Source of the DNA: a virus
Direction: 5' to 3' (one strand)
IMG/VR virus record: IMGVR_UViG_3300010354_000173
Location: 1-43,389 of that record
DNA: 43,389 bases
Position numbers and translations under genes: made by a program. Under the pieces are notes generated by a model. The model searched no databases and was not told the origin of the DNA. It worked only from the letters and a program-made list of their open reading frames with translations. Positions 1-43,389 of the stretch are shown piece after piece (position 1 is the stretch's first letter; each line of letters begins with the position of its first letter).

Positions 1-2328
1 ATTGGTACTACTATTGTTACTCATAGACTTACTGTTAAGACTGGAAACTTTGATGGGCGAGACATCCAAGGAGATATTTACATTGATCGACATGCATACT
101 TTGGAGGAATTGTAACTGCATCATCATATAGAGGTGATATTTCACTTGCTAGTGGTATTGCACAAACGGCAGGATTTGCGAGAACAGCATTCTTCCTCAC
201 AAATAATCCAACAATCGGAATCACTACACTCAATGCGTTGGGTGCAGCAACCATTGCTGGAAAACTTACATTAACATCAAATAGAAATCATTTAATTACT
301 GGTGCTGGTATTAGTATCACTGGTATTGTGACATCTAGAGATGGATTTGTTGGTAACATCACTGGAACTGTCACTGGAAACGCTAGTGGTTTATATAATA
401 ATCCAGACATCAATGTGAGCAGACTATATGCTACAACTGCTGGTATTGGTAGCACAAATACTGGTATTGCAGCAACAACTAATGGTGCTGTTTTAATTGA
501 TGGTAGATTGGATGCATATGGAAACTCCTATAATAACACATGGAACAATCCAAATCAAACTATCAGTCATCATCTATTCCTAAGAAATCCAAATAAGAAG
601 ATTAATGGAACTATTGGATTAGGATTTGGAGTTGGTTTAGGAACAACTGCTGGTGGTGCATTTGTCTATGAGCAAATGAATGCTCTGGGCGGTGACTTTG
701 CAATTAGAACTAGAAATACAACTGCAAAAGCAACTGAGAAATTTAGAGTAACTCAAGGTGGTAATGTTGGCATTGGTTCAACAAGACCTGGCAGGAGATT
801 TTCCGTTATTGGTAATGCAGAAGTTTATGGTGCCTCTAAGTTCGTTGGAGTTGTTAGCATTACATCTGGGTCTGATGCAAATGCTATTTTGATCAATCCA
901 TCAACAAGAGCAATTACTAATTTAAATAGAATTTCTGCGAATGCAACTGCTGGTCAAGTAAGTAATTTCAGTATTGCTAATTTTACTAACGGAAGTGCTG
1001 GCGTTGCTGTATCGATTGGTTATTGGCAAACTGGTGCCGATCAGGATGAAGCAAGAGTTGTAATTAATCCTACTGCCACTACAAATACAAAAGTAGCGAC
1101 TTATAGAGCAAATCTCTATAATGCTGGAGTAACAGTTCTAGATGGCGTAGTTTGGATTGGCGATCAAGGCAGAATTTCAATTACAACCACAACCAATCTT
1201 AATTCTGTAGTTCTTGATTTAACAAAGTACGGAAGCATTAATAGCGGAATTAGTAGTGGAATTGTGAGATTGCCTGTAATTTCAGATACTTTAAGAGCAG
1301 GAATTTACACTGGAAATAATACCACTGGACCATATGCTGGTGTTGGATTTATGCACCTTGAAGAGATTGAAAGTGTAGATCAAATTTCTATTGTATATCC
1401 AGTATTTAAGACCAACGTTGGTCTTGGAACTACAGTATTTGGATTTGGTGCGATGTATAATGCTCCCGCACCTAGAGCACACGCAAGATGGTTCGGATTC
1501 CCAGTAGCACAAGCTTCAGATAGGACCAAAGCTTTATTCGCTCGTTCTTATACTGGCGTCACTTCTGCAATGTCATATTATGATTGGGGATTGAATAAAC
1601 TTGCATATCGAGATAACACACATTGGAGAACAATTGCCAACCAATATGAACTCTATGCTTTAGTTGGTGTCAGCACAAATACAGTAAATCTAGGAACATT
1701 TACTGGATCTACGATTGCAGACAGCACAAACATAAAGACAGCACTTCAATCTTTAGAAACAGCAGTAGAAACAAAAGCAGCTAGTACAACTGTAAGTGAA
1801 ATTGATACTAATGTCAACGATGTAATAACACTTACTGGTATTGCAGAAAATACCAGTAATCTTGGTACATTTACTGGAACAACTATTGCAGACAATACAA
1901 ACATAAAGACAGCACTTCAGTCTTTAGAAACAGCAGTAGAGGCAAGAAGAACATTTGCTTATAGAACACTTGCTATTACTGGAGATACTAACCAAACCGT
2001 AAGTGCAGCATCATATGATAGAGTTTATTGGACTGATACATTTGGTGGAAATAGAACTCTCAATATTAGCAATCTAACAGATGGAAGAGAAGTTATTATC
2101 TTTATTAGAGAACAGGGGCAAACACCTCAAGACATTACTATAAATGCATCTACTACTACATCTGGTTACAGTGGAGTTTTCCTAGCACAAAGCCGTGGCG
2201 AAGATGTAGAATCTCAAGGAACATCTACATTTGAACTAGACGGAACTGTATTAGTTAATGGAATAGTCCAAGTTACAGTCGTGAATATTGGTGGAAACTT
2301 CGTCGGATCTGTAATTGGTAATACTTGA
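1..2328 (+). CDS. Tail-fibre-like virion structural protein, 3' part
   Basis: The frame is open from the first base of the window, so this is the C-terminal 775 residues of a longer protein whose start lies upstream. The sequence is rich in Gly, Thr, Asn, Ser and Ile, with repeated short beta-type units (GNVGIGSTRPG, GIGSTNTGIAATT), typical of trimeric fibre or baseplate appendage proteins of T4-like cyanophages. Near the C-terminus a segment beginning LGTFTG and ending TALQSLETAVE occurs twice, at 1690-1770 and 1861-1941. No chaperone or endosialidase-type ending is visible. The role, a virion fibre that contacts the host or another baseplate part, is inferred from composition and from the structural genes elsewhere in the window. 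The stop codon overlaps a consensus promoter for the next gene. Confidence 0.75.
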   Translation: MGTTIVTHRLTVKTGNFDGRDIQGDIYIDRHAYFGGIVTASSYRGDISLASGIAQTAGFARTAFFLTNNPTIGITTLNALGAATIAGKLTLTSNRNHLITGAGISITGIVTSRDGFVGNITGTVTGNASGLYNNPDINVSRLYATTAGIGSTNTGIAATTNGAVLIDGRLDAYGNSYNNTWNNPNQTISHHLFLRNPNKKINGTIGLGFGVGLGTTAGGAFVYEQMNALGGDFAIRTRNTTAKATEKFRVTQGGNVGIGSTRPGRRFSVIGNAEVYGASKFVGVVSITSGSDANAILINPSTRAITNLNRISANATAGQVSNFSIANFTNGSAGVAVSIGYWQTGADQDEARVVINPTATTNTKVATYRANLYNAGVTVLDGVVWIGDQGRISITTTTNLNSVVLDLTKYGSINSGISSGIVRLPVISDTLRAGIYTGNNTTGPYAGVGFMHLEEIESVDQISIVYPVFKTNVGLGTTVFGFGAMYNAPAPRAHARWFGFPVAQASDRTKALFARSYTGVTSAMSYYDWGLNKLAYRDNTHWRTIANQYELYALVGVSTNTVNLGTFTGSTIADSTNIKTALQSLETAVETKAASTTVSEIDTNVNDVITLTGIAENTSNLGTFTGTTIADNTNIKTALQSLETAVEARRTFAYRTLAITGDTNQTVSAASYDRVYWTDTFGGNRTLNISNLTDGREVIIFIREQGQTPQDITINASTTTSGYSGVFLAQSRGEDVESQGTSTFELDGTVLVNGIVQVTVVNIGGNFVGSVIGNT
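1690..1941 (+). repeat. Duplicated coding module in the fibre gene
   Basis: Two copies of roughly 80 bp, at 1690-1770 and 1861-1941, lie 171 bp apart and in frame. They are near-identical, with scattered mostly synonymous changes, and encode the unit ending IKTALQSLETAVE, a short predicted helix between beta segments. This looks like an internal duplication in a fibre protein. Confidence 0.7.
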
Positions 2329-2353
2329 CAAGATACCATTTTCTCTCTATAAT
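2325..2353 (+). promoter_or_regulatory. Consensus sigma70-type promoter
   Basis: TTGACA at 2325-2330 and TATAAT at 2348-2353 are separated by exactly 17 bp. The -35 box contains the TGA stop of the fibre gene. It should drive the gene at 2380 and be read by host RNA polymerase. It is the only perfect -35/-10 pair I found in the window. Confidence 0.75.
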
Positions 2354-2379
2354 ACCTTTGCTGAGGTTCAGACACCACT

Positions 2380-2631
2380 ATGAAATCTTTACTATTATCT
2401 CTGATTATTTTTGGAACTGCTGCTCCTGCCATGGCAGATCATGCTGTTCGACGAGAATATCATGATCATCATTATCGAAGAGAACCTGTTTGTCGCCCAA
2501 TTCCTACAGTTTTAGGTGCATTGTTAGGTGGTGGTGTTGCTGCATCAATGAGTCGCGGTGATGGTTACTATTGGTCTGTTCCTGTTGGTGCTGCTATTGG
2601 TGGTGGTTTATTTGGTTGCACACAAGACTGA
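2380..2631 (+). CDS. Small secreted glycine-rich protein with signal peptide
   Basis: This protein of 83 residues starts with a typical signal peptide: MKSLLLSLIIFGTAAPAMA, with an AxA-type cleavage site near residue 19. A His/Arg/Tyr-rich stretch follows (HDHHYRRE), then two glycine-zipper-like stretches (GALLGGGVAAS and GAAIGGGLFG) like those of small bacterial outer-membrane or periplasmic proteins. Cys38 and Cys80 could form a disulfide. Export to the periplasm or membrane is inferred from the signal peptide; the function is unknown. A perfect sigma70 promoter lies directly upstream, which suggests expression early in infection. Confidence 0.75.
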   Translation: MKSLLLSLIIFGTAAPAMADHAVRREYHDHHYRREPVCRPIPTVLGALLGGGVAASMSRGDGYYWSVPVGAAIGGGLFGCTQD

Positions 2632-2642
2632 ACCACTTTAAG

Positions 2643-2688
2643 AACTGGCACAGGACCCCTTTGGAAACACCCAGAGGGGTTTTATAAT
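2643..2688 (+). promoter_or_regulatory. Bipartite promoter (upstream element plus -10)
   Basis: AACTGGCACA starts at 2643 and TATAAT at 2683, 40 bp apart. Between them ACCCCTTTGG (2655-2664) pairs with CCAGAGGGGT (2671-2680) and runs into TTTTATAAT, so a terminator-like hairpin for the gene before and the -10 box for the gene after share bases. CCACTT just upstream gives a partial dyad with the element. Confidence 0.65.
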
Positions 2689-2715
2689 AAGTGCATCAAC
2701 AGGGAGATCCCCACA

Positions 2716-3084
2716 ATGACCACCACCATTGCCCGTAAGCAAGAGTTCTCTGACTTCTGTGCTCAACGTGATGCTCAGAATACTATTCAACTGAATGTTG
2801 TTAAGTGGACTTGGATGCTGTGTGATGCATTGCGTCATGCTGCACCTGATGGTTACGATTATATCTTTGAGTCTGGTAATAAGTATCACAAGGTTATCAT
2901 GATTGACTCTAGTGGTGCTCGTTCGGTTCATTGTTTCATTGATAAAAAGACTGGCGAAGTCTATAAGTCTGCTTCTTGGAAGTCTCCTGCCAAAGGTGTT
3001 CGCTACGATCTTCGTTTGATTCGTGATCGTGAATATCTGTTTGCTCATGCCGATTGGGCAGGCGCTTACCTTTACATGAAGTGA
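2716..3084 (+). CDS. Hypothetical protein, 122 aa
   Basis: I do not recognise a named family. The protein is soluble-looking with mixed charge. Its centre reads SVHCFIDKKTGEVYKSASW, followed by KGVRYDLR, a beta-hairpin-like pattern that I associate with small conserved cyanophage proteins of unknown function. GGGAGA upstream of the ATG is a good ribosome binding site, and the bipartite promoter at 2643 lies just before. The next gene begins 2 bp after its stop, so the two are probably co-transcribed. Confidence 0.75.
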   Translation: MTTTIARKQEFSDFCAQRDAQNTIQLNVVKWTWMLCDALRHAAPDGYDYIFESGNKYHKVIMIDSSGARSVHCFIDKKTGEVYKSASWKSPAKGVRYDLRLIRDREYLFAHADWAGAYLYMK

Positions 3085-3086
3085 TC

Positions 3087-3365
3087 ATGATTGAGTTTCC
3101 ACATAAAGCACCGAAAGGTTATTCATATGAAATTGAAGAGTTCAAAAGAAATGTTCTTGCTATATGGATTGTCAATCACTCTCACTTCGACTATAATGGT
3201 CGTTCTGATATTCGTTCTATTTGGGGATTTTACAATTCAAAGACAAAACAATACCACTCCCCGATTAACTCTAAGACAGTCGGTTCTTGTGTAGATATTA
3301 ACCAAACTACCCCATATTCTGCTATGATGATCAAGTTTAATCCCCTCATGTCTGCCTTTGTATGA
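3087..3365 (+). CDS. Hypothetical protein, 92 aa
   Basis: I chose the ATG at 3087, 2 bp after the previous stop, rather than an upstream start that would overlap that gene. The protein (MIEFPHKAPKGYSYEIEEF...) has alternating aromatic and polar residues suggesting a small beta-rich fold, with no catalytic motif I recognise. Its stop overlaps the next start as ATGA, indicating translational coupling in a three-gene unit (2716, 3087, 3362). Confidence 0.65.
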   Translation: MIEFPHKAPKGYSYEIEEFKRNVLAIWIVNHSHFDYNGRSDIRSIWGFYNSKTKQYHSPINSKTVGSCVDINQTTPYSAMMIKFNPLMSAFV

Positions 3366-3562
3366 TTGATGATGCCTTTACTGTACAAGAAACTCGTTGG
3401 AAAACTTGGAAAAGTTATGATAAGGACGGGAACGTACTTATTATTGCACTCACAGAAGAATCTTGTATTGCTGCAACCCGATTTTACCTTAAAGGATGCC
3501 AAGAGGGATGGAGTAATTCTGAGACAGCAACTTATGAAGGAACTGTAGGAGGCAAGCTCTGA
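3362..3562 (+). CDS. Hypothetical protein, 66 aa
   Basis: The ATG at 3362 overlaps the previous TGA (ATGA). The protein begins MIDDAFTVQETRWKTWKSYD and contains YLKGCQEGW. No family recognised. It is last in the 2716-3562 unit and is followed at once by the promoter and hairpin at 3577. Confidence 0.6.
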   Translation: MIDDAFTVQETRWKTWKSYDKDGNVLIIALTEESCIAATRFYLKGCQEGWSNSETATYEGTVGGKL

Positions 3563-3576
3563 TATGCCACTTTAAT

Positions 3577-3621
3577 AACTGTCACAGGGGTTCGTTTGGA
3601 CCCCTGGTTTTGCTGTATAAT
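3577..3621 (+). promoter_or_regulatory. Bipartite promoter with terminator-like hairpin
   Basis: AACTGTCACA at 3577 precedes TATAAT at 3616 by 39 bp. TGCCACTT at 3565-3572 forms an imperfect dyad with the element. CAGGGGT (3585-3591) pairs with ACCCCTG (3600-3606), followed by GTTTT, so this also resembles a terminator for the gene before. It drives the helicase gene. Confidence 0.65.
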
Positions 3622-3636
3622 AACTTTATTGAATTG

Positions 3637-4878
3637 ATGACGATGTTTCAACTTCGCCCCCATCAGCAACGCGCCCTTGATGCTCTCGCAAAGTATCTGA
3701 AAGGTCAGGTGATCATCCCGACTGGCGGTGGTAAGACCAACGTTGCTATCTTCGATGCAATCCGTCAGTTTCAGAGTGCAACTCCGCAGACGATTGTTGT
3801 TGTTGCTCCTCGCATTTTGCTTGCTGAGCAACTCTCTTCTGAGTTTCTTGAGTTTATCACCAATGCTGAAGTGATGCACGTTCACTCTGGCGAAACTCAC
3901 CACTACAGCACCACCAAACCTGCTCAGATTGCTGTTCACACTGGCATGTGTCTTGCTGCTGGTAAGCATCAACTTATCTTTACCACTTACAATTCTCTGC
4001 AGCGTGTACAGCAGGCAGGTATTGATGTAAATACAATTTACTTTGATGAAGCACACAATTCTGTTCAGCGTCATTTCTTCCCTGCCACCGAGTATTTCGC
4101 TGCTGCTGCTGACCGCTGCTATTTCTTCACTGCTACTCCTAAGCATTCTGCCACTGTTTTCAAACCTGGCATGAATGATTCTGCTGTGTATGGTCAAGTG
4201 ATCTGCAGTGTTCCCGCTCCTGAACTTGTGCAGGGTGGTTTTATTGTTCCTCCTAAGGTTGTTGTGCAGCAGTTTGAGATGGTCGGCAAAGGTCAGTATG
4301 TTGCCGATGTTGACTGTGAGAACATGATTGCTACCATCGATACTCAAGATGTGAGCAAGGTTCTTATCTGCTCTAAGGCAACTAAGCAGATCATGAATCT
4401 TGTTTCTCAAACTGACTTCTGCCAGCAACTTGAGGATCGTGGTTTCTCTTGGATGTATATTACTTCCAAGACTGGTGCTGTGATTGATGGTCGCAAGGTC
4501 AACCGTGAGGTTTTCTTTGAGACTCTAAGTGCATGGGGCAAAGATGACTCTAAGAAGTTTGTTGTTCTGCATCATAGCATTCTGAGCGAAGGTATCAACG
4601 TCTCTGGTCTTGAGGCAGTGCTGTTTATGCGTTCCATGGATTACATCGGTATCAGTCAAACTATCGGTCGGGTGATTCGTCTTCATAAGAACGACGCAGA
4701 GGGTCTCAGAAGCGGCGCTATTGCCCCTGGGAACCTTGACACCTATACCAAGTCCTTTGGACTTGTTTGCATCCCCGTGTACTCTCCTGTGGGCATCAGC
4801 ACCGCTAAGAAAGTGCAGGCGGTTGTTGACATCGTTTTCAACCAGGGCGAGGCGGCAGTCAGCGTGGTCAAACGCTGA
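3637..4878 (+). CDS. SF2 DEAH-box DNA/RNA helicase
   Basis: A superfamily 2 helicase of about 413 residues, from the ATG at 3637 (a second ATG follows at 3643). Visible motifs: Q-like LRPHQQRAL near residues 6-13, Walker A PTGGGKT at 28-34, Walker B DEAH at 137-140, motif III TATP at 165-168, and motif VI QTIGRVIR at 341-348. The order fits the UvsW/RecG/type III restriction-subunit-like phage helicases, which unwind or remodel branched DNA with ATP. It is shorter than UvsW and I see no extra DNA-binding domain. A TTG at 3610 in frame would lie upstream of the predicted transcript start, so I rejected it. It sits before a nuclease-like gene, and joint action on foreign or recombining DNA is possible but inferred. 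Confidence 0.85.
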   Translation: MTMFQLRPHQQRALDALAKYLKGQVIIPTGGGKTNVAIFDAIRQFQSATPQTIVVVAPRILLAEQLSSEFLEFITNAEVMHVHSGETHHYSTTKPAQIAVHTGMCLAAGKHQLIFTTYNSLQRVQQAGIDVNTIYFDEAHNSVQRHFFPATEYFAAAADRCYFFTATPKHSATVFKPGMNDSAVYGQVICSVPAPELVQGGFIVPPKVVVQQFEMVGKGQYVADVDCENMIATIDTQDVSKVLICSKATKQIMNLVSQTDFCQQLEDRGFSWMYITSKTGAVIDGRKVNREVFFETLSAWGKDDSKKFVVLHHSILSEGINVSGLEAVLFMRSMDYIGISQTIGRVIRLHKNDAEGLRSGAIAPGNLDTYTKSFGLVCIPVYSPVGISTAKKVQAVVDIVFNQGEAAVSVVKR

Positions 4879-4923
4879 ACTGTCACACCCTCCCTTGGGG
4901 ATCCCCCCTTTCTACCCTATAAT
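4878..4923 (+). promoter_or_regulatory. Bipartite promoter
   Basis: AACTGTCACA begins at 4878, overlapping the helicase TGA, and TATAAT starts at 4918, 40 bp on. A GGGGATCCCC palindrome lies between. TTGGGG, 17 bp before the -10, is a weak -35. Confidence 0.6.
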
Positions 4924-4948
4924 ACATAAGTCAAGCGAGATTACCGCA

Positions 4949-5761
4949 ATGAACAAGCAACAGGCATTTGAAACCCTCTGCAATCACTATTTCAGTGGGA
5001 TTCGTGAAGAGATTGCTATGTCTCTTCAATTCAACGATGGCATGACTTTCGACACTGGAAAGTTCGGTGAGCGTGTCAACTTTATCCTGCATGATACCAC
5101 TGGTGTTCCTTCCAATGGTGGATGTGCATTTGATGCTGCTAACTCCAGCGAAGCGAAAGGTTGCAACAAGGCACAGACTTATGTGTGCCCTGATTGTGGT
5201 GCCAAGAACAACTATTATGCTTCTGAATGCCACAAGTGTGGTGGCACTGGTCGTAAAGATCCTAACGATACTCGCTGGGGCATTGATGCTGAAGCGCACT
5301 TCAAGTACATCGATCAAATGCCGTACTATTGCATGACGATTGTTACTCCTATCAATCGTGATGTAGACTTTCCCCAGTTTAACATCAAAGTGTATCGTAT
5401 TGATGCTAAGAATGAGTTTTTCAATGCTATGCTCCGCTATCAACTTGATAATGGTAGTAAGTCGCACAAAAACTTCATGCCTCTTGGACGTGATTTCTAC
5501 ATGTCTTCTCCTTTGATTTTGGTTGACTGCAATATCACTGTGACTGACTTTGGTGTTGATTTTGTCTACTTTGATTTTGATTCTGAAGGTCGTGTGATGC
5601 ACACTATGCCTATCAATTTGTTCACCAAGAAAGAGCAAAAGCAACTCCAAGATATTGGTGGTGGTCTTTGCTCGATTCTTGAGGCAGTCAATGTCATTGG
5701 TGTTAAGGAGTCTACCCACGGTAAGGATCGTGGCAATCTGAACCGCAACAAAAACATTTGA
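4949..5761 (+). CDS. MamI-like PD-(D/E)XK restriction endonuclease with zinc ribbon
   Basis: 270 residues from the ATG at 4949, just after the bipartite promoter; the frame is open further upstream, but that overlaps the helicase gene. Asp62, Glu68 and Lys70 in FDAANSSEAKG match a D-x(n)-ExK nuclease core. A zinc ribbon follows: CPDCG (Cys80, Cys83) and CHKCG (Cys94, Cys97). I associate this combination with the MamI-type restriction endonuclease family, members of which occur in cyanophages. No methyltransferase is next to it, so a role in degrading host DNA or excluding other phages is as likely as classical restriction. The family call is from memory of the motif arrangement and is moderately sure; that it is a real gene is very likely. 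Confidence 0.65.
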   Translation: MNKQQAFETLCNHYFSGIREEIAMSLQFNDGMTFDTGKFGERVNFILHDTTGVPSNGGCAFDAANSSEAKGCNKAQTYVCPDCGAKNNYYASECHKCGGTGRKDPNDTRWGIDAEAHFKYIDQMPYYCMTIVTPINRDVDFPQFNIKVYRIDAKNEFFNAMLRYQLDNGSKSHKNFMPLGRDFYMSSPLILVDCNITVTDFGVDFVYFDFDSEGRVMHTMPINLFTKKEQKQLQDIGGGLCSILEAVNVIGVKESTHGKDRGNLNRNKNI

Positions 5762-5768
5762 GGTAACT

Positions 5769-5921
5769 ATGAGTAACATTCGTCGCACTGTTTATGCACT
5801 TTGGATCGATGATGAAGTGCATTCAATTTGGAAAAGGGCATGGCAGGCAGAGAGTCGCCTGATCTCATATCGTAAGCGCAAACCCAACTCTGTTGTTGAA
5901 CTTGAGGAGGTTAATTACTAA
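5769..5921 (+). CDS. Small basic protein, 50 aa
   Basis: ATG at 5769, 7 bp after the nuclease gene with GAGGT as ribosome binding site. The protein (MSNIRRTVYALWIDDEVHSI...) has an Arg/Lys-rich middle (SYRKRKP). No family recognised. It overlaps the next gene by one base (TAATG), so it is translationally coupled. Confidence 0.6.
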   Translation: MSNIRRTVYALWIDDEVHSIWKRAWQAESRLISYRKRKPNSVVELEEVNY

Positions 5922-6067
5922 TGAGAGAGTTTCTTGAAATTATCGCAATCATTGCCCTTTGGTATGGTTGTATGCTGTTACTTCTTCCAGTTTCTCCATT
6001 CACTTCTGTAATTATGAGTGGATGGTTTGGTTGGAATTTACTTCAAATTTTTAGAGGCAAACGTTGA
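5921..6067 (+). CDS. Small membrane protein, 48 aa
   Basis: Start overlaps the previous stop (TAATG), with AGGAGG about 8 bp before it, a strong ribosome binding site. The sequence is hydrophobic in two stretches, roughly residues 4-27 and 31-42, and ends in a positively charged RGKR, so it is probably a one- or two-span inner-membrane protein. Function unknown. Confidence 0.6.
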   Translation: MREFLEIIAIIALWYGCMLLLLPVSPFTSVIMSGWFGWNLLQIFRGKR

Positions 6068-6294
6068 CGGATCCCTACATGCTAACTCTATCTGCAAAAC
6101 CTCCAGACTACGTTACTAAAGATGGAATGTGGGCAGCGATACCCTTTTCGGGTACAAAGTATGTTATAATCAATCATGGAAAGCAGGTCCATGTTGCCAA
6201 CAACTTTGATACTGCTGTCGCTTACATAAAGAAACAAGTTTCAATCTCACGCAAATCCAAAAGCAAAGCAAAACTCAATTTCGATCATGATTAG
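6064..6294 (+). CDS. Hypothetical protein, 71-76 aa
   Basis: Either a TTG start at 6064, overlapping the previous gene by 4 bases with AGAGG 8 bp upstream, or the ATG at 6079. Spacing and coupling favour TTG. The C-terminus is very basic (SISRKSKSKAKLNF). The middle reads GTKYVIINHGKQVHVANNFDTAVAYIKK, shortened here to its key parts: a beta strand followed by a helix. No family recognised. Confidence 0.55.
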   Translation: MTDPYMLTLSAKPPDYVTKDGMWAAIPFSGTKYVIINHGKQVHVANNFDTAVAYIKKQVSISRKSKSKAKLNFDHD

Positions 6295-6517
6295 TATGCC
6301 AAACCCAATCACCAAAAGTATAGTTCACATGGAACTCACCGCTGCTGAACTCAGTGTACTTATTTCTGCACTTGCATACCTTGGAGCGAGTTATGAGCAG
6401 GAGTTGAGTGTCAAGTACACTTCTGTAAGTGCTCTGTTCAACAAACTCAAAGAAAACTGGGAGATTCTTGATACTTTCGATAAAATCGAAGTCGAAGCGG
6501 GGGCAGAGGCAGTCTAG
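6287..6517 (+). CDS. Small acidic helical protein, up to 76 aa
   Basis: ATG at 6287 overlaps the previous stop; ATGs at 6296 and 6329 are alternatives. From 6329 it reads MELTAAELSVLISALAYLG, a likely amphipathic helix, and then a charged helical region. It ends in an acidic tail (DKIEVEAGAEAV). No family recognised. Last gene of the 2716-6517 accessory block. Confidence 0.6.
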   Translation: MISMPNPITKSIVHMELTAAELSVLISALAYLGASYEQELSVKYTSVSALFNKLKENWEILDTFDKIEVEAGAEAV

Positions 6518-6526
6518 GTCCTCTGC
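6503..6526 (+). terminator. Hairpin over a stop codon
   Basis: GCAGAGG (6503-6509) pairs with CCTCTGC (6520-6526) around a 10-base loop that holds the TAG stop. No T tract follows, so its role as a terminator is uncertain. Confidence 0.35.
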
Positions 6527-6576
6527 AGCGAAATTTCAAAAAAATCAGGTTTTTGCCCCAGTCATAGCAAGGGGTT

Positions 6577-6618
6577 TGGGCAGGGTGGTCAATCCATACC
6601 TGCCCATTAGGCATTTTT
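6577..6618 (+). terminator. Probable rho-independent terminator
   Basis: TGGGCAGG (6577-6584) and CCTGCCCA (6599-6606) form a perfect 8-bp stem with a 14-base loop; a T run (6614-6618) follows at a short distance. It lies just before the halogenase late promoter and would separate the two units. Confidence 0.5.
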
Positions 6619-6626
6619 CTAAATAG
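6619..6626 (+). promoter_or_regulatory. T4-like late promoter (CTAAATAG)
   Basis: CTAAATAG resembles the TATAAATA late motif recognised by gp55-type sigma factors in T4-like phages. It sits 18 bp before the halogenase ATG, with no -35 box. Confidence 0.5.
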
Positions 6627-6644
6627 CACAGAATTGTAATAATT

Positions 6645-8756
6645 ATGAAAATTTGTATTGTTGGTCAAGGTGTTGCTGGATGGATGACAGCAACTGCATT
6701 GTCAAGACGGGGCATTCCTAATCTTGAAAAAATTACAATCATAGGTTCTGAAGAAATAAAATCTATTGGTGTTGGAGAATCAAACACAATGGCGTTATTG
6801 CATTTTTTTCAAAACTATAATATACCATTAGATAGTTTTATAAGAGACTCTGATGCATCTGTAAAACTTGGTGTTTATTATAAAGATTGGGGAGACCATG
6901 ATTTCTTACATAATTTTAAGCAAGGATCTGCTATTGCTGATGATTTTTTATTCAAATCTCTTTCTAATAAACCACCAGAAGTTTCAGTTACAGATATAAT
7001 TGCTCCAGAGTTATGGAAAAAAATTCATCATAACTTAATACCATTGACTGACGAATGGTATGGTAGATCCTGGCATTTTGATGCTGCAAAATTTATTTCT
7101 TTTCTTGAGAAATTAAATAAATCTAATTCATTAATAGAATCAATAAAAGATAATGTAGATGATTGTGTCTTTTCTGCTAATGGTGAATTAAAAAGTTTAA
7201 TCTTAAAATCTGGAAATAAAATAAATGCAGATTATTTCGTATTTGCAAACGGTTCATCTTCTCCAACTTTAAATGCTAAACTTGGAAAAAAATATGTTGA
7301 TCTCTCTGATATACTTTTAACCAATAAAGCCTGGGTTTATCCCCTAAAATTTACAGATAAAAGAAAACAATTTCATCCATATACAATGGCAAAAGCAATG
7401 AATTGTGGATGGAGATGGATAACTCCTACTTATTCTAGAATTGGGACTGGATATGTTTTTAGCTCAAGACATATTAGTGATGATGAAGCATTAAATGAAT
7501 TTTTAATGGATATTGGTGATACCTCAATTTCTCCAAAATTAGTTGATTTTAAACCAAGATATGATGAACAAACATTTAAACAAAACTATTGCACTGTTGG
7601 AATGAGTAATGGATTTTTAGAACCTCTTGATGCACCAGGATTAAGTATAACAGTAGTTGCAATAGAATATTTGATTGAACTATTACAAATGAAAATTAAT
7701 CAAAATTTAACTTTTGATGAAGTTGAGTTTTATAATTTTGCTTTCAACATTCCTATGTCTGATTTATATAAAAAGTGGTGCTCTTTTATTTTAAATCAAT
7801 ATAAAACTTCAAACTCAAAACATACTAAATTTTGGATAGATCATCGAAATGTTCAATATGATTACTATGATGATATGTGGAAATCTATTAAATGTGGTGT
7901 GGAAATTTGGGAAGATTTTAAGACAATGTTTTGTCACACATCTGCATCAAGAAATTATCGTTGGGAAACAAATATTACACAAAAACCGATTTCTCAAAAG
8001 ATACCAAAACAAGAATGGTTACATCATTTAGATTATATTGATAGTATTAGAGGCAAAACTAATACCAAAGAAGATACTTATAGTAAAGATTATTTCGTTT
8101 CTTTCAAAGAAAACATATGGGAGTTAAATAATAATTTGCAAATAGAAGAAGAAATTTTTGAAGATAGTAAAATATACTATGTTGATAACTTTTACAAAAA
8201 TCCAGATAAAGTATTATCTGAAATAAAAAGTAAAAATTCTCCTCTATGGAAGATAGCGGAACCAAATACACTCAACTCTACAATGTTTGAAGATAGAAGA
8301 TTGGAAATGAAATATAAACAGTTAAGTTCTGTTTATGATTTTATTTCATCTATCGTTCATCAATCACCGCAGTATAACAAACCTAATCGATTGATCACAA
8401 ACAATCTTCTTTTATACAATCATCCATATAATAATTTTGAAGACAGTTATTGGTGGCCACATCAAGATGTTGGATATACTGGTATTCTTTATTTAAATAA
8501 AGATTGTGGTGGAAAAACTGGAACCAATCTATACCAAAATCTGGGAGAAGATTTAAACAATGATGAATTTGAGCATTCATCTCCTTGGAGATCGAAGAAA
8601 CTATATGGTGTAATAAAATATCTTGAATCAAAGTTCAACCGACTTGTATTATTTGATGGTCGAAAATATCTTCATGGAGCACATATTGAAGATGATAGAC
8701 ACATGAAAGAACCTAGAATGAATCAGGTATTTTTCTTCGAACAAGTGGACAGTTGA
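6645..8756 (+). CDS. Flavin-dependent halogenase fused to an iron-oxygenase-like domain
   Basis: Two domains in 703 residues. Residues 1-450 are a tryptophan-halogenase-type flavoprotein: FAD-binding GQGVAG (7-12), GVGES (42-46), catalytic Lys candidate Lys74 in VKLGVYYKDW, and the halogenase signature GWRWITP (255-261, usually GWxWxIP). This class makes HOCl or HOBr from a flavin hydroperoxide and uses the lysine to halogenate an aromatic substrate; cyanophages are known to carry such enzymes. Where RebH has Glu-Ser in PLES, this protein has Asp329-Ala330 (EPLDAPG). Residues 505-703 look like a DUF6445-type 2OG-Fe(II) oxygenase fold: HQD at 606-608, GGKTGTNLY (622-630), a distal His at 677 or 680 and Arg691. 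I see no frameshift between the two parts. The substrate cannot be read from sequence. The gene is AT-rich like the structural genes and has a late-type promoter. Confidence 0.85.
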   Translation: MKICIVGQGVAGWMTATALSRRGIPNLEKITIIGSEEIKSIGVGESNTMALLHFFQNYNIPLDSFIRDSDASVKLGVYYKDWGDHDFLHNFKQGSAIADDFLFKSLSNKPPEVSVTDIIAPELWKKIHHNLIPLTDEWYGRSWHFDAAKFISFLEKLNKSNSLIESIKDNVDDCVFSANGELKSLILKSGNKINADYFVFANGSSSPTLNAKLGKKYVDLSDILLTNKAWVYPLKFTDKRKQFHPYTMAKAMNCGWRWITPTYSRIGTGYVFSSRHISDDEALNEFLMDIGDTSISPKLVDFKPRYDEQTFKQNYCTVGMSNGFLEPLDAPGLSITVVAIEYLIELLQMKINQNLTFDEVEFYNFAFNIPMSDLYKKWCSFILNQYKTSNSKHTKFWIDHRNVQYDYYDDMWKSIKCGVEIWEDFKTMFCHTSASRNYRWETNITQKPISQKIPKQEWLHHLDYIDSIRGKTNTKEDTYSKDYFVSFKENIWELNNNLQIEEEIFEDSKIYYVDNFYKNPDKVLSEIKSKNSPLWKIAEPNTLNSTMFEDRRLEMKYKQLSSVYDFISSIVHQSPQYNKPNRLITNNLLLYNHPYNNFEDSYWWPHQDVGYTGILYLNKDCGGKTGTNLYQNLGEDLNNDEFEHSSPWRSKKLYGVIKYLESKFNRLVLFDGRKYLHGAHIEDDRHMKEPRMNQVFFFEQVDS

Positions 8757-8758
8757 GA

Positions 8759-8802
8759 AAGTGGCACATGATCGGTTTTTTCCGATCATCTTGCCCTATA
8801 CT
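8759..8802 (+). promoter_or_regulatory. Bipartite promoter
   Basis: AAGTGGCACA at 8759 precedes TATACT at 8797 by 38 bp. TGATCGG (8769-8775) and CCGATCA (8782-8788) form a perfect 7-bp stem around six T's. The end of the halogenase gene just upstream contains GTGGACAGTT, a near inverse of the element. Confidence 0.55.
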
Positions 8803-8824
8803 AACTTCATAATCAATCAAACAC

Positions 8825-9202
8825 ATGGCAACTCGCTCTCGCATTGGTATTCAACTTGCTGATGAATCTATCCTGTCTGTGTATCATCACTGGGATGGAT
8901 ACCCTGAGTGGTTGGGTCGCATTCTGAGGACTCACTATAACACTAAAGATAAAGTTGCTGATCTCATCGATGGTGGTGACATGAGCACTTGCTGGGGTGA
9001 GAATAAAATGCCCGAGTATTATTCTGCTCGTGGTGAGAATTGCCCCCCTCGCCTTGATCCTGACTTGAATGAGTATCTTTGCAGCAGTGAAGAATACTCC
9101 TATATTTTTACAAATGGTGAGTGGGTATGCTATACTGACGACTACAGAGACTTGCATACTGTAAAGCAGGTTCAAATTCCTTCTGGTGCTCTTGCCGTAT
9201 GA
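8825..9202 (+). CDS. Conserved hypothetical protein, 125 aa
   Basis: Begins MATRSRIGIQLADESILSVY and continues HHWDGYPEWLG, a pattern I associate with a widespread phage and bacterial protein of unknown function: a short N-terminal strand pair followed by HxWDGYP. His37, His38 and Asp40 could bind metal, but this is a guess. The stop overlaps the next start (ATGA), so the two are coupled. The upstream promoter belongs to the accessory class. Confidence 0.75.
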   Translation: MATRSRIGIQLADESILSVYHHWDGYPEWLGRILRTHYNTKDKVADLIDGGDMSTCWGENKMPEYYSARGENCPPRLDPDLNEYLCSSEEYSYIFTNGEWVCYTDDYRDLHTVKQVQIPSGALAV

Positions 9203-9360
9203 TTAACTTTATCACTGGAACTATTTTCGGTATTATTGTTGCTACCGTTGGTTTTGGTCCTATTGCCAAAGCATTGGATGGTGCAATGTTTAATCTACAG
9301 AAAACCACTGTAGAGATGACCAGACCTCCGCTCCCTCCTCCTGGACAGTCTGCAAACTGA
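9199..9360 (+). CDS. Small membrane-anchored protein, 53 aa
   Basis: Coupled to the gene before by ATGA. Residues 3-25 are hydrophobic (FITGTIFGIIVATVGFG), a likely membrane span or uncleaved signal; the tail is proline-rich (RPPLPPPGQ). No family recognised. The stop overlaps the next bipartite promoter element. Confidence 0.6.
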   Translation: MINFITGTIFGIIVATVGFGPIAKALDGAMFNLQKTTVEMTRPPLPPPGQSAN

Positions 9361-9399
9361 CCACTGCCCCCTTTCCTGGGGCAACAGTGGCTGTATAAT
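9355..9399 (+). promoter_or_regulatory. Bipartite promoter with hairpin
   Basis: AACTGACCAC at 9355, including the preceding stop codon, precedes TATAAT at 9394 by 39 bp. CCACTGCCCC (9361-9370) pairs with the segment GGGGC...AGTGG (9378-9390), leaving a small bulge. The leader ACAAGGTAATCAA (9401-9413) is repeated at the next promoter (9595-9607). Confidence 0.6.
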
Positions 9400-9425
9400 T
9401 ACAAGGTAATCAACGGAGCACAACC

Positions 9426-9539
9426 ATGTGGGACGAAATCCAAGACATGCCTGGTGAAATCTTCGACATTGAAGAGTGGGGGCATCCGCTCGCTGAGTGC
9501 TGGCATGACATGGAACTTAACCAAACTGAGGAGGAGTGA
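9426..9539 (+). CDS. Very small acidic protein, 37 aa
   Basis: ATG at 9426 with GGAG as ribosome binding site and a clear promoter in front. Acidic (MWDEIQDMPGEIFDIEEW...) and rich in Glu and Asp, with two Trp and two His residues in the second half. No family recognised. Its own promoter and the next promoter on the far side make it a one-gene cassette. Confidence 0.55.
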   Translation: MWDEIQDMPGEIFDIEEWGHPLAECWHDMELNQTEEE

Positions 9540-9548
9540 CACTTTAAA

Positions 9549-9593
9549 AGGTGGCACACCACGTCACCAAACCTCCCCCCTCTGCCCTATAAT
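9549..9593 (+). promoter_or_regulatory. Bipartite promoter
   Basis: AGGTGGCACA at 9549 precedes TATAAT at 9588 by 39 bp. TGACACTT (9537-9544) gives an imperfect dyad with it. The leader repeats ACAAGGTAATCAA of the promoter at 9355. Confidence 0.6.
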
Positions 9594-9617
9594 AACAAGG
9601 TAATCAAGAGACACCCC

Positions 9618-9866
9618 ATGCAACTCTCCGCAATCTCCCAGATCGACGGCAAACCTTCCATGGTTGTTGACTACTACCCTGTCAAACTGAGCAACCGTCA
9701 TATGTTTAAGGTGCTCAAGTTTCAAGGCGTTGATACTATGTCTTACAAGTGCATCACCAAGCGTGACTTTGAGCGTGAAATGGAAGAGCGTATTGGTCTC
9801 GGTTGGGAGGTAACTGGTTTCAACACTGAAGTCAAGAATGTTAATCCTATGATGGGTGCTTGCTGA
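9618..9866 (+). CDS. Hypothetical protein, 82 aa
   Basis: MQLSAISQIDGKPSMVVDYY at the start, then alternating strands and a charged helix (KRDFEREMEERIG). The C-terminal MMGAC ends in cysteine. No family recognised. TGATG overlap couples it to the membrane protein that follows. Confidence 0.65.
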   Translation: MQLSAISQIDGKPSMVVDYYPVKLSNRHMFKVLKFQGVDTMSYKCITKRDFEREMEERIGLGWEVTGFNTEVKNVNPMMGAC

Positions 9867-10072
9867 TGGAAAACAAGTTCCGCATTCTTTCTTCCTTGGT
9901 TCTCTGTGTAGCATACATCATTACATTGTATGTTGACACAACTACAGGTTCTAGGTTGTATATGTTAGGCAATTCTCTGGCATTGCCTTACATGATTAAG
10001 AATAAGTGTTGGGACATTGTAGCACTTCTCGCATTCTTTATCATTGTCGGTTTACCTAAAGTAATTTCATGA
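9866..10072 (+). CDS. Small membrane protein, 68 aa
   Basis: The ATG at 9866 overlaps the previous stop (TGATG). Two hydrophobic stretches, about residues 7-24 and 50-65 (IVALLAFFIIVGLP), suggest two membrane spans. Function unknown. Coupled by ATGA to the next gene. Confidence 0.6.
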   Translation: MENKFRILSSLVLCVAYIITLYVDTTTGSRLYMLGNSLALPYMIKNKCWDIVALLAFFIIVGLPKVIS

Positions 10073-10185
10073 ACGAACAGCAAACTCAACAAAAAGAACT
10101 GATTGACTATTACGTTGAAGATCTTGAATCTAAAGCGGCAGAACTTGAAGTCACTGTAGATTACTACATCGCTGAGTTCACCTAA
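10069..10185 (+). CDS. Very small acidic protein, 38 aa
   Basis: Coupled on both sides (ATGA, then TAATG). Sequence MNEQQTQQKELIDYYVEDLE and onward is strongly helical and acidic, possibly a short coiled coil. No family recognised. Confidence 0.5.
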   Translation: MNEQQTQQKELIDYYVEDLESKAAELEVTVDYYIAEFT

Positions 10186-10343
10186 TGAAAGCATCCTACA
10201 TCTTTCTTGCCTTTATTGGCATTCTCATGTATAATGTGTTTCTGATTCAACGTGATCAGAAAATGTTTGAAGCATACGATCGAGCGTGTGCTGCCCTGCC
10301 CAAACCTCATCCCGACTGTCGTTATTCTCCTTACAACAAATGA
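10185..10343 (+). CDS. Small secreted or membrane-anchored protein, 52 aa
   Basis: Starts at TAATG overlap. N-terminal hydrophobic segment (ASYIFLAFIGILMYNVFLI) is a membrane anchor or signal; the rest is polar with two Cys (Cys33 and Cys44 region, ACAALP and PDCRYS). Function unknown. Coupled by ATGA to the next gene. Confidence 0.55.
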   Translation: MKASYIFLAFIGILMYNVFLIQRDQKMFEAYDRACAALPKPHPDCRYSPYNK

Positions 10344-10483
10344 CTTGCAAAGTTAAACTCTACGTCGCTGGTAAAGTGTTTGAAGAAATTGTAGAAGCGC
10401 GTGATTATGCTGATGCAAAGCGTACTGCACTTGCTCGCAATCCTTCTGCTACAGTTCTAAACGTCACTGCAGTGTTTGGTTAA
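10340..10483 (+). CDS. Hypothetical protein, 47 aa
   Basis: I chose the ATG at 10340 (ATGA overlap) over an upstream start inside the previous gene. MTCKVKLYVAGKVFEEIVEA then a helix with DYADAKRTALARNP: a compact beta-alpha-beta pattern common in small phage proteins with strand-helix 'amplitude' repeats (ARDYADAKRTA). Function unknown. Last of the 9618-10483 chain of coupled genes. Confidence 0.6.
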   Translation: MTCKVKLYVAGKVFEEIVEARDYADAKRTALARNPSATVLNVTAVFG

Positions 10484-10487
10484 ATAA
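10480..10487 (+). promoter_or_regulatory. Late promoter candidate (TTAAATAA)
   Basis: TTAAATAA overlaps the previous stop and lies 22 bp before the ATG at 10509, matching the spacing of other late-type motifs in this window. Confidence 0.4.
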
Positions 10488-10508
10488 CACTGTGTTGTTT
10501 GAACTGAA

Positions 10509-10712
10509 ATGAGTAAAATTAAAGTTCATGGTAAGTATGTTGATCAGTATGATGTCTATACAATGACATTGACTGATCAACATTTGTCTGTAAATTTCAC
10601 CATGACGAAGGATGATCTGTTGGAGATCAAAGCATCAATCGATTCTTTACTTCTCAATCAAGAGAGTCTTGATATGATGCAACAACTTAAGGAGTTATTG
10701 GGCGATGAGTGA
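10509..10712 (+). CDS. Hypothetical protein, 67 aa
   Basis: MSKIKVHGKYVDQYDVYTMT, then strands and a C-terminal helix (SLDMMQQLKELLG). No family recognised. It overlaps the oxygenase gene that follows by 8 bp and is probably its co-translated partner. Confidence 0.6.
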   Translation: MSKIKVHGKYVDQYDVYTMTLTDQHLSVNFTMTKDDLLEIKASIDSLLLNQESLDMMQQLKELLGDE

Positions 10713-11316
10713 TCTTTTGAAGAATGGTTGGTGCTATCTTGAAAATATATTAGATAAGGAGGAAATATCCAAAGTCACAGATGGTATATTATATGGACCA
10801 TCAATCATTGATGGAGAATATGATTCTTACCCTGGAATATTGATAGATCAACCAATTGTCAATGATCCAGTAAGAGGAAATGTACTCAGAGCATATTGCC
10901 CAAAAGAAGCAGTATTTTTGGTCAAAAGAATGCAACCAAAAATGGAACAGTTGATCGGAGAAGAACTGATACCAACATATTGGTTTAGCACTGTATATTT
11001 TAATAGATCAAGATTACATGCACATGCCGACAGAGAATCATGTGAAGTATCAATTTCATTAAATTTATGTGGAGAGTATCCGTGGAAATTTAAATTGATT
11101 GATTTTCATGGAAAAAGACAGGAAATAGTTACTCCACCAGGATCTGGTATAGCATATCTTGGAACTGAAGTATTGCATTGGAGAAGCCCATTGAGGCATG
11201 ATGATAGATTCATACAGTTATTTTTGCATTATGTGAGAAAGTATGGAAAGTATGCTCATATGTGCTATGATAATACTGATGGAAATAATACAATACCATA
11301 CGATTTATTAAGATGA
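10705..11316 (+). CDS. 2OG-Fe(II) oxygenase family protein
   Basis: 203 residues. Iron ligands readable as His107-x-Asp109 (HAHADRESCEVSISLNL), distal His158 (EVLHWRSPL) and a 2-oxoglutarate-binding Arg168 ten residues on (HDDRFIQLF). Strands on both sides fit the double-stranded beta-helix of the non-haem oxygenases, which hydroxylate proteins or small molecules using 2-oxoglutarate and O2. The substrate is unknown. It overlaps the next gene (another oxygenase) by 4 bp, so the two are made together. Codon use is AT-rich like the structural genes, unlike the early accessory genes. Confidence 0.75.
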   Translation: MSDLLKNGWCYLENILDKEEISKVTDGILYGPSIIDGEYDSYPGILIDQPIVNDPVRGNVLRAYCPKEAVFLVKRMQPKMEQLIGEELIPTYWFSTVYFNRSRLHAHADRESCEVSISLNLCGEYPWKFKLIDFHGKRQEIVTPPGSGIAYLGTEVLHWRSPLRHDDRFIQLFLHYVRKYGKYAHMCYDNTDGNNTIPYDLLR

Positions 11317-11981
11317 ACTCATTTCAACCAATTAAAAAATTTACTATTCCATACTTAATTCTAAAAGTAGAAGATTGGGATAAAAAGTATAATTTATTGT
11401 ATGATCACATTTCCAAATTAAATTTATTAATTGGTAATGAATCTGGAGATTCTTATGTTCCTACTGATTTTTGGAATGGGAATAATCATGAAAATTGTAA
11501 TTTTATTTCAACTTTATTAAAAGATGAAATAGACAAAATAAGTCGAAAATTCTTTGAATATGCAAATGAATTTCAATGTTCTAATGATATGGGTTATGGC
11601 TTTGCAGAGAGTTATAATGAAGATCAACATAAATTTTTAATTAATACCAGTTGGTTTGAATTATCAAATACATATCATTGGCATCCACCCCATGATCATG
11701 GAACTACAGAACTTGCATGTGTTCTTTACATAAACTTTGATCAAAGAGTTCACAAACCACTTGAGATGATTTCTCCATTTCTATCTTTTAGTTCTACAAG
11801 AGTTTCTTTCACTCCAGAAAACATAGAATCTGGTGATATTATATGTTTCCCTGGAAATATAATGCACTATACTTATCCAAATGATAGCGTAGTTCCAAGG
11901 TTAGTTGCAGCATGGAATATGAATAGAAAATTAACTTACGATCAGAATATTCAAATCAAAGAAATCACTAAAAATCAATGA
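11313..11981 (+). CDS. Putative 2OG-Fe(II) oxygenase (TIGR02466-like)
   Basis: 222 residues, starting in an ATGA overlap. The core reads SWFELSNTYHWHPPHDHG and then a strand (ELACVLYINF); His127 and His129 are ligand candidates, with distal His185 in GDIICFPGNIMHYTYP and Arg196 in PRLVAAWNMN. This order (W...H-x-H...P-x-x-x-H...R...N) fits the TIGR02466 group common in cyanophages. The protein shares no close sequence with its neighbour at 10705, so they are not a recent duplication. Substrate unknown; the position just before collar genes suggests a target in the virion, but that is inference. Confidence 0.7.
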   Translation: MNSFQPIKKFTIPYLILKVEDWDKKYNLLYDHISKLNLLIGNESGDSYVPTDFWNGNNHENCNFISTLLKDEIDKISRKFFEYANEFQCSNDMGYGFAESYNEDQHKFLINTSWFELSNTYHWHPPHDHGTTELACVLYINFDQRVHKPLEMISPFLSFSSTRVSFTPENIESGDIICFPGNIMHYTYPNDSVVPRLVAAWNMNRKLTYDQNIQIKEITKNQ

Positions 11982-12223
11982 CGTTTGCGCCTGGATCTGA
12001 AGGAATCGAAGTTTTTTATGATGCTCCGAATGGAACAGAATACAAAGGAATAATCAAGTTTGCATGTGAGGATTATGTCTCACTGTGCATTAGAACTTAT
12101 CCAATGCCAAAAGAGGTTGCAGTAAATGCAAGATGTGCTTTGAATGAAGTTTGTATTATTGTGTATAAAAACTACTGGGATCGTATTACTCCTATCAATG
12201 CTAGACATAAAGGACATGACTAA
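11978..12223 (+). CDS. Hypothetical protein, 81 aa
   Basis: Starts in an ATGA overlap. MTFAPGSEGIEVFYDAPNGT begins a small beta-rich protein with three Cys in strands (FACEDYVSLCIRTYP, ARCALNEVCIIVY). It ends in a basic tail (NARHKGHD). No named family; I connect it with small proteins found beside tail-collar genes in cyanophages. Confidence 0.6.
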   Translation: MTFAPGSEGIEVFYDAPNGTEYKGIIKFACEDYVSLCIRTYPMPKEVAVNARCALNEVCIIVYKNYWDRITPINARHKGHD

Positions 12224-12227
12224 ATAT
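12220..12227 (+). promoter_or_regulatory. Late promoter candidate (CTAAATAT)
   Basis: Overlaps the previous stop codon and precedes the first collar gene by 29 bp. Confidence 0.4.
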
Positions 12228-12255
12228 ACACAGAAAAGTATACTTAGTTGGCTCT

Positions 12256-12882
12256 GTGGCACCACTGTTTTTAGACAGATTTAGAGATAACGTAAAAATA
12301 GGAACGATCATTCCTTGGTCAAATAGAACTACAACACCCCCAATTGGTTGGTTAAAGTGTGATGGATCGCAATATCCTGGTCCAACTGTTAGTGAATTGT
12401 ATTGGCAGTTATATCAAGAAATAGGTACAAAATACAATACTGGTGGAGAAACCAGTGGATATTTTAGAGTTCCAAACTTACAAGATAAGTTATTAGGTAG
12501 AGCATCGGGAACCACAGTTGTTGGTCAAGAATATGGTTCGTTGAATAGTGCATCTAATTTCAGCAATTACACTACATTGACCAATGATCACATGCCGCAG
12601 CATAATCATGTGATAAACTTTAACGGAAACTCAACTGGATCTGCCAACGCAAATAGAGCAAATAATCAAATTCTCTACCCTGGTGGCGGCGCGGTTGGTT
12701 ATCAGTTTCAGAACACAAATACAGTAACAGTATTCACGAGTAATGTAACTGGTAATGCTCTTGGTGGTGGAACTGCTCAACATAGACATGCCTTAGGTAG
12801 TGGCAGTAATAAACAAACTGATTTATCTGTACTTTATTTGATTAAATATAAGTACAGTTCAAAAGACGATTTTGGTTGGTAA
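12256..12882 (+). CDS. Tail-collar domain protein 1
   Basis: 208 residues with a GTG start; there is no ATG before the first conserved residues and no other fitting start. GTIIPWSNRT and GWLKCDGSQY are the phage tail-collar signature (PF07484-like), followed by a region ending in FRVPNLQDKLLGRASG. HNH and HRH near the C-terminal half are His-x-His pairs like those that bind metal in T4 gp12 short tail fibres. It is the first of three related genes in tandem. No clear ribosome binding site is visible, so the start is the weakest part of this call. Confidence 0.75.
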   Translation: MAPLFLDRFRDNVKIGTIIPWSNRTTTPPIGWLKCDGSQYPGPTVSELYWQLYQEIGTKYNTGGETSGYFRVPNLQDKLLGRASGTTVVGQEYGSLNSASNFSNYTTLTNDHMPQHNHVINFNGNSTGSANANRANNQILYPGGGAVGYQFQNTNTVTVFTSNVTGNALGGGTAQHRHALGSGSNKQTDLSVLYLIKYKYSSKDDFGW

Positions 12883-12884
12883 AA

Positions 12885-13475
12885 ATGCCGATTTCTCAAA
12901 GTAAATTACAAAATAGAGGTGGTAAAGTTGGGACAATCGTTGCTATGGCAGCGATTCCACCAGATCAAGAAAACTCTTTCATCTTATGTGATGGTAGGGG
13001 ACTGAATACCTATGTTTACCGAAGATTACATGCAACCATTAACAATACATATGGTGGAACTGCATATGTTGCTAATGTAACTGATCAACCAGGAGTAATA
13101 ACAATATTCAATATTCCAGATTTGCGAGGAAAAGTTTTAAAAGGTGCAGTGAATATGAGTAGTAATGCCAATATTGCTCAATATACTGGATCAAATACAA
13201 TGTCAATGGATGCCTATGCATTGCAAACTACTGATGTCCCATCACATCAACATGGTATAGATGGTGGTACAAACTACGCATTTACCATTAATGAAGCTGC
13301 CATTGCATCTCAGGGCAATGCTGTTACGTCCTATAGAATTTCAAGAGGCGGAGACTTTCGACCAAACGAAAATAGTGCTAATAGTATTCCAAATACTACG
13401 GGTGGTCATTCTCACACTGATGCTTCAACACTACAACCATCATTAGTGCTAAATTACTATATACAGGTATTCTAA
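12885..13475 (+). CDS. Tail-collar domain protein 2
   Basis: 196 residues from the ATG at 12885, 2 bp after the previous stop (an in-frame TTG at 12876 would overlap). KVGTIVAMAAIPPDQENSFI leads to LCDGRGLNTYVYRRL, then NIPDLRGKVLKGA: the collar fold. HQHG and HSHTD are possible metal-binding pairs. It shares only the fold and key positions with its neighbours, so the triplication is old. Confidence 0.75.
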   Translation: MPISQSKLQNRGGKVGTIVAMAAIPPDQENSFILCDGRGLNTYVYRRLHATINNTYGGTAYVANVTDQPGVITIFNIPDLRGKVLKGAVNMSSNANIAQYTGSNTMSMDAYALQTTDVPSHQHGIDGGTNYAFTINEAAIASQGNAVTSYRISRGGDFRPNENSANSIPNTTGGHSHTDASTLQPSLVLNYYIQVF

Positions 13476-13476
13476 G

Positions 13477-14205
13477 ATGGCAATAAGATACACTCAATAT
13501 AAAACTGATTCTGCAGCAATTGGATCAATTATAACTTGGCCAGGGCAAACAATTCCTGATGGTTATATTGCATGTGATGGAGCAACATATACTATCACAG
13601 CATCATCCAATTTACAGTACAGAAGTCTTGCTTCCATCATCACTAAACTCTATAATGCTGCTGACACATACCCCACTGGAAGTGAAACTGGTACAGGAAC
13701 ATTTACTGTACCAAATATGAATGTTGATGATGTAATTATTGGTAAGGATGGATCCAATAATGTGGGATCAAGAATTGGAAGTAATGCAGCAGCATTTGGA
13801 GAAACTCGATTAGCCATTGGGCAATGGCCACAACATTTTCATTCACTTCCAAGACAGAATTTCACACTCACAAACTCTCTTGGAGTAACAGCACCCACAA
13901 CTCACGGCGGTGCAATCACTAATGCTCCAAGATGCCCCAATGGTCCTGCATGTATGGCATTTGCCGTTGGTTTTCGTGGTAGAGTTCCATGTCTGATTCG
14001 CCCTGGTGGTCCATTTCCTCCATGTGCTCCTGGTGGTACAACAAATGGACCAGCACAAGCAGGATCATCAGCAGCATTAGGTCCAGCAGTTACATTTAAC
14101 ACATCGATGGGAAATGCTGGATCAGCAAATCCATCAACACACTCACATACAACAAACCCAGTACAACCAACTGTACGCATGTTATTCTTAATTAAAGCAT
14201 TCTGA
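13477..14205 (+). CDS. Tail-collar domain protein 3, Cys/Pro/Gly-rich insert
   Basis: 242 residues, ATG one base after the previous stop. Collar signature: IGSIITWPGQTIPDGYIACD, then FTVPNMNVDDVIIG. HSH at about residue 222-224 and the terminal FLIKAF match the C-termini of the first collar protein (YLIKYK). Between residues 150 and 190 it carries an insert with four cysteines (Cys153, 159, 172, 183) and many Pro and Gly (RPGGPFPPCAPGG), absent from the two neighbours. The insert may be a receptor-binding loop. It precedes a prolyl-hydroxylase-like gene. Confidence 0.75.
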   Translation: MAIRYTQYKTDSAAIGSIITWPGQTIPDGYIACDGATYTITASSNLQYRSLASIITKLYNAADTYPTGSETGTGTFTVPNMNVDDVIIGKDGSNNVGSRIGSNAAAFGETRLAIGQWPQHFHSLPRQNFTLTNSLGVTAPTTHGGAITNAPRCPNGPACMAFAVGFRGRVPCLIRPGGPFPPCAPGGTTNGPAQAGSSAALGPAVTFNTSMGNAGSANPSTHSHTTNPVQPTVRMLFLIKAF

Positions 14206-14213
14206 GGTATTCA

Positions 14214-14819
14214 ATGAACGGAAAATTTGAAGATTTTATCGGAGTTTGGGAACGCGCATTACCCCAACCTAACTGTGAACGCATCATCGAAAAGTTTAAG
14301 ATGATGAGAGATCTGAGCTGTATTAATGGAATGGATGGAACGAATCAGTTTCCAGATTCTAATGCAGGTCGAAAGGATTATGCTTATAATCTACAACATC
14401 TTGATGACTTTTGTTATAATGATGATGAGCATACAAGAGATTTACCTGTACTGAATCAGTTTCTTTTACAATGCCTTGAGAGTTATGTAAAAGAATATGG
14501 AGTGATTGACCGCAAGAGATTGTACAGTCATTGTAATAAGGTTCAGCACACTCCTGCTGGCGGTGGTTATCATGTATGGCACGATGAATTAGGAGAAAAG
14601 GCAGAACATTCTGATCGTGTCTTAGTTTGGATGTGTTATCTGAATGAAGAATTTGAAGGTGGAGAAACCGAATTCTTATATCAGAAGAGAAGAGTTAAAC
14701 CAACCACAGGTACAATGTTAATCTGGCCAGCATACTTTACTCATCATCACCGAGGCGGATTGGTTCTCAATGGTGATAAGTATGTTGTAACTGGTTGGTT
14801 TCACCAGAACTATGCATAA
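14214..14819 (+). CDS. Prolyl-4-hydroxylase-like 2OG-Fe(II) oxygenase
   Basis: 201 residues. YHVWHDE (around residues 119-125) carries the first His and acidic ligand, EGGETEF (148-154) is the typical strand turn of P4H-like enzymes, THHHRG (176-181) holds the distal His, and Lys189 in GDKYVVTGWF replaces Arg as 2-oxoglutarate anchor. The order matches cyanophage P4H-like proteins, usually about 200 residues. Predicted reaction: hydroxylation of proline or a related residue with O2 and 2-oxoglutarate. It lies 8 bp behind the Pro-rich collar gene, so a virion protein target is plausible but unproven. Its last 10 bp overlap the end of the endonuclease gene on the other strand. Confidence 0.8.
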   Translation: MNGKFEDFIGVWERALPQPNCERIIEKFKMMRDLSCINGMDGTNQFPDSNAGRKDYAYNLQHLDDFCYNDDEHTRDLPVLNQFLLQCLESYVKEYGVIDRKRLYSHCNKVQHTPAGGGYHVWHDELGEKAEHSDRVLVWMCYLNEEFEGGETEFLYQKRRVKPTTGTMLIWPAYFTHHHRGGLVLNGDKYVVTGWFHQNYA

Positions 14820-15835
14820 CGCCAACGATACCCATAACAACTAATCCATCCATCACCTGCTCTATTCAAACGGTGATTGATGTTACCTGTGGCACTATAA
14901 TCACCTTCACCCTTAATAAAGAATGAAGCCTCGCTAATGCTGTTGAATCTCAACACATTATCGGGGTTATTTACTTCTATGGCAATCACTGCTCTCTTCT
15001 TTTTAGCATTACTAATTGCTGCTGCCTTCCGTGCAGATTCACTACTAAAGGTATTACGCTGTGCAATCTTAAACTCGCCCAACTTAACTTTATGTTCCTG
15101 ATTATCATAGAATAAGTACCAACCATATGCTGTCAGTTTATTATTCACAGGGCTCTTCAATGAAAGATTCACCGAACAATTATTCTTACGATCTCCCGAC
15201 AATTCTTCACAACAATCCGCCTGATTCTTCCATTCCTTATATTCACCAGTCTCTAGGTTATAACCATAAACACCAAAGCGACGATTCACACGACGTATAA
15301 TATCTTTAGGTTTCTCACCCTTATATGCCCATCTGTATCCCATTGCCTGAAAGGTAATACCTTTAATACATGCATTGATTGTACCCTTTGCCTTATAATC
15401 ACCTAAAGTATTCGCAGCAACTCCAGAGGTCTCATAATCACAAACCCATTCACCTTCTAAGGTATAACAACTTACAGGTTTAGAATGAGGATGTCTATTC
15501 CAATCCTTAGGTTTCTTTTTAATACCTTCACCACCTAACGTACAGTTATATCCATTGTTATATGTGTCAAGTTTAGTAATCCAATATGTCTCTCTTTCAT
15601 TGACTATATCATCCTTACATTCTTCTATCACTCTAAACTTAAAGTTCTGAATACCATACTTATTCATTGCTTTTAGTATCGTCATTGAATGAGCAGAGTT
15701 ATTCTCATTTAGATTAGTTAAACTCTTTGCTAACTGTACATGCTGCTTCCATCGATCATAAGGATTAGGTTTGCTAGTCTTACCCACATATTGTTTGTTA
15801 TTGGTGAGGTTTGTAATGGAGTAGATGTGAGACAT
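14810..15835 (-). CDS. GIY-YIG homing endonuclease with NUMOD-type DNA-binding repeats
   Basis: 341 residues on the minus strand, the only clear minus-strand gene in the window. The GIY-YIG nuclease domain fills residues 1-104: IYSITNL and QYVGKT for the two strands, Arg28, catalytic Glu82 in RETYWI, and NNGYNCTLGGEG. The rest holds three intron-endonuclease-type repeats ending GYRWAYKG, YGWYLFYD and GYRWRYA, probably DNA-binding (NUMOD/IENR1-like). Such proteins cut a long asymmetric site in a related phage so that their own gene is copied in. It is free-standing, not inside an intron. It converges with and overlaps the P4H-like gene by 10 bp, and a repeat array lies just upstream. Confidence 0.85.
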   Translation of the reverse strand: MSHIYSITNLTNNKQYVGKTSKPNPYDRWKQHVQLAKSLTNLNENNSAHSMTILKAMNKYGIQNFKFRVIEECKDDIVNERETYWITKLDTYNNGYNCTLGGEGIKKKPKDWNRHPHSKPVSCYTLEGEWVCDYETSGVAANTLGDYKAKGTINACIKGITFQAMGYRWAYKGEKPKDIIRRVNRRFGVYGYNLETGEYKEWKNQADCCEELSGDRKNNCSVNLSLKSPVNNKLTAYGWYLFYDNQEHKVKLGEFKIAQRNTFSSESARKAAAISNAKKKRAVIAIEVNNPDNVLRFNSISEASFFIKGEGDYSATGNINHRLNRAGDGWISCYGYRWRYA

Positions 15836-15891
15836 ATGTATTCGTGTGTTCTGTCTTATATTATGTATTTGCTGAGTTTGATGTTTTATTG

Positions 15892-15908
15892 CTATTGAGA
15901 ATCAATAG
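15892..15908. repeat. Small perfect hairpin
   Basis: CTATTGA-GAA-TCAATAG, a 7-bp stem with a 3-base loop, upstream of the endonuclease gene. It shares the core TTGAGAAT with copies at 15913-15924 and 16561-16572. Confidence 0.5.
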
Positions 15909-16024
15909 TTATTATTGAGAATTAATGTTTGAAAGAGTCATTAAATCCTCAGAGTTCTTGTGATCTAAGCGAGCGTAACATGAAGCGCCGATTTTGTCAA
16001 CCCCCACCCCCAAAAACATAAGGA

Positions 16025-16316
16025 TCTAGTCTAGAATCCCACACAGAATCTCGACGAGACATACACATAATTCTCGACGAGCTCTGAGCATTATGTCAAT
16101 CTCGACTAGACACTTCATAAACTGTCACACATCTCGACGAGACATCATAAATAGTGCTATAATACTCGTGTACACAACAAATCTAGTCGAGAATCATGTA
16201 CGACGATTATGCATACGAATATCTCGTCGAGACCTATGACATGGGCGAGCAAGATGCGCCTGAGTGTAGAGATCTCGACGAGGATTATGCGCGAGATACA
16301 CATGATCTCGACGAGC
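16025..16316. repeat. Array of the palindrome TCTCGWCGAGA
   Basis: About nine copies in 292 bp, each an 11-bp palindrome with an odd central base: exact at 16049, 16132 and, with central T, 16222; last base changed at 16072, 16273 and 16306; variants with TCTAG on one side at 16025, 16100 and 16182. Spacing is irregular (10 to 50 bp between starts). Some copies lie in non-coding DNA, others inside the ORF at 16196, where they read as Asp-Leu-Asp-Glu. CTAGA and CTCGAG variants continue to about 16475. Confidence 0.8.
16120..16163 (+). promoter_or_regulatory. Bipartite promoter inside the palindrome array
   Basis: AACTGTCACA at 16120 precedes TATAAT at 16158 by 38 bp; a TCTCGACGAGA palindrome (16132-16142) lies between, where a -35 box would be. 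Drives the ORF at 16196. Confidence 0.55.
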
Positions 16317-16339
16317 TTGCCTACAAGCATTATGCATGA
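16196..16339 (+). CDS. Small acidic protein, 47 aa
   Basis: ATG at 16196 behind a promoter. The product (MYDDYAYEYLVETYDMGEQD...) is very acidic and Tyr-rich and contains DLDE twice, encoded by copies of the palindrome array. It is unclear whether protein sequence or DNA sites are what is kept. Such acidic small proteins can be DNA mimics, but I see no family. Confidence 0.5.
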   Translation: MYDDYAYEYLVETYDMGEQDAPECRDLDEDYARDTHDLDELAYKHYA

Positions 16340-16345
16340 TATAAT
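16317..16345 (+). promoter_or_regulatory. Sigma70-type promoter
   Basis: TTGCCT (16317-16322), 17 bp, then TATAAT (16340-16345), overlapping the end of the ORF at 16196 and serving the ORF at 16372. A palindrome copy (16306-16316) abuts the -35 box, so a protein bound there would affect it. Confidence 0.5.
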
Positions 16346-16371
16346 GATCTAGAACACACCCACAGACGATC

Positions 16372-16527
16372 ATGTATCTCGCACAGAAACGTAACGTAAC
16401 TATCACGTTAGATATTACGTGTCATGAGGATCTAGACCTAGAGGATATCAATTGGCGTGAAATGCTCAGGCTCGAGCATGATGAAGATATCCATGTTAGC
16501 ATCCGCGAGGCACCTGATATCTGGTAA
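16372..16527 (+). CDS. Small acidic protein, 51 aa
   Basis: MYLAQKRNVTITLDITCHED, then DLDLEDINWREMLRL and a short strand ending DIW. A strand, an acidic loop with a DINWREML helix and a final strand suggest a small folded protein of a type I connect with conserved cyanobacterial and cyanophage hypotheticals. The promoter and the hairpin after its stop make it a self-contained unit. Confidence 0.55.
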   Translation: MYLAQKRNVTITLDITCHEDLDLEDINWREMLRLEHDEDIHVSIREAPDIW

Positions 16528-16533
16528 TTCACA

Positions 16534-16580
16534 AATATTAATATTCTCAATAAACGCCACTTATTGAGAATTCTAATATT
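16534..16580 (+). terminator. Long inverted repeat, possible terminator
   Basis: AATATTAATATTCTCAATAA (16534-16553) pairs with 16561-16580 with two mismatches around a 7-base loop: a 20-bp AT-rich stem. There is no separate T tract, though the arm itself ends in TAATATT. It closes the two-ORF unit before the GC-richer block. Confidence 0.5.
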
Positions 16581-16586
16581 TACTGT

Positions 16587-16604
16587 GACAGTTCTAGAAC
16601 TGTC
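16587..16604. repeat. Perfect 18-bp palindrome
   Basis: GACAGTTCTAGAACTGTC, a perfect palindrome that includes the upstream element of the next promoter. It is the most complete dyad form of that element, with TGTGACAGTT on the left and AACTGTCCAC on the right. Confidence 0.75.
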
Positions 16605-16642
16605 CACTGTATACCCCACTGGGTCTCCTGGTGGGGTATATT
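16598..16642 (+). promoter_or_regulatory. Bipartite promoter, -10 inside a hairpin
   Basis: AACTGTCCAC at 16598 precedes TATATT at 16637 by 39 bp. TATACCCCAC (16610-16619) pairs perfectly with GTGGGGTATA (16631-16640), so most of the -10 box sits in the right arm of a 10-bp stem with an 11-base loop. Confidence 0.6.
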
Positions 16643-16648
16643 ACTCTC

Positions 16649-16825
16649 ATGTTCACAAATTCCTCCGTGAAAGAGTACAGAATTCGTGTTGAAACCAACG
16701 ACGGTTGTTGTACAATTTGGTATGAGAAGTCAAGGGCAAAGAATGCCAGTTCGATTATCTGCGATCGTGTTACAAACCAATTGATGGGTTTGAATCTCAA
16801 ACGTGTGGAAGTTGACGTGATTTAG
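16649..16825 (+). CDS. Hypothetical protein, 58 aa, possibly leaderless
   Basis: The ATG at 16649 follows the -10 box by 6 bases, so the transcript would start on or next to the ATG, with no leader or ribosome binding site. An in-frame GTG at 16631 would precede the transcript. The product reads MFTNSSVKEYRIRVETNDGC, then a Trp/Lys region and a strand ending VEVDVI: a small beta-rich protein. No family recognised. Confidence 0.6.
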   Translation: MFTNSSVKEYRIRVETNDGCCTIWYEKSRAKNASSIICDRVTNQLMGLNLKRVEVDVI

Positions 16826-16832
16826 TATATCA

Positions 16833-16856
16833 TGTGCCACATGTAGAAGTGGCACA
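16833..16856. repeat. Inverted repeat TGTGCCAC-N8-GTGGCACA
   Basis: Perfect 8-bp arms with an 8-base spacer. It contains the upstream element of the next promoter, in the GTGGCACA form, as a full dyad. Confidence 0.75.
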
Positions 16857-16891
16857 GTAAATCACCAAACCCACCTGCACCGTGCTACATT
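16847..16891 (+). promoter_or_regulatory. Bipartite promoter
   Basis: AAGTGGCACA at 16847 precedes TACATT at 16886 by 39 bp. The -10 box departs most from consensus in this group. Drives the gene at 16913. Confidence 0.5.
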
Positions 16892-16912
16892 ACATTTGTT
16901 CCTGAGAAAAGT

Positions 16913-17140
16913 ATGACTTCCACCAACAACATTCGTGAATGGGCAGATCGTCAAAGTGTGCTTGAAGTGTATGCTGAGGTGATCATGGATGGCATGGACA
17001 TGAAGACAATGGAGCAGTTCGTGTTTGATACTCTGTGCCAAAATCTTTCGGAGTATTCGAATGAAGAATTGATCACTGAGATCACTGAATCTTATGGTGA
17101 AGAGTTCTTCACTGAAAACGACCTGGAACTTCCTGCCTGA
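16913..17140 (+). CDS. Acidic helical protein, 75 aa
   Basis: MTSTNNIREWADRQSVLEVY and a sequence rich in Glu and Asp with predicted helices through most of its length; it ends TENDLELPA. No family recognised. 9 bp before the next gene, which is similar in acidity; the two are probably co-transcribed. Confidence 0.65.
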   Translation: MTSTNNIREWADRQSVLEVYAEVIMDGMDMKTMEQFVFDTLCQNLSEYSNEELITEITESYGEEFFTENDLELPA

Positions 17141-17149
17141 GTATAACAA

Positions 17150-17362
17150 ATGCAATTCCAAGTTACTGAAATCGAGTTCGATTTTGATGATGATGCATTT
17201 GATGATCCTGAGGAGTTTTGTTATAGCGATGCAATGGATCTGACTGATGAGATCATCGGATCGATTTGGGAGGCAGTTGATGGTGATGATTTGGTAGAAG
17301 AGATCACCGCAATGGTAGGATGGTGCATCAAAAGTATTGATTACCGTATCATCCTTAAGTAA
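17150..17362 (+). CDS. Very acidic protein, 70 aa
   Basis: Starts 9 bp after the previous gene. The N-terminal half is strikingly acidic (FDFDDDAFDDPEEF), then a helix (TDEIIGSIWEAVDGDDLVEE) and a hydrophobic end. The charge pattern would suit binding to a basic protein or mimicking DNA, but I see no family. Confidence 0.65.
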   Translation: MQFQVTEIEFDFDDDAFDDPEEFCYSDAMDLTDEIIGSIWEAVDGDDLVEEITAMVGWCIKSIDYRIILK

Positions 17363-17396
17363 CACAAACTCATGTGCCAGTTGGCAAAGTGGCACA

Positions 17397-17432
17397 AGAC
17401 CCCTTGATTTTTGCCCGAATCTGTGCCATGCT
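17397..17432 (+). promoter_or_regulatory. Upstream element AAGTGGCACA, -10 unclear
   Basis: AAGTGGCACA at 17397 forms a dyad with TGTGCCA at 17373-17379. No convincing -10 lies at 38-40 bp; CATGCT (17427-17432) is closer and weak. This is the one element copy that breaks the spacing rule. Confidence 0.35.
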
Positions 17433-17438
17433 TAGCGC

Positions 17439-17609
17439 ATGATCAAAACCACTTCAAACCCCTACATCGCTCAAATCTACGCCAAGGGTCGGGACTATGT
17501 GCCCACCCCTGCCAAACTGGGGGAGTTCCCCAAGACCATCCACGGTCGCACTTTTGAGACTGAGGCAGAATACCGCGAGGCGATCGCGGACATGCTCAAC
17601 GGGATGTGA
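17439..17609 (+). CDS. Hypothetical protein, 56 aa
   Basis: ATG at 17439; product MIKTTSNPYIAQIYAKGRDY, then PTPAKLGEFPKTIHG and a helix (ETEAEYREAIADML). The codon use is GC-rich, unlike the structural genes. No family recognised. It is too short for most ORF cutoffs but fits between two element copies. Confidence 0.55.
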   Translation: MIKTTSNPYIAQIYAKGRDYVPTPAKLGEFPKTIHGRTFETEAEYREAIADMLNGM

Positions 17610-17618
17610 CAGTCTCCG

Positions 17619-17663
17619 AACTGTCCACCAATTGCCCCATTGCCCCTCAGGGGGTGCCATACT
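17619..17663 (+). promoter_or_regulatory. Bipartite promoter
   Basis: AACTGTCCAC at 17619 precedes CATACT at 17658 by 39 bp. TGTGACAGT just before it (17606-17614, within the end of the preceding gene) makes an inverted repeat with the element around CTCCG. Confidence 0.55.
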
Positions 17664-17690
17664 ATTCACATCAACCAAAGGGAGTTCCCC

Positions 17691-18005
17691 ATGCGTAAGA
17701 TTGAAAAGCAAATGAATGCCGCCATCACTGCTGGCAAAGATTGGAAATCTGCTAACACTGAAGTGATCGCATGTTCCAACGTTTCGGATGTATTTTTGCA
17801 CGGCAATCTGATCGCCCGAATCGGTGAAACTTGGATCGAACTTTTTGACGGTGGTTGGCAGACTGTCACCACCAAGTCCCGCCTGAATGCTATTCTTGCC
17901 GAGCACGGATTGCCTGGTGAGTTTGTCTTTCAGAAGAACTTTCAGTGGTTTGTGCAACAGGAAGGGGGTGCAATTCCTTTCTTCTCTGGTATGCGTCTTG
18001 CCTGA
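17691..18005 (+). CDS. Hypothetical protein, 104 aa
   Basis: I chose the ATG at 17691 (GGGAG before it) because upstream starts would precede the predicted transcript. MRKIEKQMNAAITAGKDWKS, then strands (VFLHGNLIARIG, TWIELFDGGWQTVTTKSRLN) and a C-terminal aromatic region: a mixed alpha/beta small protein that I link with unnamed cyanophage early proteins. TGATG overlap couples it to the next gene. Confidence 0.65.
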   Translation: MRKIEKQMNAAITAGKDWKSANTEVIACSNVSDVFLHGNLIARIGETWIELFDGGWQTVTTKSRLNAILAEHGLPGEFVFQKNFQWFVQQEGGAIPFFSGMRLA

Positions 18006-18172
18006 TGTTTCACACTCTCACTAAATCCCGTTCCGCAAATTATCACCGCCAAAGTATGCTGAAACTCACCGCCTGCGCTCTGCTCCTGTGGTTGCTTTGG
18101 GAACCGATCCAACCGATCCGTGCTGTGACAGCTGACGCACTGCACACTACCGCCAACCTGATTCACCGCTGA
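18005..18172 (+). CDS. Small membrane protein, 55 aa
   Basis: Starts at TGATG overlap. A basic N-terminus (MFHTLTKSRSANYHRQSM) precedes one hydrophobic stretch (LTACALLLWLLW), so probably a single-span inner-membrane protein with the short basic end inside. Function unknown. Confidence 0.55.
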   Translation: MFHTLTKSRSANYHRQSMLKLTACALLLWLLWEPIQPIRAVTADALHTTANLIHR

Positions 18173-18204
18173 CCCCTTAGAATACTGACAACAGCACCGA
18201 ACCG

Positions 18205-18426
18205 ATGCAACCGCTCAAGATCCGCGACGCTCACCGCATGATCGCCAAAGCAGGAGGCACCATCCACCAGGGGGGCAAGCACAACAAAGTGACCCACCCC
18301 AACCTGACGCAAACTTTCACCCTACCCCATAGGGGTGCAAAGGGTCGCCCGACCCTATCCCCTGGAATGACCGTAGAATTTAACAAATTTCACGCCATGA
18401 TGCTGGCAGTTCGGGACGCTTCCTGA
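18205..18426 (+). CDS. HicA-like toxin-fold protein, 73 aa
   Basis: The pattern RMIAKAGGTIHQGGKHNKVT with His26 and then HPNLTQTFTLPH and LSPGMTVEF follows the HicA mRNA-interferase layout: helix, strand with the catalytic His after a small-residue pair, two further strands and a helix. HicA proteins cut mRNA and are normally paired with HicB. No HicB-like gene is seen beside it, so it may be a solo phage regulator or not toxic at all. TAGAAT upstream (18178) is a possible -10. The next promoter element overlaps its stop. The fold call is moderately sure. Confidence 0.6.
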   Translation: MQPLKIRDAHRMIAKAGGTIHQGGKHNKVTHPNLTQTFTLPHRGAKGRPTLSPGMTVEFNKFHAMMLAVRDAS

Positions 18427-18471
18427 ACTGTCCACCAATCCCCCCAAAGGGGTCCGCTGACCCCTTATAAT
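18426..18471 (+). promoter_or_regulatory. Bipartite promoter with hairpin
   Basis: AACTGTCCAC at 18426, overlapping the preceding stop, precedes TATAAT at 18466 by 40 bp. AAGGGGTC (18447-18454) and GACCCCTT (18459-18466) form a perfect 8-bp stem with a 4-base loop that touches the -10. Confidence 0.65.
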
Positions 18472-18497
18472 ACTTTCAGATCAAACGAACCGACCTT

Positions 18498-18665
18498 ATG
18501 ACCATTGAGCAGGCAGAGCAAATCTGGCAGGACTGCTACAACAGCGCCGACCTCTCCCTCTGGAATCAGTACACCAGCGCCCAGCGTCTGCAGGCAATCG
18601 AAACCCGCGACGCTCATGCCAACGGTGGACAGTGGGGAATCTGGAACATCAGCGACCGCGACTGA
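18498..18665 (+). CDS. Hypothetical protein, 55 aa
   Basis: MTIEQAEQIWQDCYNSADLS, rich in Trp, Gln and Ala, all predicted helix, ending WGIWNISDRD. GC-rich codons. No family recognised. Its leader ends in CGAACCGACCTT before the ATG, the same as that of the next gene. Confidence 0.6.
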   Translation: MTIEQAEQIWQDCYNSADLSLWNQYTSAQRLQAIETRDAHANGGQWGIWNISDRD

Positions 18666-18709
18666 CCCCCAGACCCCTTAGGATACTCTCAAACAAACGA
18701 ACCGACCTT

Positions 18710-18892
18710 ATGGCAATTTTCTCCATGGCATCCGACCTCGCTACCCGTGAGGTGCGCTTTGTGCCCCGTAAGACTGAGACCGCACCCCAGAGCGTCTACG
18801 CTGGTCAGGTGCAGGCGCATGAGGGTTGGTGGTATGCAGGATGCTACGCTGACCGCTACGCTTCGGATGTCGTGCCTGTGACGTTCGACTAA
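18710..18892 (+). CDS. Hypothetical protein, 60 aa
   Basis: ATG at 18710 behind a leader near-identical to that of the previous gene (CGAACCGACCTT); TAGGAT (18679-18684) is a possible -10. MAIFSMASDLATREVRFVPR at the start and HEGWWYAGCYADRYASDVVP later: a compact beta-type protein with aromatic residues. No family recognised. The TAA stop overlaps the next promoter element. Confidence 0.6.
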   Translation: MAIFSMASDLATREVRFVPRKTETAPQSVYAGQVQAHEGWWYAGCYADRYASDVVPVTFD

Positions 18893-18936
18893 GTGGCACA
18901 GGGGTCCCCACAGGGTCCCCTCCCACCCCTTATAAT
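18891..18936 (+). promoter_or_regulatory. Bipartite promoter
   Basis: AAGTGGCACA at 18891, overlapping the preceding stop, precedes TATAAT at 18931 by 40 bp. GGGGTCCCC lies between. The part from 18906 on is identical to the promoter at 19229. Confidence 0.65.
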
Positions 18937-18959
18937 TCTTTCAGATCAAACGAAACGAC

Positions 18960-19229
18960 ATGACCGCAACCCTCAGCACCTACAACGGTTGGGCAACCTA
19001 CGAAACCTGGAATGCTGCCCTCTGGGTTGGCAACGATGAGTTCCTGTACAACACCGCCAAAGCGTGTGTGGAGTTCTGCTCCGATGATGAGACCCCGTGG
19101 GAGAAGTTCGTGCGCTGCATGACTGAGGGGCAGATCGGTCGCCACCTTGGCGGCACCCCTGACGGTGTGGCATGGGATAGCGTCGCCATCGATGCCGATG
19201 AGATGAATGCCATGATGGTCGATCTCTGA
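18960..19229 (+). CDS. YETWN-motif protein, 89 aa
   Basis: MTATLSTYNGWATYETWNAA with NGW...YETWN and LWVGNDEFLYNTA is a pattern found in a family of short phage and plasmid proteins (DUF7249-like in my memory) of unknown function. The rest is acidic with two Cys-containing helices (KACVEFC). GC-rich. It lies between identical 39-bp repeats and so looks like a movable cassette next to the ArdA-like gene. Confidence 0.7.
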   Translation: MTATLSTYNGWATYETWNAALWVGNDEFLYNTAKACVEFCSDDETPWEKFVRCMTEGQIGRHLGGTPDGVAWDSVAIDADEMNAMMVDL

Positions 19230-19274
19230 ACTGTCCACCTGACCCCCACAGGGTCCCCTCCCACCCCTTATAAT
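19229..19274 (+). promoter_or_regulatory. Bipartite promoter
   Basis: AACTGTCCAC at 19229, overlapping the preceding stop, precedes TATAAT at 19269 by 40 bp. Drives the ArdA-like gene. Confidence 0.65.
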
Positions 19275-19304
19275 TCTTTCAGTTCAAACAACCAAACCAA
19301 ACAA

Positions 19305-19739
19305 ATGAGCATCACTTTCACCGCTAACTACAACGAAACCCTCAGCACCGAAACTGTTGAGAAGATCGAAGAATTGCTGGAGGATAACTACGCTCTGGAT
19401 GACATGCTGGAGTTCATTGATTCCTACAATGAAAACGATTTCGTTGCTTATTATGAGGAATATGTCCGCTGTGGTGAAGCGATCGGTTATGAGGCAGTTG
19501 ATGCTTTGATCGCAGAAATGGGTTGCGTTTCTTATGTTGAAGACTGCGACGATCGCTACCGTGGTTGTTATGACAATGAGGCAGACTTTGCCGAGGATTT
19601 CTACTCTGAGTTGTATGATGTTCCCTCTGCTTTGGTGATTGATTGGGAGGCAACTTGGGAGCAGAATTTGCGTTATGACTTCACTGCATGTGACGATGGC
19701 ACGTCTTATCGTTCCTGCCACATCTTCTCTGATCACTGA
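19305..19739 (+). CDS. ArdA-like antirestriction protein
   Basis: 144 residues and strongly acidic throughout. The region YVEDCDDRYRGCYDNEADFA (residues 77-96), then EDFYSELYDV, and IDWEATWEQNLRYDF (112-126) with CHIFSDH at the end match the C-terminal part of ArdA, whose typical order is D.Y.G.Y.S..DFAEE...IDW...A.DL...G.V. ArdA proteins mimic bent DNA and block type I restriction enzymes. The usual length is about 165 residues, so this is slightly short at the N-terminus. A phage would use it to survive host restriction on entry, and its promoter is of the early accessory type, which fits. I rate the family call as likely but not certain. Confidence 0.6.
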   Translation: MSITFTANYNETLSTETVEKIEELLEDNYALDDMLEFIDSYNENDFVAYYEEYVRCGEAIGYEAVDALIAEMGCVSYVEDCDDRYRGCYDNEADFAEDFYSELYDVPSALVIDWEATWEQNLRYDFTACDDGTSYRSCHIFSDH

Positions 19740-19782
19740 TCCTTTCCCCTTTCACATTCGTTCCCTTTACTAACACAAACTC

Positions 19783-19923
19783 ATGACCACTTCCGTGATG
19801 ATTTCCCTGCTCAATCGTGCCACCAATGGCAACGAACTGCTGCAGATTCTTGATACTCTGGGCGCTGAAGATTGTGCCGCTGAGAGTATCAACGAACCGA
19901 CCCTCAATCCCATTCAATTCTGA
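19783..19923 (+). CDS. Hypothetical protein, 46 aa
   Basis: MTTSVMISLLNRATNGNELL, then a helix (QILDTLGAED) and a short tail: a small helical protein. The leader TAACACAAACTCATG is also found at 17360-17374, where no gene follows the ATG. Possible -10 TTTACT about 15 bp upstream. No family recognised. Confidence 0.55.
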   Translation: MTTSVMISLLNRATNGNELLQILDTLGAEDCAAESINEPTLNPIQF

Positions 19924-19930
19924 TAGTCTC

Positions 19931-20128
19931 ATGATGAACTTTGCAATCGCTGATGATTTTGTTTCCGATCTTATGGATGACAATGTAATTAATGAATGCG
20001 GTGGATTTGTTATCCTTGATGATGAAGGTGAGATTGTACAGGTATTCGATTCTTATGAAGATGCAGAGGATTGGATTGCTGAGGATGTGGAACTTTACCG
20101 CATTGTGAATAACAATTATTCGTACTGA
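19931..20128 (+). CDS. Acidic protein, 65 aa
   Basis: ATG-ATG at 19931. NECGGFVILDDEGEIVQVFD and EDAEDWIAEDVELYRI: two strands followed by a helix, as in small proteins with an EGEIV.VFDSYEDAE pattern. No function known. It is followed by a strong terminator and closes the accessory block. Confidence 0.65.
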   Translation: MMNFAIADDFVSDLMDDNVINECGGFVILDDEGEIVQVFDSYEDAEDWIAEDVELYRIVNNNYSY

Positions 20129-20139
20129 GAGTTATTCGT

Positions 20140-20176
20140 GGGGGCAGGTATTATGCCCCCTTATGTTATATTTTTT
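20140..20176 (+). terminator. Rho-independent terminator
   Basis: GGGGGCA (20140-20146), loop, TGCCCCC (20154-20160), then an AT-rich stretch ending in a run of six T's. It ends the block before the AbrB-like gene. Confidence 0.8.
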
Positions 20177-20184
20177 GCGGGCGG

Positions 20185-20201
20185 TGCGTTTTAAAAACGC
20201 A
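20185..20201. repeat. Perfect palindrome TGCGTTTTAAAAACGCA
   Basis: 8-bp arms around a single central base. It lies 40 bp upstream of the TATAAT at 20241, so it could be an operator or a second terminator; no other copy seen. Confidence 0.55.
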
Positions 20202-20240
20202 TAACTACCCTAACCTACAGAGGTGACAATTCGAGTTCTA

Positions 20241-20246
20241 TATAAT
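20241..20246 (+). promoter_or_regulatory. -10 box TATAAT
   Basis: TATAAT with no -35 at 17 bp; GTGACA at 20223-20228 is only 12 bp away. Lies 61 bp before the AbrB-like gene. Confidence 0.4.
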
Positions 20247-20306
20247 AAGGACAAAAAAATTTTCCGAGAGTAACCGCATATATAAAAGCAAAAAGAGACA
20301 AGGATT

Positions 20307-20489
20307 ATGTTAAAAAAATTTCCAGAAAAAATTGTGCCCATAGAACTCGATGATGTAACGGGAGATCTATTCATTACGATACCTGAAGACATCCTCAATG
20401 AATTGTCATGGGAAGAAGGAACTGTAGTACAATGGGATGTTACCAAGGAAGGGGACATTATGCTTAGAGAAGTAGATGAAGACTTTTAA
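20307..20489 (+). CDS. AbrB/SpoVT-like DNA-binding or antitoxin-type protein
   Basis: 60 residues. After an N-terminal MLKKFPEKIVPIELDD, the part from about residue 18 (GDLFITIPEDILNELSWEEG) and WDVTKEGDIMLREVDE follow the swapped-hairpin AbrB pattern: strand, IP-x-(5)-L, W-x-EG-(x), strand. Such proteins bind DNA as dimers and act as regulators or as antitoxins. It overlaps the next gene by 14 bp, as many antitoxin-toxin pairs do, though the second protein has no toxin motif I recognise. Confidence 0.7.
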   Translation: MLKKFPEKIVPIELDDVTGDLFITIPEDILNELSWEEGTVVQWDVTKEGDIMLREVDEDF

Positions 20490-20631
20490 CATTACGATAA
20501 AAGATCGCGTGGTGTTCTCCGAGTTAAATGAAGAAGAAAAAGAGAAAACCTTAGATATGATCAACAAGGTACTCGGATTTGGTCTCATGCAAGGAAACAT
20601 CGAAGACGTAAAGGTAGTAGAAAATTTATGA
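20476..20631 (+). CDS. Hypothetical protein, 51 aa, overlapping the AbrB-like gene
   Basis: Starts 14 bp inside the AbrB-like gene. MKTFNITIKDRVVFSELNEE, a strand pair and a charged helix, ending VKVVENL. Coupled by ATGA to the next gene. No family recognised. Confidence 0.6.
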   Translation: MKTFNITIKDRVVFSELNEEEKEKTLDMINKVLGFGLMQGNIEDVKVVENL

Positions 20632-20816
20632 CTGAAACAAGATTCAACGTTTATTATTCCCCGAGCAAATGCCCATCAAAAGCAAATCAGGTAGTTGCTC
20701 ACCACTTAACTCATGAAGAAGTAGAACGTATGATTTCCAATGGAGAAATCAAATTTTCTCTTCATGAGATTCAACCCTTCGAATACTCAAAACCACTCGA
20801 AGAATCGTCTTATTGA
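20628..20816 (+). CDS. Hypothetical protein, 62 aa
   Basis: ATGA-coupled to the gene before. MTETRFNVYYSPSKCPSKAN, then HHLTHEEVERMISNGEIKF: a HTH-like helix pair is possible. The rest is short and acidic. Function unknown. Confidence 0.6.
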   Translation: MTETRFNVYYSPSKCPSKANQVVAHHLTHEEVERMISNGEIKFSLHEIQPFEYSKPLEESSY

Positions 20817-20822
20817 CACGTT

Positions 20823-20830
20823 CTAAATAA
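20823..20830 (+). promoter_or_regulatory. Late promoter (CTAAATAA)
   Basis: CTAAATAA, 34 bp before the next ATG, similar to the motifs at 6619 and 12220. Confidence 0.5.
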
Positions 20831-20864
20831 GATGTTATGATAACTGATGTAACCTCACTCTATT

Positions 20865-21626
20865 ATGGCTAAAGGATTTACTGTTAAAGCAAAAACACCA
20901 ACACCTACTGGTCAAGGACCTGTAGAGTATGATTATGAACTCGCTAAGGAAATGGTCAAAGGAAAGTCTGTAGTCCTTTGTCTTCCTGGTAGGGGTTGTT
21001 CTTTTACTTTCTTAAAAAATTTCGTACAACTATGTTTTGATCTGGTGCAAATGGGCGTCAGCATCCAGATCTCTCAGGATTACTCATCCATGGTGAACTT
21101 TGCACGTTGTAAAGTTCTTGGCGCTAATGTTCTTCGCGGACCTAATCAGATTCCGTGGGATGGCAAACTGCCGTATGATTATCAACTCTGGATCGATAGT
21201 GATATTGTTTTCCAAACTCCTCAGTTCTTGCAACTGGTTCTTATGGATAAGGATATTGCCGCTGGTTGGTATATGACAGAAGATGGGCAGACTACTTCCG
21301 TTGCTCACTGGTTAGAAGAAGATGACTTCCGTAGTAATGGGGGTGTTATGAATCATGAGACTGGCGAAAGTATGAAAAAACGCCGTAAGCCATTCACTGT
21401 AGACTATACAGGTTTTGGATGGGTATTGATCAAGCACGGTGTATTTGAACATGAAGAAATGAAGTATCCTTGGTTTGCTCCAAAGATGCAACAATTTGAA
21501 TCTGGTGAAGTTCAGGATATGTGTGGGGAAGACGTTTCATTCTGCCTCGATGCTATTGCTGCTGGTTTTGAAATTTGGTGCGATCCAAACGTAAGAGTCG
21601 GTCATGAAAAAACAAGAATCATCTGA
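20865..21626 (+). CDS. Glycosyltransferase-like protein (GT-A fold)
   Basis: 253 residues. SVVLCLPGRGCSFTFLKNF opens the fold; the DxD-like metal site is Asp111-Ser-Asp113 in YQLWIDSDIVF; a second acidic signature GEDVSFCLDAIAAGF and a His in VRVGH near the end resemble GT-A enzymes. DxD is the site that holds the metal and nucleotide sugar. The acceptor is unknown: host surface glycan, phage DNA base or virion protein are all possible. It sits just before the baseplate block, under a late promoter. The next gene overlaps it by 23 bp. Confidence 0.65.
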   Translation: MAKGFTVKAKTPTPTGQGPVEYDYELAKEMVKGKSVVLCLPGRGCSFTFLKNFVQLCFDLVQMGVSIQISQDYSSMVNFARCKVLGANVLRGPNQIPWDGKLPYDYQLWIDSDIVFQTPQFLQLVLMDKDIAAGWYMTEDGQTTSVAHWLEEDDFRSNGGVMNHETGESMKKRRKPFTVDYTGFGWVLIKHGVFEHEEMKYPWFAPKMQQFESGEVQDMCGEDVSFCLDAIAAGFEIWCDPNVRVGHEKTRII

Positions 21627-21777
21627 TAAGTATTCCATTTACATCAAAGATGTGTTAGCATGGCAGGATCTTTCGGAGGAAGAAATGTTCGATACTTTGG
21701 AAGATCTTGCCCAACAATACTATGAACAAGGGCATCCAGACCCGTTAAACATCAAAACCGTTATCCAAGGAACATAA
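21604..21777 (+). CDS. Small acidic protein, 57 aa
   Basis: Begins 23 bp inside the gene before. MKKQESSDKYSIYIKDVLAW, then a Glu/Asp-rich helix and QGT at the end. No family recognised. 3 bp before the next gene. Confidence 0.6.
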   Translation: MKKQESSDKYSIYIKDVLAWQDLSEEEMFDTLEDLAQQYYEQGHPDPLNIKTVIQGT

Positions 21778-21780
21778 ATT

Positions 21781-21930
21781 ATGGCAGCAAAATCAACTGG
21801 TTCATACAAAGTAAAGTCATATATCCCAGGTCCACCCAAAAAGTCTCGTCAAGGAGATGGTATGGGAACCAAATATGCAGCATCGTCGAGAAATAAAGCA
21901 CGTAAAAAGTATCGCGGTCAAGGAAAATAA
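21781..21930 (+). CDS. Very basic small protein, 49 aa
   Basis: MAAKSTGSYKVKSYIPGPPK, then KSRQGDGMGTKYAASSRNKA and KKYRGQGK. Nearly a quarter Lys and Arg and almost no acidic residue, so it probably binds nucleic acid or sits in the virion. Small basic proteins of this kind precede structural genes in several cyanophages. The terminator at 21938 follows. Confidence 0.65.
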   Translation: MAAKSTGSYKVKSYIPGPPKKSRQGDGMGTKYAASSRNKARKKYRGQGK

Positions 21931-21937
21931 TTAAAAT

Positions 21938-21960
21938 AGAGGTAGCAATACCTCTTTTTT
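21938..21960 (+). terminator. Rho-independent terminator
   Basis: AGAGGT, AGCAAT loop, ACCTCT and a T6 run: short but with a clean T tract. Confidence 0.75.
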
Positions 21961-22010
21961 AATGCAAATAAATAATTTTTTTACTACAAATTGAATTGGA
22001 TAAGATTTCA

Positions 22011-22337
22011 ATGGGTAATCACCTCTTATTAGAGGTGTATGATGTAACATATGACCTATTAAACGATGTAATTTCTCTTCAAGAATCCATGGAGAATGGC
22101 ATTCAGAGGGCTGGAATGACTATTCTGAATATTTTTTCTCATAGTTTTGATCCTCAGGGGGTTACAATCGTAATTGCTCTATCAGAAAGTCATGTTTCAT
22201 GTCATACTTGGCCAGAACATGGGTGTATTGCCATAGATGTTTATACCTGTGGGCAAGGAAATCCAAAGTTAATTGCACTTGAATTGTTAAAATATTTGAA
22301 TTCTGATAATTATAGTCTTCGACAATTGGATCGTTAA
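22011..22337 (+). CDS. speD: S-adenosylmethionine decarboxylase (SpeD-like)
   Basis: 108 residues from the ATG at 22011; an in-frame TTG at 21996 would add 5. The signature ALSESHVSCHTWPEHG holds the self-cleavage site Glu59-Ser60, which makes the pyruvoyl group, then the catalytic His65, and Cys80 is the third active-site residue (Ser63, His68 and Cys83 in the Thermotoga enzyme). The enzyme decarboxylates S-adenosylmethionine to supply aminopropyl groups for spermidine. speD occurs in several cyanophages, where polyamines may pack DNA or favour host photosynthesis. Length and motif are typical of the prokaryotic form, so I expect it to be active. Confidence 0.9.
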   Translation: MGNHLLLEVYDVTYDLLNDVISLQESMENGIQRAGMTILNIFSHSFDPQGVTIVIALSESHVSCHTWPEHGCIAIDVYTCGQGNPKLIALELLKYLNSDNYSLRQLDR

Positions 22338-22341
22338 ATAG
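22334..22341 (+). promoter_or_regulatory. Late promoter candidate (TTAAATAG)
   Basis: Overlaps the speD stop, 63 bp before the ATG at 22405. Confidence 0.4.
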
Positions 22342-22345
22342 AAAC

Positions 22346-22366
22346 AAGGAGATAGCAACCTCCTTT
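22346..22366 (+). terminator. Short hairpin after speD
   Basis: AAGGAG (22346-22351) and CTCCTT (22360-22365), loop of 8 bases, followed by TTATAAAA. It may be a weak terminator. Confidence 0.45.
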
Positions 22367-22375
22367 ATAAAAGTT

Positions 22376-22396
22376 CTGTTTTATTAATTAAAACAG
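22376..22396 (+). promoter_or_regulatory. Hairpin near a ribosome binding site
   Basis: CTGTTTTA pairs with AAAACAG with mismatches in the middle; it ends at the AGGAG ribosome binding site of the next gene and may limit its translation. Confidence 0.35.
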
Positions 22397-22404
22397 GAGC
22401 TAAA

Positions 22405-22638
22405 ATGTCCAATTTACCAGTAGATAGAGATACAACTTACATGAGAGAAATGTGGGGAACCACAAAATTAGTCACTGATTATGGTTCTACACCACAAAAA
22501 AAGTCAATAACAGAAGAATTTGTTAGGCACAATCTCAAAAATCAGACCGAACTTCATGAAAAAATTAGAAATGATGATGATTATGATGATTGGGAATATG
22601 GAACTGAACCCTGTTACGGTAAAAATCCTTTAGTATAA
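22405..22638 (+). CDS. Hypothetical protein, 77 aa
   Basis: MSNLPVDRDTTYMREMWGTT, then a charged helix and an acidic tail with DDDYDDWEYG. AGGAG lies 8 bp before the ATG. No family recognised. It lies 28 bp before gp25 and ends inside the next late promoter region. Confidence 0.65.
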   Translation: MSNLPVDRDTTYMREMWGTTKLVTDYGSTPQKKSITEEFVRHNLKNQTELHEKIRNDDDYDDWEYGTEPCYGKNPLV

Positions 22639-22640
22639 AT

Positions 22641-22648
22641 TATAAATA
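22641..22648 (+). promoter_or_regulatory. T4-like late promoter (TATAAATA)
   Basis: Exact TATAAATA, 19 bp before the gp25 ATG, no -35 box. Best late promoter of the window; it probably starts the baseplate operon. Confidence 0.75.
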
Positions 22649-22666
22649 GCAAGAGAATCTATTGCC

Positions 22667-23074
22667 ATGCCTTTAGATAGCAGGATCGTATCAAAATCTT
22701 TTAAAGATATCAGCTTTTCGTTTGTACCTCATCCAGTTACAAACGATATGACTGTTTTAAGGAATGAAGACGCAATTAAAACAGCAATCAAAAATTGCGT
22801 CTTTACGATTCCTGGTGAAAAATATTTTAATGAAAATTTTGGATCTCCCATCAGAAATAGTTTATTTGATTTAATTGATGATGCAACTGCATCTATTGTT
22901 TCGGATAGAATTATCGATACAATAGAAACTTATGAACCAAGAGTAACTAACGTTTCGGTAGAGGTTGAAGCATTGCCAGACGACAATGCCTTTAATGTTG
23001 TTATCTTCTATGACATTATTGGCGAACAGTTCCCAAGACAAGACCTAGAGTTCATTTTAGAGGCTACCAGATAA
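22667..23074 (+). CDS. 25: gp25-like baseplate wedge protein
   Basis: 135 residues. The FSFVPHPVTNDMTVLRNEDA region, then NCVFTIPGEKYFNENFGSPI and SLFDLIDD...TIETYEPRVT, are the typical features of the gp25 family (GPW/gp25, an old lysozyme-like fold): conserved T-x-PGE-x-x-(x)-N-x-x-FGS. In T4, gp25 is part of the baseplate wedge near the sheath-initiating ring with gp6 and gp53. Length matches T4 gp25 (about 132). It overlaps the next start by one base (TAATG), and all the genes after it run in the same direction without a gap. Confidence 0.9.
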   Translation: MPLDSRIVSKSFKDISFSFVPHPVTNDMTVLRNEDAIKTAIKNCVFTIPGEKYFNENFGSPIRNSLFDLIDDATASIVSDRIIDTIETYEPRVTNVSVEVEALPDDNAFNVVIFYDIIGEQFPRQDLEFILEATR

Positions 23075-24966
23075 TGCCAGCAAACAAATTTACAAATTTA
23101 GATTTCGAAGATATTAAACAATCTATTAAAGACTATTTGAGAGCAAATAGTGACTTTAATGGTTTTGATTATGAGGGATCTAATTTTTCTATTCTAATTG
23201 ATACTCTAGCATATAACACATACCAGACAGCATTTAATACCAACATGGTAGTAAATGAGTCTTTTATTGATTCTGCAACAATCAGAGAGAATGTAATATC
23301 ACTTGCAAGGAACATTGGTTATGTTCCAAGATCAAGAGCAGCAGCAAAAGGCGTCGTGAACCTAATTGTTTCGGACCCAACATCAATCATCAATGGAAAT
23401 ACCTTAACTCTTAGAAAAGGTTTGATTTGCACTGGAGATTCTAGAGGAACTACCTATGCATTCTCTATTCCAGAAAATATAACTTTGGGAGTTATTAACG
23501 GTGTAGTTGATTACCACAATGTTAATATTTACGAAGGAGTTTTGCTATCAAAGGCATTCACTGTTGATGGTTCTTCCGAACAAAAATTCATTTTAGATAA
23601 TCCATATATTGATACTTCTACAATTAGAGTTTATATTTACAGACCTGGAGAAATTGGAGACGGTAGAAAATATAGATTAGTTGATAATATTATTAAAGTA
23701 ACTAAAGATTCTGAAGTATTTTTACTTCAGGAAATCGAAGATGAAAAGTACGAAATCATTTTTGGCGATGGATTCTTTGGTAAGAAATTAGAAGTCAATA
23801 CGGAAATTCGAGTAGATTATATTGTAACTGAAGGAATTGTAGGAAACGGAGCGGCAAACTTTACATTTAGTGGAGATTTATATGATGGTTTAGGTGTAAG
23901 TGTAAATCAAAATGATCTAGACATAAGTTTAACAACTATTCAGTCTGCTGTAAATGGCGCAGAGATTGAGTCAATTGATTCAATTAGGTATTATGCCCCT
24001 AGGTTGTATTCATCGCAGTACAGGGCGGTTTCTACCAACGATTACGAAGCGATTATACAACAAATCTATCCAGATACTGAAAGCGTTTCTGTTATTGGAG
24101 GTGAAGAATTAGACCCACCACAATTTGGAAGCGTTGTTATTAGTATTAAACCAAAAAATGCAAACTTTATATCAGACTTTACAAAATCTCAAATTCTATC
24201 AGAATTGAAAAAATATACCCTTGCAGGTATTAACCAAACAATTATAGATCTTCAAATTCTACATCTAGAGTTTGATACTTATGTTTATTATAATAGCAAC
24301 ATATTCAATGACGCCAATACTTTAAAAACAAAAGTATACGATGCAACTAATAAGTATGCAAGATCTTTAGATCTCAATAAGTTTGGTGGAAGATTAAAGT
24401 ATAGTAAATTTGTCAAATTAATTGACGATTCTGATAGATCTATAACTTCTAATATAACTCATATTAGAATGAGAAGAGATGTACGTGCAGAACTTGATAT
24501 AGTAAGTCAATATGAAGTTTGCTTTGGTAATCAATTTCATGTTAATCTAGATGGAAAAAATATAAAATCAACAGCATTTAACATTAGAGGTGAAAGTTCG
24601 CCAGTATACTTTACTGATTTTCCAGGAGGAAGTAGAGAAATTGGTAGATTATCTATTGTAAAAATAGATAGTAATGGAGAGATTGTGCCAGTAATTGGTG
24701 ATGCTGGAACCGTAGATTACATAAATGGAGAGATTATTATAAATTCTGTTGTAATTACTGGAACATCTTTAGCAAATAATACTATAGAAATACAAGCTGT
24801 TCCAGAATCAAATGATGTAATAGGTCTAAAAGACCTGTATTTAAGCATGGATTTGTCCAAGAGCACTATAAATATCATCAGAGACACTATCAGTTCTGGG
24901 GATCAAATTTCAGGAGTTTCGTACCCAGTTTCGTCAAGTTATTCAAATGGAGCTTTAACAAGGTAA
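23074..24966 (+). CDS. 6: gp6-like baseplate wedge protein
   Basis: 630 residues, close to T4 gp6 (660). The start MPANKFTNLDFEDIKQSIKD, then DYEGSNFSILIDTLAYNTYQ and SATIRENVISLARNIGYVPR, match the conserved N-terminal part of gp6 and the baseplate J-like family. In T4, gp6 dimers connect neighbouring wedges into the inner ring and hold gp25 and gp53. The C-terminal half is more variable, ending SYSNGALTR. It begins in the gp25 stop (TAATG). The next gene starts 1 bp after the stop. Confidence 0.9.
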   Translation: MPANKFTNLDFEDIKQSIKDYLRANSDFNGFDYEGSNFSILIDTLAYNTYQTAFNTNMVVNESFIDSATIRENVISLARNIGYVPRSRAAAKGVVNLIVSDPTSIINGNTLTLRKGLICTGDSRGTTYAFSIPENITLGVINGVVDYHNVNIYEGVLLSKAFTVDGSSEQKFILDNPYIDTSTIRVYIYRPGEIGDGRKYRLVDNIIKVTKDSEVFLLQEIEDEKYEIIFGDGFFGKKLEVNTEIRVDYIVTEGIVGNGAANFTFSGDLYDGLGVSVNQNDLDISLTTIQSAVNGAEIESIDSIRYYAPRLYSSQYRAVSTNDYEAIIQQIYPDTESVSVIGGEELDPPQFGSVVISIKPKNANFISDFTKSQILSELKKYTLAGINQTIIDLQILHLEFDTYVYYNSNIFNDANTLKTKVYDATNKYARSLDLNKFGGRLKYSKFVKLIDDSDRSITSNITHIRMRRDVRAELDIVSQYEVCFGNQFHVNLDGKNIKSTAFNIRGESSPVYFTDFPGGSREIGRLSIVKIDSNGEIVPVIGDAGTVDYINGEIIINSVVITGTSLANNTIEIQAVPESNDVIGLKDLYLSMDLSKSTINIIRDTISSGDQISGVSYPVSSSYSNGALTR

Positions 24967-24967
24967 G

Positions 24968-27900
24968 ATGGCAGTAAAAAGGGTTAAGATTAAAGACATT
25001 GTTGAGAGTCAACTTCCAAGATTTGTATTAGAAGACTCACCAAAAGTTGCCGAATTCTTGAGACAGTATTATATTTCTCAAGAATTTCAAGGCGGTTCTG
25101 TAGATCTTGCTGAGAATTTAGATCAATATATTAAATTAGATCATTTGGTCGCTAGTGTAATTAATCCAGCAATTACACTAGAATTTCCTATCTCTGCTTC
25201 AGATGATCAAATATTACTCTCCTCTGTAGAGGGATTGCCAGATTCTTATGGTTTGGTAAAGATTGATGATGAAATTATCACTTATACAGGAGTTGATGGA
25301 AATACTCTAACTGGTTGTGTTAGAGGTTTCAGTGGTATTGTAAAGTATAGAGATGAGAATAACCCCGAAGAATTGATATTTGAAAGTACAAATGCAGCAT
25401 CTCATACTTCTGGATTAGTAACATTTGACACTACTACTTACTCCCCAGGGGACTATTATTATCAAGATGCTACCATTACAACCATGTATGGTATCATCAG
25501 AGTTCGCCCAAGTACTGGCACAGTAAAAACTGTAAGATATAAAGTCAAAAATATCCAGAGTTCTTTTTATCAACTTTCTGGTCCAGATATTGATGATACG
25601 CAATTAAATCAGACTGTCGTAGTAAATCAGGGAGATATTGTACAGTTTGAAGTAGAAGCTTCTGGTCATCCTCTATACATCCAGTCAACTGGAGATGGTT
25701 ATGATACAAATGCAGTATTAACTGTTGGAGTACAAAATGCTGGTGCTTCAGTAGTCACTAGTGTACAAAATTTAAGCGTAGAGTTTTTAAAAGAGTTTTT
25801 CATTAAGTTAAAGACTCTTTATGCTCCTGGATTTGAAGATAGGAAACTATATGAAGGAGTTAACATTAAAAACTTCTTAGCAAATGTAAGGAGTTTTTAT
25901 CAGACTAAAGGAACCAGAGAATCTTTTAGAATTCTTTTTAGTGTCTTATATGGAAAATCAGTACAGGTAGTTGATTTAGAAGATTTTGTTTTAAAATCAT
26001 CAACATCAAACTATTTGAGAAGAGCTACTGTTGTTGCTCAGGTAATTTCTGGAGATCCTCTACTACTTACTGGTCAAACTTTATATCAAGATGATGACCC
26101 AACAAATCCAGAGGTAATAGCAGCATCTGGTCCAATTTCAGAAGTAGAAATTTTCTCTCGTCAAGGAGAAGTATTTTATAAAATTCCTCTGTTTATTGGT
26201 TACAATGAACAGTCACTAGTTACTGGAAGATTTTATGTTCCAGGATATACAAAAAATACATTAGAAGCTTCTGCTAATGCTAGAGTAATTAACGTCGATA
26301 GTACCGTAGGATTCTCGAAGAGTGGCAAATTAATCATTGATGGTCTAAATGGAACAACCATAGTAACTTATACTGACAAAAACTTAACTCAATTTTTGGG
26401 TTGTTCTGGTCTAACTACAAATTTACCAGTAGGTTATGCTTTAAGATCAAATGTAACCGCATATGGATTTGAAGAAGGTGATTCTTCCAGAAGAGTTGAT
26501 TTGAGAATTACTGGAGTTTTAGGAGAATTCGAGTCAATCGGTGATAATTATTATCTGGATGTTGGTAATGAAATCTATATTAAGTCAATTGGAGAAGATA
26601 TTGGAGTTCCTGCAGATCCAACACAGGAACCAACATATAAGCAAAAGATTTTTAATTCTTGGCTTTATAATGTAGCGACGCGCTACCAAGTAAAAGAAGT
26701 TTCTGGATCAACATTCACATTATTTGACAATATAACAAAAAATTATTTAAAGACTGGAGATCAAGTACATGTTTTACCGAGGGATTCCAGTACAATTTTG
26801 ACTACGGCAGAAGTAACTGTACTTAATTCTAATACTATTCAACTATCAAACACAACTGGCGTAGTAGCAAATGGAAAATATGATATTAGAAGAATTATAG
26901 AAAGGGCATCTTCAACTAATAATTTGATTGAATTTGGAAATGAGACTATAACATCTGACATTCAAAATACATACGTCACAAAGGACAAAACCTTTGAAAG
27001 TATGTACGTTGCATGTCAAGGTTTACCATCGTTTGACATAAATGTTGATAGAGTACGTGTAGAATTTAATGGATTAGATATTGCATCTGGAGCAATTCAA
27101 CAACTTGTATCCTTTGTAAATAACTTACCATTTGTTAGTGGAGATGAAGTAATATATGAAGCTTTGAATGGCGCTCCTTCAATTGGAGGGTTGGAAAGCG
27201 GAAAAAGATATTTTATTTGGATAAATCCATCTGCAAATAATCAGTTAAAACTAACTGAAGCAAGATCTTTTATAGATGCGAATAAGTTTATCACTCTAAC
27301 GCCAGCTGCAGGTACGCACAGACTGACACTTGCAGCACATTATGATAAGTTAATTCAACCACAAAAAATATTAAGACAATTCCCATTATTCCCGAATGTA
27401 AAGTCTGGTTTGGCACAAACCACAACATACGGCGCAACAGGTATGTTGATTAATGGTGTAGAAATTATCAATTACAAATCCAGTGATTTTATTGCGTATG
27501 GTCCACTAGAGAGTTTGTCTCTAATTTCTGGAGGTACTGACTATGATATTATTAATCCACCAAATGTAAATATTTCTAATACTGGAGCTGGTGGCACAGA
27601 GGCTAGAGTGGATCCAGTTATTACTGGATCTCTTAAATCGATTTATTTGCCAAACAAAGACGTTTATGATATTGACCAAATTTTTGGATTAAACATTGAA
27701 GGTGGCAATGGTCAAGGAGCAAGTGCATCTGTAACCCTATCAAAAAATTTCACAACAGTGGAATTTAATGCAAAATCTATTTTTTCAAATGGTGGTGTTG
27801 ATGTTGCTGCAAATACAATCACTTTTACCTCATCTCACAACTTCAGTACTGGTCAAAAAATAGTCTACAATGCAAACGGAAACAATCCACTGGGAATTGC

Positions 27901-30900
27901 CAAAACTTTAGGGTCTGATGATGATTATAGTTATGGTGATACATTAGAAAATGGAATCATTTACTTCCCACGAATTGTTAATACTTCAACAATTCAATTA
28001 CACTTAACTGAAACTGATGCAGTAAATGGTATTAATACAGTTGGTATTACAACTCTAAACAATCTCGGTATCCATAAATTTAGATCATTTGATTTCAAGA
28101 ATAAAATTCAGACTATTTCTGTAGTAACTGCTGGTGAGGGATATACTAGAAGGACTTATAATATTAAGTCAAACATCGGCATTAACACATCAATCGATGC
28201 GTTTTATGTACCAAACCATGGATATAAGGACGATGAAGTTGTAGTTTATCAGGGAACAGATCCTATTAGAGAATTAACTTCAAATTCTCAATATAGAATC
28301 ATCAAACTAAGTGCTGATGAATTTAGATTGGCGAATTCATCAATTGATGTATTAAGAAATAGGTATATCAACTTCAGTAATACTGGAAGTGGTATTCACA
28401 CCGTAAAATATCCAGATATAACAGCAAAGATTGTTGCATCTGTTGGTGGAACTACAATTTCAATTGATACCGAACCAGATTTTAGAGGAGAAATTATAAG
28501 CACTTATCTTTCCGAAACAGGAAGTAATTATGGTTCAAATGTATTAAATTTTGAAAAATCACCAACAGTAACCGTTATTAGTGGTAGAGGAGCACAATTC
28601 CAACCATTTGTCAGCAACGGAGTCATAACAGGTGTTCAAATTATTGGTGCTGGTGAAGAATATACATCTGCACCAGATTTAGTTGTCAATGGAGAAGGAA
28701 CTGGGGCACAATTAAAAGCAAAAATTACAAATAAAAAAGTTACGTCAGTAGAAGTCATATCTGGTGGACTTGGATATAATCCAAAAACCACAACTATTAG
28801 TGTAACATCTATTGGTCGTGGTGCAATTATTGAAGCCTCAATAAGAAAATTAACCGTCAACTTGAGAAATAAGTACTCAAGCGATGATTTCCTCAATCCA
28901 AATACAAATTATCCATTGCAATATGGTACTCTATCTTATTCTCAACAATTCCAAGATGCTTTTGGAGATAGTCTAGCAACTAGATCCCCTATTATTGGAT
29001 GGGCATATGATGGAAACCCAATTTTTGGTCCATTTGGCACAAGAAATCCAAAAGAAAATACAGGTATTACAACATATATTCGTTCTGGATATGAGTTGAG
29101 ACAGAATGAAGTTGAGAATAGACCGTCAACATCTTTATTCCCAGCTGGATTCTTTGTAGAAGATTATAAATTTGTAGGCAATGGTGATCTCGATGAGTAC
29201 AATGGAAGGTTCTTTATCTCCGATGATTTCCCACAAGGAATCTATGGATATTGCGCTACATTAGAAATTAACCCAGGAACTGGTTTGCCAAGACCAGCAT
29301 TCCCATATTATATCGGAAATTCTTATATAAGTCCAAAGGCTTCTCAAGTAATTTCTCAAGATACTGATTTAAACACTTTAGATTTAAATAGAAATACATA
29401 TCCATACAAATTAAAGAGTCCAACTGCATCTTACGATTTTATTATTGAGTCTGATGAATTAGTTGGTCAGGAGGGAGTTGTTGATTCCATCATCACTTCT
29501 TCTGTTGAAAAATTAAATATTATCGAATCTGGAGACTTATATAAAGTAAATGACAAGATTGTTTTTGATGAAGAAGGAACAAATGGTCAGGGAATAAATG
29601 CAGTAGTTTCTTTTGTCAAGGGAAAGGATGTAAATTCAATTCAAAGTACAAATGTTCAGTTTAATGACGTAACTTTCATTAAAACGAGTGATACTCAAAT
29701 AACTGGCATTATCGAACCAAACCATCAATTCAATAATAATGAAGTTATTGAAATATTTGATCTAAACACTGATGTAAAAGGTTTGTCTGGATTCCATGTA
29801 GTTGGAGTTGCAACAGAAAGAGCGATCATATTGGATCCAATGCAAGGTGGAGGACCCGTAGGATTGGTCACTGATGTTATTGTCAGTAGAATTCCAACAA
29901 ATGTAAGTGGTGGAAGTAGCATTAGGATGAGCAATGGAGAAGTTTGCAAAATTCTTAATGTTATTAAAAGAGGAAATATTCTAAGACTAGAAAGAAGTGG
30001 AATTGCAACATTCCAAGAGGCAGACACTATTACTTATTTGCAAGATAAATTTATAATCGAAAGTGATGCCCCACAGTTTGAATCCGAATATTTCCCTAAA
30101 GAATACTTCAATCCAAAAACAGCAGTTGGTGTTGGTACTACTGTAGGCAATTACAATTCTCTAGAATATTATGAAAATAGGGTTCAGAAGACCAGGGTAA
30201 TAAATCACCAGGAAATTTTTGTAGACAAGCACCCATTCTTTGATGGTCAAAAAGCTTTATTTGTAAAACCAGCAGGTTCATTGTCTGTTGCAATTGCAAC
30301 TGCAATTGGAGTTGGAACAACAGCTATTTTAGTTAATGATAGCATCCCAAGATCTGGAACATCTCAAGAAGTTTGGATTGTAAATAAATCAATCAATAGC
30401 ATTGGAATTAAGACAGAAAGAAATGGCGCACCAGTCTTCTTCACATCAAATGGATCGGACTTTAGCGATTACTATATTCAGGGAATAGGAACGGCTGTAC
30501 GTGGATCAGTAAAACAACCAACAACAACAGTAACCACATCTGAAGCACATGGATTGCAAGTTGGAGATAAGGTTAGTTTTAATATTTTAGCAAATAATAC
30601 AGTTGGAATTGGTACAAGCACTACAGTAAGAGTTGAATTGAATAGTGCTGGTCTATTAGTAGTAGATTCTCAGGGTATATCCTCTGCTGGCATAAACACT
30701 GTTACAAACAGAATTACAGTTCCAGGTAACAATTTTAGGACAGGAGATAGGATTTTCTATGAACCAAGATGCCCAGAAGTAATAGGTGGTCTTGGAACTG
30801 GAAGATATTTCGTTTATAAAGATACTCCAGATGAGTTTAGACTATGTGAAACATATGAAGATGTCTTTGCAGATGTTCCTGTAGTAGTCTCATTAACAAG

Positions 30901-33900
30901 TATTGGTGGAACAGATCATAATTTTGCTCTGATTAATCCAAAATTAGAAGTAGCAAGTAGATCATCTCTCAATTTTGACTTGCAAAGTTACAGTCTAAAT
31001 GGATATGGATTTAAAATTTATTACGATAGGGGTTATAAGAGCATATTTGTTGGGACGGGTAAGAGCACGACAGCGGAAGTTGGAGATCCATTAGACGTTG
31101 AAGGTAGACCATCTGGAATTGGTGCTACTTATACGAAAGTTAAGGTAGATAATAATACCTTCTGCCCACCAGTTCTTTATTATAATCTCACAAAAAATGG
31201 TTTCCCAATAGATCCAGATAAAGACGTTAAGGAATTTGGAACAATCAAGTATGTAAATAGCGCATATACTGGAGAATTTGAAATTACTAGTATTGGTTCG
31301 TCTCTTGCTGGAGTTGGAACAACCGCATTTAGTTTTGCAATAGCAAGAACTCCAGAAAAAGTTTCATATGCAGCAACTGAAGCAAGAGCATTCTACTCAA
31401 CAGCATCATTGGGTGTTGAAGGTCCAATTGATAAGGTACAATTAGTTTCTGGTGGAGAATTCTATTCTCGTCTACCAAGATTCGTAAAAGTCGAATCCGA
31501 AAGAGGAAATAATGCTACTATCAAACCAGAATCAAAGAAAATTGGAAAAATTAATTCCATATCATTGATCAATGAAGGATTCAATTATTCTTCAGATCAA
31601 TCATTAAGACCTATTGTTGATATTCCGAATGTTGCAGATATTACTTCATTCAATACAATCGATAATATCGAAATAACCGCAAATGGTAGAAATTATATTT
31701 CTGCACCAAAATTAGCATTGGTCGATAGATTTAGTGGAATTGCTGTTCCAAATGCTAATATTTTTGCGGAAATTAGTAGGGATTCTGGTTCTGTAACTAA
31801 AGTTGGAATTGATAGACCACCTACTGGATTAAAAAATAGAGAATATAAGGTATATCCAACAAATAATACAAATGGTATTGTAATTGTTTCCACACAGTCA
31901 AATCCAACCAGAACTGGTATTGTAACTTTTACAATTGCAACTCCAGTATTAGGATTTACTGCACAACCATTCAAGGTCGGTGATATGGTTTGGATTGAGG
32001 GATTTGAAACAGATGCTGACGCAGATGGTTATAACTCAACCGATCATAAGTATAATTATTTTAAAATTGACAATATCGTTACTCAAAATCCATTTGTATT
32101 TGAAGTTGATTATTCCAACTATACTCTAAATGTTGGTCTCGGCGTTAGTGATACTGGTAGTTTCCCAAGAGTTATTAAGAAGTCAGATCTTGCCGATTTC
32201 AATGTAACATTGAAGCAATCGACATTTGAAAAAAATGAAAAATTAGTTGTAAACTCAGTGCTTACTGATCTTCAAGTAATTTCTTTTGATAAGGTTGCAG
32301 GTAATATTAAGTACATTGGTCTATATCAATTACAAGTTGGCGATAATATAGCAGGTTCAAAGAGTGGATCAAGAGCTACAGTTCAAGATATTATTAGTTT
32401 CTCTGGAGTTTATAGTGTAAAAGGAGAAAGTGAAAAAACATTAGAGGGCGTAGGTGGTTCTGGTAAACTAAATTCCAGTTTCCAGGTTCTTGAAGACAAC
32501 AACTATTATCAAAATCTATCATATACACTTAAGTCGGAAGTTGCTTATGACGATTGCATTGATGCTGTCAATAATACAGTACACCCAACTGGTCTTAAAA
32601 ATTTCGTTGATAATCAAATTGTTTCGTCTATTCCAAGAGTTGGTATTCAAACTGCAACTACAACTTCATTAACAACTGTCGATCTTGTAGAAAATGTTAG
32701 GGTTGATGATGTTTATAATTATGATCTTGCAAGAGATCTTGATGTTAAGATTAGAAATAATCAATCTATAAGTAATAAGATTGAATTGCAGAATGCAAAA
32801 CTATCTGATTACATCGAATCCAAGACAAATAGAGTTTTACCAGTCGATGATATTTCTTCACAATTTAGTAACCTAAGTAATCCAAATACACTGGATTTAT
32901 TTGAAAACATTTACAGGTATCCATTCAATTATACTTCAAATAGATTCTTAGTTCAGATTACTACTGAAGACTATAAGAAAGTACAAGTTTCTGAAATTAC
33001 GATTCTTCAGGATGGTTCAAATACCTACTATACGGAACCAACATTTAAAAAATTACACAATACTCCACAAGAAATTGGTACTCTTGAGGCAGATTTAGAT
33101 GAAGAAAACTCTAATGTTAGAGTAAGATTCTATCCAACAGATCCTTATAACACCAATTATAATATTAAAATTATCAACAACTTCTATGATACTGTACCAA
33201 CTATTACTGGAATAGGTACAACTCAATTTGGATTTGCTGCTCTAATGGGAGCCGATGCCCAAATTGGAACAATGACATCAAAATCATTTGTTTCTGTTGC
33301 TGCAACAAATTACAACTACTTACATGCATATGTTGAGGCAGAAACATTATCAGTAGGACAAAAAGAAACACTTTTTGCTGAAGTTGTTGCTATTCATGAC
33401 ACTAGTGATAGTTACATTGGTGAATATAATATCATTTCCTCTGATGGTTCGTATGGTGGAACAAATGCTGGAACCTTTGGAACCTTTGGATCTACTTATG
33501 ATCCGATTAATAATAAGTTTAGCATTGACTTTTACAATAATAGTACCAAAGATATTGTACAATTAAAATCAAGAATTATCGGATTTGGCAAAACTGAAGG
33601 AACCACAAACAGAGATTATAGATTCCTAGCTAGTGGAATGATCCCAGGCAATGAAAGATCAGCAAGATACTATACTGAATATCAAACTGTTGGTGTTGGT
33701 TCAACTGCAAATTTTGCTGGAATCACAAGTGCAAACCAATCTGTAAACCAATGTACGATGATTGTTGGTTATGGAAGGACCTTCTCTTGCTACCAGTACT
33801 TATTCCTCAATGATTATTTCTCTGGAAGTCTATATTTCTCAGAATATCCAGTATTATCTGTAGGAAACACTAGTGGTCTGGGGACAGTTTACGCGGATTA

Positions 33901-36900
33901 TGATGCTAGAGGAAGAGGTGTATTAATCTTTACGCCCGACCCATCAATTACTGAAAAGATGTACATGAGAACCTTTAATGAGGTCATGTATCTTGAATTG
34001 GAACAAAATAATGTAAATCCACTACAATATGGAGTTGCAATTGAAGAGGTCTTCAACACAAAATATACTGCACTAAACTTAAGAAATATCTTCGAATTCC
34101 CAATGGATTGGAATGGATATCCAATCTATACCAAAACATTTAACCCAGCAATCCCAGGTCAGTTCAACCCAGCAACTGGCGTATTCAATATCAAAAATCA
34201 CTTCTTTACTACTGGTCAACCATTAGTTTATACTCCAGGTGGAAGTTTTGTTGGACTAGCAACAACTGCTATTTCTATGAATAGTGGTAGTTTTATGCCA
34301 GGAATTGTTTATGCTATCAAAGACAACGAAGATAATTTTAGAGTCGGTTTAACTACTGCTGATGCACTTGCTGGAATTGGCACAACATTTGCAGATGTTG
34401 GTTCTGGCAACGTTCATAAATTTGATACACGAGGAAAATTAGAGAGATCCTTGATCGCTATTGATGGTATTGTACAAAAACCACTAACTTGGGCTCCAAT
34501 TACTAGAACTCTTGAGCATAACATAGTATCTGCTGGAGGAACTTTAGGATTGGGTAAAACCGACATATATGCATCAATATCTGGTATTTCTTCAATAGTC
34601 CTTGGAGATTTGTTCCAGATTGAAGATGAATTAGTAATAGTAGATTCCGTTGGTGTTGGAGTTAGTTTATTTGCGATAGATCCAAGTGGTATTGGAACAT
34701 ATAATTTAATTAAAATTCAAAGAGGGGCAGTTGGAACTGCAGCATCTTTCCATGCAAATGGAACCTTAATGCAAAAATATACTGGTTCCTACAATATCGT
34801 AGATAGTAAAATCTTCTTTACTGGAGCGCCAAATGGTGGTAAGTCGTCCGATGAAGCTATCAATACTGGTATCCCAGAGAAAGGATCCAGCTTTAGTGGA
34901 AGAGTTTTCTTAAGAAAAGATTACTCGACCAATAAGATTTTTGATGACATCTCTGGTCAGTTTACTGGTATTGCAAGAACCTTTACACTGAAGTCTGAAG
35001 GTCAAGATATAACTGGAATTGGAAGTGAAGGTGGTTTTGGTATATTCTTTGTCAATAACATGTTCCAAAAACCACAAACTCTCAATAATGTAAATGCCAA
35101 CTTGTTCATTAGAGAATCTGGTGGTCAAAGTAATTTGACATTTACAGGAACTTTGAATGAGACTGGAGATGTTGTAACATCTTTTGTTGATATTAACCAA
35201 AACGGTGTTCCTAGAGGTGGTATAGTCGTAACCCTTGGTTCCAGTGAAGGACAAGGATTTGCGGAATTGGGCAACCCATCAATTGGTGCCTCAGTAAACC
35301 ATGCTGGAGAAATTTGGAAGGTATTGACATCTCCAACGACTCAAAATATGGTGGAGATTACAGATTTTATCTATGACCATACTACTGGATTATCTACTGT
35401 AACAACAAGCACTCCACATGGATTTATCGATGGTACTTACATTGATATGGTAGGCATTGGATTTACTTGCAATCCAACAAAATCTGGTATTACCACTGGA
35501 GTATTCCCATATACCAGAGGTCAAAAGAAAAATATTGCAAATATCATTTATGATAATACCACTGGAATGGCAACTGTAACGACAGTAGAACCATTTGGAA
35601 TCTTAAATGTTGGCGAAGAAGTATTTTTCAATGGAATTGGATTTACTTGCATTGGGCAAAAGTATGCTCAGATTAGCCAGACTGCTGGATTGACAACAAC
35701 AATATTCCCAACCAGAACTGGTATTGCAAAAACAATTTCAGACTTTAAGTATCACAATTCTACTGGTATTGGAACAATCACATTATCAACACCACACAGA
35801 TATCAGGCAGGAGATAGAATTTATCTCGAAGATCTCGAACTATCATGTGGATATGGAATTGGAATCACCGATGTTCTTTATAATGCATCTACTGGACTAA
35901 CAACTGTTACAACAGCATCGGCGCATGGTTTCTCTAAAGGAGACAAAGTTAGATTATCTGGTATTGCATTTACTTGCCCAGGATATGGTACAACTATTGC
36001 AATTTCTGACTTTGAATATGACAATTCAACTGGAATTAGTACTATTACACTTTCTGCTGAGCATGGAGTAAAACCAGGGCAACAAATTAAACTAGTTGGT
36101 CTTGGATTTACTTGTGATTCTGCATATATTGGCGTAACTACTACTATCTTCCCAGATGGCACACAAGGAGACGTATTCCCAGTAATTAAGGTACTGTCGG
36201 CAACTAAGATTTTAACCAATGTTGGAGTTTCTACCATCGTTCACCATTATGATGCTGGCGGTCATATGCAGGTTGGTATTACATCAACCATATTCCCATC
36301 AGGTAATAATGGTTTTGAGTTTATTATTACTAGTGTTCCAACCACTAAGAAGTTTAGAGTAAATGTAGGAACCTCCACAATTCCACATACTTATGTAAGT
36401 GGTGGTACAGCAATTCTTGGTCTAACCACAACAACCTTCCCACACCCAACTGGAATCGCCCACAGCCTGTCTGATTTTGTTTATGACAATACGACTGGTA
36501 TTGCGACAATTACGGTTGCTAGAGGCGGTCACACGTACTCATTAGGAGATAGAATTAATTTTGCTGGTATTGGATTTACTTGCGACGGTGGTTCTGGTTT
36601 AACAACCTCGGTATTCCCAAGTCCTTTAGGTAGACCATATAATATCACTGGGTTTACCTATGATAATTCAACTGGTCTAGCGACAGTAACCACTTCAGTT
36701 GCTCACGACTTTAAAGTAACCGATAGCTTAAACTTTGAAGGAATTAATTTCAGTTGCCCTGGTGGATCTGGAATTACAACCACAGTTTTCCCAGATACAG
36801 TCAACTTCCCAACTAGATCATACAGAGTACTTGCAATCCAAGATTCTACCAAGATTCAAGTTGACGTTGGAGTATCGACAATTATTCACACATATGTCGC

Positions 36901-39900
36901 TGGTGGCACCGTTTCTGCAATTAAGAAGACTGGACCATATGAGGTAAACAGAATTATTGGCATCAGTACTTTCTGCTGCAATGTCGGAATCTCAACGTAT
37001 AAGCATTATTATACACCTGCAAATGGCGTTGGAGAAGTTACAAAGTTAAACTTTGGTGGTGTTGATGATACTTATGTTGTTACTGGAATAGTAAGTGCAA
37101 AATCATTTACTATTGATGCTGGAATTTCCACATATACCCACACATATGCTGGCGGTGGAATCTCCAGAAAGAAATTAAGGACTCAATCTTTTATTGTAGA
37201 CACTGTTGTAAACGATAGAACTTTTAGAACCAATGTTGGACCTTCTACATATCGCCATGTATATGATCCACAACCAATTAAAGTTCCAGGTACTATCTTA
37301 ATAAGTAATTTCCAATATAACAATCAAACTGGATTAGCAACTATCACAGCACCTTTCCATGGAATTAGAAAAGGTGGTGAACTCATTAGAATTTCTGGTC
37401 TCGCATTGAGTTGCCCAGGTGGATCTGGAATCACAACAACAATCTTCCCATCTGCTGATGGATTAAGCAGAAATGTAACTAACGCAATTTATGACAATAC
37501 TGTAGGAATTCTTACTGTGACAACTGCAGTTGGTCATGGTATTACCTTTGTTGGTCAATTTGTTAAGTTAGAAGATCTTGGATTTGATTGTGCAGGTGGA
37601 AATACTAGTGTAACTGGAGCAACATATTTTAGTGACCTTCCTATTACTGGATTTGATTACACAGAAACAACAGGTGTTGCTACAGTAACTGCTGTAGGTC
37701 ATGGATTGACAACAGGAGAAAATGTAAGACTATCTGGTATTGCATTTACATGCCCTGGTGGATCTGGAATCACAACTACCATCTTCCCAGATGGTACACA
37801 AGGATTCTTCTTTGGAGTAAATGATGTTATTGATCCAGACACATTTGTTACTAACGTAGGAATTTCAACCATTGCTCACACTTATGTAAGTGGAGGAATT
37901 GTAAGAACTGGAGTTACTACTGATAAGTTCCCATCTCCTCAGGGAGCATTCATTAAGATCTTTGATTTTGAATATAATAACCAAACTGGTCTAGCAACAG
38001 TAACCACTAACGGTTATCATCAATTTGGATCTGGTCAGGTAATCAAATTCCACGATATTCATTTCACATGCCCAGGTGGTTCTGGAATCACTACAACTGT
38101 ATTCCCCGATAATAACCAAACCACATTTGTAGTAAAAGAAAGAATTAATAGACATCAATTTACAGTTAATGTTGGAATTTCTACAATTCCACATACCTAT
38201 GATAAGGGTGGTAGAGTTTCTCCAGTTAGATATACTGGTCCGTATGAGGTAATTTCAATTAATAGCAATACCGAGTATGAAGTCAATGTTGGAAGATCTG
38301 CCATTGCACACACATATACGAGTGGCGGAACATCAAAACCTCAACATTATACTGGTCCTTATGAACTTCTAAGTGTAGTCGATTCAAATACTCTAAAAGT
38401 AAGAATTGGTATTTCTACATATGTACACACATATGTAAGTGGAGGTAAGGTTACTAGGTTACGTTCTGGTATTGTTGAGAAAAAACTAAATCCAGGTCCA
38501 TTCACAGTTGATAGTGTAATAGATTCTACCAAGTTTACTGTTGATGTAGGTATTTGCACTTTCCCACACTTCTATCATTCTGGTGGTAAGGTGGGAGAAT
38601 TGCTATCATTCTTCCCAGGAAGTGGATATTATGGAAATACTGTTCCTGTCACTTTAGTATCTAAGAATGGCATTGGTTCTGGAGCAGCTATAAACGCAAC
38701 TGTTGGTTATGGTGGATCGTTAGTTTTCACTCTCAATAATGTAGGATCTGGTTATACGGATTCGCCAATTATCAGATTGCCAGGTCCATCATATGATGAT
38801 GTACCCGTTAAGGGTCTCTTTAGACTTGGTATTGGAGAAACTACACAAACTGGATTTGGTCTATCAGTAACACTAAATGTTGGTGGTATATCAACCTCTG
38901 GTATAACTTCAAACTTGAGTGGCGTTAAGAACTTTAGCATTACTAATCCAGGTTATGGTTTTGCTGTTGGAGATAAATTAACTACCGTTGGATTAGTCAC
39001 TGCGGCACAGATACTATCTGGAAAGACAGTAGGTTATCGCACAGACACCGTACCATTTGAACTTCAGGTCTTGGAAACTTACAGTGATACTTTCTATGCT
39101 TGGCAATTTGGTCAGATTGATTATATTGATGATGTAACTGAGTTGCAAAACGGAGAATCAAAGAGATTCCCACTAAGGCAAAATGGTCAGTTATTGAGTT
39201 TTGAAAAAGCAGATGGATCTGCAATTTCATTCCCAGCTCTTTTATTAATCTTCGTAAATGGAGTTTTACAACTTCCAAATACAAACTATATTTTTGAAGG
39301 TGGAACTTCATTTGAATTTACATCAGCACCACAACCAGATGATCAAATTGCAATTTACTTCTATAGAGGAAGTAACGATGATGTTATCAATAAAGAAGTA
39401 TTTGAAACTATTAAGGTCGGAGATGAAGTAATAATTCTCAGAAAAGCGTTTGATCCCGACACAGTAGATCAAGACCCAAGAGTTGTTAATACAATTTTGG
39501 CATCAGATACAGTTGCTACAAATCTATACACTCTTCAAGGAATTAATGATACTACATATAGACCTTTAGTGTGGAGAAAGCAGAAAAATGACAGAATTGT
39601 TGATGGTAGGGTTATTTCAAAGTCTAGAGAAACTTTAGAACCACAAATTTATCCAACAGCAAGAGTTATTGGTTCAATCGGTTCTACTTCTACATCTATC
39701 TTTGTAGATTCTGTTGGTATATTCAATTGGGAAGAACTTACACCAACAACCGATTTTGACATCGTACTCACCCAATACAACAATCCAGTAGTAGGTGTTT
39801 TATCAGTTGGAATAGCAACTACTGGGGCAAACGCTGGTTCAATTTCAACAATTACAGTCCTTGAAGGTGGAAGTGGTTATTCTGGAATAGTAACTATCTC

Positions 39901-40609
39901 AATATCAAACCCAAGCAACATTAGAGTTGGTTTTGGCACAACAGCATTGGCTACTGCAATTATTGGTGCTGGTGGATCAATTATTGGAGCAAATATATTA
40001 AATGCTGGAAGTGGTTATTCGACAACTAGAAATGCATATGCACTTGCACCATATCCTCAGATTAAAGTTTCTGAGGAAATACTTGCCGTAACCGTTACAA
40101 ATGGTTACGATGGGGCATTGATTGGTATTGATACTGGTGTTGGAATCGGAACAAATTTAGCACTCAAATTTACGTTAGATCTTCCAGATAGCCCAGAAAA
40201 TACATTAAGAGATGGGTTTAGAATCTGGATTAATGGAACAAACGTTGGTTCTGGTGTAACATCAATTGATAATGGACCAAATGAGATAATTGGAATTGGC
40301 ACTAACAAACTAGATAATATCTACAAAGTTCACTTTGTACAATATGATGGTGGATCTGGAGTTGTAACCGTAACTTGCAACGTCAAAGATGATACGAATA
40401 TCAGCGGTCTTGCTACAGTTGGAACAGCATTCACTTCTGTTGGAAGATATAGTTGGGGAATTTTGACTGGATTTACTAGATCTCAAGATCCTATTTCTAT
40501 CTCCGCAGATGGATTTACTCCAACTTCTGGTCTCTCAACATATCCATTAGTACAGAGAAGAGGATATGGTCTGAGAAACACGGGTGCTATACGAAGAGAA
40601 CCAATATGA
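24968..40609 (+). CDS. Giant gp7-like baseplate protein, 5213 aa
   Basis: One uninterrupted ORF of 15.6 kb. Residues 1-50 (IKDIVESQLPRFVLEDSPKV, FLRQYY) and about 281-341 (YEGVNIKNFLANVRSFYQTK, FRILFSVLYG) resemble the C-terminal part of T4 gp7 (YDFYSTKGIEASYKFLFKVL), the large wedge protein that lies between gp6 and gp8 in T4 as here. T4 gp7 is 1032 residues, so this protein is five times longer. A YHYH-like domain follows near residues 1338-1458 (GWAYDGNPIFGPFG, DLDEYNGRF, GIYGYCA). Between about 3460 and 4545 come many repeats of the type GGSGITTTIFPDG, NVGISTIPHTYVSGG and YDNSTGLATVTT. Near residues 4690-4830 is a conserved cyanophage structural segment (NGESKRFPLRQNG, FVNGVLQLPNTNY). The rest is beta-rich, Asn/Thr/Gly/Ile-rich. 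No stop, frameshift or ribosome binding site hints at two genes. Confidence 0.85.
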   Translation: MAVKRVKIKDIVESQLPRFVLEDSPKVAEFLRQYYISQEFQGGSVDLAENLDQYIKLDHLVASVINPAITLEFPISASDDQILLSSVEGLPDSYGLVKIDDEIITYTGVDGNTLTGCVRGFSGIVKYRDENNPEELIFESTNAASHTSGLVTFDTTTYSPGDYYYQDATITTMYGIIRVRPSTGTVKTVRYKVKNIQSSFYQLSGPDIDDTQLNQTVVVNQGDIVQFEVEASGHPLYIQSTGDGYDTNAVLTVGVQNAGASVVTSVQNLSVEFLKEFFIKLKTLYAPGFEDRKLYEGVNIKNFLANVRSFYQTKGTRESFRILFSVLYGKSVQVVDLEDFVLKSSTSNYLRRATVVAQVISGDPLLLTGQTLYQDDDPTNPEVIAASGPISEVEIFSRQGEVFYKIPLFIGYNEQSLVTGRFYVPGYTKNTLEASANARVINVDSTVGFSKSGKLIIDGLNGTTIVTYTDKNLTQFLGCSGLTTNLPVGYALRSNVTAYGFEEGDSSRRVDLRITGVLGEFESIGDNYYLDVGNEIYIKSIGEDIGVPADPTQEPTYKQKIFNSWLYNVATRYQVKEVSGSTFTLFDNITKNYLKTGDQVHVLPRDSSTILTTAEVTVLNSNTIQLSNTTGVVANGKYDIRRIIERASSTNNLIEFGNETITSDIQNTYVTKDKTFESMYVACQGLPSFDINVDRVRVEFNGLDIASGAIQQLVSFVNNLPFVSGDEVIYEALNGAPSIGGLESGKRYFIWINPSANNQLKLTEARSFIDANKFITLTPAAGTHRLTLAAHYDKLIQPQKILRQFPLFPNVKSGLAQTTTYGATGMLINGVEIINYKSSDFIAYGPLESLSLISGGTDYDIINPPNVNISNTGAGGTEARVDPVITGSLKSIYLPNKDVYDIDQIFGLNIEGGNGQGASASVTLSKNFTTVEFNAKSIFSNGGVDVAANTITFTSSHNFSTGQKIVYNANGNNPLGIAKTLGSDDDYSYGDTLENGIIYFPRIVNTSTIQLHLTETDAVNGINTVGITTLNNLGIHKFRSFDFKNKIQTISVVTAGEGYTRRTYNIKSNIGINTSIDAFYVPNHGYKDDEVVVYQGTDPIRELTSNSQYRIIKLSADEFRLANSSIDVLRNRYINFSNTGSGIHTVKYPDITAKIVASVGGTTISIDTEPDFRGEIISTYLSETGSNYGSNVLNFEKSPTVTVISGRGAQFQPFVSNGVITGVQIIGAGEEYTSAPDLVVNGEGTGAQLKAKITNKKVTSVEVISGGLGYNPKTTTISVTSIGRGAIIEASIRKLTVNLRNKYSSDDFLNPNTNYPLQYGTLSYSQQFQDAFGDSLATRSPIIGWAYDGNPIFGPFGTRNPKENTGITTYIRSGYELRQNEVENRPSTSLFPAGFFVEDYKFVGNGDLDEYNGRFFISDDFPQGIYGYCATLEINPGTGLPRPAFPYYIGNSYISPKASQVISQDTDLNTLDLNRNTYPYKLKSPTASYDFIIESDELVGQEGVVDSIITSSVEKLNIIESGDLYKVNDKIVFDEEGTNGQGINAVVSFVKGKDVNSIQSTNVQFNDVTFIKTSDTQITGIIEPNHQFNNNEVIEIFDLNTDVKGLSGFHVVGVATERAIILDPMQGGGPVGLVTDVIVSRIPTNVSGGSSIRMSNGEVCKILNVIKRGNILRLERSGIATFQEADTITYLQDKFIIESDAPQFESEYFPKEYFNPKTAVGVGTTVGNYNSLEYYENRVQKTRVINHQEIFVDKHPFFDGQKALFVKPAGSLSVAIATAIGVGTTAILVNDSIPRSGTSQEVWIVNKSINSIGIKTERNGAPVFFTSNGSDFSDYYIQGIGTAVRGSVKQPTTTVTTSEAHGLQVGDKVSFNILANNTVGIGTSTTVRVELNSAGLLVVDSQGISSAGINTVTNRITVPGNNFRTGDRIFYEPRCPEVIGGLGTGRYFVYKDTPDEFRLCETYEDVFADVPVVVSLTSIGGTDHNFALINPKLEVASRSSLNFDLQSYSLNGYGFKIYYDRGYKSIFVGTGKSTTAEVGDPLDVEGRPSGIGATYTKVKVDNNTFCPPVLYYNLTKNGFPIDPDKDVKEFGTIKYVNSAYTGEFEITSIGSSLAGVGTTAFSFAIARTPEKVSYAATEARAFYSTASLGVEGPIDKVQLVSGGEFYSRLPRFVKVESERGNNATIKPESKKIGKINSISLINEGFNYSSDQSLRPIVDIPNVADITSFNTIDNIEITANGRNYISAPKLALVDRFSGIAVPNANIFAEISRDSGSVTKVGIDRPPTGLKNREYKVYPTNNTNGIVIVSTQSNPTRTGIVTFTIATPVLGFTAQPFKVGDMVWIEGFETDADADGYNSTDHKYNYFKIDNIVTQNPFVFEVDYSNYTLNVGLGVSDTGSFPRVIKKSDLADFNVTLKQSTFEKNEKLVVNSVLTDLQVISFDKVAGNIKYIGLYQLQVGDNIAGSKSGSRATVQDIISFSGVYSVKGESEKTLEGVGGSGKLNSSFQVLEDNNYYQNLSYTLKSEVAYDDCIDAVNNTVHPTGLKNFVDNQIVSSIPRVGIQTATTTSLTTVDLVENVRVDDVYNYDLARDLDVKIRNNQSISNKIELQNAKLSDYIESKTNRVLPVDDISSQFSNLSNPNTLDLFENIYRYPFNYTSNRFLVQITTEDYKKVQVSEITILQDGSNTYYTEPTFKKLHNTPQEIGTLEADLDEENSNVRVRFYPTDPYNTNYNIKIINNFYDTVPTITGIGTTQFGFAALMGADAQIGTMTSKSFVSVAATNYNYLHAYVEAETLSVGQKETLFAEVVAIHDTSDSYIGEYNIISSDGSYGGTNAGTFGTFGSTYDPINNKFSIDFYNNSTKDIVQLKSRIIGFGKTEGTTNRDYRFLASGMIPGNERSARYYTEYQTVGVGSTANFAGITSANQSVNQCTMIVGYGRTFSCYQYLFLNDYFSGSLYFSEYPVLSVGNTSGLGTVYADYDARGRGVLIFTPDPSITEKMYMRTFNEVMYLELEQNNVNPLQYGVAIEEVFNTKYTALNLRNIFEFPMDWNGYPIYTKTFNPAIPGQFNPATGVFNIKNHFFTTGQPLVYTPGGSFVGLATTAISMNSGSFMPGIVYAIKDNEDNFRVGLTTADALAGIGTTFADVGSGNVHKFDTRGKLERSLIAIDGIVQKPLTWAPITRTLEHNIVSAGGTLGLGKTDIYASISGISSIVLGDLFQIEDELVIVDSVGVGVSLFAIDPSGIGTYNLIKIQRGAVGTAASFHANGTLMQKYTGSYNIVDSKIFFTGAPNGGKSSDEAINTGIPEKGSSFSGRVFLRKDYSTNKIFDDISGQFTGIARTFTLKSEGQDITGIGSEGGFGIFFVNNMFQKPQTLNNVNANLFIRESGGQSNLTFTGTLNETGDVVTSFVDINQNGVPRGGIVVTLGSSEGQGFAELGNPSIGASVNHAGEIWKVLTSPTTQNMVEITDFIYDHTTGLSTVTTSTPHGFIDGTYIDMVGIGFTCNPTKSGITTGVFPYTRGQKKNIANIIYDNTTGMATVTTVEPFGILNVGEEVFFNGIGFTCIGQKYAQISQTAGLTTTIFPTRTGIAKTISDFKYHNSTGIGTITLSTPHRYQAGDRIYLEDLELSCGYGIGITDVLYNASTGLTTVTTASAHGFSKGDKVRLSGIAFTCPGYGTTIAISDFEYDNSTGISTITLSAEHGVKPGQQIKLVGLGFTCDSAYIGVTTTIFPDGTQGDVFPVIKVLSATKILTNVGVSTIVHHYDAGGHMQVGITSTIFPSGNNGFEFIITSVPTTKKFRVNVGTSTIPHTYVSGGTAILGLTTTTFPHPTGIAHSLSDFVYDNTTGIATITVARGGHTYSLGDRINFAGIGFTCDGGSGLTTSVFPSPLGRPYNITGFTYDNSTGLATVTTSVAHDFKVTDSLNFEGINFSCPGGSGITTTVFPDTVNFPTRSYRVLAIQDSTKIQVDVGVSTIIHTYVAGGTVSAIKKTGPYEVNRIIGISTFCCNVGISTYKHYYTPANGVGEVTKLNFGGVDDTYVVTGIVSAKSFTIDAGISTYTHTYAGGGISRKKLRTQSFIVDTVVNDRTFRTNVGPSTYRHVYDPQPIKVPGTILISNFQYNNQTGLATITAPFHGIRKGGELIRISGLALSCPGGSGITTTIFPSADGLSRNVTNAIYDNTVGILTVTTAVGHGITFVGQFVKLEDLGFDCAGGNTSVTGATYFSDLPITGFDYTETTGVATVTAVGHGLTTGENVRLSGIAFTCPGGSGITTTIFPDGTQGFFFGVNDVIDPDTFVTNVGISTIAHTYVSGGIVRTGVTTDKFPSPQGAFIKIFDFEYNNQTGLATVTTNGYHQFGSGQVIKFHDIHFTCPGGSGITTTVFPDNNQTTFVVKERINRHQFTVNVGISTIPHTYDKGGRVSPVRYTGPYEVISINSNTEYEVNVGRSAIAHTYTSGGTSKPQHYTGPYELLSVVDSNTLKVRIGISTYVHTYVSGGKVTRLRSGIVEKKLNPGPFTVDSVIDSTKFTVDVGICTFPHFYHSGGKVGELLSFFPGSGYYGNTVPVTLVSKNGIGSGAAINATVGYGGSLVFTLNNVGSGYTDSPIIRLPGPSYDDVPVKGLFRLGIGETTQTGFGLSVTLNVGGISTSGITSNLSGVKNFSITNPGYGFAVGDKLTTVGLVTAAQILSGKTVGYRTDTVPFELQVLETYSDTFYAWQFGQIDYIDDVTELQNGESKRFPLRQNGQLLSFEKADGSAISFPALLLIFVNGVLQLPNTNYIFEGGTSFEFTSAPQPDDQIAIYFYRGSNDDVINKEVFETIKVGDEVIILRKAFDPDTVDQDPRVVNTILASDTVATNLYTLQGINDTTYRPLVWRKQKNDRIVDGRVISKSRETLEPQIYPTARVIGSIGSTSTSIFVDSVGIFNWEELTPTTDFDIVLTQYNNPVVGVLSVGIATTGANAGSISTITVLEGGSGYSGIVTISISNPSNIRVGFGTTALATAIIGAGGSIIGANILNAGSGYSTTRNAYALAPYPQIKVSEEILAVTVTNGYDGALIGIDTGVGIGTNLALKFTLDLPDSPENTLRDGFRIWINGTNVGSGVTSIDNGPNEIIGIGTNKLDNIYKVHFVQYDGGSGVVTVTCNVKDDTNISGLATVGTAFTSVGRYSWGILTGFTRSQDPISISADGFTPTSGLSTYPLVQRRGYGLRNTGAIRREPI
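35350..38600 (+). repeat. Tandem beta-repeat region in the giant gene
   Basis: At the protein level (residues about 3460-4545) three short modules recur many times in varied order: GFTCPGGSGITTTIFP, YDNSTGLATVTTS.H.F, and VNVGISTIPHTYVSGG. At the DNA level the copies have diverged, though several stretches such as GGTGGATCTGGAATCAC recur nearly unchanged. Cys in each GFTCPGG copy is kept. Confidence 0.85.
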
Positions 40610-40614
40610 TGAGT

Positions 40615-40622
40615 TATAAATA
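40615..40622 (+). promoter_or_regulatory. T4-like late promoter (TATAAATA)
   Basis: Exact TATAAATA 5 bp after the giant gene and 27 bp before the gp8-like ATG, so gp8 can be transcribed without reading the 15.6-kb gene first. Confidence 0.7.
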
Positions 40623-40648
40623 AATAAAAAACGAGTGTATTTTCAATA

Positions 40649-42205
40649 ATGCCAGCTATAGTATCAGATCAGTTTAGAATTCTGAACGCAAAAAACTTTG
40701 TCGATGATATTGAAGATTCCAACAACTCATATTATGTAATGTTGGGTCTGTCGAATCCTACTGCGGTTGGGTTCGGCAGAAGTGCCAATTGGGATGATTT
40801 GACCCCATATCCAATTGATGATTTGAATAATTTAAATCACGTCAAAGATACCTTTTTATTCGGTAAGAAGATTACTTCAGATAATGTTAGAAGATTGATT
40901 AGAAGAGTAGATTGGACACAGGGGACAATCTATGAAATGTATAGACATGATTATAACATCATCAATCCATCTCCAGTTACGAACTCGACTAGGTTATATG
41001 ATGCAAATTATTATGTAATGAATTCAAATTATCAAGTCTATATTTGTCTACAAAATGGATCTTCAGGTATCAATACGAGTGGTAATCAATCATTAGATGA
41101 ACCAACTTTTACTGACCTAGAACCTTCTAGAGCAGGTAATAGCGGAGATGGTTATGTGTGGAAATACATGTATACAGTTTCTCCTGGAGATATTATCAAG
41201 TTTGATACCCTTGAGTATATACCAGTTCCAAATAATTGGGAAACGGTTAGTGGGCAAGTTGCAGCAGTTAGAGAAAACGGAAATTCGGAACTAAATTTGA
41301 ATCAAATAAAAACAATTTATATAGAAAATCAAGGTTCTGGTTATGGTATAGGTCAAAATCAAGCGGTAGATATTTTGGGAGATGGAACAGGAGCTAAAGC
41401 TGTTCTTAACGTTGATAGTTCAGGAAAAATAACAGGAGCAACAGTTTCCTCTGGTGGAAAAGGATATACATATGGAATGGTAGATCTTTCAACCATAAAT
41501 ACAGGATCTATCACTGACAGGGCATTTCTAATTCCAATTATTCCGCCATCAAAGGGTCATGGATATGATGTTTACAAAGAATTGGGTGCAGATAAAGTAT
41601 TGATCTATGCTCGTTTTGATGATATTGCTGATTTTCCAACTAACTCAAAATTCTCTCAAGTTGGAATTCTAAAAAACCCAGTTTCTACTGGATCAACTGC
41701 AGTAATTAGTTCCGACTCATTTACAGCATGTAATGCTTTGGTGCTAGATACAATTTCTGATATTACGCAGATTACGGTTGGAGCAAAACTTAGACAAACT
41801 ATAGGTGCTGGTCAAACTGCATTTGGTTATGTGACATCTTTTGATAAGGACACAAAAGTAGTTAGATACTATCAAGATAGATCACTATACTTTAACCAAA
41901 GCACCGCAAATCAAGAAGATGACCCATTTGCTGCACCAGAAAGTTTTATTAAGTATGACTTTACGGGTGCAGTAGCCAATGTAACTATTGGATCTGCAAG
42001 TTGCACAATCAACACTGGATTTACTGGAATTACTACGACTACAACTTCTGGTGCTGTAGTTGACTTAGGCATTAACTTCACAGGAGGCGTAGCTGTTCCA
42101 GAAATAGATAAGATGAGTGGTGATCTCATATATATTGATAACAGGGCTACCGTCACCCGAAACTTGAGACAAAGAGAAGACGTAAAAATCGTACTAGAGT
42201 TTTAA
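40649..42205 (+). CDS. 8: gp8-like baseplate wedge protein
   Basis: 518 residues. GFGRSANWDD (41-50), YPIDDLNNLN, RVDWTQGTIYEMY and GDGYVWKYMYTVSPGD (from about 166), then EYIPVP, match the gp8 family, where T4 has FGRSEPW, RRDWGD and GDGYVWEYLFEIPPD. In T4, gp8 is a dimer in the outer wedge that binds gp7, gp10 and gp6. T4 gp8 is 334 residues; the extra length lies in the C-terminal half (from about residue 240), where beta-rich Gly/Thr repeats resemble those of the giant protein. Order after the gp7-like gene is as in T4. Confidence 0.85.
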   Translation: MPAIVSDQFRILNAKNFVDDIEDSNNSYYVMLGLSNPTAVGFGRSANWDDLTPYPIDDLNNLNHVKDTFLFGKKITSDNVRRLIRRVDWTQGTIYEMYRHDYNIINPSPVTNSTRLYDANYYVMNSNYQVYICLQNGSSGINTSGNQSLDEPTFTDLEPSRAGNSGDGYVWKYMYTVSPGDIIKFDTLEYIPVPNNWETVSGQVAAVRENGNSELNLNQIKTIYIENQGSGYGIGQNQAVDILGDGTGAKAVLNVDSSGKITGATVSSGGKGYTYGMVDLSTINTGSITDRAFLIPIIPPSKGHGYDVYKELGADKVLIYARFDDIADFPTNSKFSQVGILKNPVSTGSTAVISSDSFTACNALVLDTISDITQITVGAKLRQTIGAGQTAFGYVTSFDKDTKVVRYYQDRSLYFNQSTANQEDDPFAAPESFIKYDFTGAVANVTIGSASCTINTGFTGITTTTTSGAVVDLGINFTGGVAVPEIDKMSGDLIYIDNRATVTRNLRQREDVKIVLEF

Positions 42206-42209
42206 AACA

Positions 42210-43389
42210 ATGCCACAAAGAACTAACCTGAACATCAATCCATATTATGATGACTATGACCAAAATAGTAATTACTACAGAGTTCTATTTAAGCCTGGAT
42301 TCCCAGTACAGGCGAGAGAATTAACTACTTCTCAATCGATTCTGCAGAATCAAGTTGAAAAATTTGCACGTCACTTCTTTAAAGATGGGTCGGTAGTTAT
42401 TCCTGGTGGAGTAAGTTACGACTTAGATTATCCTGCGGTACAGATCGAATCAACTTTTCTGGGATTAGATGTTTCTGCGTATATTAAAAACTTTATTGGC
42501 AAAGAAATTAGAGGTCAAAGTTCTGGAGTAGAAGGACGAGTAGTAAATGTTCTTTCTGAGTCGGAATCGGATAGTGGAAATATCGTTCTCTATGTAAAAT
42601 ATACAACTGGTGCAAATGATAACTCAGTTGCTGTATTTTCTGATGGAGAGACTTTAATTGCTCTAGATACAATAACATATGGCAATACTACTATTGCCAG
42701 TGGCAATACATTTGCGAATGTTATTCCCGATAATGCTACTGCTATTGGATCTGCAGCACACGTTGATAGAGGTACTTTCTTCTTCAGAGGGTTCTTTGTT
42801 GATGTAGAAAAGCAAAGTATCGTTCTTGATCAATTTGGAGATAAACCATCATATAGAGTTGGTTTACAAATTAGTGAAGAGATTATCAATGCTAAGCAAG
42901 ATAATACTTTATATGATAATGCAAAGGGATTTACGAATTATGCAGCTCCTGGAGCAGATAGATTTAAGATTGCAACAAAGTTAGTCAAAAAACCACTAAC
43001 TGATTTAAATGACGCAAACTTTGTAGAGTTGCTGAGACTCAATCTAGGTGTTCTTCAGATTGTACCAAATAAACCAGATTATGCTGTAGTTAAGGACTAT
43101 ATTGCACAAAGAGACTTTGAAAAAACAGGAAACTTCTTTGTAGAACCATTTAGTATCACTTTCCACGAAAGTTTAAACAATAGAAGAGGAAATGGTGGTC
43201 TATTCTATGAAAATCAAGTAACAGATCAAGGAAATGTCCCATCTGATGATTTACTTGCAATTTCTGTTGGTTCTGGAAAAGCATATGTAAAAGGATACGA
43301 TATTGATAGACCAATTGCTAGTATTCTTGATGTAGAAAAACCCAGAACTACAAGAAGAGTAGAGAATGTAAATGTCTCATTTACTATTG
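42210..43389 (+). CDS. DUF4815-type structural protein, 5' part
   Basis: ATG at 42210, 4 bp after gp8. The first 393 codons are in the window and the frame is still open at the edge. MPQRTNLNINPYYDDYDQNS, then NYYRVLFKPGFPVQARELTT and SILQNQVEKFARHFFKDGSV, is the signature of the DUF4815 family, found at the N-terminus of large cyanophage virion proteins. From its place after gp8 it occupies the position of T4 gp9/gp10, so a tail-fibre socket or pin role is likely but unproven. It should be translationally linked to gp8. Confidence 0.8.
   Translation, partial: MPQRTNLNINPYYDDYDQNSNYYRVLFKPGFPVQARELTTSQSILQNQVEKFARHFFKDGSVVIPGGVSYDLDYPAVQIESTFLGLDVSAYIKNFIGKEIRGQSSGVEGRVVNVLSESESDSGNIVLYVKYTTGANDNSVAVFSDGETLIALDTITYGNTTIASGNTFANVIPDNATAIGSAAHVDRGTFFFRGFFVDVEKQSIVLDQFGDKPSYRVGLQISEEIINAKQDNTLYDNAKGFTNYAAPGADRFKIATKLVKKPLTDLNDANFVELLRLNLGVLQIVPNKPDYAVVKDYIAQRDFEKTGNFFVEPFSITFHESLNNRRGNGGLFYENQVTDQGNVPSDDLLAISVGSGKAYVKGYDIDRPIASILDVEKPRTTRRVENVNVSFTI

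Follow-up and report, generated by a model that had tools for sequence, protein, structure and literature searches.

A promoter class of T4-like cyanophages shares its geometry with the promoter of the cyanobacterial small RNA Yfr2/Cyano-1

We analyzed a 43,389-bp stretch of viral DNA (the window), a genome fragment from a T4-like cyanophage of the Kyanoviridae type. Within the phage collection it is most closely related to cyanophages, and its proteins include UvsW-like, gp6-like, gp8-like and Kyanoviridae gp96 proteins. Late promoters of the form TATAAATA precede structural genes at 22641, 24867 and 40615. Behind the second of these lies a single open frame of 5213 aa (24968-40609), set between the gp6-like and gp8-like baseplate genes. 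Positions 6645-8753 carry unusual cargo for a cyanophage, a halogenase-like gene whose 703-aa product matches a tryptophan halogenase domain (E 4e-74) and, weakly at its C-terminus, DUF6445. Among long genes on the minus strand, only a GIY-YIG endonuclease gene (14810-15835) has a family match, and it adjoins the start of the densest cluster (16.1-19.3 kb) of the promoters listed here.

These promoters pair a dyad with a -10 hexamer at a narrow range of distances. Offsets run from the start of the right half-site to the first base of the -10 hexamer, and E-values come from a whole-promoter profile (2e-10 to 1e-3 on window sites), being rough owing to how the search tool is built.

2629-2688, plus strand: promoter; dyad 2629-2652 (right half 2643-2652), TATAAT 2683-2688, offset 40, profile E 2.8e-9
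2654-2681, plus strand: terminator-like hairpin in the spacer of the preceding promoter; -19.1 kcal/mol, T-run continuing into TATAAT
3563-3621, plus strand: promoter before the UvsW-like helicase; dyad 3563-3586, TATAAT 3616-3621, offset 39, E 2.1e-10
4864-4923, plus strand: promoter; dyad 4864-4887 (left half weak), TATAAT 4918-4923, offset 40
8745-8802, plus strand: promoter; dyad 8745-8768, TATACT 8797-8802, offset 38, hairpin 8769-8788
9341-9399, plus strand: promoter; dyad 9341-9364, TATAAT 9394-9399, offset 39
9535-9593, plus strand: promoter; dyad 9535-9558, TATAAT 9588-9593, offset 39, E 1.8e-9
16106-16163, plus strand: promoter; dyad 16106-16129, TATAAT 16158-16163, offset 38
16584-16642, plus strand: promoter; dyad 16584-16607, TATATT 16637-16642, offset 39, strong hairpin 16609-16641 (-23.3 kcal/mol)
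16833-16891, plus strand: promoter; dyad 16833-16856, weak -10 TACATT 16886-16891, offset 39
17373-17432, plus strand: previously unlisted 14th dyad; dyad 17373-17396 perfect, poor -10 CATGCT 17427-17432, offset 40
17605-17663, plus strand: promoter; dyad 17605-17628, weak -10 CATACT 17658-17663, offset 39
18412-18471, plus strand: promoter; dyad 18412-18435 (left half partial), TATAAT 18466-18471, offset 40, hairpin 18447-18466
18877-18936, plus strand: promoter; dyad 18877-18900, TATAAT 18931-18936, offset 40
19215-19274, plus strand: promoter; dyad 19215-19238 (left half weak), TATAAT 19269-19274, offset 40

All 13 elements reported in the initial annotation are present, each followed 38-40 bp on by TATAAT (nine sites) or a near match (TATACT, TATATT, TACATT and CATACT). 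The element sequences it gave hold in general, with corrections at 2643 (AACTGGCACA), 9355 (AACTGACCAC) and 9549 (AGGTGGCACA). It missed the perfect 14th dyad, TGTGCCAGTTGGCAAAGTGGCACA, whose right half starts at 17387; a dyad-only position matrix trained on other viruses recovers this site together with the noted ones. The spacing is as fixed as it had claimed. When tolerant half-sites were paired with -10-like hexamers (TAnnnT, at least 4/6), the window held 12 pairs at 38-40 bp, whereas 200 random sequences drawn from a dinucleotide model averaged 0.76 and never exceeded 3. Random distances between element and -10 are not seen in the window, where any other single offset gives at most two pairs.

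A large viral collection reproduces the architecture. We assembled 439 non-redundant sites from IMG/VR loci, using the left half-site in little of the selection, and obtained the consensus TGTGnCAnTT-N4-AAnTGnCACA, a 28-30 bp spacer, TATAATA, a YAT start and an A-rich leader, so the full form proposed earlier is indeed this dyad. A third right-half variant is AACTGTCCAC. Spacings are 39 bp in 243 sites, 40 bp in 117 and 38 bp in 79. The predicted start is the A of YAT, about 7 nt past TATAAT, which places the beginning of the right half at -50 to -52, the dyad axis near -53.5 and the whole dyad at -66 to -43. The pattern AACTGTCCACN{28,30}TATAAT has at least 120 matches in IMG/VR, versus 38 in all at the control spacing N{18,20}, and the element pattern read backwards or at control spacing gives few or no matches. 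Dyads picked without requiring a -10 also show the spacing: with palindromes counted on both strands, a -10 lies at 38-40 bp in 17 of 32 dyads in P-SSM2 and 12 of 24 in S-SKS1, and across both whole genomes these distances are far commoner than any other. Some strong dyads (S-PM2 20116-20139, 20411 and 20668; window 17373-17396) lack a good -10 within the 38-40 bp range; alternative -10 variants or a different role may account for them.

The -35 box, described at the outset as missing or poor, leaves no trace in the 439-site logo, where positions -36 to -30 carry at most 0.26 bit each. T4 early promoters have a -35, and T4 middle promoters combine a MotA box near -30 with a -10. The cyanophage promoters share with the middle class a -10 lacking a -35 and an activator-dependent logic, but where that class has one box at -30 they have a dyad at -66 to -43. 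We found no MotA box some 13 bp before the -10, and no position between -41 and -17 is conserved above 0.32 bit. They also depart from the T4 late (gp55) type, a TATAAATA -10 with no upstream element: dyad sites have TATAAT.

Many of these units also appear to end the upstream gene. Arbiol 2010 and Comeau 2014 reportedly describe PeSL (promoter-early stem-loop) cassettes of T4-type phages. In the viral set, 43% of the 439 spacers contain a hairpin at least as stable as -9 kcal/mol, versus 3.6% of shuffled spacers, and many sites directly adjoin the upstream stop codon. Because about half of the spacers hold a hairpin, the units resemble PeSL cassettes, which likewise join a compact intergenic promoter to a stem-loop terminator amid many small genes; the S-PM2 site at 11361-11405 overlaps a stem-loop named in a discussion of PeSLs (PMC4503421). 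Compared with PeSLs as characterized in that secondary description, the units here enclose the hairpin within the promoter and have an activator dyad where a -35 would be. We consider it very unlikely that the sites are ordinary PeSL cassettes, meaning sigma-70 early promoters with -35 and -10 plus a stem-loop, spread by recombination and sharing their 10-mers by descent and not by function. Only the dyad, the -10 and the start are conserved while spacer sequences are unrelated, there is no -35, half of the sites have no strong hairpin, and the same dyad occurs in cells outside any phage context. The initial annotation had proposed a specific activator or sigma-factor contact as opposed to terminator debris. 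The specific contact is upheld, with an activator favored over a special sigma factor, by the fixed spacing, the strict dyad, the absent -35 and the same geometry at a cellular sRNA; the dismissal of terminators went too far, as hairpins are often part of the unit. Such a hairpin would let a single intergenic cassette close one gene and open the next.

The promoter class extends across cyanomyoviruses. A search of related genomes, as the initial annotation had suggested, found the same architecture in all 12 tested (Syn9, S-PM2, P-SSM2, P-SSM4, S-SZBM1, S-SKS1, S-CRM01, S-RSM4, S-TIM5, S-SM2, P-HM2 and S-SSM7), with 2-24 copies per genome under promoter model R1 at E<=0.001. The model matched none of six other phages: T4, KVP40, the podocyanophage P-SSP7, the siphocyanophage P-SS2, Ma-LMM01 and HTVC008M. 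Sites concentrate in runs of small genes with no assigned function after and around uvsW, as in P-SSM2 (42-69 kb), S-SKS1 (149-169 kb) and the S-PM2 'ORFanage'. These genes are probably early. The restriction to accessory genes, asserted previously, fits most sites but is too strict, because among the phages looked up single sites lie ahead of uvsW (the UvsW-like helicase gene in the window and in P-SSM2), cobS or a gene for a peptidase, or come after gp32. The claim that late structural genes lack the element holds, both in the window and for those sites of other phages that we inspected. The element may already have been mentioned in Doron 2016 (Syn9 transcriptome), Arbiol 2010, Comeau 2014 or Lambrecht 2018.

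Up to 24 sites per genome, some of them dyads with no good -10, could suggest that the dyads mainly titrate a host regulator, with Yfr2 shut down after phage replication. A decoy would need neither a -10 at a fixed 38-40 bp nor a conserved start region, and we regard this reading as highly improbable.

The same promoter geometry stands before a cellular small RNA. Among 386 cyanobacterial genomes the bare dyad has about 127 matches, versus about 43 for a reversed control, a roughly threefold excess confined to genomes of 3-8 Mb. In 10 of 40 fetched cellular dyad loci, a Cyano-1/Yfr2 sRNA lies right behind the dyad (Rfam RF01701, E 2.5e-7 to 3.9e-4), and in eight of these ten the right half starts 48-50 nt from the sRNA 5' end. 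The minus strand of Nodularia spumigena CCY9414, a genome recognized by its yfr2 position, provides an annotated start: the right half begins at 460246 and the yfr2 5' end is 460195 (PMC3610870). This distance of 51 nt equals the phage prediction, in which +1 falls 50-52 nt from the right-half start. We rely on the Rfam and Nodularia evidence because the cellular -10 peak at offset 40 is modest (8 of 61 oriented sites, where the mean is 1.8) and partly reflects orthologous loci. This promoter type is not a phage invention.

Other cellular matches led elsewhere. The best R1 profile matches in small cyanobacterial genomes, from the 386 searched, look like chance or A+T-rich sequence. Proteins of 225-233 aa encoded beside cellular dyads, considered as CRP-type regulators, turned out to be Mn catalase, DUF218, ABC transporter and other proteins. 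In three large cyanobacterial genomes (L520, L522 and L528) a AAGACAGTT-N4-AACTGTCACA dyad is conserved next to an S41 peptidase gene, and another TGTCAC lies close by; in L520 a divergent DUF218 gene flanks the dyad on the other side. This dyad could be another target of the same regulator.

Marine picocyanobacteria use the same half-sites in another order. The 10-bp half-sites AACTGnCACA and TGTGnCAnTT appear both in the viral logo and before yfr2 of Prochlorococcus MED4, a genome recognized by its sRNA coordinates (PMC2518516). The MED4 yfr2 promoter contains AACTGGCACATGTGACAATT, a pattern without a second match in the genome; a near copy lies upstream of yfr4. Fetched marine picocyanobacterial yfr2 loci, from MED4 and marine Synechococcus-like genomes, have AACTGnCACA followed by TGTGnCAnTT with no gap (10 convergent, 0 divergent), an order that the phage element does not match: IMG/VR loci have 203 divergent N4 arrangements, TGTGnCAnTT-N4-AAnTGnCACA, versus 11 convergent ones. 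The Cyano-1 promoters of larger-genome cyanobacteria have the divergent N4 order, as in phages. Yfr2 promoters drive an sRNA, and the phage versions drive mRNAs of small proteins. No divergent dyad occurs in the sampled Yfr2-bearing picocyanobacterial genomes of 1.6-2.7 Mb, and on this ground we rejected a picocyanobacterial host regulon under that form. In the convergent marine loci (L594, L596, L600, L603, L606, L609, L612 and L642) the half-sites lie at two distances from the sRNA, about -73 to -54 in some and about -36 to -18 in L596, L603 and L606, where the proximal half-site overlaps the -35 position.

The MED4 site points to a regulator. In published work (PMC6778093), the GntR regulator PMM1637 binds the MED4 yfr2 promoters carrying CGRE1 and controls two Yfr2 homologs by way of this motif, for which the MED4 genome has no further site. 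A unique AACTGGCACATGTGACAATT before yfr2 with a near copy at yfr4 fits this statement, and from that uniqueness and position we infer that the half-sites before yfr2 are CGRE1. The phage element is CGRE1-like; we do not call it CGRE1 itself because its half-site order differs. Two reviews equate PMM1637 with PlmA, a protein reported to be possessed by all cyanobacteria and by cyanobacteria only, which binds PII-PipX and is linked to thioredoxin (PMC6243067, PMC7344720); its regulon has been described as undefined (PMC6243067). Each of the five cyanobacteria tested has one PlmA-type GntR, Nodularia CCY9414 having an unrelated second GntR as well, and the helix-turn-helix stretch is conserved between the two clades, for example TGLHRNTISKVY.

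A conserved cyanobacterial regulator other than PlmA could instead bind the dyads and act on Yfr2/Cyano-1, a reading that draws on the phage half-site order being unlike that of the MED4 site bound by PMM1637. That one 10-bp half-site precedes this sRNA family in both clades, that the DNA-binding region of PlmA is conserved between them, and that PMM1637 is published to bind CGRE1-bearing yfr2 promoters together make this quite unlikely.

The main alternative is a phage-encoded activator that functionally replaces MotA and shares its half-site with a cellular regulator by coincidence. T4-like cyanophages lack MotA, AsiA, Alt and Mod, and their early/middle (pre-late) transcription control has been described as unclear (PMC2984593). 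The divergent N4 order, frequent in phages, does not occur in the marine host genomes that were sampled, and many phage genes have unknown functions; genes common to the element-bearing phages form too many families to pick one regulator. Against an activator of this kind, cellular Yfr2/Cyano-1 genes have this dyad at an equal distance from their start, in one case an annotated 5' end, and no GntR gene was found in the eight phages tested. HTVC008M, a SAR11 phage also listed in Kyanoviridae, has no element, which counts for a host factor, although its absence would also follow had that phage lost a phage factor. Overall we judge a phage activator unlikely.

The reading that we favor, and consider probable, is that the dyad promoters are early or accessory phage promoters that copy the Yfr2/Cyano-1 promoter and are activated by host PlmA. 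Because they have the same build as a conserved host sRNA promoter and the same half-site, the phages probably use a host regulator and not their own. Three observations count against PlmA: the convergent order in marine yfr2, the absence of the divergent dyad from the sampled Yfr2-bearing picocyanobacterial genomes, and the lack of the element in Ma-LMM01, whose host should have PlmA. Under the PlmA reading, small phage genes, mostly of unknown function, would be driven by a dedicated promoter class composed of an activator dyad near -53.5, no -35, TATAAT and a start at the A of YAT. Judging from the shared half-site, host PlmA (PMM1637 in MED4) would bind the phage dyad and recruit host RNA polymerase with the primary sigma factor, presumably sigma-A, to these -35-less promoters. 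Its effect there would be activation, and the timing early. Cyanophages place other genes under host regulators too, through PhoB boxes at pstS and NtcA sites; those serve a few metabolic genes, whereas one phage genome can contain as many as 24 dyad promoters, serving genes in what is probably the early region.

A promoter class found across the family, for which a specific host protein is the candidate activator, bears on both pre-late transcription control in T4-like cyanophages and the PlmA regulon, and it predicts transcript starts to the base at more than 100 places. If the phages do copy the Yfr2 promoter under PlmA, their gene expression would be tied to the nitrogen/carbon and light state of the host, giving host nutrient and light conditions a direct route to set infection speed in the ocean. 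For T4-like cyanophages as a group, the chances seem evenly balanced that a large part of the early regulon is under PII/PipX-linked, redox-sensitive PlmA through copied Yfr2 promoters. In an infected picocyanobacterium, the phages and not the host would then hold most PlmA target promoters.
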